From Streptomyces sp. NBC_01314 (lineage in GTDB: Bacteria > Actinomycetota > Actinomycetes > Streptomycetales > Streptomycetaceae): DNA of 64,000 nt. A model generated the notes under the pieces. The model saw nothing but the letters and a program-made list of their open reading frames with translations, searched no databases and was not told the DNA's origin. Of this stretch, positions 1 through 64,000 are shown one piece after another (position 1 is the first letter of the stretch; each line of letters starts with the position of its first letter). Location of the stretch: the NCBI RefSeq assembly GCF_041435215.1, contig NZ_CP108394.1, positions 1,116,001 to 1,180,000 of the forward strand, given 5' to 3'. The position numbers and the translations under genes are program-made.

Positions 1-1004
1 TCCTGCGGCGAGGTGGCCGCCAGCTGTTCACGCATCCGCTGGGCGAGGACCTGTCGGGCGGTGCCGCCGGGCGGGATCGCGGGCAGCTCGTCCCCCTCGC
101 CCCTCACCAGGTCACGGCCCTGGGCCGCCGAGTAGAACGCGCGCGAGTCGTAGAAGGTCTCCAGGACCTCCTCCTCCGTGACGAAGTCCGCCACGTGCGG
201 GCTGGGCGCGCCCTGGATGTTGATCATGCGGTTCCAGTTCGGCTGGTCCGCCATCACGTCGTACTGCGAGTTGGCGTCGGCGAGCCACGGCAGCATCTGC
301 GGGTGGGTGGCGATCACGTGGAAGGACTCGATGAACGCGTCCTGCGCGATCTTCCAGTTGCAGGGCAGCACCTTGGCGATGTGCAGCGACTTGTACCGGT
401 TCTCCAGCGGCCAGATGTAGTACTCGTCGAAAGTGCCGCGGTAGCTGTCGAAGGGCTCCGCGTACGGGTCCATGTTGAGGAAGACGAAGCCGCGCCAGGT
501 GGCCACGCGGGCCTCGGGGAGTGCGAACTTCTCCGGGCTGACGTGCGGGAAGTCCCAGGCGCACGGCGGGGTCCGCATGGTGCCGTCGAGGTTCCAGGCG
601 AAGCCGTGGAACGGGCAGCGGAACTCACTCACATTGCCGCCGGTGGTACGCAGTTTGCGGCCGCGGTGCAGGCACACGTTGACGAAGGCCCGGATCTCGT
701 CGGGGGCCGTGCGCACGACGATGAGCGAGTCCTCGCCGATCTCGTAGACCTCGTGGTCGCCGACCTCGGGGATCTCGCTCTCCAGACAGGCGAACTGCCA
801 GACGCGCCGCCACACCTGCTCCATCTCGCGTTCGGCCCATGCGCGGGAGGTGAAGCGGCCGGCGTCGATGTCCTCGCTGCCGAGGTAGTCGTTCCTCTCG
901 TACCTCAGGGCGGCGGGAACGGGCCGGCTGTCCTGGTCGAGGTAGTCCTGGACGCTGGGCCCGGGGCACCGCGCGGTGCCCGACTCCGACGTTTCGTCCA
1001 TCAT
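1..1004 (-). CDS. Rieske ring-hydroxylating oxygenase alpha subunit (3'-truncated by window edge)
   Basis: This is the large subunit of a Rieske non-heme iron oxygenase, which uses electrons from a reductase to hydroxylate or demethylate an organic substrate in the cytoplasm. Reading from ATG at 1004, a [2Fe-2S] site is visible as CLHRGRKL followed by CPFHGFAW. The mononuclear iron motif is visible as DAFIESFHVIATHP. About 334 residues are present and the frame stays open to base 1. GGAGGAGA lies just before two adjacent ATGs (1004 and 1001), so either could be the start. It is transcribed divergently from the ABC importer at 1450. The VanB-like reductase at 13089 is a plausible electron donor. 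The substrate cannot be read from the sequence. Confidence 0.9.
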   Translation of the reverse strand, partial: MMDETSESGTARCPGPSVQDYLDQDSRPVPAALRYERNDYLGSEDIDAGRFTSRAWAEREMEQVWRRVWQFACLESEIPEVGDHEVYEIGEDSLIVVRTAPDEIRAFVNVCLHRGRKLRTTGGNVSEFRCPFHGFAWNLDGTMRTPPCAWDFPHVSPEKFALPEARVATWRGFVFLNMDPYAEPFDSYRGTFDEYYIWPLENRYKSLHIAKVLPCNWKIAQDAFIESFHVIATHPQMLPWLADANSQYDVMADQPNWNRMINIQGAPSPHVADFVTEEEVLETFYDSRAFYSAAQGRDLVRGEGDELPAIPPGGTARQVLAQRMREQLAATSPQ

Positions 1005-1449
1005 CTCTCCTCCGGCAGAAACTTTAGAATGAGTGTAGTTATCTGTCGCACTCCGGAGCAACACTCACGACGGCGGGCGGAGCCACATCACCCGAGGTCA
1101 TCCCGGACACCCGCGCCGGGCCTGGAATTTTTTGCGACAGGCCCCTCCCCAAGCCCGCTGCGACATGTCACACTCCGACGCACTTGAGACTGTAGTGCCT
1201 CATAAGTTTCTCGTCCGGGCGACGTCTGTGGACGTCTGTCCGTCCCGGACACAGCGCCGCGGGGTCGCCCCGCCGGCCCGCGCCGTACCCCACTCCGGCG
1301 ACCGACACAGCCCGCTTCCCTCAGCACCCCACGCGTGCCGCCCCGTCCGGGGCCGCCACCAGATCCGCCTGAACGCAGCCGACGACCGCCGACGCGGGAG
1401 CGACGCGGGCCACGGCAGCACAGGCGCCACACCACGGGAGTACTCGACG
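1005..1449. other. Divergent intergenic region between oxygenase and importer
   Basis: This 445-bp non-coding stretch should hold the promoters of both divergent units. Visible elements are an inverted pair GAGTGT (1031-1036) / ACACTC (1061-1066) flanking the palindrome CTCCGGAG (1051-1058), close to the oxygenase start, and a direct repeat of GACGTCTGT near 1217-1239. No convincing -35/-10 pair was found. An open frame runs through it from 1132 into the importer gene, but its residues lack protein character and precede a clear lipoprotein start at 1450. Confidence 0.4.
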
Positions 1450-2592
1450 ATGAGTTCCACACCCGGTCGCGCGGTCCGCCGCGCCCTCACCGCGATCGTG
1501 CCCGTCACCGCCCTGCTCACGCTGGCGGCGTGCGGTTCCGACACGACGCCGGCCGCCGGCACATCCCAGGCGGCGGCACCGGGTTCGCCCGGTCTGACGG
1601 CGGCCCGCGCGGCCCTGAAGACATTCTCCGAACGCCCTGCCTCGATCCCCGTCACCCAGCCCGTCGGCAAGAAGATCCCCAAGGGCAAGGAGATCGACTT
1701 CATCCTGTGCGGCGTCCAGTCCTGCAAGGACCTCGCCGACTTCTTCACCGAGGCCGCCGACGAACTCGGCTGGAAGGTGAAGCAGATCGCCACCCAGGGA
1801 ACCCCGGAGTCCGTCCAGGCCGCCTACGAGCAGGCCCTGCGCGACAAGCCCGACGCCGTCATCGCCTCCGGATTCCCGCGCGCCGTCTACGCCAAGCAAC
1901 TGGCGCGGCTCAAGGCGGCCGACATCCCCGTCATCCAGTCGAACGCCGACGACGTGGTGGGCGACGGCATCTCCCTGCTGAAGAACGGGCCGAAGGAGGT
2001 CGGTGTCCAGGGCGAGATGCTCGCCTCGTGGGTGGTGTCGGACAGTGGCGCCGAGGCGAACACCGTGTACTTCGATCTGCCGGCCTACACGATCCTCAAG
2101 CCCGTCAAGGACTCCTTCGCGGCCAAGTACGAGGAATGGTGCGACGGTTGTGCGCTGGACAACGTCGACGTGCCGATCACCGCGGTCGGCAAGGACATGC
2201 CCGACCGGGTGGTGTCGTACCTCCGCTCGCACCCGAAGGTGACCCACGTCGTCTTCTCCCTGGGCCTGCTCAACGTGGGCGTCCCGGCCGCGCTGAAGAC
2301 GGCGGGGCTCACCGGCAAGCACCTCGTGGTCAACGTCGGTGACGCGCAGAACTACCAGTACATCCAGAGCGGCCTCAGCGACGGCGCGATGGCGCTGAAC
2401 TCCCACGAGACGGCCTGGCTCCAGGCCGACGCGCTGGCCCGGCACTTCACCGGCCGGTCCATGGACGTGGACCAGCAGGCGGAGCTGCCGAACATGCTGG
2501 TCACCAAGGACAATCTGCCCTCCGCCGACGGCGACTTCCCGATCGTCGAGGGCTACCAGGCGCAGTTCAAGGCGCTGTGGGGGCTGAGTTGA
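1450..2592 (+). CDS. ABC transporter substrate-binding lipoprotein (periplasmic-binding type 1, RbsB-like)
   Basis: This is the extracytoplasmic binding protein of an RbsBAC-type importer, 380 aa. The start at 1450 gives a basic N-terminus, a hydrophobic stretch and the lipobox LTLAAC with Cys28 as the lipidated residue. The body has the alternating alpha/beta pattern of the Peripla_BP_4 family. Several cysteines (CGVQSC near residue 80, CDGC near residue 236) are unusual for a sugar-binding protein and suggest disulfides. The end overlaps the start of the ATPase gene, so the two are translationally coupled. The ligand is unknown: the enzymes nearby are acyl-CoA and oxygenase types, so it may not be a simple sugar. 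Confidence 0.88.
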   Translation: MSSTPGRAVRRALTAIVPVTALLTLAACGSDTTPAAGTSQAAAPGSPGLTAARAALKTFSERPASIPVTQPVGKKIPKGKEIDFILCGVQSCKDLADFFTEAADELGWKVKQIATQGTPESVQAAYEQALRDKPDAVIASGFPRAVYAKQLARLKAADIPVIQSNADDVVGDGISLLKNGPKEVGVQGEMLASWVVSDSGAEANTVYFDLPAYTILKPVKDSFAAKYEEWCDGCALDNVDVPITAVGKDMPDRVVSYLRSHPKVTHVVFSLGLLNVGVPAALKTAGLTGKHLVVNVGDAQNYQYIQSGLSDGAMALNSHETAWLQADALARHFTGRSMDVDQQAELPNMLVTKDNLPSADGDFPIVEGYQAQFKALWGLS

Positions 2593-4109
2593 TCCGGCCG
2601 GTGCTGCGGCTGGCCCACCTGTCGAAGAGATTCGGCGGAACCCAGGCACTCGATGACGTCGACCTGGAGGTCGCGCAGGGTGAGATCCACGCCCTGATCG
2701 GCCCCAACGGCTCCGGCAAGTCCACCCTCATCAAGATCCTCGCCGGATACCACCACGCGGAGCCGGGAGCCGTCGCCGAACTCGACGGCGAGCCGTTCGA
2801 CCTCGGCCAGGTCACCGCCTCCCGGCACGACCGGCTCCGCTTCGTCCACCAGGAACTGGGACTGGTCGGCGAGTTGAGCGCCATCGACAACCTCGCGCTC
2901 AGCAGCGGCTTCGCCCGCACCGCCCTCGGCAACATCCGCTGGCCGGAGATGGAGCGCCGGACGACCGCACTGGTCGAACGGTTCGGTCTCGGCCTCGACG
3001 TGCGCCGCCCCCTGACGACCGCGACCCCCGTCCAGCGCGCGGTGGTGGCCATCGCCGCCGCGCTGCAGGGCTGGGAGGGCCGCCGCGGTGTCCTGGTCCT
3101 CGACGAACCCACCGCCGTGCTGCCGCCCGGTGAGGTGGCCCGGCTCTTCGACATCGTGCGGGAGGTCCGCGACGCCGGCGCCGGCGTGCTGTACGTCTCG
3201 CACCGCATGGACGAGATCTTCGCGCTCGCCGACCGGGTCACCGTGATCCGCGGCGGGCGCCGGATCGCCACGCGCCGGGTCGCCGAACTCACCCCGCGCT
3301 CACTGGCGGAGCTGATGGCGGGCGAGGAGACGGAGACCGACCACCGCCCGGCTCCCCGTTCCGCCACCGGCGGGGCCACCGGGGCCGTACTGGAGGTCCG
3401 CGACCTGTGGGCCGGTCCCCTGCGGGGAATCGGCTTCGACCTGGCCCGGGGTGAGCGGCTGGGCATCACGGGACTGGTCGGCTCCGGCCACGAGATCGTG
3501 CCGTACGCGGTGTGCGGCGCCCACTCCGGGCAGGTGAGCGGCAGGCTGCGGGTACCGGAGCGCTCCGAACGCTGGACCGACGCGCGCCACGCCGACGGAC
3601 TCGGCCTTCCCCTGGTCCCCGCGGACCGGGCGGGTGAGGGAGTGATCGGCGACTTCTCGGTCGGCGAGAACCTCACCCTCCCCCTCCTGCACCGGCTCCG
3701 GGCCCGGGGCGGACGGCTGCACCGGCGCCGTGAGTCCGCCCTCGCCGAGGACTGGATCGAGCGGGTCGGGGTGCGCACGGCGGGCCGCGGGGCCCGCATC
3801 ACGACGTTGAGCGGCGGCAACCAGCAGAAGGTCGTCATGGCCCGCTGCCTGGCACAGCGCCCGCCGGTGCTGGCGCTGTGCGAACCCACGGCGGGCGTCG
3901 ACATCGCCACCCGGCTGCAGCTGTACGACCTGATAGAGCGTCGGACGGAGGAGGGCATGGGCGTCATCGTCTCCTCGTCCGACACACAGGACCTACTCGC
4001 CCTGTGCACCCGCGTCCTGGTGGTACGGGACGGCCGGATCGCACGGGAACTCAGCGGCCGCGACATCACCGAGGCCGCGCTCGTGCACGCCATGGAAGGG
4101 ACCGAGTGA
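2577..4109 (+). CDS. ABC transporter ATP-binding protein with two NBDs (RbsA/MglA type)
   Basis: This cytoplasmic ATPase energises the importer; it is 510 aa with two fused nucleotide-binding domains, as usual for carbohydrate-type CUT2 systems. NBD1 has an intact Walker A (GPNGSGKST) and Walker B (VLVLDEPTAVL) but a degenerate signature. NBD2 has a degenerate P-loop (GLVGSGHE), as is normal in this family, and a good signature (LSGGNQQKV). In NBD2 the Walker B aspartate is replaced by cysteine (LALCEPTAGVD, Cys435), which is unusual. The start is either GTG 2577 or TTG 2589; the latter forms a TTGA stop/start overlap with the binding-protein gene. The permease starts 1 bp after the stop. Confidence 0.9.
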   Translation: MGAELIRPVLRLAHLSKRFGGTQALDDVDLEVAQGEIHALIGPNGSGKSTLIKILAGYHHAEPGAVAELDGEPFDLGQVTASRHDRLRFVHQELGLVGELSAIDNLALSSGFARTALGNIRWPEMERRTTALVERFGLGLDVRRPLTTATPVQRAVVAIAAALQGWEGRRGVLVLDEPTAVLPPGEVARLFDIVREVRDAGAGVLYVSHRMDEIFALADRVTVIRGGRRIATRRVAELTPRSLAELMAGEETETDHRPAPRSATGGATGAVLEVRDLWAGPLRGIGFDLARGERLGITGLVGSGHEIVPYAVCGAHSGQVSGRLRVPERSERWTDARHADGLGLPLVPADRAGEGVIGDFSVGENLTLPLLHRLRARGGRLHRRRESALAEDWIERVGVRTAGRGARITTLSGGNQQKVVMARCLAQRPPVLALCEPTAGVDIATRLQLYDLIERRTEEGMGVIVSSSDTQDLLALCTRVLVVRDGRIARELSGRDITEAALVHAMEGTE

Positions 4110-4110
4110 C

Positions 4111-5235
4111 ATGACATCCACCCCGACCCGGCCGGCGGTGCCCGTCCAGGCCGCACGGGTCCGGCGGACGGCGTCCGACCTGTCGTCCCTGTCGTCGTTC
4201 CTGTCGTTCCGGAACATCGGCGCCGTGTACGTGTGGCTGGTCATCGCCGTGCTCTTCTCCGTCTGGGCACCGGAGACGTTCCCGACCGTCACCACGGTCA
4301 AGCAGGTACTCAACGGCAACGCCGTGGCCGGGTTGGTGGCACTCAGCGTCGTCATGCCGCTGGCCGCCCGGGTCTTCGACCTCTCCGTCGCCTACACCAT
4401 GTCGCTGACCAGCGTGCTGACCGCCTACTTCCTGGTCTCCACCGGGCTCGGCCCCGCCGCCGCGATCGCCCTGGCGATGACCGCCGCGCTCCTGGTCGGG
4501 GTCGTCAACGGAATCGTGGTGGTGGTGCTGCGCGTCGACTCGTTCATCGCCACCCTGGCGACCGGTGCGCTGATCCAGTCGCTGATCACCATGGTCACCA
4601 ACGACAGCTCCATCACCGGTGTGCGTCTGCTGGCCGAGCCGTTCGCGAGCATCGCCCAGCTGGACGCGGGTGGGATCACGCTGCCGGTGCTCTACCTGCT
4701 GCTCGCCGCGACGGCCATCTGGTTCCTGCTGGAACACACCGCCACGGGGCGCCGGCTGTACGCGACCGGCTTCAACGCCGACGCGGCACGGCTGCAAGGG
4801 GTGCGCACCGACCGGCTGCGCTTCCTTACCCTGGTGTCCTCGGCGCTGCTCTCCGGTTTCGCGGGAATCGTCTTCGCGTCCTCGGTCGGATCGGGATCGC
4901 CGACCGCGGGCACCCCGTATCTGCTGTCGGCCTACGCCGCGGCCTTCGTCGGGGCGACCCAGCTGCGCGCCGGCCGCTTCAACGCCTGGGGCACGGTCCT
5001 CGCGGTCCTGCTGCTCGGCACCGGCATCACCGGCCTCGGGCTCGCCACCAGCGCCCAGTGGGCCGCGAGCCTGTTCACGGGCTCGGTGCTCATCGTCGCG
5101 CTGGTCCTGACGGGTGGCCGGATCGCCCTGCCCGCTGTCCTGCGCCGCCGGCGGGGGAACCCCTCGGATACCGGCCCCGAGGCTCCCCCGGAGGGCACGG
5201 CCGCGCCTGCTCCCAGCAAGGAGAACAACGAATGA
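4111..5235 (+). CDS. ABC transporter permease (RbsC/BPD_transp_2 family)
   Basis: This is the integral membrane channel of the same importer, 374 aa. It has the many hydrophobic helices of CUT2 permeases and the typical segments LRVDSFIATLATGALIQSL and ATGFNADAARLQGV, which matches the family's NxxAA..GI region. The C-terminus is a charged, proline-rich cytoplasmic tail. ATG at 4111 follows the ATPase stop directly, and the stop overlaps the dehydrogenase start (ATGA at 5232). The four genes from 1450 to 6275 therefore form a tight operon. Confidence 0.9.
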   Translation: MTSTPTRPAVPVQAARVRRTASDLSSLSSFLSFRNIGAVYVWLVIAVLFSVWAPETFPTVTTVKQVLNGNAVAGLVALSVVMPLAARVFDLSVAYTMSLTSVLTAYFLVSTGLGPAAAIALAMTAALLVGVVNGIVVVVLRVDSFIATLATGALIQSLITMVTNDSSITGVRLLAEPFASIAQLDAGGITLPVLYLLLAATAIWFLLEHTATGRRLYATGFNADAARLQGVRTDRLRFLTLVSSALLSGFAGIVFASSVGSGSPTAGTPYLLSAYAAAFVGATQLRAGRFNAWGTVLAVLLLGTGITGLGLATSAQWAASLFTGSVLIVALVLTGGRIALPAVLRRRRGNPSDTGPEAPPEGTAAPAPSKENNE

Positions 5236-6275
5236 AGGCTGTGCAGTACCGGAAGGTGGGGCAAGCCCCCGAGGTCGTCGACGTTCCCGTGCCGGAACCC
5301 GGCCCGGGCCAGGTGTTGTTGAAGGTGACGGCGGCGGGGCTGTGCCACTCCGACCTGGCGGTCATGGGCTGGCCCGAGGAACAGTTCCCGTACCCGCTGC
5401 CCATGACGCTCGGCCACGAGGGGGTCGGCACCGTCGCGGCGGTGGGCAGCGGGGTCAAGGGGCCCGCGGAGGGCGACGCGGTGGCGGTGTACGGCCCGTG
5501 GGGCTGCGGTCGCTGCCACAAGTGCGCCGTGGGCAAGGAGAACTGCTGTCCGCACGCGGCCGGGCTCGGCATTCTGCCACCCGGGCTCGGCTCGCCCGGC
5601 GCCCTGGCCGAGTACATGCTGGTGCGATCGCCCCGCCATCTGGTTCCACTGGACGGACTCGACCCGGTGCAGGCCGCACCGCTCACCGACGCCGGGCTGA
5701 CGCCCTATCACGCGATCGTGAAGTCGCTGCCCAAGCTGGTACCGGGCAGCACCGCGGTCGTGATCGGCGTCGGTGGACTCGGCCATCTCGCCGTGCAGTT
5801 GCTGCGCGCGCTGACGCCGGCCCGGGTGGTCGCCCTCGACCTGAGCAAGGAGAAGCTGGAGCTGGCGAGGACCGTCGGCGCCCATGAGGTGCTGCTCTCC
5901 GACGACGCGGCGGCCGGACGGATCCGGGAGCTCACCGGGGGGACGGGGGCGGAGGTGGTCCTGGACTTCGTAGGGGCCACGGCGACCTTGGCGGTCGCCG
6001 CCGCGACCGTGGCGATCGAGGGCGATGTGACGATCGTCGGACTCGGCGGGGGCACACTGGCGGTCGGCTTCGGCGGCGGGCTGCCGTTCGAGGTGTCCGC
6101 CTCGTTCCCCTACTGGGGCAGCCGCGCGGAGCTGATGGAGGTCGTCGAGCTGGCGCGGCAGGGGCTCGTCTCCTCGCACGTCGAGACCTTCTCCCTCGAG
6201 GAGGCACCGATGGCCTACGAGCGCCTGCATGCCGGGGACATCAACGGCCGGGCGGTGGTGCTGCCGCAGGGCTGA
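5232..6275 (+). CDS. Zinc-dependent medium-chain alcohol dehydrogenase
   Basis: This 347-aa NAD(P)-dependent dehydrogenase oxidises an alcohol to an aldehyde or ketone. Catalytic zinc ligands are visible (Cys38 in GLCHSD, His62 in LGHEG). The structural zinc cluster GCGRCHKCAVGKENCC follows, and then the Rossmann motif GVGGLGH. The start ATG at 5232 overlaps the permease stop. Being last in the importer operon, it probably acts early on the imported compound. It resembles the propanol-preferring/AdhP type, but the substrate is not deducible. Confidence 0.9.
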   Translation: MKAVQYRKVGQAPEVVDVPVPEPGPGQVLLKVTAAGLCHSDLAVMGWPEEQFPYPLPMTLGHEGVGTVAAVGSGVKGPAEGDAVAVYGPWGCGRCHKCAVGKENCCPHAAGLGILPPGLGSPGALAEYMLVRSPRHLVPLDGLDPVQAAPLTDAGLTPYHAIVKSLPKLVPGSTAVVIGVGGLGHLAVQLLRALTPARVVALDLSKEKLELARTVGAHEVLLSDDAAAGRIRELTGGTGAEVVLDFVGATATLAVAAATVAIEGDVTIVGLGGGTLAVGFGGGLPFEVSASFPYWGSRAELMEVVELARQGLVSSHVETFSLEEAPMAYERLHAGDINGRAVVLPQG

Positions 6276-6299
6276 GCGAGAGGGCTGGGCCCGGCAGGG

Positions 6300-6420
6300 T
6301 TTTCGCCCCCGCCGCCCCTGCCCGTCCCCTCCCTCGGGGCTCCGCCCCGGACCCCGTTCGCGCACCCCGCGCCCCTTTCAAGGGGCGCGGGGAACTGCGC
6401 GAGAAGCCCCACCGGACCCA
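6300..6420. repeat. Interspersed GC-rich repeat, copy R1
   Basis: The first half of this non-coding stretch (from TTTCGCCCCCGCCGCCCCT) matches copy R2 at 40428-40527 almost base for base over about 55 bp. The second half, with GCGCCCCT..AGGGGCGCGGGG, resembles copy R3 at 43154-43252. Sequences of this kind are widespread between Streptomyces genes. Here the repeat separates two convergent genes and supplies a hairpin. Confidence 0.75.
6367..6390. terminator. Hairpin between convergent genes (inside R1)
   Basis: CCGCGCCCCTT and AAGGGGCGCGG form perfect 11-bp arms separated by two bases (in practice a slightly larger loop). The hairpin lies between the convergent dehydrogenase (stop 6275) and ThuA-like gene (stop 6461), so it can serve both as a U-tail-less actinobacterial terminator. 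Confidence 0.6.
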
Positions 6421-6460
6421 CGGCCCGACCCGTCCCGCTCAGCCGCCCGCCCCCTCGCGC

Positions 6461-7228
6461 TCAGCCACCCACCGCCCGCGCCACACAGCGCCCCAACACC
6501 GTGAGGAACTCCGGCGTCCCCCACGGCCCCCGATCCTCGCGCCCCGTGTCCGCCACGCCGAGATCCTGCATGTCGTAACGGCCCCGGCAGTGGCCGAGGG
6601 TGAAGTAGCAGACCTCGCCGAGGCCGTGCCTCTTGAGGTACAGCACCGGCCGGGGCACGTCGTCGAGCGCCACCGTGTCGCCCTCGGCGAAGCCGCGGCA
6701 GGGGCCCGTGTAGTCGGCGTGCAGCAGCACCTCCAACTCCCCGTGCAACTCGCACACATACAGCTCGTCGGTGACCGTGAACGGTTCGATCCCGGCGACC
6801 AGCGGATGGCCGGGCCGGGTCACCCGCACCTCGTACGGTTCGATCGGCGGGTGGGCCAGGAACTGGCTGCCGAGCACCACGGCCACCTCGCCGAGGAGCC
6901 GCGGAGTGGTGAACACCCGCGGTCCGCCGGAAGCCGGTGGTTCGATGACGGAGTTGGTGCCGTGCAGGGCCAGCCAGCGCCCGCCCCGCTCGACGAACCG
7001 TGCCAGCGCGGCCCGCTCGGCCGGGCCGGGCCGGACGTCGCAGGTGTAGGTGACCAGCAGGTCCGCCCCGTCCAGCGCGGCGGTACAGGCGTAGTCCTGG
7101 AAGACCGTCGTACGCACCCGCGGATGCGCGCCGAGCAGTTCCAGCAGCCGCAGTCGCGCGTGGTCGAAGTCGTGCCACCTGCCGCCGCAGACCAGTACGG
7201 CGTCCAGCCGGCCGGCCGGGCCCGTCAC
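6461..7228 (-). CDS. ThuA-like domain protein
   Basis: This 255-aa protein has the class I amidotransferase-like fold of the ThuA family (named after trehalose utilisation). Visible features are an N-terminal LDAVLVCGG strand, LALHGTNS in the middle, and HPLVAGIEPFTVTDELY followed by a C-terminal YFTLGHCRGRYDMQD. These match the family's usual HPI..G...F...DELY and LGH patterns. Family members are often found with sugar or polyol catabolic genes, but the reaction is not established. GTG at 7228 follows the upstream SDR stop (7232) by 3 bp, so it is the last gene of an acyl-CoA dehydrogenase-SDR-ThuA operon. Confidence 0.8.
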   Translation of the reverse strand: MTGPAGRLDAVLVCGGRWHDFDHARLRLLELLGAHPRVRTTVFQDYACTAALDGADLLVTYTCDVRPGPAERAALARFVERGGRWLALHGTNSVIEPPASGGPRVFTTPRLLGEVAVVLGSQFLAHPPIEPYEVRVTRPGHPLVAGIEPFTVTDELYVCELHGELEVLLHADYTGPCRGFAEGDTVALDDVPRPVLYLKRHGLGEVCYFTLGHCRGRYDMQDLGVADTGREDRGPWGTPEFLTVLGRCVARAVGG

Positions 7229-7231
7229 GGC

Positions 7232-7996
7232 TCAGTACTGGACGCGGGTCAGCAGCCCGCCGTCCACCACGAGGTTGACCCCGACGCAGAAGGAACCGGT
7301 CCGGCCGAGCAGGAACGCCACGGCGGCCGCCACGTCCTCCGCGGTGCCGTAGCGGCCGATCGGCAGCTTGGCGAGGACCTCCTCGTACACCTCGGGACGG
7401 CTGGTGCGGATGGTCTCCCAGGCTCCGCCGGGGAAGTCGATCGGGCCGGGCGAGACGGTGTTGACGCGGATGCCCTTCGGTGCGAGGGCGTGTGCGAGGG
7501 CCGAGGCGTGCTGGACGACGGCGGCCTTCAGGGCGGAGTAGGAGTTGGCGCCGGCGGGCCGGGCGGTGTCGGAGGCGTTGGTGGTACCGATGGCGACCAC
7601 GGCGGCCCGGTCGGAGGCCTCCAGGTACGGCAGGGCCGCCTCGACGAGTCCCGCGAACGGGATCAGGTCGCCGCGCAGGCTGGCCTCCCAGGACTCGGGG
7701 CCCTTGATGTTGCCCGCCGAGACGTTGGACACCAGCAGGTCCAGGCCGTCGAGTGCGCCGGCCGCCCGCTCCACGAAGCCCGCGAGCGCGTCCGGGTCGG
7801 TGACGTCGACCGGTTCGGCGAACACCGTCGCGCCCTCGGCGCGCAGTTCGGCGGCGGCCTTGGCGAGCTCCTCCTCGCCCCGGGCGCACAGCGCCAGCGC
7901 GCAGCCCTCGGCCGCCAGGGTTCCGGCGATCGCCCGGCCGATGCCCCGGCTCGCGCCGGTCACCAGTGCCTTCGCGCCTGTCAGTCCCAGATCCAT
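7232..7996 (-). CDS. SDR family oxidoreductase
   Basis: This is a 254-aa short-chain dehydrogenase/reductase. It has the cofactor motif TGASRGIGRA near the N-terminus, the NVSAG variant of NNAG, and the active-site pair YSALK (YxxxK) after a TTNAS segment in place of the usual serine region. A C-terminal substrate loop, SPGPIDFPGG, is also present. The start ATG at 7996 gives MDLGLTGAKALVTG. It lies between the acyl-CoA dehydrogenase and the ThuA-like gene on the same strand. It probably oxidises a hydroxy intermediate or reduces a keto one; the substrate is unknown. Confidence 0.9.
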   Translation of the reverse strand: MDLGLTGAKALVTGASRGIGRAIAGTLAAEGCALALCARGEEELAKAAAELRAEGATVFAEPVDVTDPDALAGFVERAAGALDGLDLLVSNVSAGNIKGPESWEASLRGDLIPFAGLVEAALPYLEASDRAAVVAIGTTNASDTARPAGANSYSALKAAVVQHASALAHALAPKGIRVNTVSPGPIDFPGGAWETIRTSRPEVYEEVLAKLPIGRYGTAEDVAAAVAFLLGRTGSFCVGVNLVVDGGLLTRVQY

Positions 7997-8040
7997 CGGT
8001 GTCACTCCTTCGTGATTGTCAGTTGCGGGTGGGGCGTCCG

Positions 8041-9360
8041 TCAGTTGTCGGTGAGTCGCGAGAACGGCACCCGGTCCACGCGCGGCTCGGACGGCAGCCT
8101 CAGGACGCGCTCGCCGATCAGGTTGCGCTGGATCTGGTCGGTGCCTCCGGCCAGCCGGTAGCCGGGGGCGCCGAGCAGATGCCGGGTCCAGGCGAACGTG
8201 CCCGGCTCTCCGGTGTCGGCGGAGATCCGGGCGCCCATGAGGTCTGCGGCGACCTGCCCGGTGCGGGTGAGCAGGTCGGAGGCCATCAGCTTGGTCAGTG
8301 ACGCCTCGGGGCCGGGACGGCCGCCGGAGGCGCTCGTTCTGGCGACGCGGTCCACGGTGGCGGCGCGCAGTGCGGTGCGGACGTACAGGTCGGCGAGGCG
8401 TTGACGGACCAGCGGGTCGTCGGTGCGGCCGAGCGAGCGGGCGAGGGCGAGCACATCCGTGAAGGTGCCGCCCTTGCGCCGGTTGCCGCTGCCCGAGGCG
8501 GTCCGTTCGAAGCCGAGGGTGGTGGTGGCGACCTCCCAGCCCTGACCCGGGCGCCCGATCCTGAGGCGGTCCGGGACGCGGACACCGGTGAGGAAGACCT
8601 CGTTGAAGGAGGCGCCGCCGCTCATCTGGCGGATGGGGCGCACCTCCACACCGGGGGCGTCCATGGGGACCAGGAAGGCGGTGATGCCCGCCTGTTTGAC
8701 GACGTCCGGATCGGTGCGGGCGAGCAGCAGGCCGTGGTCGGCGAACTGTGCTCCCGAGGTCCACACCTTCTGGCCGTCGATCACCCAGTCGCCCCCGCTC
8801 CCTTCTGCCCCGCTCCTGTCCTCCCCGCTCCCGGCTTCCCCGCTCCCGGCTTCGGTCGAGCGGGAGGTCCCTCCGTCCTCCTGCCGGGCGCGGGTGCGCA
8901 CGGCCGCGAGGTCGGAGCCGGCGCCGGGTTCGCTGAAGAGCTGACAGGCCAGCAGGTCGGTGCGCAGGAACGCGCGTGCGAAGTCGTGGCGCTGCCCGGC
9001 CGTTCCGAACAGGGAGACGGCCATCGCGACCAGGCGCACGGTGACACTGATCAGTTCGGTGGACGGCGGTACGTCGAAGGCCGACTCCTCCTCGGCGAAG
9101 GCCGCCACGTGGGCGGCGGTCAGGCCCGCCCCGCCCAGGTCCGCGGGCAGCGTCAGCGCCTGGTACCCGGCGTCGAAGCGGGCCCGCTGGTAGGCGCGGC
9201 AGTGCTCCAGCAGCAGGCGCTCCTCGGCTTCGGGGAGGTCGTGGAACACGGCGAGGTCGGCCGCCTCTCCGGTCGTCTCCGGCGCTCGCGCCGGTTCGAG
9301 CACGGTGGTCAGCCAGTGTCGGACCTGTGCGCGCCACGCGTCCGGGTCGGGCGGGGACAT
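8041..9360 (-). CDS. Acyl-CoA dehydrogenase family protein
   Basis: This 439-aa FAD enzyme of the acyl-CoA dehydrogenase fold introduces an alpha,beta double bond into an acyl-CoA. Family landmarks visible are QLFSEPGAGSDLA, WVIDGQKVWTSGA, a central GWEVATTTLGFER, and the C-terminal YRLAGGTDQIQRNLIGERVL. The start ATG at 9360 is preceded by AAGGAGGAGCC; an upstream in-frame ATG at 9381 lacks such a site. A Gly/Ser/Glu-rich insert (about residues 173-191, near 8800-8855) interrupts the domain between the two family motifs and is encoded by near-repeats. The usual catalytic glutamate was not assigned with confidence. Confidence 0.88.
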   Translation of the reverse strand: MSPPDPDAWRAQVRHWLTTVLEPARAPETTGEAADLAVFHDLPEAEERLLLEHCRAYQRARFDAGYQALTLPADLGGAGLTAAHVAAFAEEESAFDVPPSTELISVTVRLVAMAVSLFGTAGQRHDFARAFLRTDLLACQLFSEPGAGSDLAAVRTRARQEDGGTSRSTEAGSGEAGSGEDRSGAEGSGGDWVIDGQKVWTSGAQFADHGLLLARTDPDVVKQAGITAFLVPMDAPGVEVRPIRQMSGGASFNEVFLTGVRVPDRLRIGRPGQGWEVATTTLGFERTASGSGNRRKGGTFTDVLALARSLGRTDDPLVRQRLADLYVRTALRAATVDRVARTSASGGRPGPEASLTKLMASDLLTRTGQVAADLMGARISADTGEPGTFAWTRHLLGAPGYRLAGGTDQIQRNLIGERVLRLPSEPRVDRVPFSRLTDN

Positions 9361-9473
9361 GGCTCCTCCTTGGAACGGCACTTACCAGATGACAGTTGCA
9401 GTAACAGTGACCAGGGAAGCGACCGAAGCATCCCCTCAACCATGCGGAGATGCACTCGGCCCGACTCTGAGTG

Positions 9474-9502
9474 TTCCGTACTTTCTTGATAAACGCTACA
9501 GT
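9474..9502 (+). promoter_or_regulatory. Candidate promoter of the acyl-CoA ligase operon
   Basis: TTCCGT (9474-9479) and TACAGT (9497-9502) are separated by exactly 17 bases and lie about 57 bp before the ligase start. They sit in a locally AT-richer stretch within the divergent intergenic region 9361-9559. No clear operator palindrome was seen. Confidence 0.4.
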
Positions 9503-9559
9503 CTCCGCATCGGCTCTCCCTGAATGCGGGAGACGCCCGAGGAGCCGCCCGGAGGAGCC

Positions 9560-11098
9560 ATGTCGCAGTTGCCACTCGACCGTCGCGTCCGGAACACCCC
9601 GGAGGAACCCGCCCTGGTGGACGACTGGGAGGTGCTGTCCTGGTCCGGGCTCGCGGACCAGCTGGCGCGGGCGTCGGCACGACTGCTGGAGCTCGCGCCC
9701 GGTCCGCACGACCGGGTCGTCGTGCTCGGCGACAACGCCATACCGACACTGGTGGCCCATCTGGCCGGACTGCGCGTCGGCGTGGGGACCGTGGCCTCGT
9801 CCCGGAATCTGACGTCGGGCGAACTCGTGGACCAGATCACCGACGCGGGCGCGACCGGCATCATCGCCGGACCCGCGGGCGCCGGCGCCGCCCTGGACGC
9901 GGCCCGGGAACTGGGTCTGCCGCTGGTGCTGCACGGGACCCCGGCGATCGGGCACGCATTCGACTGGGACCTGTGGCTGGCGGCCACGCCCGCCGGGCGG
10001 ACCGTTCCCGCGGACCGGCCCGCCCGGCCGCCCCTCGTCTACACCTCGGGAACCACCGGCCGGGCGCGCGGCACCGAGGTGCGCTGGGTGAGCGGTCCGG
10101 TCGCCGACAGCTCCGCCTATCTCGCCGCGGTGTCCGCCCGGTCCGGATTCCCGCCCGGCCCGCATGTGGTGTGCGGCCCGCTGCAGCACAACGCGCCCCT
10201 GACGGCACTGCGCCATCTGGCGGCGGGGCAACAGGTGGTCGTACTGGGCAGGTACGACCCGGCGCTCTTCCTGAGCCGGGTCGCGAAGTGGCGGGTCACC
10301 TCCACGGTCATGGTGCCCACCCACTTCCAACGGCTGCTCGCCCTGCCGGAGGAGACACGTGCCCGGTACGACGTCTCCAGCCTCACGCAGGTCTCCCACA
10401 CCGGGTCCGCGTGTCCACCGGACGTGAAGCGGGCCATGATCGAGTGGTTCGGACCGGTGCTGACCGAGTCGTACGGGGCGAGCGAAGCGGGCACCGTGGC
10501 CCGCATCAGCAGCACCGAGTGGCTGGTCCATCCGGGCTCGGTCGGGCGCGTCCGGCCCCCGTTCGAGGTCCTGGTGACCGATGACGACGGCCGGCCGCTG
10601 CCGCCCGGCGAACGGGGACTGCTGGCGTTCCGCGCACCGGAGGACCAGGGCGTGCGCTACCACGCGGACCCGGACAAGACGAAGTCCGCCTACCTCTCCC
10701 CCGGCGTCTTCACCCTCGGCGACATCGGCTACGTCGACGCCGAGGGCTACATCTTCATCACCGACCGGGCCGCGGACGTCGTGGTCTCCGGCGGTGTCAA
10801 CCTCTACCCGGCCGAGAGCGAGGCGGTGTTGCGGCAGCACCCGGCGGTCGTCGAGGTCGCGGTGATCGGCGTGCCCGATCCGGACTTCGGCGAGTCGCTG
10901 CGGGCGCTGGTCGTGGCAGCCGCGGACGAGACGCCGGTCGAGGAACTCGACCGGTTCTGCCGCGACCGGCTGGCCGCCTACAAGTGCCCGAAGTCCTACG
11001 AGTTCGTTCCCGAACTCCAGCGCAACGCGATGGGCAAGCTCGACAAGCGCGCCATGCGCCGCCCCTACTGGCACTCCGAGCGGACCATCGCGGGCTGA
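9560..11098 (+). CDS. AMP-dependent acyl-CoA ligase (ANL superfamily)
   Basis: This 512-aa adenylate-forming enzyme activates a carboxylic acid with ATP and CoA. The P-loop is YTSGTTGRARG, where the usual PKG is RARG. Other motifs are YGASEAGTVA (A5), FTLGDIGYVDAEGYIFITDRAADVVVSGG (A7-A8, here only named by its parts GDIGYVD and DRAADVVVSGGVN) and NAMGKLDKR with the catalytic lysine. ATG at 9560 has GGAGGAGCC directly upstream; an earlier ATG at 9524 is less likely. It is divergent from the acyl-CoA dehydrogenase and starts a unit with the phosphatase, thiolase and reductase genes. The acid substrate is unknown. Confidence 0.92.
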   Translation: MSQLPLDRRVRNTPEEPALVDDWEVLSWSGLADQLARASARLLELAPGPHDRVVVLGDNAIPTLVAHLAGLRVGVGTVASSRNLTSGELVDQITDAGATGIIAGPAGAGAALDAARELGLPLVLHGTPAIGHAFDWDLWLAATPAGRTVPADRPARPPLVYTSGTTGRARGTEVRWVSGPVADSSAYLAAVSARSGFPPGPHVVCGPLQHNAPLTALRHLAAGQQVVVLGRYDPALFLSRVAKWRVTSTVMVPTHFQRLLALPEETRARYDVSSLTQVSHTGSACPPDVKRAMIEWFGPVLTESYGASEAGTVARISSTEWLVHPGSVGRVRPPFEVLVTDDDGRPLPPGERGLLAFRAPEDQGVRYHADPDKTKSAYLSPGVFTLGDIGYVDAEGYIFITDRAADVVVSGGVNLYPAESEAVLRQHPAVVEVAVIGVPDPDFGESLRALVVAAADETPVEELDRFCRDRLAAYKCPKSYEFVPELQRNAMGKLDKRAMRRPYWHSERTIAG

Positions 11099-11193
11099 AG
11101 CGGCCGCCCCACGACGGCCGGCACCCCCCGGCACCCTCCGACATCGCCCGACATCGCCCGGCACCCCCCGACTCCTCGTACGAAGGATCATCG

Positions 11194-11799
11194 ATGACCG
11201 AACTCCTCCTCATCCGGCACGGCCTCCCCGTGGCGGGCGTGTACGACCCGGGGCTGTCGCCGGAGGGCACCAGCCAGGCGGAGCGCCTCGCCGCCTGGCT
11301 GGTGCACGAGGACGTCGACGCCCTGTACACGAGCCCGTTCCAGCGCGCCCGCGAGACGGTGGCACCCCTGGAACGGCTCACGGGCATGACCGCGACCGTG
11401 CTGGACGACCTGCGCGAGTGGGACACCGACGTCTCCCACCCCTACACGCCACCGGAGCAGATCGGCGCCGACGATCCCCGGGCGGCGGCCCTCGCCGAGG
11501 GGCGGTACGAGGACTTCGTGCCCGATCTCGACTGGGACGCCTTCCGCGCGCGTGCCGCACGGGCCATGGACACCGTTTTCGACGCCCACTCCGGCGGGCG
11601 GGTCGCGGTGGTGTGCCACGGCGGCATCACCAACACCTATCTGGCGACGGTGCTCGGGCTGCCCACGATGTTCTGGTTCCACCCCGGCTACACCTCGGTC
11701 AGCAGGGTGCGGCGGCTGCCGGGCGGCCGGATCGTCCTGCACTCGGTGAACGAGACGGCCCACATGATCGCCGAGCGTGCCGCCGACGCGGTCGCCTGA
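11194..11799 (+). CDS. Histidine phosphatase (phosphoglycerate-mutase-like) family protein
   Basis: This 201-aa protein begins LLLIRHGLPVAG, with the RHG phosphohistidine motif, and has SPFQRARET and VVCHGGITN, the second catalytic histidine. These show a branch-1 histidine phosphatase fold. The start ATG at 11194 follows a spacer of near-repeats (CCGGCACCCC / CCGACATCG units, about 11120-11175). Its place between an acyl-CoA ligase and a thiolase is unusual. It might remove a phosphate from the substrate or a CoA-related compound, but this is only inferred from position. Confidence 0.88.
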   Translation: MTELLLIRHGLPVAGVYDPGLSPEGTSQAERLAAWLVHEDVDALYTSPFQRARETVAPLERLTGMTATVLDDLREWDTDVSHPYTPPEQIGADDPRAAALAEGRYEDFVPDLDWDAFRARAARAMDTVFDAHSGGRVAVVCHGGITNTYLATVLGLPTMFWFHPGYTSVSRVRRLPGGRIVLHSVNETAHMIAERAADAVA

Positions 11800-11878
11800 C
11801 CTGCCCTCTCGCCCCCTGGCTGACCCGCCCTCTCGTCCCCCGGGCCGACCCGCCCCACTCCCGCAGGAGGTCCCGGCC

Positions 11879-13069
11879 ATGCCCGGATCCGTCATCGTCG
11901 CCGGAGCAAGAACGCCCATCGGCAGACTGATGGGCGCCCTGAGCACCGTGTCCGCCGTCGACCTCGGCGCCCATGCCATCGGCGCGGCGCTGGCCGCCGC
12001 GCACCTGGACCCGGCCGCCGTGGAAGCCGTCTTCATGGGCCATGTCGTCCAGGCCGGGGCCGGCCCCAATCCGGCCAGGCAGGCCGCGATCCGCGCCGGC
12101 ATCCCGTTCTCCGTCCCGGCGAGCACCGTCAACAAGCTCTGCCTGTCGGGTCTGCACGCCATCGCCCTGGCCGACCTCATGATCGCGTCCGGCCGGCACG
12201 AGGTGGTCGTCGCGGGCGGCATGGAGTCCATGTCGGGCGCCCCGCACCTGCTGCGCGGGGCGCGCACCGGCTGGAAGTACGGTGCCGCCGCCGTCGAGGA
12301 CGCTCTCGACCGCGACGCCCTCGTCTGCGCCTTCGACGGCGTCTCCATGGGCGCGGCCACCGAGCGGTACCAGCAGCCGTTCGGGCTCACCCGCGAGGAG
12401 CAGGACGAGTACAGCGCGCTCTCCCACCAACGGGCCGCCCATGCCCAGAAGTCCGGCGCGCTGACCGACGAGATCGTCCCGTTCGCGGTGCCGGGACGGC
12501 ACGGCGAGACGGTGGTGGACACCGACGAGGGCGTACGGCCGGGAACCACCGCCGAGAGCCTGGGGCGCCTGCGACCCGCGTTCTCCGACGGGGGAACCAT
12601 CACCGCGGGCAACTCCTCACAGCTCTCCGACGGTGGCGCGGCGGTCGTCGTGATGAGCGCGGAGCGCGCCCGGCGGGAGGGCCTGACCCCACTGGCCAGG
12701 ATCGGCGCCTACGGCACGGTCGCGGGCCCCGATCCCTCTCTGGTGGTCCAGCCGGCCGGGGCGGTCCGCGACGCACTGTCCCGGGAGGGCCGGCTCAAGG
12801 CCGCCGACCTGGATCTGTTCGAGATCAACGAGGCGTTCGCCGGAGTGGCCCTCGCCTCCGTACGAGAGCTGGACATCCCCCTGGAGAGGGTGAACGTCAA
12901 CGGCGGCGCCATCGCCCTCGGCCACCCGGTCGGCATGACGGGCGCCCGCCTGGTGCTGACCCTCGCGGCGGAACTGCGGCGACGCGGCGGCGGTACCGGA
13001 GCGGCTGCCCTGTGCGGGGGCGGCGGCCAGGGCGACGCGCTGCTGCTGCACGTGCCGGCACAGGCCTGA
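11879..13069 (+). CDS. Thiolase family protein (acetyl-CoA acyltransferase)
   Basis: This 396-aa thiolase cleaves 3-ketoacyl-CoA to acetyl-CoA and a shortened acyl-CoA, or the reverse. The catalytic cysteine is in [14 protein letters not shown], the histidine in [12 protein letters not shown], and the second cysteine in [11 protein letters not shown], all in the expected order. INEAFAG is also present. The start ATG at 11879 is preceded by CAGGAGG. It is downstream of the ligase and phosphatase on the same strand and fits a beta-oxidation-like final step. Confidence 0.93.
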
Positions 13070-13088
13070 ACCCCGGAGCTGACGCACC

Positions 13089-14075
13089 ATGAACGACCAA
13101 CTGCCCCTGGCCGGGACGATCCTCACCGTGGCGACCCGCGCCCCCGCCGCCGACGGTGTCCTCTGCCTCACCCTGCGCCGCCCGGACGGCGAGGCACTCC
13201 CCGCCTGGACGCCGGGCGCCCACATCGACGTACTCCTGGACGGCGACGACCGCGAGGCCGGCGCTCTGATCCGTCAGTACTCCCTGTGCGGGCACCCGGA
13301 GCAACGCGGGGTCTGGCAGATCGCCGTGCTGCGCGAACCGGAGGGCCGCGGCGGCTCCGCGTACGTCCACGACCGCCTGCGCGAAGGCAGCACCGTCCGG
13401 GTCCGCGGACCACGGAACAACTTCCCGCTGCGGCCCGCCGCACGCCATCTGTTCGTCGCGGGCGGCGTCGGCATCACGCCGATCCTTCCCATGGTCGAGG
13501 CCGCCGAGGCCGCGGGGGCCGACTGGCGTCTGCTGTACGGCGGCCGCACCCGCACCTCCATGGCGTTCCTGGACCGTCTCGCCCCGTACGGGGGCCGCGT
13601 ACTGATCCGCCCCCAGGACGAGTACGGCCTGCTGGACCTCGCCGCCTTCCTCGGCCCGCCCGAGCCGGGCACCCTGGTGCACGCCTGCGGTCCCGAGCCC
13701 CTGCTGCGGGCCGTGCGGGAGGAGTCCGCCGACTGGCCCCCGGGCACGCTGGGCGTCGAGCGGTTCGCCCCCGCCGAGGCGACCGGGGTGCTCGGGGCCG
13801 GGCCGGCCGAGGCCTTCGAGGTGGAGCTCGCCCGCTCCGGGCTGACCCTCACGGTGACGGCGGACCGCTCGGTGCTCGAAACGCTGGAGGAGGCCGGTGT
13901 CGCGGTGGACTTCTCCTGCCGGGAAGGCACCTGCGGCACCTGCGAGACCGACGTACTCGACGGCAGGCCCGACCACCGCGACTCCCTGCTCACCGAGGAC
14001 GAGCGGGCCGCCGGCGACACCATGCTCATCTGCGTCTCCCGCTCGTGCGAGCCCCGCCTGGTCCTCGACCTGTGA
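13089..14075 (+). CDS. PDR/VanB-family oxidoreductase (FMN/NAD reductase with C-terminal 2Fe-2S domain)
   Basis: This 328-aa reductase passes electrons from NAD(P)H through flavin and a plant-type [2Fe-2S] centre to an oxygenase. Flavin contact RQYSLCG is near residue 60 and nucleotide-binding [11 protein letters not shown] follows. The C-terminal ferredoxin domain has [13 protein letters not shown] and a distal Cys in MLICVSRS. The length is typical of the family. It most likely serves the Rieske oxygenase at the left edge (1-1004). It starts 19 bp after the thiolase stop. Confidence 0.92.
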
Positions 14076-14076
14076 C

Positions 14077-14101
14077 CAGGGGCCCGCTCGAACGGCCCCT
14101 G
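14077..14101. terminator. Hairpin terminator after the reductase gene
   Basis: CAGGGGCC (14077-14084) and GGCCCCTG (14094-14101) are perfect 8-bp arms around a 9-nt loop. The hairpin begins one base after the reductase stop codon. It separates the ligase-reductase unit from icmF, which has its own control region. Confidence 0.6.
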
Positions 14102-14140
14102 TGCCGCTGCTCACATCGTCGCCGCCACTCCCGACAATTT

Positions 14141-14156
14141 ACTAGGACGTCCTAGT
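14141..14156. promoter_or_regulatory. 16-bp perfect palindrome upstream of icmF (operator candidate)
   Basis: ACTAGGACGTCCTAGT is a perfect palindrome 44 bp before the icmF start. A TAGTAT -10-like hexamer (14153-14158) overlaps its right end, so a bound regulator would block or position RNA polymerase there. No regulator gene lies in this left cluster, so the binding protein must be encoded elsewhere. Confidence 0.6.
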
Positions 14157-14199
14157 ATCTCTGCAGCAGAGTGACAGCGACCCGTCCGGGAAGGCCCCC

Positions 14200-17100
14200 A
14201 TGAGCGACCTGCACCACCCCGTGCACCCCGTCCGTCTGGTCACGGCTTCGGCCCTGTTCGACGGACACGACGCGTCGATCAACATCATGCGGCGGATCTT
14301 GCAGTCCCAGGGCGCCGAGGTGATCCACCTCGGACACAACCGGTCGGTGCGGGAGGTCGTGGACGCGGCGCTGGAGGAGGACGCACACGGCGTGGCGGTC
14401 TCGTCCTACCAGGGCGGACACGTGGAGTACTTCGAGTACCTGGTCGAGTCGCTCCGCGCGCAGGGAGCGGACCACGTCCGTGTGGTGGGCGGTGGTGGCG
14501 GCGTCATCGTGCCCGAGGAGATCGCCCGGCTGCGGGCGAGCGGGGTGACCATCTTCTCCCCGGAGGACGGTCAGCGGATGGGTCTGGCCGGGATGGTCAA
14601 CTCGGTCGTGCGGGACTGCGACTTCGACCTGTGGGACGGCAAGCCGGCCGACGTCGCCGCCGTACTCGCGGGAGACCGGTTCGCGATCGCCCGTACCATC
14701 ACCGGAGCCGAACTGGGGAAGCTGCCGAAGGATTCCCTGGCCCAGCTGCGGGCCGCCGCCTCGTCCCGGGTCACACCGGTCCTGGGCATCACCGGCACCG
14801 GCGGTTCCGGCAAGTCCTCGCTGACCGACGAGCTGGTACGCCGGTTCCGCGTCGACCAGCAGGACAAGCTGCGGATCGCCGTGATCGCGGTCGACCCGAC
14901 CCGCCGCCGGGGCGGCGGTGCCCTGCTCGGCGACCGGATCCGGATGAACTCCCTCGACGGCAGCCGGATCTTCTTCCGGAGCCTGGCCACCCGCGGCAGC
15001 CGTGAGCTGCCCGAGCACCTGCCCGACGTGATCGACGTGGTCAAGGCCGCCGGGTTCGACCTGGTGATCGTGGAGACGCCGGGCATCGGCCAGGGCGACG
15101 CGGCGATCGTGCCGTTCGTCGACACCTCGATGTACGTGATGACGCCGGAGTTCGGTGCCGCCTCGCAGTTGGAGAAGATCGACATGCTCGACTTCGCCGA
15201 CGTCGTGGCGATCAACAAGTTCGAGCGGCGCGGCGCCAAGGACGCGTTGCGTGATGTGGGCCGTCAACTGGTCCGCAACCGCGAGGCGTTCGGCATGCGG
15301 CCCGAGGACATGCCGGTGTACGGCACCTCGGCGGCCACCTTCAACGACGACGGCGTCACCGCGCTCTACCAGCGGGTGAAGACGGCCCTGGCCGAGAAGG
15401 GGCTGCCGCTGCCCGAGGGCACACTGCGACCGGTCGAGGTCCAGCACTCCTCCGGTATCCGGCAGGTGGTCCCCGCCGACCGGGTGCGCTACCTCGCCGA
15501 GATCACCGACTCCGTCCGCACTTACCACGCCGAGACCAGCCGGCTGGCCGAGGCCGCGCGTCGGGTGCAGCGCCTGGACGCGGTCCGGGGCGAACTCGTC
15601 GACGCGGGCTTCGACACGGACGACGTGCGGTCACTGCTGGAGGACGCCCGCCGGCGGCTCCCGCACGACGTCGGCGAGCAGATCGCGACGTGGCCCGCCG
15701 TCATCGCCTCCTACTCGGGCGACGAACAGGTGGTGAAGGTCCGGGACAAGGAGATCCGCACCCCGTTGACCCGCGAGTCCCTCTCCGGCAACACGATTCC
15801 CCGCGTCGCGCTGCCCCGGTTCACCGACCACGGGGAACTCGTGGGCTTCTGGCGCCGGGAGAACCTCCCCGGCCACTTCCCCTTCACCGCCGGGGTGTTC
15901 CCCTTCAAGCGCGACGGGGAGGACCCGGCACGGATGTTCGCCGGCGAGGGAGACCCGTTCCGCACCAACCGGCGCTTCAAGCTGCTCTCCGAAGGCCAGC
16001 CGGCCACCCGCCTGTCCACCGCGTTCGACTCGGTCACCCTCTACGGCCGCGACCCCGACGAACGTCCCGACGTCTACGGGAAGGTCGGCACCTCCGGAGT
16101 GTCGGTGGCCACGCTGGCGGACATGAAGGCGCTCTACGACGGCTTCGACCTGGTCGCGCCGACGACCTCGGTCTCCATGACGATCAACGGGCCCGCCCCG
16201 ACCGTCCTGGCGTTCTTCCTCAACACGGTCATCGACCAGCAGGCCGAACGGTTCCGCGCCGTCGAGGGCCGCGACCCGTCGCCCGAGGAGGCGGCCGAAC
16301 TGACCGCGCACGCGCTGGCGCACGTGCGCGGCACGGTCCAGGCCGACATCCTCAAGGAGGACCAGGGCCAGAACACCTGCCTGTTCTCCACCGAGTTCTC
16401 CCTGCGGATGATGGCCGACATCCAGGAGTGGTTCATCGCGAACCGGGTCCGCAACTTCTACTCGGTGTCCATCTCCGGCTACCACATCGCCGAAGCCGGG
16501 GCCAACCCCATCAGCCAGCTGGCGTTCACCCTGGCCAACGGCTTCACCTACGTCGAGGCCTACCTCGCCCGGGGCATGCGCATCGACGACTTCGCCCCGA
16601 ACCTGTCGTTCTTCTTCTCCAACGGCATGGATCCGGAGTACGCGGTGCTGGGCCGGGTCGCCCGCCGCATCTGGGCCGTGGCGATGCGGGAGCGCTACGG
16701 CGCGGGCGAGCGCAGCCAGAAGCTGAAGTACCACGTCCAGACCTCCGGCCGCTCCCTGCACGCCCAGGAGATGGACTTCAACGACATCCGCACCACCCTG
16801 CAGGCACTCATCGCCATCTACGACAACTGCAACAGCCTGCACACCAATGCCTACGACGAGGCGGTCACCACCCCCACCGAGGAATCCGTACGCCGGGCCC
16901 TGGCCATCCAGCTGATCATCAACCGGGAGTGGGGTCTGGCCATGAACGAGAACCCCCTCCAAGGCTCGTTCGTCATCGACGAACTCACCGACCTGGTCGA
17001 GGAGGCGGTCCTCCTGGAGTTCGAGCGGATCAGCGAACGCGGCGGCGTGCTCGGCGCCATGGAGACCGGCTACCAGCGCGGCCGTATCCAGGACGAGTCG

Positions 17101-17430
17101 ATGCTCTACGAGCAGCGCAAGCACGACGGCACCCTGCCCCTCGTCGGCGTCAACACCTTCCGCAACCCCCACGCCGACACCGCCGAGCCCGGCGTCATCG
17201 AACTGGCCCGTGCCACCGAGGAGGAGAAGCAGTCCCAGCTGGGCCGCGTGCGGGAGTACCAGGCCCACCACCAGGACCGGGCCCACGCCGCCCTGACCTC
17301 CCTCAAGGACGCGGCGGTGAGCGGCAGCAACGTCTTCGCCGTCCTCATGGAAGCCGCCCGGGTCTGCTCGCTGCAGCAGATCACCGAGGCGTTCTTCGAA
17401 GTCGGCGGCCAGTACCGCCGCAACGTCTGA
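14200..17430 (+). CDS. icmF: Fused B12-dependent acyl-CoA mutase with GTPase chaperone (IcmF type)
   Basis: This 1076-aa protein joins an adenosylcobalamin-binding domain (about residues 1-140), a MeaB/ArgK-like G-protein (about 190-420) and a radical acyl-CoA mutase barrel (about 510-1076). This is the IcmF layout for isobutyryl-CoA/butyryl-CoA interconversion. The cobalamin histidine is in DGHDASIN. The GTPase has GTGGSGKSS, ETPGIGQGD and NKFE. The mutase has NRRFKLLSEG and SISGYHIAEAGA. The start is ATG at 14200. Some IcmF relatives prefer pivalyl- or other branched CoAs, and I cannot assign substrate preference from memory of the key residues. It heads an operon with the hydroxyacyl-CoA dehydrogenase. 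Confidence 0.93.
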   Translation: MSDLHHPVHPVRLVTASALFDGHDASINIMRRILQSQGAEVIHLGHNRSVREVVDAALEEDAHGVAVSSYQGGHVEYFEYLVESLRAQGADHVRVVGGGGGVIVPEEIARLRASGVTIFSPEDGQRMGLAGMVNSVVRDCDFDLWDGKPADVAAVLAGDRFAIARTITGAELGKLPKDSLAQLRAAASSRVTPVLGITGTGGSGKSSLTDELVRRFRVDQQDKLRIAVIAVDPTRRRGGGALLGDRIRMNSLDGSRIFFRSLATRGSRELPEHLPDVIDVVKAAGFDLVIVETPGIGQGDAAIVPFVDTSMYVMTPEFGAASQLEKIDMLDFADVVAINKFERRGAKDALRDVGRQLVRNREAFGMRPEDMPVYGTSAATFNDDGVTALYQRVKTALAEKGLPLPEGTLRPVEVQHSSGIRQVVPADRVRYLAEITDSVRTYHAETSRLAEAARRVQRLDAVRGELVDAGFDTDDVRSLLEDARRRLPHDVGEQIATWPAVIASYSGDEQVVKVRDKEIRTPLTRESLSGNTIPRVALPRFTDHGELVGFWRRENLPGHFPFTAGVFPFKRDGEDPARMFAGEGDPFRTNRRFKLLSEGQPATRLSTAFDSVTLYGRDPDERPDVYGKVGTSGVSVATLADMKALYDGFDLVAPTTSVSMTINGPAPTVLAFFLNTVIDQQAERFRAVEGRDPSPEEAAELTAHALAHVRGTVQADILKEDQGQNTCLFSTEFSLRMMADIQEWFIANRVRNFYSVSISGYHIAEAGANPISQLAFTLANGFTYVEAYLARGMRIDDFAPNLSFFFSNGMDPEYAVLGRVARRIWAVAMRERYGAGERSQKLKYHVQTSGRSLHAQEMDFNDIRTTLQALIAIYDNCNSLHTNAYDEAVTTPTEESVRRALAIQLIINREWGLAMNENPLQGSFVIDELTDLVEEAVLLEFERISERGGVLGAMETGYQRGRIQDESMLYEQRKHDGTLPLVGVNTFRNPHADTAEPGVIELARATEEEKQSQLGRVREYQAHHQDRAHAALTSLKDAAVSGSNVFAVLMEAARVCSLQQITEAFFEVGGQYRRNV

Positions 17431-17492
17431 ACCCAGCCCCGGAAGACCGCCGCGCGTCCACTCGCGCGGCCACTCCTCAGAGAGGATCCCGG

Positions 17493-18353
17493 ATGGATCC
17501 CGTCACCCGCCTCGGCGTCGTCGGCTGCGGCCTCATGGGCTCCGGCATCGCCGAAGTCGCCGCCCACAGCGGCATCGACGTCCGTGTCGCCGAAGCCACC
17601 CACGACGCCGCCGAGGCCGGCCGCCGCCGCATCACCGCCTCCCTCGACCGGGGCGTACGGCGTGGCAAGCTCAGCGAACGGCAGCGGGACCACGCCCTCG
17701 CCGGACTGTCCTTCACCCATGACCTCAGCGACATGGCCGACCGCCAGTTCGTCATCGAGGCCGTCGCCGAGAACCGCGACATCAAGACCGACGTCCTGCG
17801 CGCCCTGGACAAGGCGGTCGAGGACCCGCTGGCGATCCTCGCCACCAACACCTCCTCCGTGCCCATCGTCGACCTCGCCGTCGCCACGGAACGGCCCGCG
17901 CAACTCATCGGCATGCACTTCTTCAACCCCGTGCCCGTACAGCAACTGGTCGAGCTCATCCCCGCGCTGACCACCAGCCAGGAGACCGTGCGACGCACCC
18001 GTGACTTCGCCGCCCTGCTCGGCAAGCAGGTCATCCAGGCACCCGACCGCTCCGGATTCGTCGTCAACGCCCTGCTCGTGCCCTACCTGCTCAGCGCGGT
18101 ACGGATGGTGGAGTCGGGCGCGGCCCGCCCGGACGACATCGACCGCGGCATGGAGCTCGGCTGCGCCCATCCCATGGGCCCTCTGCGCCTGCTCGACCTC
18201 ATCGGCCTCGACACCGCGCAGGCGGTGGCCGAGTCGATGTACGAGGAGTTCAAGGAACCGCTGTACGCACCGCCCGCCCTGCTGCGACGCATGGTCGCCG
18301 CGGGCCACCTCGGCCGCAAGAGCGGCCGCGGCTTCCACATCTACGACGCGTGA
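17493..18353 (+). CDS. 3-hydroxyacyl-CoA (3-hydroxybutyryl-CoA) dehydrogenase
   Basis: This 286-aa NAD(P)-dependent enzyme interconverts 3-hydroxyacyl-CoA and 3-ketoacyl-CoA. The N-terminal Rossmann motif is [15 protein letters not shown]. The family signature [14 protein letters not shown] contains the catalytic histidine, and [15 protein letters not shown] and [10 protein letters not shown] close the C-terminal domain. Length and order are those of PaaH/Hbd. Together with IcmF upstream and the thiolase at 11879 it fits conversion of a branched acyl-CoA to butyryl-type CoA and then to acetyl-CoA. Confidence 0.93.
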
Positions 18354-18516
18354 AGCGGAGCCGGCCTGTCCGGACGCCGACGAAGTGATCCCCGTGTCCG
18401 GCCGCTCGTCCGACCGCCATGAGCGCGACGCCGCGTCGGCGGTGCCCCGACAGGCGGGTACCGGCATCTGCCCCTCTCTGCCACGGTTGCGCCCCCGTCC
18501 CGCTCCACGCCACCAC

Positions 18517-18557
18517 CCGGGCGGTACATGGGGGCCGTTCCCCCATGTACCGCCCGG
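18517..18557. terminator. Strong hairpin, 18-bp perfect arms
   Basis: CCGGGCGGTACATGGGGG (18517-18534) and its exact complement (18540-18557) flank a 5-nt loop, in the 283-bp gap between the dehydrogenase and the RTX-like gene. It is most simply the terminator of the icmF operon. Its distance from the dehydrogenase stop (163 bp) and nearness to the next gene (80 bp) leave a 5'-leader or regulatory role open. Confidence 0.65.
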
Positions 18558-18636
18558 CTCCGCCTGGCACCGTGAAACCGGTTCGCCGCACCGGTGGTGC
18601 GCGGCCAGGTCGATTCACGCGAGCGAGAGGAAGCCC

Positions 18637-19527
18637 ATGGGCAGAAAAGCGTTACTCCGGGTCATGGTGGTCACGGCGATGGCGGGTTCCGCGGTGACCT
18701 TGACCGGAGGGCCCGCGAGCGCGGCCACCGGTGTGTTCAAGAGCGGGACCAACGTGGTCGTGAACGCGGCGGCGGGCCGCGCGAACAACATCACGGTCAG
18801 CCTGTCCGGGAGCAACGTCGTCATCCAGGACACCTCCGACACCCTGACCGCCGGAGTCGGATGCTCCGTCCAGGGCAACGGCTCGGTGGTCTGCCCGGTG
18901 AACCTCAACAACGACACGGTGGTGGTCAACGCCGGTGACGGCAACGACATCATCACCAAGACCGGCAACGTCCGCGGTGACCTCAAGGGCGAGTCCGGCA
19001 ACGACGTCATCAACGGCGGCCCCAGCCCCGGCAGCAACATCCTCAACGGCGGCACGGGCAACGACACCCTGAACGGCGGCGTCACCTTCGACCTCCTCAT
19101 CGGCGGCACCGGCGCCGACCGGCTCAGCGGTGGGGGCGGCGCCAGCGACGTCGCCAGCTACCTGGAGAGCGGCTCCGGCGTCGTGGTGGACATCGACAAC
19201 GCCGCCGACGACGGGATCGGCGGGGAGGGCGACAACGTCCTCACGGACGTCGAGATCATCTACGGCAGCCCGTTCGGCGACACGCTCACCGGGGGCACGG
19301 CCAACGACATCCTGTCCGGCTTCGGGGGCAACGACCTCCTCGTGGGCGGCACGGGCAACGACACCCTCGTCGGCGGCGCCGGCGGCGACACGCACAGCGG
19401 AGGGGCCGGTAACGACACCCTCGACGCCGTGGACGGCGTGTTCGGAAACGACTCCCTCAACGGGGGCACCAACACCGACACCTGCACCGCCGACACGAGC
19501 GACACAAAGAGCGCCTGCGAGGCGTGA
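18637..19527 (+). CDS. Secreted calcium-binding protein with RTX-type GGxGNDxL repeats
   Basis: This 296-aa protein has a Sec signal peptide (basic MGRKALLR, hydrophobic core, cleavage expected after GPASA). It is followed by an Asn/Val-rich domain and about eight RTX-like nonapeptides such as [22 protein letters not shown] and [11 protein letters not shown], which bind Ca2+ in a parallel beta-roll. It has cysteine pairs (CSVQ..VCPV; CTAD..ACEA) that could form disulfides. No enzymatic domain is visible. ATG at 18637 has GAGAGGAAG upstream. A GAAACCGGTTCG sequence at 18574-18585 resembles the LacI operators at 29.8-30.1 kb. Confidence 0.88.
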
Positions 19528-19538
19528 CGTCCCGCGGC

Positions 19539-19570
19539 GGGGCCGGACCGCGCAGCCGCGGACCGGCCCC
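19539..19570. terminator. Hairpin terminator after the RTX-like gene
   Basis: GGGGCCGGACCGCG (19539-19552) pairs with CGCGGACCGGCCCC (19557-19570) with one mismatch and a 4-nt loop, 12 bp after the stop codon. The rest of the gap to 19875 holds only a possible promoter: TTGACG at 19759-19764, inside the palindrome TGACGTCA, with no good -10. Confidence 0.65.
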
Positions 19571-19875
19571 GGACCGCTGACCCGACACACGCTCCGGCAG
19601 TCGCTGGGGAGCGCCCGGACGAACACCCGGCCCCGGCGCCCGCGGCCTCGACCGGTCGTCCGGCTCCCACCGCGGGGGCCGTGACCTGCCCCTGTTCGCT
19701 TGTCCCGCTCTCCTGGGTGTCGCTCGGCGCGCAGTTCGGAACCCGCCGATCCGCCCCATTGACGTCAACGTGCACAATCTAGCCAGGACGCGCAACTGCC
19801 GACGGCTGAAACTCGTCCCTTGCTCCCGAGCCGACGAGGCTCGCGGAGACCTCGAACACCCAAGATGGGGGACGA

Positions 19876-20562
19876 ATGACGAACCTGACGCCGAGGAAGA
19901 GCCGCCGTAGACCGGGCGCCGTCAAGGCAGCTGTGCTGGGCATGTGCGCGGCAGGAGCGCTGAGCCTCACCGGCTGCTCCGGTGACGGCGCTACGGCGGA
20001 TGCCGCCGGCGACGCGAAGTCGACCGCGACGGCAACGAGCGGCACCGGCGACAAGACGGGGGCGCAGGCCGACACGACGGGCAAGAAGCCCGACGCTAAG
20101 GCTTCCACGGACGCGAGCAGCGGGGGCAAGACCACTGGGGACGCCGCGGTCACCTCCAAGCCACCGGCCGCCACGCAGACGGGCTCAGCGGGCACTGACG
20201 GCGAAGCCGACGACTGCGACCACAAGATGCCCATCTCCCCCGACGAGATCGCGGTCTACCGCTACACCCCGGAAGGGGGGTTCCTCAGCTTGATCGTCAA
20301 GCACGGCAACTGGGGATGCGGAACCCCCGACTCGGACGGCGCGCCGTTCGAGACGGTCGGCAAGGAGACGTTCATCCCGATGGATCAGGCCGCCGCCATC
20401 ACCGTCACCAACCCCATCGTGGAGAGCACCGAGAACCAGCCCATCGGCGTCCAGGAGTTCCTCGACTGGCTCGAGGCCCACCCGAACTCCGGCCTGGTCT
20501 TCACCTACCACCTCGGCGGCGACGGCTCCATCGACCGCCTCGACGAGGTCTTCACCCCCTGA
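19876..20562 (+). CDS. Hypothetical lipoprotein
   Basis: This 228-aa exported protein is of unrecognised function. A basic start (TPRKSRRRPG) precedes a hydrophobic stretch and the lipobox LSLTGC. It continues into a long low-complexity Ala/Thr/Gly/Lys spacer (about residues 36-105) that would carry the globular C-terminal domain (about 110-228) away from the membrane. The C-terminal domain has Cys residues (DDCDH, WGCG) and the conserved-looking segments YRYTPEGGFLSL and EFLDWLEAHP. The domain is not one I can name. It is convergent with the DUF5701-like gene. Confidence 0.75.
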   Translation: MTNLTPRKSRRRPGAVKAAVLGMCAAGALSLTGCSGDGATADAAGDAKSTATATSGTGDKTGAQADTTGKKPDAKASTDASSGGKTTGDAAVTSKPPAATQTGSAGTDGEADDCDHKMPISPDEIAVYRYTPEGGFLSLIVKHGNWGCGTPDSDGAPFETVGKETFIPMDQAAAITVTNPIVESTENQPIGVQEFLDWLEAHPNSGLVFTYHLGGDGSIDRLDEVFTP

Positions 20563-20629
20563 CCGGGTTCGGTGCTGTCAGCAAGCGTGGTGCTGCGCTT
20601 TCCCCGCCCCGTCGCATGATCACAGGTGC

Positions 20630-21316
20630 TTACAGGTCCCGGACCCCACGGCTCGTCGCGGAGGCGAAGCCCAGCCAGGTGTGCCTGTTGCCCCACCAGC
20701 ACCAGCCGACCTTGGGGGCGTTGCGGCGTTCTCCGCCGTCCCGCCCGGTGCCGTTGCTGATCCAGATCGCCGGGGTGCGGGCGTCCAGCGTGCCGTCTGT
20801 CTTGCGCAGCCGGGAGCCGATGGTCATGAAGCAGCGGTTGCGCTCAAGGACCGCCGGCTGCTGGAGCACCCAGTGGATGCCTTCGGTGAGCAGCAGCGGG
20901 GTGCGGTCCTCCTTGGTGAGGGCCGGCAGTGCCTCCTCCGGGCTCCAGTTGGCCATGTGGTCACCGCGGTCGAGGCCGGTGACGAGGTAGAGAGGGGCGT
21001 CAGGCTGCTCGATGGCGCAGGGCGTGAAGCGGTCGACGTCGGGCATGTCGGTGACGACGAATCCCGGCCTGCCGTCCCTTCGAAGCAGCAGGGCGAGGGC
21101 GGAGGCGGGGACGAGGTCGGGGCGAACCGCGAGCAGTACGCCGTGGCCCGACCCGGGTGCCTCAGTCGCCTCGAAGGCCTCGGCGAAGGTACGAAGCTCG
21201 TCGACGGGCAGTCCGGCGAGCTCGTGCACACCCAGCTCGATGAGTCTCTCGGCCTGCGCGTTCAGGGGCGGAAGTGCGGGGAGGACTGCGGAGGTTGCGG
21301 GTGTGGGCTTCGGCAC
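20630..21316 (-). CDS. DUF5701-like hypothetical protein
   Basis: This 228-aa cytoplasmic protein resembles the DUF5701 family seen in streptomycetes, which I recognise from its N-terminal AQAERLIELGVHELAGLP pattern. No catalytic motif is visible. The C-terminus has an aromatic-rich WCWWGNRHTWLGFASA. I chose GTG at 21316 because GGGAG lies 4 nt upstream. The frame stays open to 21502, so a longer form is possible, but the extra residues are low-complexity Arg/Gly. It is divergent from the rhamnogalacturonan lyase. Confidence 0.7.
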   Translation of the reverse strand: MPKPTPATSAVLPALPPLNAQAERLIELGVHELAGLPVDELRTFAEAFEATEAPGSGHGVLLAVRPDLVPASALALLLRRDGRPGFVVTDMPDVDRFTPCAIEQPDAPLYLVTGLDRGDHMANWSPEEALPALTKEDRTPLLLTEGIHWVLQQPAVLERNRCFMTIGSRLRKTDGTLDARTPAIWISNGTGRDGGERRNAPKVGWCWWGNRHTWLGFASATSRGVRDL

Positions 21317-21455
21317 GATACTCCCAACGAGTACGACGAGGACGGACTCGAAGGCAACGAGACGACCCGCCCGAACGTTCCCGCCGCCACCTCGGTTCCG
21401 TCCCGTCCGGGTCCCGCGAGGGCGGGGCCGCAGCTCCCTTGCGGCAGTACCGGCG

Positions 21456-21469
21456 TGAAAGCGTTTCCA
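21456..21469. promoter_or_regulatory. LacI-type operator candidate 1 upstream of the lyase
   Basis: TGAAAGCGTTTCCA is close to the generic LacI/GalR-family operator with a central CG (TGWAANCGNTNWCA), differing at one position. It lies in the 361-bp divergent region between the DUF5701-like and lyase genes, upstream of a candidate promoter. Confidence 0.5.
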
Positions 21470-21540
21470 TTCGACGACCGACCGTACGAACAGGGGCCGC
21501 AACGTCCGTGAACTGAAGGGACGTTGTCACTTCGAGCACC

Positions 21541-21591
21541 TTGACGCCCACTTCTCGCGATGCTTCCATCACAAGCGTGTAAACGCTTCAA
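21541..21591 (+). promoter_or_regulatory. Candidate lyase promoter with second LacI-type operator
   Basis: TTGACG (21541-21546) and a weak -10 TTCCAT (21564-21569) are 17 bases apart. TGTAAACGCTTCAA (21578-21591), a second LacI-type half-conserved operator, covers the expected transcription start. Two such sites 108 bp apart (start to start) suggest repression by a LacI-family pectin- or sugar-responsive regulator. Confidence 0.5.
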
Positions 21592-21677
21592 CTCTCCAGG
21601 GATTCCGTTCCGCGTTCGGGCCGAACCCCATGGGGGCGGACGCCCCGTACAGCAACCGCGAGTCACAGGAGGTTGTC

Positions 21678-23579
21678 ATGAACATGGCATTACGGTCGCG
21701 GTCTGTCCGGCAGAGATCCCTCGGCCTGTCCGTGGTCCTGGCCGTCTGTGCCGCACTGGCCCCCGGGCAGGCGAGCCTCGCCTCGTCCGAGACGTCCCCG
21801 GTCCCCAGCGCAGCCGTGGCTCGCGACGGGACGGTTCAGGCCGCGCGGATGATGGAGAACCTCGGGCGCGGGGTCGTGGCGGTACGTTCCAGCGGCACCC
21901 AGGTGCTCGTGTCCTGGCGGCTGCTGGGACTCGACCCGGAGGGCATCGGCTTCAACGTGTACCGGTCCACCGGCGGCAGCGCGTACGCCAAGCTCAACCC
22001 GAGCGTCCTGACGGGTGGGACCAACTACGTGGACTCCACGGCCGACCTGACGCGGTCCAACAGCTACCGGGTCGTTCCGGTGGTGGGCGGTCAGGAGCAG
22101 GCGCCCGGCGGGTCCTTCACCTTGACGGCCGATCACGCCACGGAGCCCGTGGTCCGCGTGCCGTTGCGCTCCGGCGGTCCGGTGAAGTTCGTCTGGGTCG
22201 GCGACCTCGACGGTGACGGCGAGTACGACTACGTCCTGGACCGGCAGACCTCCCCCCAGAAGCTCGAGGCGTACACCGGCCGCGGGCAGTTCCTCTGGGA
22301 GGTCGACATGGGGCCGAACAGCCAGAACCAGGACAACATCGAACCGGGGTCGTCCGCGATCGACGTGGGCCACTGGGACGGCGTCACCGTGTACGACTTC
22401 GACAGCGACGGCCGTGCCGAGGTCGCTTTGAAGATCGCCGACGGCGTCAGGTTCGGCGACGGGACGACCTGGACGCACGCCGACGACGCGCGTCAGTTCA
22501 TGGCCGTCCTCGACGGCCGGACCGGCGCGCTGCGCAACTGGGCAGCGGTGCCGACCACTTACCTGGGGGACGGCCCGATGGGCGCGCGTCTCGGAGTCGC
22601 GTATCTCGACGGCACCACACCGAGCCTGGTCGCCTACATGAAGAACCGGCGCGACGACGGGGCCTTCAACCTGATGGTCGCCGCCTGGCGGTTCACCGGC
22701 AGTGCGCTGAGGCCCGAGTGGACGTGGCTGCGGGGCAGCCAGAACGCGCCCGACGGTCACAACACCCGCGCCATCGACGTCAACGGCGACGGGACGGACG
22801 AGGTCGCCGAGATCGGGTTCGTGCTCAACGGCGACGGCACCCTGCGCTACTCGATGGGCCCCCAGGGCATCATCCACGGCGACCGCTTCCACATCGCCGA
22901 CATGGACCCCAGCCGTCCCGGGCTCGAAGGCTACGGCGTCCAGCAGGACAACCCGAGCGGCCTGTTGGAGTACTACTACGACGCCGCGAGCGGCTCCGTC
23001 ATCTGGAGGCACGACGGTGGCCCCGCCGATGTCGGACGCGGCATGGCGGGCGACATCGACGCGCGCTTCCCCGGCATGGAGGTCTGGTCCTTCTCGGGTC
23101 TGTACAACGCACCCGCCAACCGGCTCACCGAACCGAACACCTCGCTGCGCCCGTGGCCCCAACTGGGCCTGTGGTGGGACGGCGACCTCACCATGGAACT
23201 GCTCAACGACGGCAAGATCGAGAAGTGGAACCCGCTGAACCCGTCGCCGAGCGGCAGTCTGCCCCGGCTGGTCAGCACCTGGAACCACGGCGCGGTCACG
23301 GCGGCGCAGGGAGGGCCCACCCTCGTCGGCGACATCCTCGGCGACTGGCGCGAGGAGGCCGTGTACACCAACGCGTCCTACAACGAGCTGATCGTCTTCA
23401 CCACGAACCAGCCCACGACCACCCGGCTGTACACCCCGGCCCACAACCCCGCCTACCGCAACGCCATGACGTTCAAGGGCTACCTGCAGTCCCATCAACT
23501 CGACTACTTCCTCGGGGCCGGCATGGCCCGGCCGCCCCGGCCGAACATCGCCTACGCGGGAGGCGGCTCCCTCACATAG
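21678..23579 (+). CDS. Secreted rhamnogalacturonan lyase (polysaccharide lyase family 11)
   Basis: This 633-aa extracellular enzyme cleaves the rhamnogalacturonan-I backbone of pectin by beta-elimination. A signal peptide (RSRSVRQR then a hydrophobic core, cleavage near APGQASLA) precedes the PL11 pattern: an N-terminal Ig-like part with FNVYRSTGG, then a beta-propeller with repeated Asp/Gly calcium-site segments (GDLDGDGEYDYVLDR, YDFDSDGRAEVALK, DVNGDGTDEVAEIG). It has no carbohydrate-binding module and so is shorter than many PL11 enzymes. ATG at 21678 has CACAGGAGG upstream. Two LacI-type operators precede it. Confidence 0.9.
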   Translation: MNMALRSRSVRQRSLGLSVVLAVCAALAPGQASLASSETSPVPSAAVARDGTVQAARMMENLGRGVVAVRSSGTQVLVSWRLLGLDPEGIGFNVYRSTGGSAYAKLNPSVLTGGTNYVDSTADLTRSNSYRVVPVVGGQEQAPGGSFTLTADHATEPVVRVPLRSGGPVKFVWVGDLDGDGEYDYVLDRQTSPQKLEAYTGRGQFLWEVDMGPNSQNQDNIEPGSSAIDVGHWDGVTVYDFDSDGRAEVALKIADGVRFGDGTTWTHADDARQFMAVLDGRTGALRNWAAVPTTYLGDGPMGARLGVAYLDGTTPSLVAYMKNRRDDGAFNLMVAAWRFTGSALRPEWTWLRGSQNAPDGHNTRAIDVNGDGTDEVAEIGFVLNGDGTLRYSMGPQGIIHGDRFHIADMDPSRPGLEGYGVQQDNPSGLLEYYYDAASGSVIWRHDGGPADVGRGMAGDIDARFPGMEVWSFSGLYNAPANRLTEPNTSLRPWPQLGLWWDGDLTMELLNDGKIEKWNPLNPSPSGSLPRLVSTWNHGAVTAAQGGPTLVGDILGDWREEAVYTNASYNELIVFTTNQPTTTRLYTPAHNPAYRNAMTFKGYLQSHQLDYFLGAGMARPPRPNIAYAGGGSLT

Positions 23580-23613
23580 ACCTGGCGCGCCGGGACCAGC
23601 GGCGGCGGGCGGC

Positions 23614-23647
23614 GGTGGTGGCCCTCACCGAGGCGAGGGCCACCACC
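23614..23647. terminator. Bidirectional hairpin terminator
   Basis: GGTGGTGGCCCTC (23614-23626) and GAGGGCCACCACC (23635-23647) form a perfect 13-bp stem with an 8-nt loop between the convergent lyase and GtrA genes. Confidence 0.75.
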
Positions 23648-23689
23648 CGGCCCCGGAGCATGGAGCCGGCCGCGCCGCGGTTGGCACGG

Positions 23690-24214
23690 TCAGGCGGCGC
23701 GGCAGAGCACAGCCGGGCCGGTGGGGGCCGCGGCGCGGGCCACGGTCGGGTGGACGGGGCGGGGGGCGTGGACGGTGACCGCGGCCTGCGAGCGGTTCCG
23801 TGCGAAGACGACGAGGCGCAGCACCGCGAACCGTGCGACGCCGGCGAGAGCGGAGGCGGACAGGTAGACGACCTGCTCGACCACCGCACCGGGTGCCGCC
23901 ACGAACTGCTGCAGGGCAAGCATCGCCACGCAGGTCACGGCGTACGCGACCGCCGCGGAACCGGCCGACTGGGCGTGCTGGCGCCAGGTCGCGCTCCCGC
24001 CCGCACCGAAGGTGAAGCGGGCGTGCAGTTCGGTGGCGAGGAGCGTGGAAGCCGCGGTGATCAGGGCGTTGGCCAGGACCCAGGGAATCCAGGAGGCGAG
24101 GGCTACCACCGCGAAGCTGGAGGCGAGCCCCACTCCGCCGCCGCAGAGCACGAAGCGGGCGAAGGCGGTGAGCGCGCCGGGTGCGGCCTGCCGCCGACTC
24201 TGCGCTGTTTCCAT
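23690..24214 (-). CDS. GtrA-family membrane protein
   Basis: This 174-aa integral membrane protein has four hydrophobic helices in the GtrA arrangement (FVLCGGGVGLASSFAVVAL, ANALITAASTLLATEL with the following HARFTFG, a third near AVAYAVTCVAMLAL, a fourth near YLSASALAGVARFAVLR) and an RLVVFARNR end. The family includes proteins thought to flip polyprenyl-linked sugars for cell-surface glycosylation. Specific function here is not known. It is preceded by an unusually AT-rich control region. Confidence 0.85.
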   Translation of the reverse strand: METAQSRRQAAPGALTAFARFVLCGGGVGLASSFAVVALASWIPWVLANALITAASTLLATELHARFTFGAGGSATWRQHAQSAGSAAVAYAVTCVAMLALQQFVAAPGAVVEQVVYLSASALAGVARFAVLRLVVFARNRSQAAVTVHAPRPVHPTVARAAAPTGPAVLCRAA

Positions 24215-24284
24215 GGCCCGACCCCTTTTGCTCGCTCACTCCTCCGCGAAACACGCACCTCTCGGCCTGCGAAGCCATCGGTCC

Positions 24285-24450
24285 GTTGTTTCTGACTATG
24301 GAAACGCTACGTTGCCTTCACGCATTCAGCAACGTCAGTGTTGCGCTTGTAAGCAATAACAGCAGGTTGAGGGCGCAATTTCGTTGCAACGGATTTCCGA
24401 TTAATGCAACACGCTTCGCGTCGATCATTGCAATGAGTGACAGTGAACGC
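24285..24450. promoter_or_regulatory. AT-rich region upstream of the GtrA gene with repeated GCAA/TTGC motifs
   Basis: This stretch is visibly much less GC-rich than its surroundings and contains many TTGC/GCAA words. They include the palindromes CGTTGCAACG (24382-24391) and CATTGCAATG (24426-24435), spaced 44 bp start to start, i.e. about four helical turns. It lies between the GtrA start (24214) and the sulfotransferase stop (24510), so it probably controls the GtrA gene. No -35/-10 was assigned. Confidence 0.45.
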
Positions 24451-24509
24451 TATGCCGGAGACGCCCGCTCCCCGCTCCACCTGTTCGCCGACCGAGCGCG
24501 GGAGGGGCG

Positions 24510-25544
24510 TCAGGTGACCGGTCGCCCCTCCAGGACGTGGGTACCCGGGGCGCAGTCGGCCCGCAGTCCGGCGAGTTCGGCGGCGGGCAGGCTTCGGGCG
24601 GAGCCGCGTCGGCTGTGGTCGAGCAGGGCGGACGAAGTGTGCAGCCACTGGGGCAGGGGGGCCACGCCGACGAAGCCCGCCAGGCGGGTCAGCTCTTCGG
24701 CAGGGTGGTCCAGCAGGTTCTCGTAGGCGAGGGTGGTGCGCCGGTCGGCGGGGAGCCCGGCGAGGAACTCCGTTGCCTCGGTGACGAGTTCGGACCACAG
24801 GGCGCCGAAGGTCCGTACGGGGATGTGCCGGTCGCGCACGAGTGCGGGATCGAAGCGTTCGTCGAGCAGGGGCGCCAGGTCCGGGGGCAGCGCGCGGATG
24901 TGCTCGGGGGTCAGGGAGGCGAAGCCGTCGACGCCGGAGCGGGTCTTGATCTCGCGGAGCAGGTGGATCACGCGGTATCCGGGATGACGGCTCATGGACA
25001 GGGCGCAGTCCGGGCCGTCGCGGAACATGTGCACGAACTTCGCGTCCGGGAAGGTCTCCCGCAGTCCCGGTGCCCAGCCGGTCGAGTAGCCGGAGCGCTC
25101 CACGACGGCGGTACGTCCGAAGCGGGCGCAGAGCAGCCCGAACAGGGCCCGGTGGTGTGCGGCCGCGGTGCGCTCGGGCCACCGGGTCACCGCCGCGCCG
25201 AGTTCGTCGAGGAGTCCGTCCGGGTCGTCGGTGAGGTGGGGCAGCACCATCAGGGACAGCGCGGGAATGCCCGCGGTGCGCGCCGAGTATCTGCCGGGTC
25301 GGCGGGTGTGGAGGAACTCGGGCAGCGGCAGCCCACTGCGGATCATCCGCTCGAAATGCGGCGCCGGCCGGAAGAGCGCCTGCCAGAACTCCTCGCCGTC
25401 CACCTTCCCTCGGGGGAAGGCCGCGTCACCCACCGAGGCCATGTACTCGTTCAGGCTCAGCACGTCCGGGTGGGCGTTGAGGATGCGTGACAGCGCCGTC
25501 GAGCCGCTGCGCCCCGTACCGAAGACGAAGGTCAGAGAACGCAT
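24510..25544 (-). CDS. Sulfotransferase family protein
   Basis: This 344-aa protein begins with the PAPS-binding motif FGTGRSGSTALSRIL, the 5'-phosphosulfate loop of sulfotransferases. It has the 3'-phosphate-binding region in KFVHMFRDGPDCALSMSRHPGYR. It would transfer sulfate from PAPS to a hydroxyl or amine acceptor; the acceptor is unknown. I chose ATG at 25544 because AAGGGGGATC precedes it; an open frame extends to 25631 without better support. It is co-directional with the GtrA gene but separated by a long AT-rich gap. Confidence 0.87.
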   Translation of the reverse strand: MRSLTFVFGTGRSGSTALSRILNAHPDVLSLNEYMASVGDAAFPRGKVDGEEFWQALFRPAPHFERMIRSGLPLPEFLHTRRPGRYSARTAGIPALSLMVLPHLTDDPDGLLDELGAAVTRWPERTAAAHHRALFGLLCARFGRTAVVERSGYSTGWAPGLRETFPDAKFVHMFRDGPDCALSMSRHPGYRVIHLLREIKTRSGVDGFASLTPEHIRALPPDLAPLLDERFDPALVRDRHIPVRTFGALWSELVTEATEFLAGLPADRRTTLAYENLLDHPAEELTRLAGFVGVAPLPQWLHTSSALLDHSRRGSARSLPAAELAGLRADCAPGTHVLEGRPVT

Positions 25545-25645
25545 GATCCCCCTTCTGAGCATGTTCACGTGCTCATGAACACCGCCGCGTGGCAGGTGAG
25601 TTGACGATTTCATGGGTGCGTGTCCGAGCAATTATGATCTTGGGC

Positions 25646-25945
25646 ATGACTGTGCAGAACTCTGACAAGACACTTTCCCGCAAACAGCGACTCCAGGAGA
25701 AGCAGCGCCGCCAGTTGGCGGTCGTCGACACCGTGGACAAGGCCGAGGTCAAGGTCCGCAAGGCAGAAGCCGAACTGGCCGTGGCCGTCACCGAGGCCGT
25801 GCAGATGTTCGGCGATGAGCAGTCCGCTTCCGAGGCGCTCGACATGTCGGCCGAAGCGATCCGGCGTTTCCTGCGCATGGCGCAGGACGAAGTGGCCGGC
25901 GCCGCCGAAGCGGCCGAAGTCACCGAAGTGACCGCCACATCCTGA
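25646..25945 (+). CDS. Small helical hypothetical protein
   Basis: This 99-aa product is of unknown function. After a short start (MTVQNSDKTLSRKQR) it is rich in Lys/Gln/Glu and predicted to be helical, possibly coiled-coil (VDTVDKAEVKVRKAEAEL). A C-terminal helix-turn-helix-like stretch SASEALDMSAEAIRRFLRMA could bind DNA or another protein. ATG at 25646 is used; an upstream ATG at 25634 would add MILG. The gene is convergent with the DUF4157 gene, with 43 bp between stops, and divergent from the sulfotransferase. Confidence 0.6.
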   Translation: MTVQNSDKTLSRKQRLQEKQRRQLAVVDTVDKAEVKVRKAEAELAVAVTEAVQMFGDEQSASEALDMSAEAIRRFLRMAQDEVAGAAEAAEVTEVTATS

Positions 25946-25973
25946 GCTCGGCGTCGGGACCCGGCCGCCGAGC
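25946..25973. terminator. Small hairpin between convergent genes
   Basis: GCTCGGC (25946-25952) and GCCGAGC (25967-25973) directly after the small gene's stop form a 7-bp stem with a 14-nt loop. It is weaker than the other hairpins in the window. Confidence 0.4.
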
Positions 25974-25988
25974 CCGCTCGGGCACCTG

Positions 25989-27992
25989 TCAGGAGCCGAT
26001 GGACATGGGCGATCCGTAGCGTGAGGCCCGTCCGCGCTGCTGTTCCTCCTGCTGCTCCCGCAGCCTCGCATGCGTCTCGCGGAGCTTGTTGCGCACGTTG
26101 TTGTGGAGGCTGGTGAACTCCGACTCGGTGATGGTGCCGCGCTGCCCGTCCATGATCTGCCGGTGCACCGTCCCGCCCACGGAGGGCGCCCTGTCCACCG
26201 CGGAGCTGCGGGCACCGCGACCGGGGTCCTCGACGATGTCGATCATGAAGCTGATCCAGTTCGCCCGGTGGTAGGGACCGCCCGGTACGGCCGGCGACGC
26301 GGCCTCGGTCCGTTCGAGGAGCGCCTCGACGGTCAGCCGGATCGCGTAGCCGAGCCCGAGGAACCGGGCCCGGTAGTCCCGCAGTGCCGTCTCCATGGCC
26401 AGCTGTTCCGTGTTGACCGCGTTGGTGCCGACGACCAGGTTGCGGAACTCGGTGGGGCCGTTGTCGCCGTCGCCGATGAGATGGCACCACTCGTGCGAGG
26501 CGCGCCGCCCCGCCGCACCCCCGCGGCCGGTCGTCGGCATCAGGCTGTGCGCGGCCATGCTGCCCATCGCCGCCGCCGGGTTGCGCCCGGCACTCTGGCG
26601 GTCCACCGACGGCGGTTTGGACACCCTGACCTGCCTTCGGAGCTTCCCCCGCCCGTCCTCCTCGGCCTGGTTGGCCATGGCGTCGAAGCCTTGCCTGCTC
26701 AAGAATCGGCGGCTGTTGTTGGACGTTCCGTCCCCGTAGGTGAAGCTGGGGTCGACGATGGCACGCTTGTAGAAGACGAAGGGCTCGCTCGGGTCGGTGG
26801 GCAGTTGCACGAGCCCGGTGGTGTCGCCGACGCGGTCGTCCTCGTCCAGTCTCCGTTGCCCGGCCAGGGCCTCGAGGTCCTCATGGCCCGCGTACGCCGG
26901 GTTGATGTCCCAGTAGTCGCCGAACCGGTAGGTCCGTCCCATCGAGCGACCGCCCGACCCCTTCGGGGTCATCCGGACGATACGGAAGGACCGATCGGGG
27001 TCGATCAGCGTGGGACTGCGCTGGGCATCGCTGTTGATCAGCTCCACGCGGTAGACGTAGAACGAGGTCTGGTACTCGACCTCCCAGCTGTCCTGCAGGG
27101 TGCCGCCCCGGCGGCTCGCCGAGGCCCTGGGCAGAGCAGCGGTGCGTTCGACGCGCAGCGCGTCCGTCCCGTAGCCCCGGCGCTGCCCGGAGTAGGCGCG
27201 ATCCGGTACCTCCACGAGGTGACCGTCGGCGTCGAACTCCTCGTCCGGTACCCACATCGCGACGAGGTCGGCGAGTTGGTCGCGCTGGTCTTCCTGCGCG
27301 GCCGCGGTGGCGCGCAGCGGCATCCGCTGCACCGCCGTTCCCGGTTCGGACGCGTGCCCGTGTCCCGCGTGCCCCTCCGGTTCGTGTCCCGCGTGTGCGG
27401 GCGGGGCGCCGCCCAGGACACGTGTGGCCTGTTCCTCGGCCTCACGTTCGAAGCGGTCGCCCGGGTCGGACACCCGCACCCCGTCTCCCCGGTCGGAGCC
27501 GGCGACCGGGCCCGAGCGCTGCTGGATCACATGGGTCAGCTCGTGGGCGAGCGTGTGCCGGTCGGCGCCGCTCTCGCCGATGACGACATGGCTGCCCGCG
27601 GTGTAGGCGCGGGCTCCGAGAGCGGCAGCGGACTCCTGTGCCGCGCGGTCCGTGTGCAGGCGTACGTCGGAGAAGTCGGCCTCGAAACGGGCCTCCATGT
27701 CGGTGCGGGTCGCGGGGTCGAGCGGCTGTCCGGCGCCGCGCAGCGCGTCCTGCACCGATCGCTGGACGGACGTCCGCTCCGTTTCCCGGTCCGCGGCGCG
27801 CTCCCGCTGGATGGCCTGTCCGAGGGCGGCGTTCCCGGCGAGACGCTGGAGGGCGAGCAGCCGCGCGGGGTCCGAGGAGCCCACCCGGCCGGCGGCCGGC
27901 AGCCGACCGGCGGGAGACGGGAGGGCGGGCCGGGCCGAGCGGGAACCCTTGCGGGGCTGTTCCTCTTCACGAGGTGCGCGCTGTGCTGCCAT
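25989..27992 (-). CDS. DUF4157 protein with nuclease-like C-terminal region (toxin/effector candidate)
   Basis: This 667-aa protein carries a DUF4157 metallopeptidase-like domain at about residues 95-185. It is recognised by LDPATRTDMEARFEADFSDVR (named by its FSDVRLHTD core), YTAGSHVVIGE and TLAHELTHVIQQR with the HExxH zinc motif. A long middle follows, then a C-terminal block SHEWCHLIGDGD...NLVVGTNAVNTEQLAME that looks like an HNH-type nuclease fold (His-His-Asn). DUF4157 is frequent in effectors linked to extracellular contractile injection systems. No signal peptide is seen. ATG at 27992 follows GGGAGAG; the frame extends to 28106. No injection-system genes are in the window. Confidence 0.75.
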   Translation of the reverse strand: MAAQRAPREEEQPRKGSRSARPALPSPAGRLPAAGRVGSSDPARLLALQRLAGNAALGQAIQRERAADRETERTSVQRSVQDALRGAGQPLDPATRTDMEARFEADFSDVRLHTDRAAQESAAALGARAYTAGSHVVIGESGADRHTLAHELTHVIQQRSGPVAGSDRGDGVRVSDPGDRFEREAEEQATRVLGGAPPAHAGHEPEGHAGHGHASEPGTAVQRMPLRATAAAQEDQRDQLADLVAMWVPDEEFDADGHLVEVPDRAYSGQRRGYGTDALRVERTAALPRASASRRGGTLQDSWEVEYQTSFYVYRVELINSDAQRSPTLIDPDRSFRIVRMTPKGSGGRSMGRTYRFGDYWDINPAYAGHEDLEALAGQRRLDEDDRVGDTTGLVQLPTDPSEPFVFYKRAIVDPSFTYGDGTSNNSRRFLSRQGFDAMANQAEEDGRGKLRRQVRVSKPPSVDRQSAGRNPAAAMGSMAAHSLMPTTGRGGAAGRRASHEWCHLIGDGDNGPTEFRNLVVGTNAVNTEQLAMETALRDYRARFLGLGYAIRLTVEALLERTEAASPAVPGGPYHRANWISFMIDIVEDPGRGARSSAVDRAPSVGGTVHRQIMDGQRGTITESEFTSLHNNVRNKLRETHARLREQQEEQQRGRASRYGSPMSIGS

Positions 27993-28140
27993 CGACTCTC
28001 CCGACCCGCACGGATATGACGTTCCGTCATCGTTTTCCGGAGGGCCCGCCCCGTGAAGAGACCTTCGGCCAGGAATTCGCGCAGACCTGGTACGGGGACG
28101 AGGCACCGCATCGTCGCCCCTTGCCCAGGCTCGTCACCGG

Positions 28141-28545
28141 TCAGGCGGGAGCGGGCCGCTCGGTGTCGGGTCGGGTTCGGGTGCGTCCCCATGCCGTGGC
28201 GGAGACGGAGAGGACGGAGAGGAGGACGAGGGAGGCCAGGAGCAGGACCGTGGTGGGCAGGCGCAGCAGGGCGTTGCGTACCAGCGCGGGCAGGACCGCG
28301 GGCAGGAGATGGTGGCGCAGGAGGTAGGAGGGGCCCGCTCCGAAGGAGATCGACGCGAGCAGGTGGCCGCTGGCCCGTTCCTGTTCCAGCAGGGCGGCTG
28401 CCTGGGCGGCGTACGGGGTCCAGGCCACCACGCACGCGGCGCCCCAGACCGACGGTCCGGTCACCGCGGTCGTGAGCAGTCCGGGGAGGCCGGCCGGCAG
28501 CGTCCCCACGGCCGAGGTGCACGACACGACACAGCCCACCCACAC
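28141..28545 (-). pseudogene. Truncated ABC transporter permease (DppC-like C-terminal fragment)
   Basis: The 134-codon frame encodes only the last part of a binding-protein-dependent permease. It has a hydrophobic helix (VWGAACVVAWTPYAAQAAAL), then an EAA-like loop (GAGPSYLLRHHLLPAVLPAL) and a final helix TTVLLLASLVLLSVL. This matches the C-terminus of DppC/OppC-type permeases, which normally run to about 280-300 residues. The N-terminal helices are absent and the upstream sequence instead holds a fragment of a different ABC gene. Confidence 0.65.
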
Positions 28546-28597
28546 TCACTCCCGCCCACCAGAACGCTCTTGAACGCACTCCAACGCCAGCAGTTCC

Positions 28598-28755
28598 AAA
28601 CCCCCGCCTCGGCCAGGGTCGGCACCACCGGGTTGTCGAGGACGAGGATGTCCGCGGAGTTGTCCTGCTGCGCCGCCAGCAGTGCCTTGTCCGACAGGTC
28701 GCTGGTGTCGAAGGCGGTCCGCTTGATCTTCGCTCCGGCCTCGATCACCCCTGAG
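28598..28755 (-). pseudogene. Fragment of an extracellular sugar-binding protein (family 1)
   Basis: Reading down from 28755 the sequence gives PDRISGVIEAGAKIKRTAFD, then TSDLSDKALLAAQQDNSADI and LVLDNPVVPTLAEAG. These are typical N-proximal motifs of family-1 solute-binding proteins. It has no signal peptide upstream, where the LacI gene ends at 28762, and similarity stops at about 28600, where unrelated sequence begins. It is a remnant of about 50 codons, and what remains points to a lost sugar ABC operon next to the LacI gene. Confidence 0.6.
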
Positions 28756-28761
28756 ATGCGG

Positions 28762-29808
28762 TCAGGGTGTTGTGCCGGACCCGGTGTCCGCGATGGGTGG
28801 GACTCCGGCGGGCCCGGTGCTGGCCCGCAGTGAGATCGGCGGGGCCAGCAGGTGGTGCCGGGGCTGCGCGTCGGGATGGTCGAGCCGCTCCACCAGCAGT
28901 TCGACAGCGAGGCGGCCCATCTCGGCCGCCGGTACGTCCGCTGCGGTGAGCTGCGGGGTCACCGTCTCCGCCCACCTGCTGGCCACGACCCCGGTGACGG
29001 AGAAGTCGCGCGGCACATGACGGTCGGCCTGGGCCAGCCCCCGGTAGAGGCCGCCGAGCGCTGCCTCGTTCAGCGTGACCAGGGCCGTGGTGGCCGGGTC
29101 GTCGTGCAGAATCCGCCGCACACAGTCCTGACCCGAGGCGGCGTCGTCACCGCAGCAGTACGTCCGGACCGTCAGCCCGCGCTCGGCCGCGGCCTTGGTG
29201 AAACCGTCCAGGCCCCGGTGCGCGGACTCGTATCCGGCCCGCAGCAGCTGCTCGGGCCGGTTGACGAAGGCGACCCGGCGGTGGCCGAGATCCGCCAGGT
29301 GGTGCACGCAGGCCGCCGCCAGGGCCGTGTGGTCCAGGCCCACCCACCAACCGCCTTCCGGGCGAGCGGTGCGGCCGATGGTGACGGAGGGGAAGTCCAG
29401 GGCGGTGAGGTGGTCCACCCGGTCGTCCTCCAGCCTGATCTCCATCAGGATCGCGCCGTCGACCCGCCGCTCCCCCAGCATCCGCTGGAAGGAACGGTCG
29501 CTGTCCACGCCACTGGGGGACAGCAGCACGTCGTAGTCGTAGGCCGCGGCGGCCTCCACGACGCTGCCGATGAAGTCCAGCTGCATGCCGGTGTAGTGGT
29601 TGCCGGCCGGTGGGAAGACCAGGCCGATCGTGCTGGTCCGGCCGTTGGCCAGGGCGCGGGCGCTGGCACTGGGCCGGTAGCCCAGCTCGTCGACGACCCG
29701 CTGGATCCTCCGGCGTGTGTCCTCCGAGACCGGGCGCTTGCCGCTCAGCGCGTAGGACACGGTGCTGCGCGAGACACCGGCCCGCCGCGCGATCTCACCG
29801 ATGTTCAC
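28762..29808 (-). CDS. LacI-family transcriptional regulator
   Basis: This 348-aa repressor has the N-terminal LacI helix-turn-helix NIGEIARRAGVSRSTVSYAL, the hinge region YRPSASARALANGRT, and a periplasmic-binding-like sensor domain (TIGLVFPPAGNHYTG through FSVTGVVASRW). GTG at 29808 is chosen because CAAGGAG lies 7 nt upstream and the HTH then starts at residue 2. It is divergent from the glycosidase at 30261. Three copies of CGAACCGGTTCG lie between them, one over each promoter start, so autoregulation plus control of the glycosidase is likely. Confidence 0.92.
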   Translation of the reverse strand: MNIGEIARRAGVSRSTVSYALSGKRPVSEDTRRRIQRVVDELGYRPSASARALANGRTSTIGLVFPPAGNHYTGMQLDFIGSVVEAAAAYDYDVLLSPSGVDSDRSFQRMLGERRVDGAILMEIRLEDDRVDHLTALDFPSVTIGRTARPEGGWWVGLDHTALAAACVHHLADLGHRRVAFVNRPEQLLRAGYESAHRGLDGFTKAAAERGLTVRTYCCGDDAASGQDCVRRILHDDPATTALVTLNEAALGGLYRGLAQADRHVPRDFSVTGVVASRWAETVTPQLTAADVPAAEMGRLAVELLVERLDHPDAQPRHHLLAPPISLRASTGPAGVPPIADTGSGTTP

Positions 29809-29831
29809 GCCGACTCCTTGCTTGAACTCCT

Positions 29832-29843
29832 CGAACCGGTTCG
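29832..29843. promoter_or_regulatory. LacI operator O1 (CGAACCGGTTCG)
   Basis: A perfect 12-bp palindrome with the central CCGG, 24 bp before the regulator's start codon, inside its 5' leader. It is identical to the two others upstream. Confidence 0.75.
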
Positions 29844-29914
29844 GAACCTCCGAAGAGAGTACCGCCCGGCGTTCGCGAGGGAGTGGGACGGCACGAGGGG
29901 CGCTCACCGGTCGT

Positions 29915-29964
29915 CGAACCGGTTCGCATGAAGTGAAGGTAGAAACTGCCGGAGCACCTGTCAA
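29915..29964 (-). promoter_or_regulatory. lacI-type regulator promoter with operator O2
   Basis: On the minus strand TTGACA (29964-29959) and TACCTT (29941-29936) are 17 bases apart, close to the vegetative consensus. The palindrome CGAACCGGTTCG (29915-29926) begins about 10 bases downstream of the -10, over the expected start site, as for a repressor. It sits in the 452-bp divergent region 29809-30260. Confidence 0.75.
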
Positions 29965-30025
29965 CACCCTGTCCGCACACTCGTGATCCCTACAAAGGGC
30001 CCGGAAATCCTTTGGGTTGGAGGGA

Positions 30026-30069
30026 TTGCTGGTCGGGTGTCCCGGTGCTAGCTTCGCCGAACCGGTTCG
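30026..30069 (+). promoter_or_regulatory. Glycosidase promoter with operator O3
   Basis: TTGCTG (30026-30031) and TAGCTT (30049-30054) are separated by 17 bases. CGAACCGGTTCG (30058-30069) follows immediately and would cover the start site. O2 and O3 are each followed on the plus strand by the same ATGAAGTGA word, so the repeat extends beyond the palindrome. Confidence 0.75.
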
Positions 30070-30260
30070 ATGAAGTGATCCTTCCGGCACCCGTGCGGGC
30101 CGCTCCGCGCGCCCCGGACCACTTACGCGCCGCCTCATCGGTCACGGCACGTGGACGAGCGACCGACCGAGGTGGACCGACGCGTGGACGAACAGCCGCC
30201 CGAGGTGGACCGACCGGCACCCCGTCACCCGAGGATTCCCGAGGATTGAGGACGCGATCC

Positions 30261-33200
30261 ATGCCATCCGCTGACAGATCCGCCCGGCGCCGAGCACCCG
30301 CCGCCGTGGCCCTGACGCTCGGCGCGGGCCTGCTGGCCGCACCCGCCCTCCCCGCGCAGGCGGCCGAGACGCCCCAGCCCGCCGCCCGCTACACCTTCGA
30401 CGAGGACGACCTCGCCTCCGGCCGGATCACCGACAGCTCGGGCAACGGCCTGACGGCGACCCTGGTGAACGGCTCCACCGCCCGGTCCGTCGCCGGCCCC
30501 GACGGCGGCACGGCACTGGCCCTGCCCGGCGGAGCGCCCACCTCCGACGGCGCGTACGTCCGGCTGCCGCGCGAAGTGCTCGGCGACGCGAGCGACCTGA
30601 CGGTCTCCGCCCGCGTGAAGTGGAGCGGCGACAGGTCGTCCTGGCAGCGGATCTTCGACCTGGGCACCAACACGACCAAGTACCTCTTCGCCACCCCGTA
30701 CGGCGGCGACGGACTGTTGCGCACGGCCGTCACCACCGGTGGCGGAGGCGCGGAAGCACAGGTCGACGGGTACGCGATGCTTCCCGCCGACGCGTGGAAG
30801 ACCGTCACCGTCACCCTCGACACCTCCGCCGGCCAGGTCACCACCTACCTCGACGGCGTGGCGGTCTCCTCCGCCGAGACCGGGGTCAGGGCGAAGGACC
30901 TGCTGGACGGTTCGGCCACGGCCGCCGGTTTCATCGGCAAGTCCTTCTGGCCGGATCCGCTGCTCAAGGGCGCGATCGACGACTTCGCCGTGTGGCACTC
31001 GGCACTCAGCCCCGAACAGGTCGCCGGTACCGTCGGTGACGTGCCGACCGTCCAGGAGCCCTCGAAGACGTCCTTCGAGGTCCGCACCACTACCGGAACC
31101 GCCCCTTCCCTCCCCGCCGCCGTCCGCTCGTCCTTCTCCGACGGCTACGACCGCGACACCCCGGTCACCTGGGACGCCGTCCCGTCCGAGAAGTACGAGC
31201 GGCCGGGGACGTTCACCGTGGCGGGGACCGCGGCCGGGCGTGCCGTGAAGGCGACCGTCACGGTGGTCCGCGAGGGGCAGCTCACCGTCGACCTCGGCTC
31301 GGACACCGGCGCGTTCCACGGCGGCGCCTCCGGCACCCTCTACGGCGTGTACGGACCGGACGTCCCCACCAACAACCTCATGGAGGGCATGGGCCTGCGC
31401 ACGGTCTCCACGAAGGCGCAGGACGGCCCGCAGCACCCGGGGGCCGACGCGCTGGAGGTGGTGAAGCCGCTGGCCGACTCCACCGACGGTGATGTGTACA
31501 TCTACATGACCGACATCCATCGCGGCTTCCCGTACCAGTGGCCGGGCGACACCCCCGAGGAGAAGACCGAGCTCTACAAGGAGAAGATCGCCGAGCAGGT
31601 CGACCAGGTCCTGCAACTGCCCGAGAAGTACCAGGACAACATCGTCTTCGTACCGTTCAACGAGCCCGAGGGCAACATGTTCGGCACCGGCGAGTGGAGC
31701 TACGACCGGGTCAGCTGGCTCACCGACCCGGACGACTTCTTCGCCGCCTGGGACGACGCCTACCGGCTCATCCGGGGCAGGATGCCCAGCGCCCGCATCG
31801 CCGGCCCCAACACCAGCGTTCTGTACGACCAGGTGAAGGGTTTCCTCACGCACACCCTGGCCGCCGACACCCTCCCCGACGTCATCACCTGGCACGAGCT
31901 GAGCCACCCGGAGGCGGTGCGCGAGAGCGTCGCCAAGTACCGGGCGTGGGAGAAGGAGTTGTTCGAGGGCACCGACAACGAAGGCACCGAACTCCCCGTC
32001 AACATCAACGAGTACGCCTTCAACTACCACACCTCCGTCCCCGGCCAGATGATCCAGTGGGTGTCCGCGATCGAGGAGTCCAAGGTGGACGCCGACATCG
32101 CGTACTGGAACATCGACGGCAACCTCTCCGACTCCGCGGTGCAGTCGGGCCGAGGCAACGGACAGTGGTGGCTGCTGAACTCGTACGCCTCGATGAGCGG
32201 GCACACGGTGGAAGTGACCCCGCCGTTCCCCGGCGAGAACTACACCATGCAGGGCGTCGCCACACTCGACGCGAAGAGAAAGCAGGCCCGGCTGATCTTC
32301 GGCGGGTCCACCGGCAAGGGCCACATCACCTTCGCGGGCATCCCGGAGAAACTCTTCGGGAAACGCGTGCACGCGTGGGTGCGGGAGATCGAGTGGAGCG
32401 GACAGGTCGGCGACTCCTCCGGCCCGAAGCTGCTCACCGAGACGGATCTGAGGGTCGGCGCCGACGGCACGGTCGTCGTCGGCTTCGGCGACGGACTCGG
32501 CGACGGCGGACTGCCGGCGCTGAAGGAGTCGTCGGCGTACGAGATCGTCCTCAGCCCGGCCGGGAAGGCGAAGCGCACCCAGTCCCCGCCCGCGTCCTGG
32601 CAGGCGTCGTACGAGGCGGAGGACGCCCCCCACACCGGGTCCGGCTACTCGAAGAACGGTCCGGAGGGCTCCCCGCGCGATGTGTCGAAGTTCTACACCT
32701 CCGGCGGCTACGACGTGGGGGGCCTGCGCACCGGTTCGGACGTCACCCTCGACTTCACGGTGGACGTGCCCGAGGACGGCACGTACGACCTGAGTGTCTT
32801 CGCCAACTCCCTCAACACCTTCGACAAGGTGAAGGAGCAGGGCCCCACCAATGTCTTCCTGCGGGTGGACGGCGCGGCGGACAGCGAGCAGGAGCTGCAC
32901 CTGCCGCTCGGCTACAAGTGGGTGGTGTGGGACCACACCGACACGAAAGTGAACCTCACCAGGGGCAGGCACACCCTGACGCTCGCCGCGAAGAGCCTCG
33001 ACGGCACACGAGCCACGGCGGGTGACGCCATCGTCGACCGTCTCACCCTCTCCCTTCCCGAGGCTTCGGCCGCCACCCAGGTGTACGAGGGCGAGCTGGC
33101 CTGGCCGGCCGGCGGGGCACAGCCCGTGTACGACCTGCCGAAGCGGGCCGGAACCCCCGCCACCGGCTCGGGCGCGGTCCGGCTCGCGAAGGGCCAGACC

Positions 33201-33935
33201 GCCACGTTCTGGGTCTACTCCCCCGCGGACCGCGAGGCGACCCTCAGGGTCGACACCCTCGGCGCGGCGAACGCCCGGCTCTCCGTCAACGGGCACGACG
33301 TCCTGCGCCTGGCCAGGAACAGGAGCAGCGTGGCCGTCTCCCTGTCGGGCGGTGTCAACAAGGTGACGGTCACCGGAGGTTCGGCCACCACCCTCGTCGA
33401 CCGTCTCACGGTCACGCCGACAGAGGGCACGCTCCCGGCGCGTACGTACGAGGCGAAGGACGCGAAGCTCGCGGGCTCGGCCACGCTCACCCCGCTCTCC
33501 CTGGCCACCGGCGGGACGGCGATCACCGGGATCGGCGGCGACCCGGGCAACGGCAACACGGCGACCTTCAGCGTCACCGCGGACCGGGCCGGCCTGTACG
33601 CGTTGCGCATCCGCTACTCCAACCCCGAGCAGTCCGAGGCCACCCACTACAACCCGGACCCGCTTGCCCGCCACGCCGACATCACCGTCAACGGCGGCGA
33701 GCCGCGGCGCGTCGGCTTCCCGCACAGCTTCCACCGCAACAACTTCTGGGAGCTGACCGTCCCGGTCCACCTCAGGAAGGGCCGGAACACCGTCGCACTC
33801 AGCTCCGAGGAACTGCCGAACTTCGACGGCACCACCTACGCCTCGGACACCTTCCCCGGGGTCCTGCTCCGTTCCCGCGACGCTCCACTGATCGACCGGA
33901 TCACCGTGGCGCCGTACGCACGGGAGCCGCGATGA
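30261..33935 (+). CDS. Large secreted modular glycosidase (LamG-like, GH39-like barrel, C-terminal CBM modules)
   Basis: This 1224-aa exported protein starts with a signal peptide (RSARRRAPAAVALTLG..., cleavage after QAAE). A LamG-like jellyroll follows (about residues 45-250, ending DDFAVWHSALSPEQV), then a bacterial Ig-like segment (to about 345). The catalytic TIM barrel resembles clan GH-A/GH39, with FNEPEG (Glu468, acid/base candidate) and NINEYAF (Glu584, nucleophile candidate). The C-terminal half has two or three CBM6/35-like beta-sandwiches, each opening with YEAEDAP, YEGELAW or YEAKDAK. The substrate is not known. The LacI gene controls it, and a strong terminator follows. Confidence 0.82.
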   Translation: MPSADRSARRRAPAAVALTLGAGLLAAPALPAQAAETPQPAARYTFDEDDLASGRITDSSGNGLTATLVNGSTARSVAGPDGGTALALPGGAPTSDGAYVRLPREVLGDASDLTVSARVKWSGDRSSWQRIFDLGTNTTKYLFATPYGGDGLLRTAVTTGGGGAEAQVDGYAMLPADAWKTVTVTLDTSAGQVTTYLDGVAVSSAETGVRAKDLLDGSATAAGFIGKSFWPDPLLKGAIDDFAVWHSALSPEQVAGTVGDVPTVQEPSKTSFEVRTTTGTAPSLPAAVRSSFSDGYDRDTPVTWDAVPSEKYERPGTFTVAGTAAGRAVKATVTVVREGQLTVDLGSDTGAFHGGASGTLYGVYGPDVPTNNLMEGMGLRTVSTKAQDGPQHPGADALEVVKPLADSTDGDVYIYMTDIHRGFPYQWPGDTPEEKTELYKEKIAEQVDQVLQLPEKYQDNIVFVPFNEPEGNMFGTGEWSYDRVSWLTDPDDFFAAWDDAYRLIRGRMPSARIAGPNTSVLYDQVKGFLTHTLAADTLPDVITWHELSHPEAVRESVAKYRAWEKELFEGTDNEGTELPVNINEYAFNYHTSVPGQMIQWVSAIEESKVDADIAYWNIDGNLSDSAVQSGRGNGQWWLLNSYASMSGHTVEVTPPFPGENYTMQGVATLDAKRKQARLIFGGSTGKGHITFAGIPEKLFGKRVHAWVREIEWSGQVGDSSGPKLLTETDLRVGADGTVVVGFGDGLGDGGLPALKESSAYEIVLSPAGKAKRTQSPPASWQASYEAEDAPHTGSGYSKNGPEGSPRDVSKFYTSGGYDVGGLRTGSDVTLDFTVDVPEDGTYDLSVFANSLNTFDKVKEQGPTNVFLRVDGAADSEQELHLPLGYKWVVWDHTDTKVNLTRGRHTLTLAAKSLDGTRATAGDAIVDRLTLSLPEASAATQVYEGELAWPAGGAQPVYDLPKRAGTPATGSGAVRLAKGQTATFWVYSPADREATLRVDTLGAANARLSVNGHDVLRLARNRSSVAVSLSGGVNKVTVTGGSATTLVDRLTVTPTEGTLPARTYEAKDAKLAGSATLTPLSLATGGTAITGIGGDPGNGNTATFSVTADRAGLYALRIRYSNPEQSEATHYNPDPLARHADITVNGGEPRRVGFPHSFHRNNFWELTVPVHLRKGRNTVALSSEELPNFDGTTYASDTFPGVLLRSRDAPLIDRITVAPYAREPR

Positions 33936-33941
33936 GCTGAA

Positions 33942-33989
33942 CAGCGAGGCGCCCGGTCCGTCACGGTCGACGGGCCGGGCGCTTCGCTG
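33942..33989. terminator. Strong terminator after the glycosidase gene
   Basis: Arms of 21 nt (33942-33962 and 33969-33989) pair with two mismatches around a 6-nt loop, 7 bp after the stop codon. The rest of the gap, 33990-34170, shows nothing recognisable. Confidence 0.8.
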
Positions 33990-34170
33990 TGTCCCGCCGA
34001 CCGAGATCATCGACCCGGCAGGCAACCGCCTGCGGCTGCCCGGTGCGCGACCTCGACGGAATCGTCCGCATCCGGAACGTGGGTCGCGGCCGACCTCGAC
34101 GAGGGCAGGGCCCGGCTCGGGCAGTGCCGACGCATCGCGTCGGCGGGGAGTCGGTTCCGCGTCGACGCCC

Positions 34171-34233
34171 TTGACCGGACCCCCGACCTCTTGGACCATG
34201 TTGCGTATCGCTCGACAAGTTGCTCAATACGCA
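34171..34233 (+). promoter_or_regulatory. glyA promoter and IclR-type operator (site A)
   Basis: TTGACC (34171-34176), 17 bases, then GACCAT (34194-34199) is followed directly by TTGCGTATCGCTC. The inverted pair TGCGTAT (34202-34208) and ATACGCA (34227-34233) is separated by 18 bases. The same elements at the same distances occur before purU (site B), with an identical 17-base core GACCATGTTGCGTATCG. Confidence 0.75.
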
Positions 34234-34262
34234 CCGCCGGCTGAGATGACGAGGTCGTTCGC

Positions 34263-35528
34263 ATGTCGCTTCTGAACACGCCCCTGCACGAGCTGGACCC
34301 GGAGGTCGCCGCCGCCGTCGACGCCGAGCTGCACCGCCAGCAGTCCACCCTGGAAATGATCGCCTCGGAGAACTTCGCCCCCGTCGCCGTCATGGAGGCC
34401 CAGGGCACCGTCCTCACCAACAAGTACGCCGAGGGCTACCCCGGCCGCCGCTACTACGGCGGCTGCGAACACGTCGACGTCACCGAACAGATCGCCATCG
34501 ACCGCCTCAAGGACCTCTTCGGCGCCGAATACGCCAACGTCCAGCCCCACTCCGGCGCCTCCGCCAACCAGGCCGCCCTCTTCGCCCTCGCCCAGCCCGG
34601 CGACACCATCCTCGGCCTCGACCTCGCCCACGGCGGCCACCTCACCCACGGCATGCGCCTGAACTTCTCCGGCAAACAGTTCAACGTCGTCGCCTACCAC
34701 GTCGACACCACCACCGGCCTCGTCGACATGGCCGAACTGGAGCAGCTCGCCAAGGAACACCGCCCCAAGGTGATCATCGCCGGCTGGTCGGCCTACCCGC
34801 GCCAACTGGACTTCGCCGCCTTCCGCCGCATCGCCGACGAGGTCGGCGCGTACCTGTGGGTGGACATGGCACACTTCGCCGGCCTGGTCGCCGCCGGACT
34901 GCACCCCAACCCCGTCGAACACGCCGACGTGGTCACCTCCACCACCCACAAGACCCTCGGCGGCCCCCGCGGCGGCATCATCCTCGCCAAGCAGGCATTC
35001 GCCAAGAAGCTCAACTCCTCCGTCTTCCCCGGCTTCCAGGGCGGCCCCCTGGAACACGTGATCGCCGCCAAGGCCGTCTCCTTCAAGGTCGCGGCCTCGG
35101 AGGAGTTCAAGGAGCGCCAGCAGCGCACCATTGACGGCGCCCGCATTCTGGCCGAGCGGCTGACCGCCGCCGACGCCCGTGACGCCGGCGTCGACGTCCT
35201 GTCCGGCGGCACCGACGTCCACCTCATCCTGGTCGACCTGCGCGCCAGCGAACTCGACGGACAGCAGGCCGAGGACCGCCTCCACGAGGTCGGCATCACC
35301 GTCAACCGCAACGCCGTCCCCAACGACCCCCGCCCCCCGATGATCACCTCCGGCCTGCGCATCGGCACCCCCGCCCTCGCCACCCGCGGCTTCACCACCG
35401 AGGACTTCACCGAGGTCGCCGACGTCATCGCCGAAGCCCTCAAACCGTCCTACGACACCGAAGCCCTCAAAACCCGGGTCAAGGCACTGGCCGACAAGCA
35501 CCCGCTCTACCCCGGGTTGGCCAAGTAA
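34263..35528 (+). CDS. glyA: Serine hydroxymethyltransferase
   Basis: This 421-aa PLP enzyme converts glycine plus 5,10-methylene-THF to serine plus THF. Visible motifs are [17 protein letters not shown], the lysine loop [14 protein letters not shown] (Schiff-base lysine), and [13 protein letters not shown]. The length is normal. In this locus glycine and methylene-THF are both products of sarcosine oxidation, so GlyA joins them and SdaA, encoded next, turns serine into pyruvate. It is probably a catabolic paralogue of a housekeeping glyA. ATG at 34263. Promoter and operator site A lie 30-90 bp upstream. Confidence 0.95.
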
Positions 35529-35534
35529 GACCCC

Positions 35535-35564
35535 GGTGGGGCACCCGGACCCGTGTGCCCCACC
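35535..35564. terminator. Intercistronic hairpin between glyA and sdaA
   Basis: GGTGGGGCAC (35535-35544) and GTGCCCCACC (35555-35564) form a perfect 10-bp stem with a 10-nt loop, 6 bp after the glyA stop and 20 bp before the sdaA start. It may stop some transcripts and so lower sdaA relative to glyA, or stabilise the glyA message. Confidence 0.55.
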
Positions 35565-35584
35565 CCCCGTTCTGAGGAGTCACC

Positions 35585-36967
35585 GTGGCCATCTCGGTCT
35601 TCGACCTGTTCTCGATCGGCATCGGCCCGTCCAGCTCCCACACGGTCGGCCCGATGCGCGCCGCCCGCATGTTCGCCGTCCGCCTGAAGGAGGACGGCCT
35701 ACTCGCCCGAACCGCCACGGTCCACGCCGAGTTGTACGGCTCGCTCGGCGCCACCGGCCACGGCCACGGCGCCCCCAAGGCCGTACTCCTCGGCCTGGAG
35801 GGCAACGAGCCGCACACGGTCGACATCACCCGGGCGGAGCACGATGTCGAGCGGATCAAGTCGACCGGCACGCTGCGGCTGTTGGGCGTCGAGACCGGCG
35901 ATGCCCAGGTGATCGCCTTCGCCTTCGACAAGGACCTGGTCCTGCACCGCCGCAAGACGCTGCCGTACCACGCCAACGGCATGACCATCCGGGCGCACGA
36001 CGCGGACGGTATTGAACTCCTGTCGAAGACCTACTACTCCGTCGGCGGCGGGTTCGTCGTCGACGAGGAAGCGGTCGGCGCGGACCGCGTCAAGGTCGAC
36101 GACACCGTGCTGAAGTACCCCTTCCACAGCGGCGACGACCTGCTCCGGCTCACCCACGAAACCGGTCTGTCCGTCTCGGGGCTGATGTGGGAGAACGAGC
36201 GCGCCTGGCGCGGCGAGGACGAGATCCGCTCCGGACTCCTCGACATCTGGCAGGTGATGCGGGCCTGCGTCTCACTGGGCCTGACCCGCGAGGGCATCCT
36301 GCCCGGCGGCCTGAAGGTCCGTCGCCGCGCCGCCCTCACCGCGCGGGCGCTGCGCGCCGCGGGCGATCCGGCCACGCACGCCATGGAATGGGCAACCCTC
36401 TACGCGATGGCGGTGAACGAGGAGAACGCGGCCGGCGGCCGGGTCGTCACGGCCCCCACCAACGGCGCGGCCGGCATCATCCCCGCCGTCCTGCACTACT
36501 ACATCAACTTCGTGCCGGGCGCCGACGAGGACGGAGTCGTGCGGTTCATGCTCGCCGCCGGCGCCATCGGCATGCTCTTCAAGGAGAACGCCTCCATCTC
36601 CGGCGCCGAGGTCGGCTGCCAGGGCGAGGTCGGCTCCGCCTGCTCCATGGCCGCCGGAGCCCTCGCCGAAGTCCTCGGCGGCTCCCCCGAACAGGTCGAG
36701 AACGCCGCCGAGATCGGCATGGAACACAACCTCGGCCTCACCTGCGACCCCGTCGGCGGCCTCGTCCAGATCCCCTGCATCGAACGCAACGGCATGGCCG
36801 CCGTGAAGGCCATCACGGCCGCCCGTATGGCTCTGCGGGGCGACGGCCGACACCATGTCTCCCTCGACAAGGTCATCAAGACCATGAAGGAGACCGGCGC
36901 CGACATGAGCGTCAAGTACAAGGAGACCGCGCGGGGCGGGCTTGCGGTGAACATCATCGAGTGCTGA
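35585..36967 (+). CDS. sdaA: L-serine ammonia-lyase (iron-sulfur, single chain)
   Basis: This 460-aa L-serine dehydratase makes pyruvate and ammonia from serine. It starts with [20 protein letters not shown], the beta-domain signature. The alpha domain has cysteines in [15 protein letters not shown] and [16 protein letters not shown] that ligate a [4Fe-4S] cluster. GTG at 35585 has GAGGAG upstream. It follows glyA by 56 bp and is the exit to central metabolism for the betaine-to-glycine-to-serine route. Confidence 0.95.
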
Positions 36968-37006
36968 GGGAGTGGGCCTTGACCTGCGTGTGCCCACGCC
37001 GTCGAG

Positions 37007-37615
37007 TCAGGCCACCCTGTATTCCGTCGCCGCGTCCAGCAGCCAGCCCATCAGGTACTCGGCGAAGGATGAGCGGACCAGTACCCAGAAGCCGGACCCG
37101 GGTTCGTCGCGGGCGATCAGGATGATCTGGGTGCGGCCGAGGGTGGTCTGGGCGCAGCGTCCGGCGCCGAAAGCGCGTGGGTGCAGGTCCAGGGCGCAGC
37201 CGTGGGACAGCAGGTCGCGGGCGCGGGGGCCTGCGACGAGGACGGTGGTGCGCTGGGCGGAGACGTCGGTGACGGAGATGGGCTCGTCCCCGGCGGCGGT
37301 GCGGATCCGGCTCTCCAGTTCCTGCGCGCCGCCGGGCGGGCCCACCAGCAGCCATTCGTCCGGACCCAGCCACAGCGCGGTCAACTGCCCGGCGCGTACG
37401 ACGGTGTTGGGTTCCAGGGGCAGTTGCAGGTCCAGGGCGAGGCCGATGGCGTCGGCCGCCGCTCCCTTGGCGTCGAGGCGGAGGTCGAGCTGGGTCAGGA
37501 AGGGGAGTTCGGCCAGCCGGACCGCGCCTCCGGAGGTGCGGGTGGCGGCGGCCAGACGGTCGGCGGCGTGGGACAGGGGGCTTCGGGGCGGGGCGGTGAG
37601 TGCGGTGTCAGCCAT
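37007..37615 (-). CDS. soxG: Sarcosine oxidase gamma subunit
   Basis: This 202-aa protein is the small gamma subunit of heterotetrameric sarcosine oxidase. It resembles a short aminomethyltransferase fold, with LWLGPDEWLLVGPPG and VTDVSAQRTTVLVAGPRARDLL typical of SoxG. ATG at 37615 overlaps the end of soxDA by 8 bp (ATGGCTGA). It is the last gene of the dmgO-folD-soxB-soxDA-soxG operon, and its stop faces the sdaA stop 40 bp away. Confidence 0.93.
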   Translation of the reverse strand: MADTALTAPPRSPLSHAADRLAAATRTSGGAVRLAELPFLTQLDLRLDAKGAAADAIGLALDLQLPLEPNTVVRAGQLTALWLGPDEWLLVGPPGGAQELESRIRTAAGDEPISVTDVSAQRTTVLVAGPRARDLLSHGCALDLHPRAFGAGRCAQTTLGRTQIILIARDEPGSGFWVLVRSSFAEYLMGWLLDAATEYRVA

Positions 37616-40600
37616 CGCGGCGGGCTCCCTCGGGGTCGTAGAGGACGGGGCTTGCGACGGTCACCGGGACCAGCCGGTCGCCGACGGGGGCGTACAGCCG
37701 CTCGCCGATGCGGTCCCGGCCGCCCTTGATCAGGGCGAGCGCGAAGGTCCGGCCGAGGGCGGCGCTGCGGTAGCTGGAGGTGACGTGGCCGAGCATCGGG
37801 ACGGGCGGGGCGGGCAGGACGCTGTCGGCGACCAGGTGGGTGCCCTCAGGGAGGAAGGTGCCGGGGTCCTCAGGGAGCAGGCCGACGAGGTGCTTGCGGT
37901 CGGCGCGGAGGGTGTCGGCGCGCGCGTAGGAACGCTTGCCGATGAAGTCGGGCTTCTTCTTCGAGACGACCCAGTTCATGCCGAGGTCCTGGGGGGTGAC
38001 GGTGCCGTCGGTGTCCTGGCCGATGATCGGGTAGCCCTTCTCGGCGCGCAGGACGTGCATGGTCTCGGTGCCGTACGGGGTGATGCCGTGCGGGGCTCCG
38101 GCCTCGTACAGCGCCTGCCAGAGGGTGAGGGCGTCCCACGGTGACACGTTGATCTCATAGGCGAGTTCGCCGGAGAAGCTGATCCGGCAGACCCGGGCCT
38201 CGATGCCGGCGACGGTCGTCTCGCGCCAGGCCATGAACGGGAAGTCGTCGTTGGACACGGCCAGTTGGGGTGCGAGTGTGCCGAGGACGTCGCGGGAGCG
38301 GGGGCCGACGAGGGCGACGGTGGCCCACTGTTCGGTCACGGACGTGCAGTGGACCTTCAGGTCGGGCCACTCGGTCTGCAGCCACTCCTCCATCCAGTCC
38401 AGCACGGCGGCCGCGTTGCCGGTCGTCGTGGTGACCAGGAAGCGGTCCTGGGCGAGGCGGATGACCGTGCCGTCGTCGAAGAGCATGCCGTCCAGGCGGC
38501 ACATGACGCCGTAGCGGATCATGCCGACCTTCAGGCTGCTCATCATGTTCGTGTAGAGCCGGTCGAGGAAGACGGCGGCGTCCGGGCCCTGGACGTCGAT
38601 CTTGCCGAGCGTGGAGGCGTCCATGAAGGCGACGCCGTCGCGGGCGGCGGCGCACTCGCGCAGCACGGCGGTCTCCATGGTCTCGCCGTCCTGCGGGTAG
38701 TACCAAGGGCGCTTCCACTGGCCGACGTTCTCGAACAGGGCGCCGTGTGCGACATGCCACTCGTGGATGGCGGTCGTGCGGACCGGGTCGCTCAGGGCGC
38801 CGCGGTCACGGCCCGCGAGCGCCGCGAAGGAGACCGGCGTGTACGGCGGCCGGAACGTGGTCGTGCCGAGCGCGGAGATGTCCACGCCGAGCAGTTCGGC
38901 CACCGCGCCGCTGGCCAGGACACCCGACGTCTTGCCCTGGTCGTTGGCCGTCCCGGCCGTGGTGTAGCGCTTGGTGTGCTCGACGGAGCGCATGCCGGCG
39001 CCGGTCGCGCGGGCCAGGTCGTCGACGGTGACGTCGCGTTGGAGGTCGACGAAGCGGGGGGCCCCGGAGGTGTCCGGGACGGTGTACACGTGCATGGGCG
39101 GCGTCGGCTGCGGCTGGGCGGCCACGTCCGGAAGGCGTGGGGAAACCGGGGTGTAGCCCTCGGCCTCGACCGCGCGCGCACCGGCGGCCGCGCCCTGCGC
39201 GAGGACCCCGGCGAGGTCGGACACGCCGCTCGCGCCGCCCGCCACCTCGACCGCCTGACGGCAGGTGTCGGGGACGAAGGAGCCCAGCGTCTCGTCGTGG
39301 CGCAGTCTGCCGCCCGCCTGGCTGAAGAGGTGCGCGACCGGGTTCCAGCCGCCGGACACCAGCAGGAGGTCGGCGGCGAACTGCCGCTGCCCCGCGGGCT
39401 CTCCGTACGGGCCGGCGGTCACGGCGGTGAGGCGCGGGGCGCCCTCCGTGCCGGTGACGGCGTACCCGGCCAGCACCTCGATGCCGGCCTCGCGGGCGCG
39501 GCTCGCCCACTGGCCCGGTTCGGGGCGGGTGTCGACGATCGCCGCGATGTGCACGCCCGCCGCGGCGAGGTCCAGGGCCGCCGCGTAGGCACTGTCGTTG
39601 GTGGTGAAGACGACCGCCCGGCGGCCCGGCAGGACGCCGTGCCGGTTGGCGTAGGCGCGGGCCGAGGCGGCCAGCATCACGCCGGGGCGGTCGTTGTCCG
39701 CGAAGGCGAGAGAGCGTTCGTGGGCGCCGGTGGCGAGGACGACGCGGCGGGCACGGATGCGCCAGACGCGTTCGCGGGAGACGTTCTCGGGAGCTTCGGC
39801 GCCGAGGTGGTTGGTGCGGCGTTCCACGGCGAGGAGGTGGTTGTCGTCGTAGTAGCCGAAGACGGTGGTGCGGCGCAGAACGCGGACCTCGGGGGCGGCG
39901 TCGAGTCGTGCGGCGGTCTCCTCGGACCAGTCGAGGTGCTCGCCGGTGCCCAGGAGGCTGCCGCCCAGGTGCGGTTGGTCGTCGGCGAGGATGACTCGGG
40001 CGCCGCTGTCCGCGGCCGCCGCGGCCGCCGCGAGGCCGGCCGGGCCCGCGCCGACGATCAGCAGATCGCAGTGGGCGTGTACGGCGTCGTAGCGGGCGGG
40101 GTCCGGTTCCGTGGCGAGGCGGCCCTGGCCGGGGAGGCTGCTCGCGACGAGGCCCTCGTACAGCTCGACGGTCGTCGCGGGGAGCATCGGCTCCGGGAAG
40201 GGGGCCTCGATCTGGATGACCGCGTTGGGTTCCTCGACGCCGGCCGAGAAGATGCCTCGGGGGCGGCCGAGTTTGATGCTGGTGCCGGTCTGGATGATGC
40301 CGTTGGCGAGGAGGGCGGAGGCGAGGGTGTCGCCCTGGTAGCCCTGGTATGCGGTTCCGTCGAACACGAACGTCAGGGGTTCGTTCCGGTCGACGTGGCC
40401 ACCGGTGGTCAGGCGGAAGGGCTGAGTTTCGCCCCCGCCGCCCCTACCCGTCCCATCCCTGGGGGCTGCGCCCCCAGACCCTCCTTCGGCCTGAACGGCC
40501 TCGTCCTCGAACGCAGGACGGGCTGATGGTGCCGGACCCGGCTCGGAAGCGGCCGGGCGATCCGGAGACGCCGGACGTGACTCAGAGGTCGCCGCATGGC

Positions 40601-40922
40601 CCGGAGATGCCGCGCGTGGCGCAGAGCTCGCCGCACGCCTCGGTTCCTCCGCGGCCGGGCGCGGCTCCCCGGCCCGGTACACCGCGAGGATCTCGTTCGT
40701 CGACGTGTCGCGTACCGCGTTGAACCACGTGCGGCAGCCCGCCGCGTGGCTCCAGCGTTCGGCGAACGGGCCCTTCGGGTTGTCGCGGAAGAAGAGGTAA
40801 CGGGCCCACTCCTCGTCGGTGAGGGCCGACGGTGTCTCGGGGTAGGGCACGTGTGCCTGGCCGCCGTAGTGGAACTCGGCCTCGTCGCGGGGCCCGCACC
40901 ACGGGCAGGTGATGAGCAGCAT
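37608..40922 (-). CDS. soxDA: Fused sarcosine oxidase delta-alpha subunit (SoxD-SoxA)
   Basis: One uninterrupted frame of 1104 residues joins SoxD and SoxA, normally two genes. Residues 1-89 are SoxD with its zinc ligands Cys6, Cys9, His59 and Cys63 (CPWC; SHAAGC). A low-complexity Ala/Pro/Ser linker (about 90-131) follows, then about 34 residues encoded by an interspersed repeat (R2). SoxA follows from about 166 (RLTTGGHVDRNEPLTFVFDG) with the FAD motif LLIVGAGPAGLAAA, a second nucleotide-binding site and a C-terminal THF-binding GcvT-like region. No ATG, GTG or TTG in frame lies between the two parts, so SoxA cannot easily start alone. The enzyme oxidises sarcosine to glycine, with methylene-THF or formaldehyde and H2O2. 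Confidence 0.9.
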   Translation of the reverse strand: MLLITCPWCGPRDEAEFHYGGQAHVPYPETPSALTDEEWARYLFFRDNPKGPFAERWSHAAGCRTWFNAVRDTSTNEILAVYRAGEPRPAAEEPRRAASSAPRAASPGHAATSESRPASPDRPAASEPGPAPSARPAFEDEAVQAEGGSGGAAPRDGTGRGGGGETQPFRLTTGGHVDRNEPLTFVFDGTAYQGYQGDTLASALLANGIIQTGTSIKLGRPRGIFSAGVEEPNAVIQIEAPFPEPMLPATTVELYEGLVASSLPGQGRLATEPDPARYDAVHAHCDLLIVGAGPAGLAAAAAAADSGARVILADDQPHLGGSLLGTGEHLDWSEETAARLDAAPEVRVLRRTTVFGYYDDNHLLAVERRTNHLGAEAPENVSRERVWRIRARRVVLATGAHERSLAFADNDRPGVMLAASARAYANRHGVLPGRRAVVFTTNDSAYAAALDLAAAGVHIAAIVDTRPEPGQWASRAREAGIEVLAGYAVTGTEGAPRLTAVTAGPYGEPAGQRQFAADLLLVSGGWNPVAHLFSQAGGRLRHDETLGSFVPDTCRQAVEVAGGASGVSDLAGVLAQGAAAGARAVEAEGYTPVSPRLPDVAAQPQPTPPMHVYTVPDTSGAPRFVDLQRDVTVDDLARATGAGMRSVEHTKRYTTAGTANDQGKTSGVLASGAVAELLGVDISALGTTTFRPPYTPVSFAALAGRDRGALSDPVRTTAIHEWHVAHGALFENVGQWKRPWYYPQDGETMETAVLRECAAARDGVAFMDASTLGKIDVQGPDAAVFLDRLYTNMMSSLKVGMIRYGVMCRLDGMLFDDGTVIRLAQDRFLVTTTTGNAAAVLDWMEEWLQTEWPDLKVHCTSVTEQWATVALVGPRSRDVLGTLAPQLAVSNDDFPFMAWRETTVAGIEARVCRISFSGELAYEINVSPWDALTLWQALYEAGAPHGITPYGTETMHVLRAEKGYPIIGQDTDGTVTPQDLGMNWVVSKKKPDFIGKRSYARADTLRADRKHLVGLLPEDPGTFLPEGTHLVADSVLPAPPVPMLGHVTSSYRSAALGRTFALALIKGGRDRIGERLYAPVGDRLVPVTVASPVLYDPEGARRDG
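40428..40527. repeat. Interspersed GC-rich repeat, copy R2 (translated within soxDA)
   Basis: The first ~55 bp match R1 (6300 onward). The centre is a hairpin CTGGGGGC / GCCCCCAG with a 3-nt loop (40460-40478). It ends GGACGGGCTGA, the familiar tail of this Streptomyces repeat. Its length of about 100 bp leaves the soxDA frame open and it is read as a Gly/Ala/Arg-rich peptide (residues about 132-165). Confidence 0.8.
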
Positions 40923-40933
40923 GGTTGGGCTCC

Positions 40934-42166
40934 CTAGTGGGCCACCGCGGCCGCGCCGTGCTCGTCGACGAGCGCGCCGGTGGTGAAACGGTCGAGCGAG
41001 AAGGGGGCGTTGAGGGGGTGGGGGGTGTCGTGGGCGATGGTGTGGGCGTAGACCCAGCCGACGCCCGGGGTGGCCTTGAAGCCGCCCGTTCCCCAACCGC
41101 AGTTCAAGTACAGGTTGTCGACCGGGGACAGGCCGACGATGGGTGACGCGTCCGGGCTCACGTCGACGATTCCTCCCCACGTACGCAGCACATGGGCCCG
41201 CGCGAAGACCGGGAAGAGTTCCAGGGCCGCCGACATCTGTTCCTCGATGATGTGGAACGCGCCACGCTGCGTGTACGAGTTGTACGAGTCGATGCCCGCA
41301 CCCATCACCAGCTCGCCCTTGTGCGCCTGGCTGACGTACACGTGGACCGCGTTGGACATCACCACCGTCGGGTGCACGGGTTCGAGGAGTTCGGAGACCA
41401 ACGCCTGCAACGGGTGGCTCTGGAGCGGGAGTTCGATGCCCGCCATCGCCGCCAGCACCGAGGTGTGGCCCGCTGAACACAGCGCCACCTTGCCCGCCGC
41501 TATCGGGCCCAGGGTCGTCTGTACTCCGACCACCCTGCCGCCGACCACGTCCAGGCCGGTGACCTCGCAGTTCTGGATGATGTCGATGCCGGCCGCGTCC
41601 GCCGAACGGGCCAGGCCCCATGCCACGTGGTCGTGCTTCGCGATGCCGGCGCGCGGCTGGTAGGTACCGCCCATCACCGGATAGCGCACGTCCGGCGAGA
41701 TGTTGACGATCGGGCAGACCTCTTTGACCTGGTCCGCGTCGAGCCACTCCGCGTCCACGCCGTTGAGGCGGTTGGCCTCCACCCGCCGCACGCTGTCGCG
41801 TACGTCCTGCAGGCTGTGGGCGAGGTTCAGCACCCCACGCTGGGAGAAGAGGATCGGGTAGTCGAGCTCCTCGGCCATGCCCTCCCACAGCTTGAGCGCG
41901 TGCTCGTAGATGCCGGCGCTCTCGTCCCACAGGTAGTTGGAGCGGATGATGGTGGTGTTGCGGGCCATGTTGCCGCCCGCCAGCCAGCCCTTCTCCAGCA
42001 CGGCCACGTTGGTGATGCCGTGGTTCTTGGCGAGGTAGTGGGCGGTGGCGAGGCCGTGTCCGCCGCCGCCGACGACGATCACGTCGTACGAGCGCTTCGG
42101 CTCCGGCGTGCGCCACAGCCAGTCGGGGTGTTCGGGCAGCTCGGCGCCGGGGGTACGGGGGCTCAT
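40934..42166 (-). CDS. soxB: Sarcosine oxidase beta subunit
   Basis: This 410-aa flavoprotein subunit carries the sarcosine-oxidising site. It has the FAD motif [18 protein letters not shown] and the AKHDHVAWG segment (His178), which matches the region where FMN is covalently bound in characterised heterotetrameric enzymes. It also has the C-terminal [18 protein letters not shown] at 42166. It lies 94 bp after folD and 11 bp before soxDA, whose ribosome site GGGAG overlaps the soxB stop. Confidence 0.95.
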
Positions 42167-42260
42167 CGGACGTCTCCGTCGTGTGAGGGGTGCGGGCGGA
42201 GCGGACGGCCGGGGGCCGACGCGTTCATGCGGGCGTTCGCAGCCGTGCGGGCGTTCGGTT

Positions 42261-43121
42261 TCATACGGGATTCGCGTTCCTCTCGGCGGCCTCGACGACG
42301 TTGGCGAGGAGCATCGCCCGCGTCATCGGTCCCACGCCGCCGGGCATCGGCGCGAGCCATCCGGCGACCTGGGCGGCGTCCGGGTGCACATCGCCGGCCA
42401 GCCCGTCTTCGGTGCGGGTGATACCGACGTCCAGGACGGCCGCGCCGGGGCGCAGCATCTCCTTGGTGATCAGTCCGGGTGAGCCGGCCGCCGCGACGAC
42501 GATGTCCGCCTCGCGTACATGCCGGGCCAGGCCCTGGGTTCCGGTGTGGCAGAGGGTGACGGTGGCGTTCTCGGACCTGCGGGTGAGGAGCAGGCCGAGG
42601 GGCCGTCCCACGGTGATGCCACGTCCGATCACACAGACCCGCGCTCCGGCGAGCGGCACCTCGTACCGGCGCAGCAGCTCGACGATGCCGCGCGGGGTGC
42701 AGGGCAACGGGGCCTCGACACCGAGGGTGAGCCGCCCGAGGCTGACCGGGTGCAGGCCGTCGGCGTCCTTCGCCGGGTCCATGCGCTCCAGTACGGCGTT
42801 GGCGTCCAGGTGGCGCGGGAGCGGCAGCTGCACGATGTAGCCGGTGCAGGCCGGATCGGCGTTCAGCTCGTCGATGACAACCTCGACCTGCCGCTGACTC
42901 GCGTCGGCGGGCAGCTCGCGCCGGATCGAGGCGATCCCCACCTGAGCACAGTCCCGATGCTTGCCTCCGACGTAGGCACGGCTACCGGGATCGTCCCCGA
43001 CGAGTACCGTCCCGAGCCCGGGCGGTGGCCCACCCGCAGCGGTCAACTTGGCTACGCGTTCGGCAAGTTCACGACGAATGGCGGCAGCCGTCGCCTTCCC
43101 GTCCAGCACCTGTGCGCTCAC
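42261..43121 (-). CDS. folD: Methylenetetrahydrofolate dehydrogenase / methenyl-THF cyclohydrolase
   Basis: This 286-aa bifunctional enzyme oxidises 5,10-methylene-THF to 10-formyl-THF. Visible motifs are the catalytic [15 protein letters not shown] (Tyr/Lys), [13 protein letters not shown], and the dinucleotide site [16 protein letters not shown] followed by PGGVGPMT. I chose GTG at 43121, with AAGGAG 8 nt upstream, over GTG 43130, where the site would abut the codon. It clears the one-carbon units released by DmgO and sarcosine oxidase; PurU then frees THF. Confidence 0.95.
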
Positions 43122-43153
43122 CGACGGCACTCCTTCCAAGAACCCGAGCCACA

Positions 43154-43252
43154 GCGCCCCTCCAGGGGCGCGGGGCTGTGTCGATCTGCGGCTCCGCCGC
43201 GGGGCGCGACCAGCCACGACGAACCCGCGGCCGCCCGACAACCCGTCCCGGC
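43154..43252. repeat. Interspersed GC-rich repeat, copy R3
   Basis: This segment lies between dmgO and folD, beginning GCGCCCCTCCAGGGGCGCGGGG and running through CGGCTCCGCCGCGGGGCGCG to the CCGCCCGACAACCC tail (each quoted only in part). It shares its opening hairpin with the second half of R1. Located between co-transcribed genes, the hairpin (GCGCCCCT/AGGGGCGC) may attenuate or stabilise the message. Confidence 0.65.
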
Positions 43253-43268
43253 ACCGTCTTCGGACAAC

Positions 43269-45813
<2,545 letters not shown>

Positions 45814-45839
45814 GGGGTCCGTGACCCGCGGAAGACGGC

Positions 45840-45912
45840 ACGGAACACGGCCCTGAACACGGCACTGAACACGGCACTGAACCCGGTCCTCGGAACGGCC
45901 CCGAACACGGCG
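45840..45912. repeat. 12-bp tandem repeat (GAACACGGCACT type)
   Basis: About six imperfect copies of a 12-bp unit (GAACACGGCCCT, GAACACGGCACT twice, then degraded forms) lie between the dmgO promoter and the terminator of the betaine transporter operon. The unit is too short and spacerless to be CRISPR. Confidence 0.7.
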
Positions 45913-45958
45913 ATGCCCGGTGGGCGGCGCACACCTGTGCACGCCGCCCACCGGGCAT
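45913..45958. terminator. Very strong terminator after proX
   Basis: Perfect 17-bp arms (45913-45929 and 45942-45958) flank a 12-nt loop that itself contains GCACA/TGTGC. The proX stop lies 24 bp away on the minus strand, so it terminates the betB-opuA operon before the dmgO promoter. Confidence 0.85.
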
Positions 45959-45981
45959 GTTCGACCGGTTCCCGCCCCGGG

Positions 45982-46962
45982 TTACTTGATCCAGGCCTCG
46001 ACCTTGTCGCGGTTGGCGTCGACCCACTTCTTGGCCGCCGCCTCGGGCGTCATCTTGTCCACGGCGATGTACTTGGCGACGGTGTTCTGGTCGTCGTTGG
46101 TCCAGGTGAAGTTCTTGACCAGGTCATAGGCCGGGCTGCCCGACTCGGCGAACTTCGTGCTGACGATCTTGTCGAGGTCGTAGACGGGGTAGTCGCAGGC
46201 GACCTTCTCCGCGTCCGCGTCGCAGCCCGTCTTGTACTCCGGCAGCTTGACCTTGACCAGGGGCACCTCGGCCATGAACCACTGGGGCTCGTAGAAGTAG
46301 CCGATCACCCACTCCTTGTTCTTCTCCGCCTTGCGGAAGGCCTGGATGAGCGCGGTCTCGCTGCCCGCGTACACCACCTTGAAGTCCAGCTTCAGGTTCT
46401 TCACCAGGGCCTCGTCGTTGGTGACGAACGACGGGTCGCCATCGAGGAGCTGGCCCTTGCCGCCCGACTCGGAGGTCTTGAACTTGTCGGCGTACTTGTC
46501 GAGGTTGTTCCAGTCGGTGATGTCGGGGTGTTCCTTCGCCAGCCACGGCGGCACGTACCAGCCGATCAGGCCTTTGTTGCCGGTCGCGCCGGCCTCGACG
46601 GCGGTCTTCTGGTCGGTGATGTACTTCTTCTTGAGGTCGTCGTGGCCCCAGTTCTCGATGACGGCGTCGACCTCGCCCGTCCCGAAGCCCTGCCAGGCGA
46701 TCTCCTCCTTCAGGTCCTTCTTGGTGACCTTGCAGCCGAGGTCCTTCTCCGCGACGTACGCGACGACCGCCGCGTTCGCCTCGTAGCCGACCCACGGGTT
46801 GACGGCGAGGTTGAAGGTGCCGCACTTGCCGGAGTCGCCCGAGCTGTCGGAGCCCGAGGAGGAACTGTCACCGACCTTCGCACCGCCACACGCGGTGAGG
46901 GCGAGGCCGAGAACGGCCAGTCCGGCCACGCCGGCTCTCCACTGTCGTATCTGTGTTGACAT
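45982..46962 (-). CDS. opuAC: Glycine betaine ABC transporter substrate-binding lipoprotein
   Basis: This 326-aa lipoprotein captures glycine betaine or related quaternary amines outside the cell. The signal ends in LALTACGG, followed by a Ser-rich tether. The OpuAC fold shows NLAVNPWVGYEANAAV, WGHDDLKKKYI and YFYEPQWFMAEVPLVKVKLP, whose aromatic residues fit the cation-pi cage of this family. A C-terminal MTPEAAAKKWVDANRDKV follows. ATG at 46962. Last gene of the betB-opuAA-opuAB-opuAC operon, 12 bp after the permease. Confidence 0.93.
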   Translation of the reverse strand: MSTQIRQWRAGVAGLAVLGLALTACGGAKVGDSSSSGSDSSGDSGKCGTFNLAVNPWVGYEANAAVVAYVAEKDLGCKVTKKDLKEEIAWQGFGTGEVDAVIENWGHDDLKKKYITDQKTAVEAGATGNKGLIGWYVPPWLAKEHPDITDWNNLDKYADKFKTSESGGKGQLLDGDPSFVTNDEALVKNLKLDFKVVYAGSETALIQAFRKAEKNKEWVIGYFYEPQWFMAEVPLVKVKLPEYKTGCDADAEKVACDYPVYDLDKIVSTKFAESGSPAYDLVKNFTWTNDDQNTVAKYIAVDKMTPEAAAKKWVDANRDKVEAWIK

Positions 46963-46974
46963 GGTCGGTGCTCC

Positions 46975-49005
46975 TTATGCGCTGACGCGTCGCGCCGCGG
47001 CCTGGGTGATCCGGTCGAACATAACTCCGAGAAGGACGATGGCGAGACCCGCCGCGAGCCCCTTCCCGTACAGCTGCCCCTGCGAGAATCCGGCCACGAC
47101 GTCGTAGCCGAGGGCGCCCGCTCCCACGAGGCCGCCCACCACGACCATCGACAGAACATAGATCAGGCCCTGGTTGGTCGCGAGTGTCAGGGCACTGCGT
47201 GACATCGGCAGCTGCACCTTGGTGATGATCTGCCAGGTGTTGCACCCGGCGGAGGTGGCCGCCTCGACGGTGGCCGCGGGCACGGCCCGTACCCCGTCCG
47301 CGATGATCTTGATGGCGACCGGAGCGGCGTAGACGATCGCGGCGACGATGGCCGTGAAGCGGGTCGCGCCGAACAGCGCGAGGAACGGCACGAGATAGAC
47401 GAACGGCGGCATGACCTGCGCCGCGTCCAGGGTGGGCCGCAGTACCCGGTCCGCCAGGGCGCTGCGCCCCATCCACACGCCGAAGGCCATGCCGAGCACC
47501 ATCACCAGCACCGTCGCGACGAGCGTCGAGGCGAGCGTGGTCATGCTGTCCGACCACAGGCCAGTGCCGAGCAGCAGACCCAGGCACACGGCCGCGGTGA
47601 CGCCGGCGCGCCAGCCTCCGAGCACCGTGCCGAGCGCGATGAGCACCGCGGCGACGAGCCACCACGGGGAGTCGGTGAGCAGCGACTGGAACGGGTTGAG
47701 GAGGCCGTTGGTGATGGCGTCGCGGAAGGCGTTGGTGAGCCCGGAGAGGCTGTCCTGCACCCAGGTGGTCGTGGTGTCCGCCGCGCTCGCGATGGAGCTG
47801 CCGAGGCCGCCCTCGCCGGGGAACTCGGCGGCCCACACGTAGGTGTGCGACATGTAGACGAGGACGGCCGTGACCACGCCTCCGGCGGCCAGGAGCGGGC
47901 GCCGCCAGGCGACGGACCGGCCGGCCGAGCTCCGGGCCGTCTCCTGACGCACGCTGGCGGCGGTGGTGACCCGGTCGAGGACGATCGCCATGACGACGAT
48001 GGCGAGTCCCGCGTTGAAGGCCGTGCCCACGTCGAGCGACTGCAGGGCCTGCAGGACGGTCTTGCCGAGGCCGGGCGCGTCGATCAGGGCGGCGATGGTC
48101 ACCATGGCCAGAGCGGCCATGATCGACTGGTTGACGCCCATCACCACGGTCCGCTTGGACATCGGCAGCAGGACCTTCAGCAGCGCCTGCCACCGTGTCG
48201 CACCCAGTGAGTCGGCCGCCTCGACGGTGGTCTCCGGCACCGACCGGATGGCGTGCGCGGTGATGCGGATCGCGGGCGGCGCCGCGTAGATCACGGTGGC
48301 GATCGTGGCGGAGGCGCCGCCGATGAGGAAGAACAGGGTCAGCGGGGCCAGGTAGACGAAGGTCGGCATCGTCTGCATGAAGTCCAGGAACGGCGTCACG
48401 AACCGGTTGAACCGCTCGGACAGCCCCGCCCACACGCCCAGCGGGATCGCGAACAGCAGCGCCACGAACACCGCGGAGAGGGTGAGCGCCAGGGTGTCCA
48501 TGCTCTCCTGCCACAGACCCTGCAGTCCGAAGAAGGTGAAGCCGGCCACGGCGAGCAGCGCCACCCGCCAGTTGCCCACGGCCCAGGAGACGTAGCCCGT
48601 GATGCCGACGACGCCGAGCCAGCCGATCTGCGGGAGGGGGCGGTCGGCGGAGGGCTGTGAGATCAGTTCCTGGATGAAGGTCACCAGGGTGTCGATGACG
48701 AGACGGATCTCGTTGAAGAAGTACAGGAAGAGCGGGTTGGAGTTCCGGTTGGCGCCGATGGAGTCGTTGAGGTCGTTGATCCACCGGTGCAGGTCCGTGA
48801 GGTCGGCGGCGGCGAGGGTGAGCGTCTGCTTGCCGCGCAGCACGGCGAAGAGCACCAGCCAGGCGATGAGGATCGCGGCCACCACCGTGCCGCGCCCGAC
48901 CTGGCGCACGCGGGCGGCGGGGGTGGCGGCCGGGGGCGCGGAGTCCGTCTTCCGGGGCTGCTCCGGCTTCTGCGGTTGTTCGGGTCTCTCCACGGCGACG
49001 GTCAT
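46975..49005 (-). CDS. opuAB: Glycine betaine ABC transporter permease (two fused permease domains)
   Basis: This 676-aa membrane protein contains two BPD_transp_1 permease units in tandem. Each has the EAA loop, ADSLGATRWQALLKVLLPM in the first and ATSAGCNTWQIITKVQLPM in the second, followed by GLGKTVLQAL and GALGYDVVAG respectively. A single chain can thus supply both halves of the channel. The N-terminal ~30 residues are Pro/Glu/Lys-rich and cytoplasmic. ATG at 49005 overlaps the ATPase stop by one base (TGATG). Confidence 0.93.
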   Translation of the reverse strand: MTVAVERPEQPQKPEQPRKTDSAPPAATPAARVRQVGRGTVVAAILIAWLVLFAVLRGKQTLTLAAADLTDLHRWINDLNDSIGANRNSNPLFLYFFNEIRLVIDTLVTFIQELISQPSADRPLPQIGWLGVVGITGYVSWAVGNWRVALLAVAGFTFFGLQGLWQESMDTLALTLSAVFVALLFAIPLGVWAGLSERFNRFVTPFLDFMQTMPTFVYLAPLTLFFLIGGASATIATVIYAAPPAIRITAHAIRSVPETTVEAADSLGATRWQALLKVLLPMSKRTVVMGVNQSIMAALAMVTIAALIDAPGLGKTVLQALQSLDVGTAFNAGLAIVVMAIVLDRVTTAASVRQETARSSAGRSVAWRRPLLAAGGVVTAVLVYMSHTYVWAAEFPGEGGLGSSIASAADTTTTWVQDSLSGLTNAFRDAITNGLLNPFQSLLTDSPWWLVAAVLIALGTVLGGWRAGVTAAVCLGLLLGTGLWSDSMTTLASTLVATVLVMVLGMAFGVWMGRSALADRVLRPTLDAAQVMPPFVYLVPFLALFGATRFTAIVAAIVYAAPVAIKIIADGVRAVPAATVEAATSAGCNTWQIITKVQLPMSRSALTLATNQGLIYVLSMVVVGGLVGAGALGYDVVAGFSQGQLYGKGLAAGLAIVLLGVMFDRITQAAARRVSA

Positions 49006-50093
49006 CAGACGCCGCCTTCCTGCCCGGCGACCACCGCGAGGATCTCCTCGTCACCGACGATGCCGAGCAGTTCACCGTTCTCGACGACCTTGACGGGCCT
49101 GTCGGCCGCCAGGACCGCCCGGGTGGCCTCCCGCACCACGACGTCCGGGCCCAGTTCGGGACCGTCCAGGGCGTCGCCGTCGTTCGGCGGGCGCATGATC
49201 CACCGCAGGGTGAGGACGTCGGCGCGCGGGACGTCCTTGACGAACTCGCGTACGTAGTCGTCGGCCGGGGCCCCGACCAGTTCGTCGCCGGTGCCGCACT
49301 GGACCATCTTGCCGTCGCGCATGATGAGGATGCGGTCGCCGAGCTTGAGGGCCTCGGAGAGGTCGTGGGTGATGAACACCATCGTCTTGCCGACCTCGTG
49401 GTGCAGCCGGATGACCTCGTTCTGCATGTCGCGGCGGATCAGCGGGTCGAGTGCCGAGAAGGGTTCGTCGAAGAAGAGGACGTCCGGGTCGCCGGCCAGT
49501 GCCCGGGCCAGGCCGACACGCTGCTGCATACCGCCGGAGAGCTGGTCGGGGTAGGAGTTCTCGTAGCCGGAGAGGCCCACGAGTTCGACGACCTCCAGGG
49601 CCCGCTTGATGCGTTCCGCCTTGCTCATGCCGCGGATCTCCAGCCCGAAGGACACGTTGTCCACGACACGGCGGTGGGGCAGCAGCCCGAAGTGCTGGAA
49701 AACCATGGAGAACTTACGGCGTCTGAGGTCGCGCAGGCGTCTGGCGTCGGCCTCGCGGATGTCCTCGCCCTCGAAGACGATCTCCCCGGCGGTGGGTTCG
49801 ATCAGTCGGGTCAGACATCGCACCAGCGTGGACTTGCCGGAGCCGGACAGACCCATGACGACGAAGACCTCGCCCTTGCGGACGTCGAAGTTCACGTCGC
49901 GCACGGCGGCGGTGCATCCCGTACGGTCCATCAGCTCGCGGCGGGTGAGGCCGCACAGTTCCTCGGACTCCGGCACCCGGTCGGCCTTCGGCCCGAACAC
50001 CTTCCACAGCCGGCGCACGGATATGACCGGAGTACCGTCCGAGTCCTCGGGGGTGCTGCGCCGCTCCGGCGCCTCGGTCTGTGTTGGGGTCAC
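49005..50093 (-). CDS. opuAA: Glycine betaine ABC transporter ATP-binding protein (with CBS region)
   Basis: This 362-aa quaternary-amine transporter ATPase has Walker [11 protein letters not shown], signature [15 protein letters not shown] and Walker [15 protein letters not shown]. The C-terminal 80 residues ([10 protein letters not shown]... to [12 protein letters not shown]) form a CBS-like region, which in OpuA systems senses ionic strength. GTG at 50093 has AGAGG 6 nt upstream. It starts 20 bp after betB, so the importer is co-expressed with betaine aldehyde dehydrogenase. Confidence 0.93.
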
Positions 50094-50113
50094 GATCGGC
50101 CTCTTCTCGGCAT

Positions 50114-51583
50114 TCAGCCGCGGAACCAGTGTTGCGGCCGGGGTTGGATGTTCTGCCAGATGTGTTTGGGCTCTCGGTACTCGTTCAGACCGGTCGGTCC
50201 CAGCTCCCGGCCCACGCCCGAATGCCCGAAGCCACCCCATTCCGCCTGCGGCACATAGGGGTGGTAGTCGTTGATCCACACCGTTCCGTGGCGCAGCCTC
50301 CGGGCGACCCGCTGGGCCTTGCCCGCGTCCTGCGTCCAGACGGCTCCGGCGAGTCCGTACTCGGTGTCGTTGGCGATGCGTACGGCGTCGTCCTCGTCGG
50401 TGAAGCGCTCCACGGTGAGCACCGGCCCGAAGGACTCCTCGTGCACCACCCGCATGTCCTGCCGGCATTCGTCGAGGACGGTCGGCGGGTAGTAGTAGCC
50501 GTCCGCGAGGGCCGGGTCGTCGGGCCGTGCGCCGCCGCAGCGCAGTACGGCGCCCTCGGCGAGGCCCGCCGCGACGTACGCCTCGACCTTCTCCCGGTGC
50601 TGGGCGGAGATCAGCGCCCCGGTCTCGGCCTCGGGGTCGAAGGGGCCGCCGAGCCGGATCTGCCGGGCCCGGCGGACGACCTCGTCGACGAGGGCGTCGT
50701 GGATCGAGTCCTCGACGATCAGGCGGGCGCCGGCCGAGCAGACCTGGCCCGAGTGCAGGAACACGGCTGTGAGGGCGAAGTCCACGGCCGTCTCGAAGTC
50801 GGCGTCGGCGAAGATCACGTTGGGGTTCTTGCCGCCGAGTTCCAGCGCCACCTTCTTCACGGTCGCCGCGGCGGTGGCCATGATCCGTTTGCCGGTCTCC
50901 AGTCCCCCGGTGAAGGAGACCATGTCGACGCGCGGGTCCTCGGAGAGGGCGGCGCCGACCTCGGGTCCGGTGCCCAGGACGAGGTTGGCGGCGCCGGCCG
51001 GGAGTCCGGCCTCCTCCAATGCCCGCATGAGCAGGATCGAGGTGGAGGGGGTGAGTTCGCTGGGTTTGAGGATGATCGTGTTGCCGGCGAGGAGGGCCGG
51101 GGCGACCTTCCAACTGGCCTGCAGCAGCGGGTAGTTCCAGGGAGTGATGAGCCCGCAGACACCGATGGGCTCGTAGATCACCCGGCTGACGGCGTCGTCG
51201 CGTCCGGTGTCGATGACCCGGCCGGCGTCGGTGCCGCCGAGGCCGCCGTAGTACCGGAAGCAGGAGACGACATCGGCGATGTCGTACTCGCTCTCCACGA
51301 ACCGCTTGCCGCTGTCCAGGGATTCGGCGCGGGCGAACTCCTTGGTGTCGCGCTCGATGAGGTCGGCGGTGCGCAGCAGCAACGCTCCGCGCTCCCGCTC
51401 GGGGGTGTTCGGCCAGGGTCCCTCGTCGAAGGCGCCGCGGGCCGCGGCGATCGCCGCCTCGGTGTCGGGACGTGTCCCTTCCGAAACGGTCGCGGTGAGC
51501 GTGCCATCAGCGGGACAGCGGATCTCCCGGCGCCCTCCGGCCACCGGATCCCGCCATTCCCCAGCCACATACAGTTCTGCCAC
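50114..51583 (-). CDS. betB: Betaine aldehyde dehydrogenase
   Basis: This 489-aa NAD(P)-dependent aldehyde dehydrogenase oxidises betaine aldehyde to glycine betaine. The catalytic glutamate is in [11 protein letters not shown], the cysteine in [11 protein letters not shown], and [12 protein letters not shown] and the C-terminal [12 protein letters not shown] are in place. The GTG start at 51583 gives [10 protein letters not shown]. First gene of the betB-opuA operon and divergent from purU. Assignment as BetB rests on the family pattern plus betA, the betaine importer and gbcA in the same locus. Confidence 0.93.
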
Positions 51584-51604
51584 GCGCCAAGCCCTTCAGC
51601 TGAA

Positions 51605-51617
51605 ATGCGTTGCGCAT
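51605..51617. promoter_or_regulatory. Degenerate IclR-type site near betB (site G)
   Basis: ATGCG-TTG-CGCAT is an inverted repeat 22 bp before betB, containing GTTGCGCATCG, which matches site A and B half-sites (GTTGCGTATCG) at all but one position. The N18-spaced partner is not evident. A TTGACG -35 lies on the minus strand near 51690, with a poor -10. Confidence 0.45.
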
Positions 51618-51723
51618 CGTGCATTCAATTGCTTGTGGTGGAACACCTTTGCGAATGCCATAGAGGTACGTCAAGGGGTTGACTGATGACGATTTCACCA
51701 TGAGAGCACTTCCCCGGCCGCTC

Positions 51724-51786
51724 TTGACCGCGAGCGGCGTCGAGCCGACCATGTTGCGTATCGCTCACCATGTTGTGCAATACGCA
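51724..51786 (+). promoter_or_regulatory. purU promoter and IclR-type operator (site B)
   Basis: TTGACC (51724-51729), 17 bases, GACCAT (51747-51752), then TTGCGTATCGCTC. TGCGTAT (51755-51761) and ATACGCA (51780-51786) are perfectly inverted around 18 bases. Arrangement and sequence are nearly identical to site A upstream of glyA. It lies in the divergent betB/purU region and may also affect betB. Confidence 0.78.
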
Positions 51787-51801
51787 CCGACGGAGGCCGT
51801 C

Positions 51802-52674
51802 ATGTCCCCTCGACCGCAACCTGGCCGTGAGTTCGTCCTCACCCTCTCCTGTCCTGACAGCGCCGGACTGGTCCACGCGGTGAGCGGCTTCCTGGTCAGG
51901 AACTCGGGCAACATCCTGGAGAGCCAGCAGTTCGACAACCGTCTCCAGGGCCGTTTCTTCATGAGGGTCCACTTCGACATCTCCGACCCGGACGCGAACC
52001 TGAAAACTCTGCGTTACCGGTTCGGTCCCGTGGCCGAGGCGTACGGCATCACCTGGGTCCTGAGCGAGGCGTCGACCCCGACCCGGACACTCATCATGGT
52101 GTCCAGGTTCGGCCACTGCCTGAACGACCTGCTGTTCCGCTCGCGCACCGGCTCCCTCAACATCGAGATCCCCGCGATCGTCTCCAACCACCGGGACTTC
52201 GAGGGGCTGGCGGACACCTACGGCATCCCCTTCCACCACATCCCGGTCACCAGGGACACCAAGGCCGAGGGCGAGGCGCGCCTGCTGGAGCTGGTCGGCG
52301 AACTGGACATCGACCTGGTGGTGCTGGCCCGCTACATGCAGATCCTCTCCGACGACCTGTGCAAGCAGTTCGAGGGCCGGGCCATCAACATCCACCACTC
52401 GTTCCTCCCCAGCTTCAAGGGCGCGAAGCCGTACGACCAGGCCTACGACCGCGGGGTGAAGCTCGTCGGCGCCACCGCACACTATGTGACCTCGGACCTG
52501 GACGAGGGGCAGATCATCGAGCAGGACGTGGTCAGGGTGGATCACTCGCTCGACCCCGCGGACCTGGTCACCGTCGGCCGGGACGTCGAGGCACAGGTCC
52601 TCGCCCACGCGGTGAAATGGCACAGCGAGAGCCGCGTCATGGTGGACGGCAACCGCACGGTGGTCTTCCGCTGA
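51802..52674 (+). CDS. purU: Formyltetrahydrofolate deformylase
   Basis: This 290-aa enzyme hydrolyses 10-formyl-THF to THF and formate. The N-terminal ACT domain (FVLTLSCPDSAGLVHAVSGF) is followed by the formyltransferase-like domain with INIHHSFLPSFKGAKPY and GATAHYVTSDLDEGQIIEQD. I chose ATG at 51802, with CGGAGG upstream, because the longer frame to 51679 runs through the promoter. In this locus it regenerates THF for DmgO and sarcosine oxidase when methyl flux is high. Confidence 0.95.
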   Translation: MSPRPQPGREFVLTLSCPDSAGLVHAVSGFLVRNSGNILESQQFDNRLQGRFFMRVHFDISDPDANLKTLRYRFGPVAEAYGITWVLSEASTPTRTLIMVSRFGHCLNDLLFRSRTGSLNIEIPAIVSNHRDFEGLADTYGIPFHHIPVTRDTKAEGEARLLELVGELDIDLVVLARYMQILSDDLCKQFEGRAINIHHSFLPSFKGAKPYDQAYDRGVKLVGATAHYVTSDLDEGQIIEQDVVRVDHSLDPADLVTVGRDVEAQVLAHAVKWHSESRVMVDGNRTVVFR

Positions 52675-52678
52675 GCGA

Positions 52679-52736
52679 CAGGACAGGACAGTGGGGCGGA
52701 GCCGGCCTTCCAGCTCCGCCCCACTGCCCTGTCCTG
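52679..52736. terminator. Bidirectional terminator, 24-bp arms
   Basis: Positions 52679-52702 and 52713-52736 are complementary over 24 bp with one mismatch and a 10-nt loop, between the convergent purU and metF-like genes. It is among the longest stems in the window. Confidence 0.88.
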
Positions 52737-52780
52737 CCGCTCCGGACCGGTCCGTCTTCGTATACGGCCGTGGGGCGCCC

Positions 52781-53617
52781 TCAGCCGCCGAGGCGCTCCA
52801 ACAGCGCGCGGCGCCACGCCTCCGTCTCGGCGATCTGGTTGAACGTGAACAGGTGCAGCCCTGCCACCCCCGCCGCGGGCCCGGTGAGCGCCTCCTCGGT
52901 ACGTGTCAGCAGTCTCTCCGGGGCGTACCCTCCGGGCGTCGCGAACCGCAGGAACCATGAGGGGTGCTTCGTCAGGAAGCGCGTCGACTCGCCCACGCCG
53001 ATCTTCGTCGCCATGGACAGCAGCTTCGCCCGCTGCACGGGGCCTGCGACTCCGACATGGACGGGCAGAGCGATGCCCCGGCCCCGTATCCGGGCGATCC
53101 ACTCCCCGAGCACGCGCGGGTCGAAGCACAGGTTGCTCACGATGTACGTGGCGTGTTCGCGCTTGTCCCACATCGCCTGGACGGTGACGTCGTCATGGAT
53201 GAGCGGATGGCTCTCGGGGTAACCGGTGACACCGACGTGCGCGAAGGGCGCCCCCAGCTCGCTCAGCCCGCGGAGCACCGGCAGCGCCCCGTCGTAGACC
53301 CCGGCAGGCGGGTCGGCGTCGCCCGCCGGGACGAACACATCCTCCACGCCGACCTCACGGAGCCGGTCGACGACGTCCTTCAGGTGCGCGTCGTCCCGCA
53401 GCAGCCGCGCGGGCACGTGCGGGACGACACGGCGGCCGTGCGCCGCGAGCCGGGCGGTCAGGTCGAGGGTCGGTTCCAGGCCCCTGACCGGCGACGCCGT
53501 CACAGTGACGACGACGTCGCGCGGAACATGGGCGAGGACCTTGTCCTCGGTCGCCTTCGCGGGCAGCACCTCGTAACGGACTCTGTCCAGCAGCGCCCGG
53601 AGCCCTGCGGCGCCCAA
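52781..53617 (-). CDS. Methylenetetrahydrofolate reductase-like protein
   Basis: This 278-aa protein has the MTHFR/MetF barrel pattern: VVTVTASPVRGLEPTLDLTARLAAHG, DVFVPAGDADPP, HVGVTGYPESHP and THPSWFLRF-like TKHPSWFLRFATPGGY (quoted in parts). It would use FAD to interconvert methylene-THF and methyl-THF. The likely start is TTG at 53617, 3 bp after the betA stop, with GGCGGGG upstream; no better start exists. Relatives are often encoded in betaine/dimethylglycine clusters, apart from the methionine pathway. Here it is co-transcribed with betA and could adjust folate C1 flow. Confidence 0.85.
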   Translation of the reverse strand: MGAAGLRALLDRVRYEVLPAKATEDKVLAHVPRDVVVTVTASPVRGLEPTLDLTARLAAHGRRVVPHVPARLLRDDAHLKDVVDRLREVGVEDVFVPAGDADPPAGVYDGALPVLRGLSELGAPFAHVGVTGYPESHPLIHDDVTVQAMWDKREHATYIVSNLCFDPRVLGEWIARIRGRGIALPVHVGVAGPVQRAKLLSMATKIGVGESTRFLTKHPSWFLRFATPGGYAPERLLTRTEEALTGPAAGVAGLHLFTFNQIAETEAWRRALLERLGG

Positions 53618-53620
53618 GGT

Positions 53621-55300
53621 CTACCCCGCCTGCTTCTGCTGCACGTCGCGGTGGCGGTAGTACGCGGCCTTGGACGGCGCCAGCGGCTCCTTGCCCAGGA
53701 TCAGGTCGGCGGCCTTCTCCGCGATCATCATCACCGGTGCGTAGATGTTGCCGTTGGTGACGTACGGCATCACCGACGCGTCCACCACGCGCAGCCCCTC
53801 GACGCCGTGCACCCGCAGGCTGTCCGGGTCGACGACGGCCATCTCGTCGCCGGCGGGGCCCATCTTGCAGGTGCAGGACGGGTGCAGGGCGGTCTCGCCC
53901 TCCTTCGCGACCCAGGCGAGGATCTCCTCGTCCGACTCCACCTGCGGGCCGGGCGAGACCTCCCCGTCGTTGTACGGGGCGAGCGCGGGCTGGCTGAGGA
54001 GCTTGCGGGCCACGCGGATCGCCTCGACCCACTCGCGGCGGTCCTGCTCGGTGGAGAGGTAGTTGAACCGCAGCGCGGGGTGTTCGCGCGGGTCCTTGCT
54101 CTTGATCTTCACCGAGCCGATGGCGTCGGAGTACATCGGCCCCACATGCACCTGGTAGCCATGACCGCCGGCCGGCGAGGAGCCGTCGTAGCGGACGGCG
54201 ATCGGCAGGAAGTGGAACATCAGGTTGGGGTACTCGACGTCCTCGTTGCTGCGGGCGAACCCGCCGGCCTCGAAGTGGTTCGTGGACGCCGGTCCCTTGC
54301 GGAAGAGCCACTGGAGCCCGATGAAGGGTGCGCGCCACTTCGCCAGGTACGGCTGCATGGACACCGGCTGCTTGCAGGCGTACTGGATGTACACCTCCAG
54401 GTGGTCCTGCATGTTCTCGCCGACGCCCGGGAGGTCGTGGACGACGTCGATGCCGAGGGCGGTCAGCTCCTCGGCGTTGCCTACGCCGGAGAGCTGCAGC
54501 AGCTGTGGGGAGTTGATCGCGCCGCCGCTGAGAATGACCTCCCCTGCGCGGACCTGCTGGGGGGCGCCGCGCCCGCGCCGGTACTCGACACCGACGGCAC
54601 GCTTGCCCTCGAAGAGCACGCGGGTGACGAGGGCGCGGGTCCTGACGGTCAGGTTGGGCCGCTTGGTGGCGGGCTTGAGGTACGCCTTCGAGGCCGAGAG
54701 CCGACGTCCGCGGTGGACGTTGCGGTCGAACTTGGCGAAGCCTTCCTGCCGGTAGCCGTTGACATCGTCCGTGGGTGCGTAGCCGGCCTCCTCGGTGGCC
54801 TTGAGGAAGGCGCCGAAGAGCGGGTTGGTCGCGGGGCCCCGTTCGAGGACGAGCGGGCCGTCGTGGCCGCGGAACTCGTCGTCCGGGTCGGCCGCGAGAC
54901 AGTTCTCCATGCGGCGGAAGTACGGCAGACAGTGCGCGTAGTCCCAGTGCTCCATCCCCGCGTCGGCCGCCCAGCGTTCGTAGTCCAAGGGGTTGCCGCG
55001 CTGGAAGATCATGCCGTTGATGCTGCTGGAGCCGCCCAGCACCTTGCCGCGGGCGTGGTAGACGCGCCGGTTGCCCATATGGGGTTCGGGCTCGGACTCG
55101 TACTTCCAGTCGTAGAACCGGCTGCCGATCGGATAGGTCAGCGCCGCGGGCATCTGGATGAAGACATCCCACGGGTAGTCGGACCGGCCGGCCTCCAGGA
55201 CCAGCACCCGGTTCGCCGGGTCCGCGGAGAGTCTGTTCGCCAATGCACAGCCGGCTGATCCGCCGCCGACGATGACGAAGTCGTATTGCAAGGGAGCCAT
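53621..55300 (-). CDS. betA: Choline dehydrogenase (GMC oxidoreductase)
   Basis: This 559-aa FAD enzyme oxidises choline to betaine aldehyde. GMC signatures visible are [17 protein letters not shown] at the N-terminus, [34 protein letters not shown], and the C-terminal [19 protein letters not shown] with the catalytic residues. HPSCTCKMG is typical of BetA. ATG at 55300. Divergent from iclR and followed by the metF-like gene. A methanol or other alcohol oxidoreductase is excluded mainly by context. Confidence 0.93.
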
Positions 55301-55355
55301 GGTGCCTCGTCTCGCTCGCGCCGTAGATACGCGAGCATGCTAGTCGAGTAGCGCT

Positions 55356-55384
55356 ATACGCACCAGGTTGCGAACAACGCAACC
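55356..55384. promoter_or_regulatory. IclR-type operators between betA and iclR (site D)
   Basis: ATACGCACC (55356-55364) reproduces the right half-site of sites A and B. It is followed by a perfect inverted repeat GGTTGCG-N5-CGCAACC (55366-55384). A minus-strand promoter for betA can be drawn as TTGCGT, 18 bases, TATAGC, overlapping both elements. Autoregulation of iclR and control of betA-metF are likely. Confidence 0.6.
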
Positions 55385-55412
55385 TGCAAGGCCATTATTT
55401 CGTTGCCGTTGC

Positions 55413-55450
55413 TTGCGATGGCGTTGTTTACTACGCGTATAGTTTCACTG
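55413..55450 (+). promoter_or_regulatory. iclR promoter, probably leaderless
   Basis: TATAGT (55438-55443) is a near-consensus -10, with TTGCGA (55413-55418) 19 bases upstream. The GTG start codon is at 55450, exactly where transcription should begin. No Shine-Dalgarno sequence lies in between. The palindrome TACGCGTA (55432-55439) overlaps the -10. Confidence 0.65.
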
Positions 55451-56247
55451 TGAGCAACTACAGCAACGACACGGAAACCTCGAACTCGCAGGCCGGCGGA
55501 GTGCAGTCCGTGGACCGCGCCATCAGCGTTATGGAGATCCTGGCCCACCGGGGCGAGGCGGGCGTCAGCGAAGTAGCCGCAGAAATCGACGTACACAAGT
55601 CCACCGCCTTCCGCCTTCTCGGCGCCCTGGAGGCGCGCGGCCTGGTGGAGCAGGCGGGCGAGCGAGGCAAGTACCGCCTCGGCTTCGGCATCGTACGCCT
55701 GGCCGGTGCGGTGACCGGACGCATCGACATCACCCAGCAGGGCCGGCCGGTCTGCGAGACCCTGGCCGAGGAGATCGGCGAGACCGTCAACATCGCGGTG
55801 CTGCAGGAGCACTACGCGGTCAACCTCTACCAGGTGCGCGGCCCCGGAGCGGTCACCGCGCACAACTGGGTCGGCCAGCTCACGCCGCTGCACGCGACGT
55901 CGAGCGGAAAGGTCCTGCTGGCCTACCTGCCCGCCAAGCAGCGTGCCGCGCTGCTTGCCGACTCCGGCCTCAAGAAGGTCACACCGCACACCATCACCTC
56001 GAAGACGAAGCTCGAGAAGCATCTCGTCGAGGTACGGGAGGCCGGTTACGCCTGGACCCAGGAGGAGCTGGAGATCGGTCTGCACGCCATGGCCGCGCCG
56101 GTGCTCGACCGGGAGGGCGACGTCATCGCGGCCCTCACCGCCTCCGGACCCTCGTACCGGTTCACCGAGGAGCGGATGCGCGAGCTGGCCCCGGTGCTGG
56201 TCAAGGGCGCCGAGGAGATCAGCCACCGCATGGGTTACCTGGGCTGA
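55450..56247 (+). CDS. IclR-family transcriptional regulator of choline/betaine catabolism
   Basis: This 265-aa regulator has an N-terminal winged helix (SVDRAISVMEILAHRGEAGV, then SEVAAEIDVHKSTAFRLLGALE) and a C-terminal IclR effector domain (LHATSSGKVLLAYLP, GYAWTQEELEIGLHAMAAPV). GTG at 55450. It is the only regulator in the 34-61 kb catabolic block, is divergent from betA and convergent with gbcA (9 bp apart). It is the best candidate to bind TGCGTAT-N18-ATACGCA sites in front of the catabolic operons. The inducer, probably a choline-derived amine, is inferred only. Confidence 0.93.
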   Translation: MSNYSNDTETSNSQAGGVQSVDRAISVMEILAHRGEAGVSEVAAEIDVHKSTAFRLLGALEARGLVEQAGERGKYRLGFGIVRLAGAVTGRIDITQQGRPVCETLAEEIGETVNIAVLQEHYAVNLYQVRGPGAVTAHNWVGQLTPLHATSSGKVLLAYLPAKQRAALLADSGLKKVTPHTITSKTKLEKHLVEVREAGYAWTQEELEIGLHAMAAPVLDREGDVIAALTASGPSYRFTEERMRELAPVLVKGAEEISHRMGYLG

Positions 56248-56256
56248 CCTTCCCGG

Positions 56257-57387
56257 CTACTGCGAGCCGCCGCCCAGGCGCTCGGTCACCCAGTCGTGGA
56301 AGGCGCCGATGTGGTGCTCGCTGGGCACCAGTACCCCGCCCTTGGCATACAGCCGTGAGTGCATTCCGGGCTGGGTGCGCTCGCACGCCTCGAAGTCCTG
56401 CCGGTTGACCCGGTCGAAGAGTTCCACGGACCGGCTGACGTCCTTGCCGCTCTCGACGACGTGCGGGAGGTAGAGCCAGTCGCACTCGACGATCGTGCGG
56501 TCCACTGCCACCGGGTACATCCGGTGGAAGATCACGTGGTCGGGGACGAGGTTGATGAAGACCTGCGGCTTGACGGTGATCGCGTAGTAGCGGCGGTCCT
56601 GGTCCTCGGCGACGCCGGGAATGCGGTCCAGTCCCTCGGAGCCGTCCACCGTGAAGCCCTGCACCTCCTCACCGAATTCGGCGCCGTGCCCGACGTAGTA
56701 CTGGGCCGCGTAGCCGTCGGCGAACTCGGGCAGCACCTCGGTGAGTTCGGGGTGGATCGTGGCGCAGTGGTAGCACTCCATGAAGTTCTCGATGATGAGC
56801 TTCCAGTTGGCCTTGACGTCGTAGACGATCCGCTTGCCCACGGAGAGGTTGTCGATGTCGTAGCGCTCGATCGCCTCGACGTCGCCGAGCCTCTCGACGA
56901 TCGCGCCCAGTATGTCCTCCTCGAAGGAGGGCGGGTTCTCGGCGAGACAGACCCAGACGTAACCGAGCCATTCACGGACGGCCACGCTCACCAGGCCGTA
57001 CTCGGTGCGGCCGACGTCGGGCATCTTGGTGAGGTTGGGCGCCGCGACGAGCTTGCCGTCCAGGCCGTAGGTCCAGGCGTGGTACGGGCATTGGAAGGCC
57101 CGCTTGACCTCGCCGCTCTCCTCCGTGCAGAGCTTGGCCCCACGGTGCCGGCAGACATTGAAGTGGGCGCGGATGGAGTTGTCCCGGGCTCGGGTGATCA
57201 GGATGCTCTCGCGGCCCACGTCGACGGTACGGAAGGCGCCGGGCTTCCCCAGGTCCGAGGAGCGCGCGACACAGAACCACATCGTCTCGAAGACGCGTTC
57301 CTGTTCCAGGGCGAAGATCGCGGGATCGGTGTAGGAGGAGCCGGGGAGGGTGGCGATCAGGCTGTCCGGCAGGCTGGTCGAGGTCAC
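56257..57387 (-). CDS. gbcA: Glycine betaine demethylase, Rieske oxygenase component
   Basis: This 376-aa oxygenase removes one methyl of glycine betaine as formaldehyde, giving dimethylglycine. The Rieske ligands are CRHRGAKL and CPYHAW, with mononuclear iron in NFMECYHCATIHPEL. Length and pattern fit the GbcA/choline-monooxygenase-like group. The GTG start at 57387 is preceded by GAGGAG. It follows the ferredoxin and reductase genes on the same strand (130-bp gap), giving a three-component system. Specificity for glycine betaine comes from context: betB upstream in the pathway and dmgO downstream. A related N-methyl substrate such as stachydrine cannot be excluded. Confidence 0.88.
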   Translation of the reverse strand: MTSTSLPDSLIATLPGSSYTDPAIFALEQERVFETMWFCVARSSDLGKPGAFRTVDVGRESILITRARDNSIRAHFNVCRHRGAKLCTEESGEVKRAFQCPYHAWTYGLDGKLVAAPNLTKMPDVGRTEYGLVSVAVREWLGYVWVCLAENPPSFEEDILGAIVERLGDVEAIERYDIDNLSVGKRIVYDVKANWKLIIENFMECYHCATIHPELTEVLPEFADGYAAQYYVGHGAEFGEEVQGFTVDGSEGLDRIPGVAEDQDRRYYAITVKPQVFINLVPDHVIFHRMYPVAVDRTIVECDWLYLPHVVESGKDVSRSVELFDRVNRQDFEACERTQPGMHSRLYAKGGVLVPSEHHIGAFHDWVTERLGGGSQ

Positions 57388-57517
57388 AGGGCACTCCTCG
57401 GAGGAACGTCGTGGATCGGGCGGTCACGCGCCGGGAAGAGCGACTCCGGACGGTGTCGGGGGTAAAGCGACGCCGCGTGCCATGAAGGCCGCAGCGTGGG
57501 ATGGAACGCGTGCCGGG

Positions 57518-58678
57518 TCAGGAGGCCGCGGCGAGCTGCTTGCGCCAACGGGTGAACAGCCGGGGCTGGTTCATCCCGAGCACGGCGACCGGGTGGCCGG
57601 CGCGCCGGTAGACCGCCAGGACGTTGCGGTCGTCGGGTGCGCCTTCCTCCACCGTCACGCTGTCGGCGCCGGCCGCGTGACCGGCGAACTGGATCTTGAC
57701 GCCGTACTGGTCCGACCAGAAGTACGGCGGCCGGGGCACACCCGGTTCCACCGCTCCCCCGGCCAGCAGGGTGGCGACGGCCGCCGCCGGGCGTTCCTGT
57801 GCGCCGGTCCAGTGTTCGACGCGGCGATGGTGGCCCGCGCGGGGGTCGTACCAGGAGGCGCAGTCACCGACCGCGACCACGCCGGCCAGGCTGGTGCGGC
57901 CGTCCGCGCCGCACTTCACGCCGTTGTCGAGCGTGACGCCGGATCCTTCCAGCCAGTCGACGCACGGGGACGCGCCCACCCCCACGACGACGATGTCGGC
58001 GGGGATGCTGCGGCCGTCCTCCAGCAGGACGGCCTCGACCTTGCGCTCCCCGCTCAGGCCCTTGACGCCGACGCCGCACAACAGCCGTACGCCGTGGTCC
58101 AGATGGAGGGCGGAGACGATGCTGCCCATGGCCTGGCCGAGCGGGGCGGCGAGTGGCGTGGGTGCCGCTTCGACGACCGTCGCCTCCAGCCCGAGCGCGT
58201 GGGCGGTGGAAGCGACCTCGGCGCCGACGAATCCGCCGCCGATCACGACCAGCCGTCCGCCCCGGGCCAGTTCGTCCCGCAGGGCGCGGGCGTCGTCCAG
58301 GGTGCGCAGGACGTGGACTCCGGCCAGGCCCTCGGAGCCGGGCAGCCGGCGGGCGGCCGCGCCGGTCGCGATGACGAGGCCGTCGGCCTGGATCTCCCTG
58401 CCGTCGGCGAGCCGGACCGCACGCCGGGTACGGTCCAGGCCGGTGGCGCGGACTCCGAGCAGCCACTCCGCCCGCAGGTCCTCGCCGTCCGTCTCCAGGG
58501 CGAGGTCGGACTCGCCGAGGTCGCCGGCCAGGAACTCCTTGGACAGCGGGGGCCTGTCGTACGGACGGTGGGCCTCGTCGCCGATGACGACCAGCCGTCC
58601 GTCGTAGCCCTGTTTCCGCAACGAGCGCGCCGCCGACAGACCGGCCAGCGAGGCGCCCACGACGGCGACGGTCCTCAC
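57518..58678 (-). CDS. FAD-dependent ferredoxin reductase (BphA4-like)
   Basis: This 386-aa reductase has two dinucleotide folds, TVAVVGASLAGLSAARSL for FAD and RLVVIGGGFVGAEVASTA for NAD(P)H. It also has RPPLSKEFLAG and GVVAVGDCASWYDP, typical of oxygenase-coupled ferredoxin reductases. It contains no iron-sulfur cluster and so needs the separate ferredoxin. GTG at 58678 overlaps the ferredoxin stop by 4 bp (GTGA), indicating coupled translation. It should feed electrons to GbcA. Confidence 0.9.
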   Translation of the reverse strand: MRTVAVVGASLAGLSAARSLRKQGYDGRLVVIGDEAHRPYDRPPLSKEFLAGDLGESDLALETDGEDLRAEWLLGVRATGLDRTRRAVRLADGREIQADGLVIATGAAARRLPGSEGLAGVHVLRTLDDARALRDELARGGRLVVIGGGFVGAEVASTAHALGLEATVVEAAPTPLAAPLGQAMGSIVSALHLDHGVRLLCGVGVKGLSGERKVEAVLLEDGRSIPADIVVVGVGASPCVDWLEGSGVTLDNGVKCGADGRTSLAGVVAVGDCASWYDPRAGHHRRVEHWTGAQERPAAAVATLLAGGAVEPGVPRPPYFWSDQYGVKIQFAGHAAGADSVTVEEGAPDDRNVLAVYRRAGHPVAVLGMNQPRLFTRWRKQLAAAS

Positions 58679-59037
58679 GCGGGACCTCCGGCGAGCCGGG
58701 CCGCGACGCAGGGCGGCAGGTTGGGGGCGTCCGTGGACACCCGGACGTGGATCATGCCGTCCTCGATGACGACCTCGTGGGTCCGGACCGGAAGCTTGGC
58801 CGGCGGGGAGTCGACGGCGCCCGTCCTCAGGTCGAACTTCGAAGCATGCAGCGGGCATTCCACCTCGCAGCCCTCCAGCCAGCCGTCGGCGAGCGAGGCG
58901 TCCTGGTGGGTGCAGGTGTCGTCGATGGCGAACACCTCGCCGTCGTCGGTGTGGAACACCGAGACCGGCGGGTCGATGTCGAGCCGGAGGGCCTCGCCTC
59001 GCGGGAGATCTGCGAGACGGCACGCGGGAATCATCAT
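58675..59037 (-). CDS. Rieske-type [2Fe-2S] ferredoxin
   Basis: This 120-aa electron carrier has Rieske ligands in CTHQDASL and CPLHASKF with the usual 16-17 residue spacing and a GAVDSPPAKLPV end. It resembles the ferredoxin components of class IIB/III dioxygenases. Two adjacent ATGs (59037, 59034) follow GAGGTGTC. It heads the ferredoxin-reductase-gbcA unit, under promoter and operator site E. Confidence 0.93.
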   Translation of the reverse strand: MMIPACRLADLPRGEALRLDIDPPVSVFHTDDGEVFAIDDTCTHQDASLADGWLEGCEVECPLHASKFDLRTGAVDSPPAKLPVRTHEVVIEDGMIHVRVSTDAPNLPPCVAARLAGGPA

Positions 59038-59048
59038 GACACCTCGGG

Positions 59049-59114
59049 TGCGTATAGCGAAACGGATTGCGGTAAGCGCAACAACAGTTTGAGGTCGCCC
59101 AGAATCCTTGTCAA
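59049..59114 (-). promoter_or_regulatory. Ferredoxin-reductase-gbcA promoter and IclR-type operator (site E)
   Basis: On the minus strand TTGACA (59114-59109), 17 bases, CAAACT (59091-59086), then GTTGTTGCGCTT. On the plus strand TGCGTAT (59049-59055) and AAGCGCA (59074-59080) are spaced by 18 bases, matching the A/B operator at 12 of 14 positions. Confidence 0.7.
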
Positions 59115-59243
59115 GGCGTCGAAGGGCCCGCTTCGGACGGGTGCGACGGCCGTCGTCAGGGCAGCCCAAACGCCCGTACCACCTGCGGGAACAGGCGGTA
59201 CGGGCGCCGTGCGTGGGTCGTGCGTGGGTCGTCGCGTGGGCGG

Positions 59244-59873
59244 TCAGAAGCCGCGGTCGATCCACTCCTGGAGCTGCGGGGCCTCCGCGCCGACGGTGGT
59301 CGTGTCACCGTGTCCGGTGTGGACGACGGTGTCGCCGGGCAGCGTCAGCAGCCGGTCGCGGATCGAGTCGACGATGGTCGGGAAGTCGCTGTACGACCGT
59401 CCCGTCGCCCCCGGACCGCCCGCGAACAGGGTGTCGCCGCTGAAGAGCGCCGTCAGGCCCGGCGCGTACAGACAGACCGCTCCGGGAGCGTGGCCGGGCG
59501 TGTGCAGCACGGTCAGGTCGACGCCCGCCACGGTGAGGACCTGACCGTCGGCGAGTTCGCCGTCGGGTGTCCGGTCGGGGTGGGTCTGCTTCCACAGCGG
59601 CAGGTCGTCGGAGTGGAGCAGGATCGGGGCGCCGGTGCGCGCCGCGAGTTCGGGCGCCGCGTCGATGTGGTCGTTGTGGGCGTGGGTGCACACGATGGCC
59701 CGCAGGGTGCGCCCGCCGAGCGCTTCGGCGATCGCTCCGGCGTCGTGCGCGGCGTCGATGACGACGGCCTCGGTGTCGTCGCCGACGATCCACACGTTGT
59801 TGTCGACGTCCCAGGTGCCGCCGTCCAGCGAGAACGTCCCCGAGGTGACGAGATGTTCGATGCGGGCGGCCAT
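59244..59873 (-). CDS. MBL-fold metallohydrolase (glyoxalase II-like)
   Basis: This 209-aa zinc hydrolase has the motif THAHNDHID (HxHxDH), HTPGHAPGAV and FSGDTLFAGG, and a C-terminal HTGHGD. Its start overlaps the stop of mscR by one base (TGATG). This pairing is common for mycothiol-dependent formaldehyde oxidation. The hydrolase may split the S-formyl-mycothiol produced by MscR, although that role is inferred from neighbourhood. Confidence 0.9.
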   Translation of the reverse strand: MAARIEHLVTSGTFSLDGGTWDVDNNVWIVGDDTEAVVIDAAHDAGAIAEALGGRTLRAIVCTHAHNDHIDAAPELAARTGAPILLHSDDLPLWKQTHPDRTPDGELADGQVLTVAGVDLTVLHTPGHAPGAVCLYAPGLTALFSGDTLFAGGPGATGRSYSDFPTIVDSIRDRLLTLPGDTVVHTGHGDTTTVGAEAPQLQEWIDRGF

Positions 59874-60958
59874 CAGAGGACCACTACCGAGCGCAGGACG
59901 TCGCCGCCGTGCATCCGCTCGAAGGCCTTCTCCACGTCGTCCAGCGCGATGGTCTCCGTGACGAAGGCGTCCAGGTCCAGGCGGCCCTGGAGGTACAGGT
60001 CGATGAGCATCGGGAAGTCACGGGAGGGTAGGCAGTCGCCGTACCAGGAGGACTTCAGCGTGCCACCGCGGCCGAAGACGTCCAGCAGCGGCAGCTCCAG
60101 CTTCATCTCCGGGGTCGGCACACCGACGAGGACGACCGTGCCGGCCAGGTCGCGGGCGTAGAAGGCCTGCTTGTACGTCTCCGGGCGGCCCACCGCCTCG
60201 ATGACGACGTCGGCCCCGAAGCCGCCGGTCAGCTCACGGATCGCCTCGACCGGGTCGGTGTTCTTCGAGTTGACCGCGTGGGTCGCGCCCAGCTTCCTGG
60301 CGGTGTCCAGCTTGGCGTCGTCGATGTCCACCGCGATGATCTTCGCCGCGCCCGCCAGGTTCGATCCGACGACCGCGGCCGCCCCGACGCCACCACAGCC
60401 GATGACGGCCACGCTGTCACCGCGCCCGACGTTGCCGGTGTTGATGGCCGCGCCGATGCCGGCCATCACCCCGCACCCCAGCAGGCCGGCGGCGGCCGCG
60501 GAGGCGGCCCGGTCGACCTTCGTGCACTGCCCCGCCGCCACCAGCGTCTTCTCCGCGAAGGCGCCGATGCCCAGCGCCGGCGACAGCTCGGTGCCGTCGA
60601 GCAGCGTCATCTTCTGCTTCGCGTTGTGGGTGCTGAAGCAGTACCACGGGCGTCCGCGCAGACAGGCCCGGCACTGCCCGCAGACCGCACGCCAGTTGAG
60701 GATGACGAAGTCACCGGGGGCCACATCGGTGACACCTTCCCCCACCGACTCCACGACGCCCGCCGCCTCATGGCCCAGCAGGAAGGGGAACTCGTCGTTG
60801 ATGCCGCCCTCCCGATAGTGCAGATCGGTGTGGCAGACCCCGCAGGCCTCGACCTTCACCAGCGCCTCCCCCGGGCCGGGGTCGGGCACGATGATCGTTT
60901 CCAGGCTGACGGGGGCGCCCTTGCCCCGCGCGACGACAGCACGGACCTGGTGAGCCAT
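59873..60958 (-). CDS. mscR: S-(hydroxymethyl)mycothiol dehydrogenase
   Basis: This 361-aa zinc alcohol dehydrogenase oxidises the mycothiol adduct of formaldehyde. Catalytic zinc is in [10 protein letters not shown] and LGHEAAG, structural zinc in [15 protein letters not shown], and NAD binding in [14 protein letters not shown]. The pattern is that of the mycothiol-dependent FrmA/MscR group. ATG at 60958; upstream in-frame codons lack a ribosome site. GbcA releases formaldehyde with each turnover and sarcosine oxidation can do so, so co-regulation through site F makes sense. Confidence 0.92.
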
Positions 60959-60996
60959 GGCCACTCCTCGGCAGTAACGAGACCTGAGTCTGCGGT

Positions 60997-61061
60997 TGCT
61001 TATTACGGTACGCATCGCGCCTACCGCAACACAGCATCGTGGAGCGCCGACCAGGGGTCAA
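60997..61061 (-). promoter_or_regulatory. mscR promoter and IclR-type operator (site F)
   Basis: On the minus strand TTGACC (61061-61056), 17 bases, GATGCT (61038-61033), then GTGTTGCGGTA. On the plus strand TGCTTAT (60997-61003) and TACCGCA (61022-61028) are spaced 18 bases, matching the A/B operator at 10 of 14 positions. Confidence 0.62.
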
Positions 61062-61105
61062 GAAGTTCCGCCGTCGTCGGCGCTGCTCGGGGTCTACGCG
61101 TTCCG

Positions 61106-63481
61106 CTACTCGTCGGGGAGAGCCTGCTCGGCCCAGATGGTCTTGCCCGTGCGGGTGTGGCGGCTGCCCCAGCGCTGGGTGAGCTGGGCGACGAGCAGGA
61201 GGCCGCGGCCGCCTTCGTCGAAGGCACGGGCCCGGCGCATGTGCGGAGCGGTGCTGCTGGAGTCCGAGACCTCGCAGATCAGTGTGTTCTCGCGGATCAG
61301 CCGCAGCTGGATCGGGGACCCGCCGTAGCGGATGGCGTTGGTGACCAGCTCGCTGACGATGAGTTCCGTGACGAAGGAGGCCTCCTCCAGCCGCCAGGCG
61401 GCCAGTTGATCGCAGGCCAGCTTGCGGGCATGGCCGACGAACGCGGGGTCGGCGGGAACGTCCCAGGTGGCGACCCGGTCGGCGTCCAGTGCCCGGGTCC
61501 GGGCCAGGAGCAGGGCCACGTCGTCGACGGGCCGCTCCGTCAGCAGACTCCGCAGCACCGCGTCACACGTCTGCTCCAGGGGACGGTCCGTGCCGCGCAG
61601 AGCCTGGCGCAGCCGCGCGAGTCCGTCGTCCAGGTCGCGGTCCGGCGCCTGGACCAGGCCGTCGGTGTAGAAGGCGAACACACTGCCCTCGGGGACGTCG
61701 AACTCTGCGGTTTCGAAGGGCAGACCGCCCACGCCCAGCGGCGGCCCGATCGGCAGGTCCAGGAACGCGGCCTCGCCGTCCGGGCCGATCAGCACCGGTG
61801 GCGGGTGACCGGCCCTGGCCATGGAGCAGCGGCGCGAGACAGGGTCGTAGACGGCGTACAGGCAGGTGGCCCCGATCTCGCCCGGGCTCTCCGCGTCCTC
61901 GGCCTCGTCCGCCGTCCGCTCGGAGTCCAGGCGCAGGACGATGTCGTCGAGCTGGGTGAGCAGCTCGTCCGGCGCCAGGTCCACGTCGGCCAGGGTGCGG
62001 ACGGCCGTGCGGAGCCGGCCCATGGTCGCGGACGCCTGCACACCGTGGCCGACGACATCGCCCACGACGAGCCCCACTCTGGCTCCGGACAGGGGGATGA
62101 CGTCGAACCAGTCGCCGCCGATCCCGGCGCGCGTGCTGGCCGGCTGGTAGCGGGAGGCGACCTCGACGGCGGCCTGCAGAGGCGCGCGGTGGGGAAGAAG
62201 ACTGCGTTGCAGTTCGAGGGCGATGGCGCGTTCGCGGGTGTAGCGGCGGGCGTTGTCGACGCAGACCGCGGCGCGGGCGGCGAGCTCCTCGGCCAACAGC
62301 AGATCGTCCTGGCCGAAGGGCTCGGCCGTGCGGTGGCGGGCGAGGACCGACAGGCCCAGGGTCATGCCTCGGGCGCGCAGGGGCACGGCCATCATGGAGT
62401 GGATGCCGTGGACCTCGATACTGCGGGCACGCTCCGGTGAGCCCGCCCACGGCAGCCCGGTGACGTCGTCGACCTCGTACAGCAGGGCCCGGCCGGTGGT
62501 CAGCGCGCGGCCCGGCGGCGACCCCTCGGCGTAGGTGTGCCTGCTCCCGACCGGGATCACGGCCTCGGGGCAGCCCTCCAGCACGGACCGCTGGGCGGTA
62601 CGGCGAAAGACGAGGGGAGCGGTGCCGGGCGACGGCGTGGCCTCCTCCCCTTCCAGCACCGAGTCCAGCAGGTCCACGACGACGAAGTCGGCGAGATGGT
62701 CCGCGCACACCTCGGCGAGCTCCTCGGCGGTGCGTGTCACGTCCAGGGTGGAGCCGATCCGGTTGCCGGACTCGTTGAGCATGCTCAGACGCCTGCGGGC
62801 CAGGAACTGCTCGGTGCTGTCGATCGCGGCCAGGCACATGCCCCGGACCTCTCCGGAGCCGTCCTTCAACGGGCTGAGCGACACCAGCCACGCGTGCTCA
62901 CGGGCCTCGCCCGGTGCGCGCAGCCATGCCTCGTACGGCGTCGGCTCGCCCGTCCGCAGTACGTGCTGCACCGCCTCGTCGAGTCCCTCGAAGCCCGGGA
63001 TCCGTCGCATTCCGTCGACCGACTCCCCCACCCGTCGACCGAGCAGGTCCTTCTGCGGCCTGCCCATCACCCCTTCCATCGCGGAGTTCGCGGACACCGC
63101 GAGTCCGTCCTGATCGAAGAGCGCGATCGGCACGGGAAGCTGGTCAAGGGCCCACCGCCGCAGCCGCGCGGCCGGCTCGGGCACCGTGGCCGTCAGAAAC
63201 CACTGGTTCTCGCCCGCCGAGCCGAGGAGCGGGTGCGCCTCCAGCTCCAGCTCCACACCGTGACCGTCCCGATGCCGCGCGTGTACGGGGCCCCGCCATT
63301 CGGCGGGCTCGGCGAGACGGCTCCGCGCCGAGGCCGGAAGGGCATCGGCCAGCAGGTCGGCCGCCCGGCGGCCGACCACCTCCCCGTGCTCGTACCCGAG
63401 GACCCGTCGGGCGCCCGCACTCCATGCGATGACCAGCCCCCTGGCGTCGACCGCGGCCGAGGCGACACCGTGCTCGCCCAT
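61106..63481 (-). CDS. PAS/GAF/SpoIIE serine phosphatase with C-terminal HATPase anti-sigma-like domain
   Basis: This 791-aa signalling protein has two PAS-like domains (about residues 1-110 and 115-245), a GAF domain (about 265-420), a SpoIIE/PP2C phosphatase (GGDWFDVIPLSG, GDVVGHGVQASATMG, FYTDGLVQAP) and an HATPase_c_2 kinase-like end (ELIVSELVTNAIRYGG, DEGGRGLLLVAQLTQRWG). Such proteins tune anti-sigma-factor antagonists by removing or adding phosphate. ATG at 63481 follows AGAGAGG. It has no visible partner here and is probably unrelated to the betaine genes. Confidence 0.93.
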   Translation of the reverse strand: MGEHGVASAAVDARGLVIAWSAGARRVLGYEHGEVVGRRAADLLADALPASARSRLAEPAEWRGPVHARHRDGHGVELELEAHPLLGSAGENQWFLTATVPEPAARLRRWALDQLPVPIALFDQDGLAVSANSAMEGVMGRPQKDLLGRRVGESVDGMRRIPGFEGLDEAVQHVLRTGEPTPYEAWLRAPGEAREHAWLVSLSPLKDGSGEVRGMCLAAIDSTEQFLARRRLSMLNESGNRIGSTLDVTRTAEELAEVCADHLADFVVVDLLDSVLEGEEATPSPGTAPLVFRRTAQRSVLEGCPEAVIPVGSRHTYAEGSPPGRALTTGRALLYEVDDVTGLPWAGSPERARSIEVHGIHSMMAVPLRARGMTLGLSVLARHRTAEPFGQDDLLLAEELAARAAVCVDNARRYTRERAIALELQRSLLPHRAPLQAAVEVASRYQPASTRAGIGGDWFDVIPLSGARVGLVVGDVVGHGVQASATMGRLRTAVRTLADVDLAPDELLTQLDDIVLRLDSERTADEAEDAESPGEIGATCLYAVYDPVSRRCSMARAGHPPPVLIGPDGEAAFLDLPIGPPLGVGGLPFETAEFDVPEGSVFAFYTDGLVQAPDRDLDDGLARLRQALRGTDRPLEQTCDAVLRSLLTERPVDDVALLLARTRALDADRVATWDVPADPAFVGHARKLACDQLAAWRLEEASFVTELIVSELVTNAIRYGGSPIQLRLIRENTLICEVSDSSSTAPHMRRARAFDEGGRGLLLVAQLTQRWGSRHTRTGKTIWAEQALPDE

Positions 63482-63873
63482 CGTTTCCTCTCTCCGTACG
63501 ACCGGAGCCGTCGTCCAGGGGCTCACAGATCGACTGCGAGGCACTGCTTTCAGGTTTCATTGTGCGCCGGGCCCGCCTCGCATGGCGCGCGACCACCCGA
63601 AACGCCCGAGCCCCTACCCTGCCACGCCACATGCGGCGCCGGTGCCCGGTTGCACGAGCCTCTGTGCGGTGGGAGCGGTGGGCGGGGGTGTTGGGGCCCG
63701 GGGGCTCTGGTGTGACACGGCGATGTGGTGAACGCGTTGTCCCCAGCCATGCCACGGGTTCCTTCTCGCCGTGCCCCCTGCTGATCCGCTTTCATACGAG
63801 AGGACCGGCGGTCGCAGGGGCTGCCGTGGTGGTCGGCGGGTCGGCACCGCGACCGGAGAGTGGAGACACCTTG
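63482..63873. other. Divergent intergenic region
   Basis: This 392-bp stretch lies between the phosphatase and the PfkB gene, which are transcribed away from each other. I see no convincing promoter, palindrome or hairpin beyond short GGGGGC/CCCGG runs. Short open frames here lack a ribosome site and coding character. Confidence 0.5.
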
Positions 63874-64000
63874 GTGGCGTCAGAGGATGCGGCGGCGGGG
63901 TCACGGAGGCGTCCTCGAGGGCTGTTCGTCGGGTTGTGCACGCTGGATGTGATCCAGCTCGTCGACCGTGTGCCGGGTTCCAACGAGAAGCTGACGGCTC
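63874..64000 (+). CDS. PfkB-family carbohydrate kinase, 5' part only
   Basis: The first 42 codons of a gene that continues past the window. From GTG at 63874 the product reads through a short basic start into RGLFVGLCTLDVIQLVDR and VPGSNEKLTA, which matches the N-terminal strand and substrate loop of ribokinase/PfkB sugar kinases. GGAG lies 8 nt before the start. The substrate cannot be judged from this fragment. Confidence 0.75.
   Translation, partial: MASEDAAAGSRRRPRGLFVGLCTLDVIQLVDRVPGSNEKLTA

Follow-up and report, generated by a model that had tools for sequence, protein, structure and literature searches.

Genes of the block and their regulator

To describe the locus, we annotated a block running from glyA to mscR within the window, the whole 64,000-nucleotide stretch of Streptomyces sp. 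NBC_01314 DNA analysed here. The forward strand carries glyA (34263–35528) and sdaA (35585–36967), together spanning 34263–36967, and purU (51799–52674, start codon approximate), all assigned by NCBIfam matches above cut-off. Family searches placed four groups of genes on the reverse strand: soxG, soxD/A, soxB, folD and dmgO (37007–45764), which may be co-transcribed from the dmgO promoter; a substrate-binding protein, an ABC permease, an ABC ATPase and a betB-like aldehyde dehydrogenase (45982–51583); a weak methylenetetrahydrofolate reductase-like protein (52781–53617) with betA (53621–55300; together 52781–55300); and a gbcA-like oxygenase (56257–57387), a ferredoxin reductase (from 57518) and a Rieske ferredoxin (58675–59037; together 56257–59037). 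A metallo-beta-lactamase-fold protein (59244–59873) and the mscR open reading frame (59873–61015) complete the reverse-strand set (59244–61015, likewise from family searches). Neither betB nor gbcA reaches its NCBIfam equivalog cut-off, and the name choline/betaine pathway is therefore partly inferred.

A 265-residue IclR-family protein is encoded at 55450–56247 on the forward strand, and both of its domains clear their Pfam cut-offs (HTH_IclR, 55.8 bits versus 22; IclR_C, 147.5 versus 24). Of the genes scanned from glyA to mscR, none besides this one was recognised as a regulator. Its top NCBIfam match, the BhcR equivalog NF045644, scores 197.1 bits against a cut-off of 350. The ligand positions Gly160, Ala161, Asp212, Ser239 and Ser241 of the E. 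coli protein correspond to Ser151, Ser152, Thr203, Thr230 and Ser232, as read by eye from a HMMER alignment to 2o99 and from the relatives' alignment, with the residue list taken from Table 1 of PMC11323563. On these alignments, the predicted pocket lacks the residues of glyoxylate or pyruvate sensors of the E. coli IclR/AllR type. Trp140 and Trp202 were considered as a possible aromatic cage for a trimethylammonium ligand; the idea was set aside, as Trp140 also persists in relatives at ≤50% identity and Trp202 is not conserved.

A 36-bp tandem operator at the promoters of the block

The first-pass annotation had proposed the inverted repeat TGCGTAT-N18-ATACGCA as the operator. This pattern is indeed exact at glyA (34202–34233) and purU (51755–51786), and has two mismatches at the ferredoxin gene fdx (59049–59080). 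By itself it is only moderately improbable: shuffles of the window yield 0.52 expected matches at ≤3 mismatches, and 2 of 100 shuffles reached three. Rather than forming one long inverted repeat, the pattern falls inside a 36-bp operator made of two tandem 17-bp palindromes, GTTGCG-N5-CGCAAC, separated by a 2-bp gap and centred 19 nt apart.

Tandem scoring found six copies at 19–22 of 24 positions in the window. The best lies in the betA/iclR intergenic region (55348–55383, no strand assigned, 22/24; also seen in relatives) and is listed as the betA operator. The fdx–gbcA (59047–59082, reverse, 21/24), glyA (34200–34235, forward, 20/24) and mscR (60995–61030, reverse, 19/24) copies were also found by the genome-wide model search, as were those of purU (51753–51788, forward) and dmgO (45746–45781, reverse), each 20/24, which are conserved in relatives. 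The dmgO site, earlier called more degenerate, thus scores the same as glyA and purU in the tandem frame. Sites previously noted as half-sites at betB and between betA and iclR do exist but are full operators, the betB copy (51609–51644, reverse) scoring 17/24 in the window and 17–19/24 in relatives. A tentative further operator lies across the iclR start codon (55423–55458, forward, 16/24; scoring and relatives). The mscR operator at 60995 overlaps the start of the longest open reading frame, so the real mscR start is probably further in. The glyA and purU promoters resemble each other (87% over 47 bp), and these two operator copies may therefore not be independent. The cluster glyA and its core counterpart in the genome share 99.6% identity over a match that starts at the operator edge, and an operator also precedes the cluster glyA in genomes G088, G089 and G090.

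Copies scoring at least 19/24 are expected 0.05 times in the window under an order-1 Markov model (40 replicates) and 0.01 times under order 3 (200 replicates). The arrangement depends on the gap: in the window a 2-bp gap gives six sites at ≥18/24 and other gaps of 0 to 14 bp give 0 to 2 each, and in 1.51 Mb of relatives' sequence a 2-bp gap gives 255 tandem sites at ≥19/24 against 1–14 for each other gap of 0–11 bp. A symmetrised matrix from 69 relatives' sites reads GTTGCG[C/T]AT..CGCAAC; because the sites were chosen by their GTTGCG/CGCAAC score, the inner positions alone are free of selection.

The operator follows the −10 element in six promoters (glyA, purU, betB, dmgO, fdx–gbcA and mscR), each of the form TTGACN-N17 with a poor −10 hexamer and the operator beginning 0 to 3 bp past it. 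At glyA the promoter reads TTGACC-N17-GACCAT (34171–34199, forward; hexamers by eye). The −35 elements of the others are TTGACC at purU (51724–51729), TTGACG at betB (51669–51674, N17), TTGACA at dmgO (45808–45813), TTGACA at fdx–gbcA (59109–59114) and TTGACC at mscR (61056–61061). The earlier description, TTGAC[A/C]-N17-hexamer with TTGCG starting 30–33 bases from the −35 start, is correct at glyA, purU, dmgO, fdx and mscR. Among relatives, TTGAC lies 28–33 bp ahead of the operator at 75 of 92 fdx, 26 of 29 mscR, 14 of 16 gbcA and 43 of 44 dmgO sites; it is missing there at betA (0/73) and iclR (0/91), whose promoters are built differently from the six.

Operator distribution in the genome and in relatives

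Matrix scanning of the genome and comparison with relatives had been put forward as checks on the proposed regulon. We scanned the 11.35-Mb genome with a model, R2, built from 56 sites of relatives and none from the window. Seven of the ten places at E ≤ 10, including the top five, lie in the block, and the motif is largely confined to it. The three outside places rank 6, 8 and 10 and were judged chance: 4671849 lies within a menaquinone-type reading frame (from the listed translation), 10891687 at the start of an apparent GntR-type gene and 584290 in a continuous coding-like stretch (all three read by eye). Two other search patterns were discarded. The outer half-sites alone gave 3387 genome-wide matches at ≤2 mismatches and were useless, and a model restricted to sites at iclR promoters (R1) proved too narrow, recovering 55348 in the window at E 2.8e-8 and 51753 and 59050 at E 0.03–0.05, with the remainder amid noise.

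Operators are kept at the same promoters in relatives. In a set of 61 genomes, 23 of the 25 that encode this IclR protein carry the motif (E ≤ 0.05), the exceptions being G017 and G027, versus 0 of the 36 that lack the protein, a contrast that hardly separates regulator from pathway because both are inherited together (only 1 of the 36 regulator-less genomes has dmgO). As controls that keep parts of the pathway, the regulator-less genomes offer that single dmgO, at 62% and lacking an operator, together with a partial betA-like protein at 64% and five more at 42–46%. The site upstream of iclR (limit 17/24) is present in all 10 relatives with ≥80% identity, in 13 of 14 at 55–60% and in 0 of 5 at ≤50%; locus L032 has no such site. 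The reading helix is nearly unchanged in relatives at 80–89% and 55–60%, and the site is gone where the helix differs.

Among 80 loci, the betA site is present in 61 of 61 in which betA adjoins iclR and in 3 of 19 otherwise. Since the 55348 site tracks betA, we do not take it as the iclR autoregulation site and moved that role to 55423. The site across the iclR start is weak (E 0.75 in the window, among noise); all 80 loci have a copy at this position, scoring 15–18/24. It is probable that iclR carries an operator of its own here.

A candidate repressor of choline and betaine breakdown

We propose, with a probability of roughly 0.8, that the IclR protein at 55450–56247 is a local, pathway-specific repressor acting through the 36-bp operators. 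It would bind each operator as a tetramer of two dimers, and at glyA, purU, betB, dmgO, fdx–gbcA and mscR, where the operator covers the predicted transcription start, it would then stand in the way of RNA polymerase. Binding of a pathway compound in the C-terminal domain would release the regulator, and both the breakdown of choline to glycine and one-carbon disposal (purU, folD, glyA and mscR) would be switched on. Repression is the likeliest mode because six promoters carry the operator just past the −10. The comparative results support the earlier suggestion of a shared operator at the expected transcription start and one linked IclR regulator.

The same protein could instead act on these sites mainly as an activator or in a dual role, as argued for BhcR, on which its target cluster depends for expression (PMC11323563). 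Poor −10 hexamers and the different layout at betA and iclR are compatible with this unlikely reading, but activators rarely act downstream of the −10, where six promoters hold the operator, and the palindrome proposed for BhcR sits upstream of the bhcA −35. Somewhat less probable again is that a different regulator, encoded at another locus, uses these sites and that IclR just happens to lie nearby. Pathway presence does confound the co-occurrence of motif and IclR, but the motif and its tandem spacing are of the IclR type, the iclR-upstream motif is present in relatives at 80–89%, mostly present at 55–60% and lost where the reading helix changes, and IclR is the sole regulator recognised among the genes scanned between glyA and mscR. 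A reading in which the sites resemble one another by chance, or as promoters in GC-rich DNA do in general, could draw on the commonness of the short pattern and of the outer half-sites, but it is the least probable by far and is already contradicted by the full tandem's excess over shuffles, its need for a 2-bp gap, its conservation at the same promoters and its concentration in the block.

For choline and betaine breakdown in Streptomyces, the repressor reading provides a testable candidate regulon whose 36-bp operator is precisely defined. The promoter layout is given base by base, one-carbon disposal is tied to the same proposed switch, and a duplicate of a core gene sits behind an operator of the regulon. 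A bolder extension seems possible, at somewhat under even odds: one IclR repressor, undescribed in the literature searched, may govern the entire path from choline/betaine to glycine along with the disposal of formaldehyde and formyl-folate, and may have placed an additional glyA behind the operator that it recognises. Gene conversion or re-capture, happening repeatedly, would then hold the coding sequence of this copy close to that of the genome's own core glyA in most of the genomes examined and leave the difference in operator intact. If true, one enzyme is kept under two switches.

Comparison with known systems

No regulator of the choline/betaine breakdown route in Streptomyces is described in the literature searched. 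The choline/betaine regulators of Proteobacteria, BetI (TetR family) and GbdR (AraC family), belong to protein families unrelated to IclR. Streptomyces AllR is an IclR-family protein concerned with allantoin. NdgR and SsgR share both family and genus with the regulator here and differ in role, NdgR in leucine biosynthesis and thiol stress and SsgR in sporulation; the SsgR motif, TGAAAACTCACTCCT, differs from the operator here.

Like BhcR of Paracoccus denitrificans, the regulator is an IclR-family protein that adjoins its proposed targets in a glycine-related C2 pathway (PMC11323563). Unlike BhcR, which is reported to activate its own cluster, it falls far below the 350-bit cut-off and differs in the glyoxylate pocket residues. 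The closest match in operator layout is the GTT-11-AAC subgroup of IclR group 1 (Suvorova and Gelfand 2021, PMC8222616), in which the words betaine, choline and sarcosine are absent from the main text; a regulon for choline/betaine breakdown has no description in the literature searched. Its operators are 17-bp GTT..AAC palindromes in tandem with centres 18–22 nt apart, and those found here are likewise tandem 17-bp palindromes, at 19 nt. The matrix of the 69 relatives' sites fits the consensus GTTYCRYW3RYGRAAC except at half-site position 4, which is G here and Y as published. The tandem layout is thus a published IclR type, explained for that group by tetramers whose dimers lie on one face of the DNA (PMC8222616).

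A predicted tandem operator recurs across the choline/betaine block

Superposition of the sites in the glyA-to-mscR block defines a predicted 36-bp operator of two 17-bp palindromes, GTTGCG-N5-CGCAAC, separated by 2 bp, which we scored by matches at 24 defined positions of the tandem. Six strong tandem sites lie upstream of glyA (34200, 20/24), dmgO (45746, 20/24), purU (51753, 20/24), betA/iclR (55348, 22/24), fdx–gbcA (59047, 21/24) and mscR (60995, 19/24). Weaker readings occur at betB (51609, 17/24), at 51734 (17/24, a shifted reading of 51753), at 3765 (16/24) and at the iclR start codon (55423, 16/24). Per 64 kb, order-1 Markov sequence is expected to yield 0.05 sites at ≥19/24 (40 replicates) and order-3 sequence 0.01, with zero at 20 (200 replicates). 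A gap of 2 bp gives six window sites at ≥18/24, and each other gap from 0 to 14 gives 0 to 2. The first-pass annotation had drawn the operator as TGCGTAT-N18-ATACGCA, an inverted repeat that is indeed present where it was placed; at ≤3 mismatches it has three window matches versus 0.52 expected, a count reached by 2 of 100 shuffles, and taken alone it is modest evidence.

The −35/−10/TTGCG layout that the same annotation described at five promoters is likewise found in the sequence. The glyA and purU promoters read TTGACC-N17-GACCAT with the operator directly after; the operator follows 3 bp after TTGACA-N17-GCACAT at dmgO, 3 bp after TTGACA-N17-CAAACT at fdx and 2 bp after TTGACC-N17-GATGCT at mscR. 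A further promoter at betB, missed earlier, reads TTGACG-N17-CAAAGG, 1 bp before its operator. Among relatives' sites, TTGAC starts 28–33 bp 5′ of the operator at 75/92 for fdx, 26/29 for mscR, 14/16 for gbcA and 43/44 for dmgO, and at 55/93 in the purU direction and 38/95 in the betB direction, these two genes sharing one intergenic region in which every site was counted for both. At this distance TTGAC occurs at 0/73 betA and 0/91 iclR sites. Within 55430–55452, TATAGT lies six bases 5′ of the iclR GTG start and suggests a leaderless iclR transcript with its −10 within the tentative operator.

The choline/betaine pathway reading of the block comes from its gene set taken together. NCBIfam cut-offs are passed by glyA, sdaA, soxB, the choline ABC permease, purU, betA and mscR; betB scores below its cut-off (588.9 versus 668.6 bits), as does the gbcA-like oxygenase (225.4 versus 670 bits). 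Pfam recognises DAO plus GCV_T domains in dmgO, and also the remaining sox subunits, folD, a Rieske ferredoxin and a metallo-β-lactamase-fold protein. The IclR protein (55450–56247, + strand) had been called the sole regulator, and no other was recognised among the scanned genes from glyA to mscR. A PAS/GAF/SpoIIE phosphatase that also carries a kinase-like ATPase domain (61106–63544) adjoins the block on the mscR side.

The tandem motif is concentrated in the block and co-occurs with the IclR gene

A genome scan with a position model, a kind of check proposed in the first-pass annotation, placed most matches in the block. The sequence-only model R2 comprises 112 rows, 56 sites (drawn from 69 chosen relatives' sites) in both orientations, with no window site. 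From the 150 scored of 2731 first-look candidates in the 11.35-Mb genome, R2 returned ten distinct places at E ≤ 10, seven of them in the block: 51753, 34200, 59048, 55348 and 45746 (ranks 1–5), 60995 (7th) and 51609 (9th). From their sequence context, the three places outside, 4671849 (6th, 14.9 bits), 10891687 (8th) and 584290 (10th), look like chance matches. The iclR-start site 55423 is absent from these ten and has E 0.75 with R2 on the window alone.

We compared relatives grouped by identity of the regulator. Where it is 80–89% identical, a tandem scoring 19–22/24 lies 83–93 bp before the iclR match in 10/10. At 55–60% identity (L020–L033) the best upstream score is 17–20 in 13/14 and 13/24 in L032, and in five relatives at ≤50% it is 12–15/24. 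Change in the reading helix runs parallel to motif presence: HKSTAFRLL in the 80–89% set, nearly the same at 55–60% (HKSTAFRIL in L022 and L025, HRSTAFRLL in L032), HKSSVFRLL at 48–50% and very different at 36–37%. A set of 80 relatives' loci (1.51 Mb, 79/80 titled Streptomyces) was picked around iclR, so it is the spacing and position of sites that test the operator, and enrichment near genes does not by itself. Across these 80 loci a 2-bp gap yields 255 tandem sites at ≥19/24, and every other gap between 0 and 11 bp yields 1–14. In L010–L118, 328 of 378 readings at ≥18/24 are placed −30 to 450 bp ahead of a recognised pathway gene. Among the 50 that are not, the letters of 38 identify them as the dmgO operator close to the end of a locus, which leaves 12. 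The comparison of related streptomycetes suggested earlier finds the tandem kept at the same promoters.

A divergent betA lies upstream of iclR in 61/80 loci, with a site at ≥19/24 in 61/61; such a site occurs in 3/19 loci without a recognised betA beside iclR. The weaker start-codon site (15–18/24) keeps its position in 80/80 loci and is a tentative operator, since these sequences are orthologous, partly coding and not independent. Three relatives carry 18/24 tandem sites about 7 kb 3′ of iclR (L062 17490, L063 17700, L089 16071) that are assigned to no window gene.

Motif and regulator also occur together across 61 genomes. Calling the regulator at E ≤ 1e-80 and the motif at R2 E ≤ 0.05, we found the motif in 23/25 genomes with the regulator (G017 and G027 gave no match) and 0/36 without (Fisher p 8e-15), or 13/15 versus 0/36 after excluding ten genomes known to have supplied R2 rows. 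The limit of this test is that few regulator-less genomes keep pathway genes, with dmgO in 1/36 and a betA-like protein in 6/36 (E ≤ 1e-100); the lone dmgO has no operator upstream.

Tandem sites accompany some duplicated and relocated genes

The window glyA matches a core copy in the same genome at 99.6% identity across 1297 bp (34232–35528 against G000:C1:3677201–3678497); the core gene, at G000:C1:3677232, lies downstream of a frame that reads as gcvH. The match starts at 34232, inside the last four bases of the operator. In its promoter half the resemblance is to the purU promoter (87% across 47 bp), and the neighbouring sdaA has 87% identity. A match spanning the cluster glyA promoter and gene start occurs in 5/18 near relatives; in three that were read the operator is present in 3/3 (19–20/24), though in G088 just 47 bases of glyA can still be recognised and in G090 the contig stops early. 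A tree built from 17 glyA copies of ten genomes shows that the cluster copy pairs with its own genome's core copy in 5/7 genomes (G000, G007, G013, G049, G089; not G024 or G040), and this within-genome pairing suggests gene conversion or repeated re-capture.

Rearrangements were read in 28–40-kb stretches from relatives. In G007 purU is located elsewhere and has an operator, second gbcA/fdx sets carry their own operators, and those cluster glyA copies that lack an operator are embedded in other units. Six relatives encode a second iclR, 66–78% identical, in the cluster or beside a second gbcA and with operators nearby (L158 6304–7098, L161 8286–9080, L163 14348–15142, L164 4387–5175, L166 4850–5620, L175 4213–5004). 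In the window's genome the regulator's next closest match is 48% identical; an IclR relative at this level (G000:C1:807203–807946) adjoins a betB-like gene (38%), and the 8 kb examined around it holds no tandem site at ≥17/24.

Predicted mode of action and relation to known IclR systems

An IclR protein on the predicted operator over the expected start site would block polymerase, and repression of this kind is the likeliest mode of action because the operator sits on the expected transcription start. The regulator does not retain the residues of the E. coli pocket for glyoxylate/pyruvate, which makes glyoxylate an improbable effector; our guess is some pathway compound. Among the listed titles and abstract beginnings of openly licensed papers on IclR proteins, choline, betaine, sarcosine and one-carbon metabolism, none describes this regulon, and we found no openly licensed full text combining IclR with choline, betaine and Streptomyces, or with GTTGCG. 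One survey (PMC8222616) describes tandem palindromes 18–22 nt apart in 94 orthologous groups of IclR proteins, a spacing that fits tetramers with dimers on one DNA face, and a subgroup consensus GTTYCRYW3RYGRAAC. The window operator is of the same tandem type, with palindrome centres 19 bp apart, and fits the subgroup consensus except at one half-site position.
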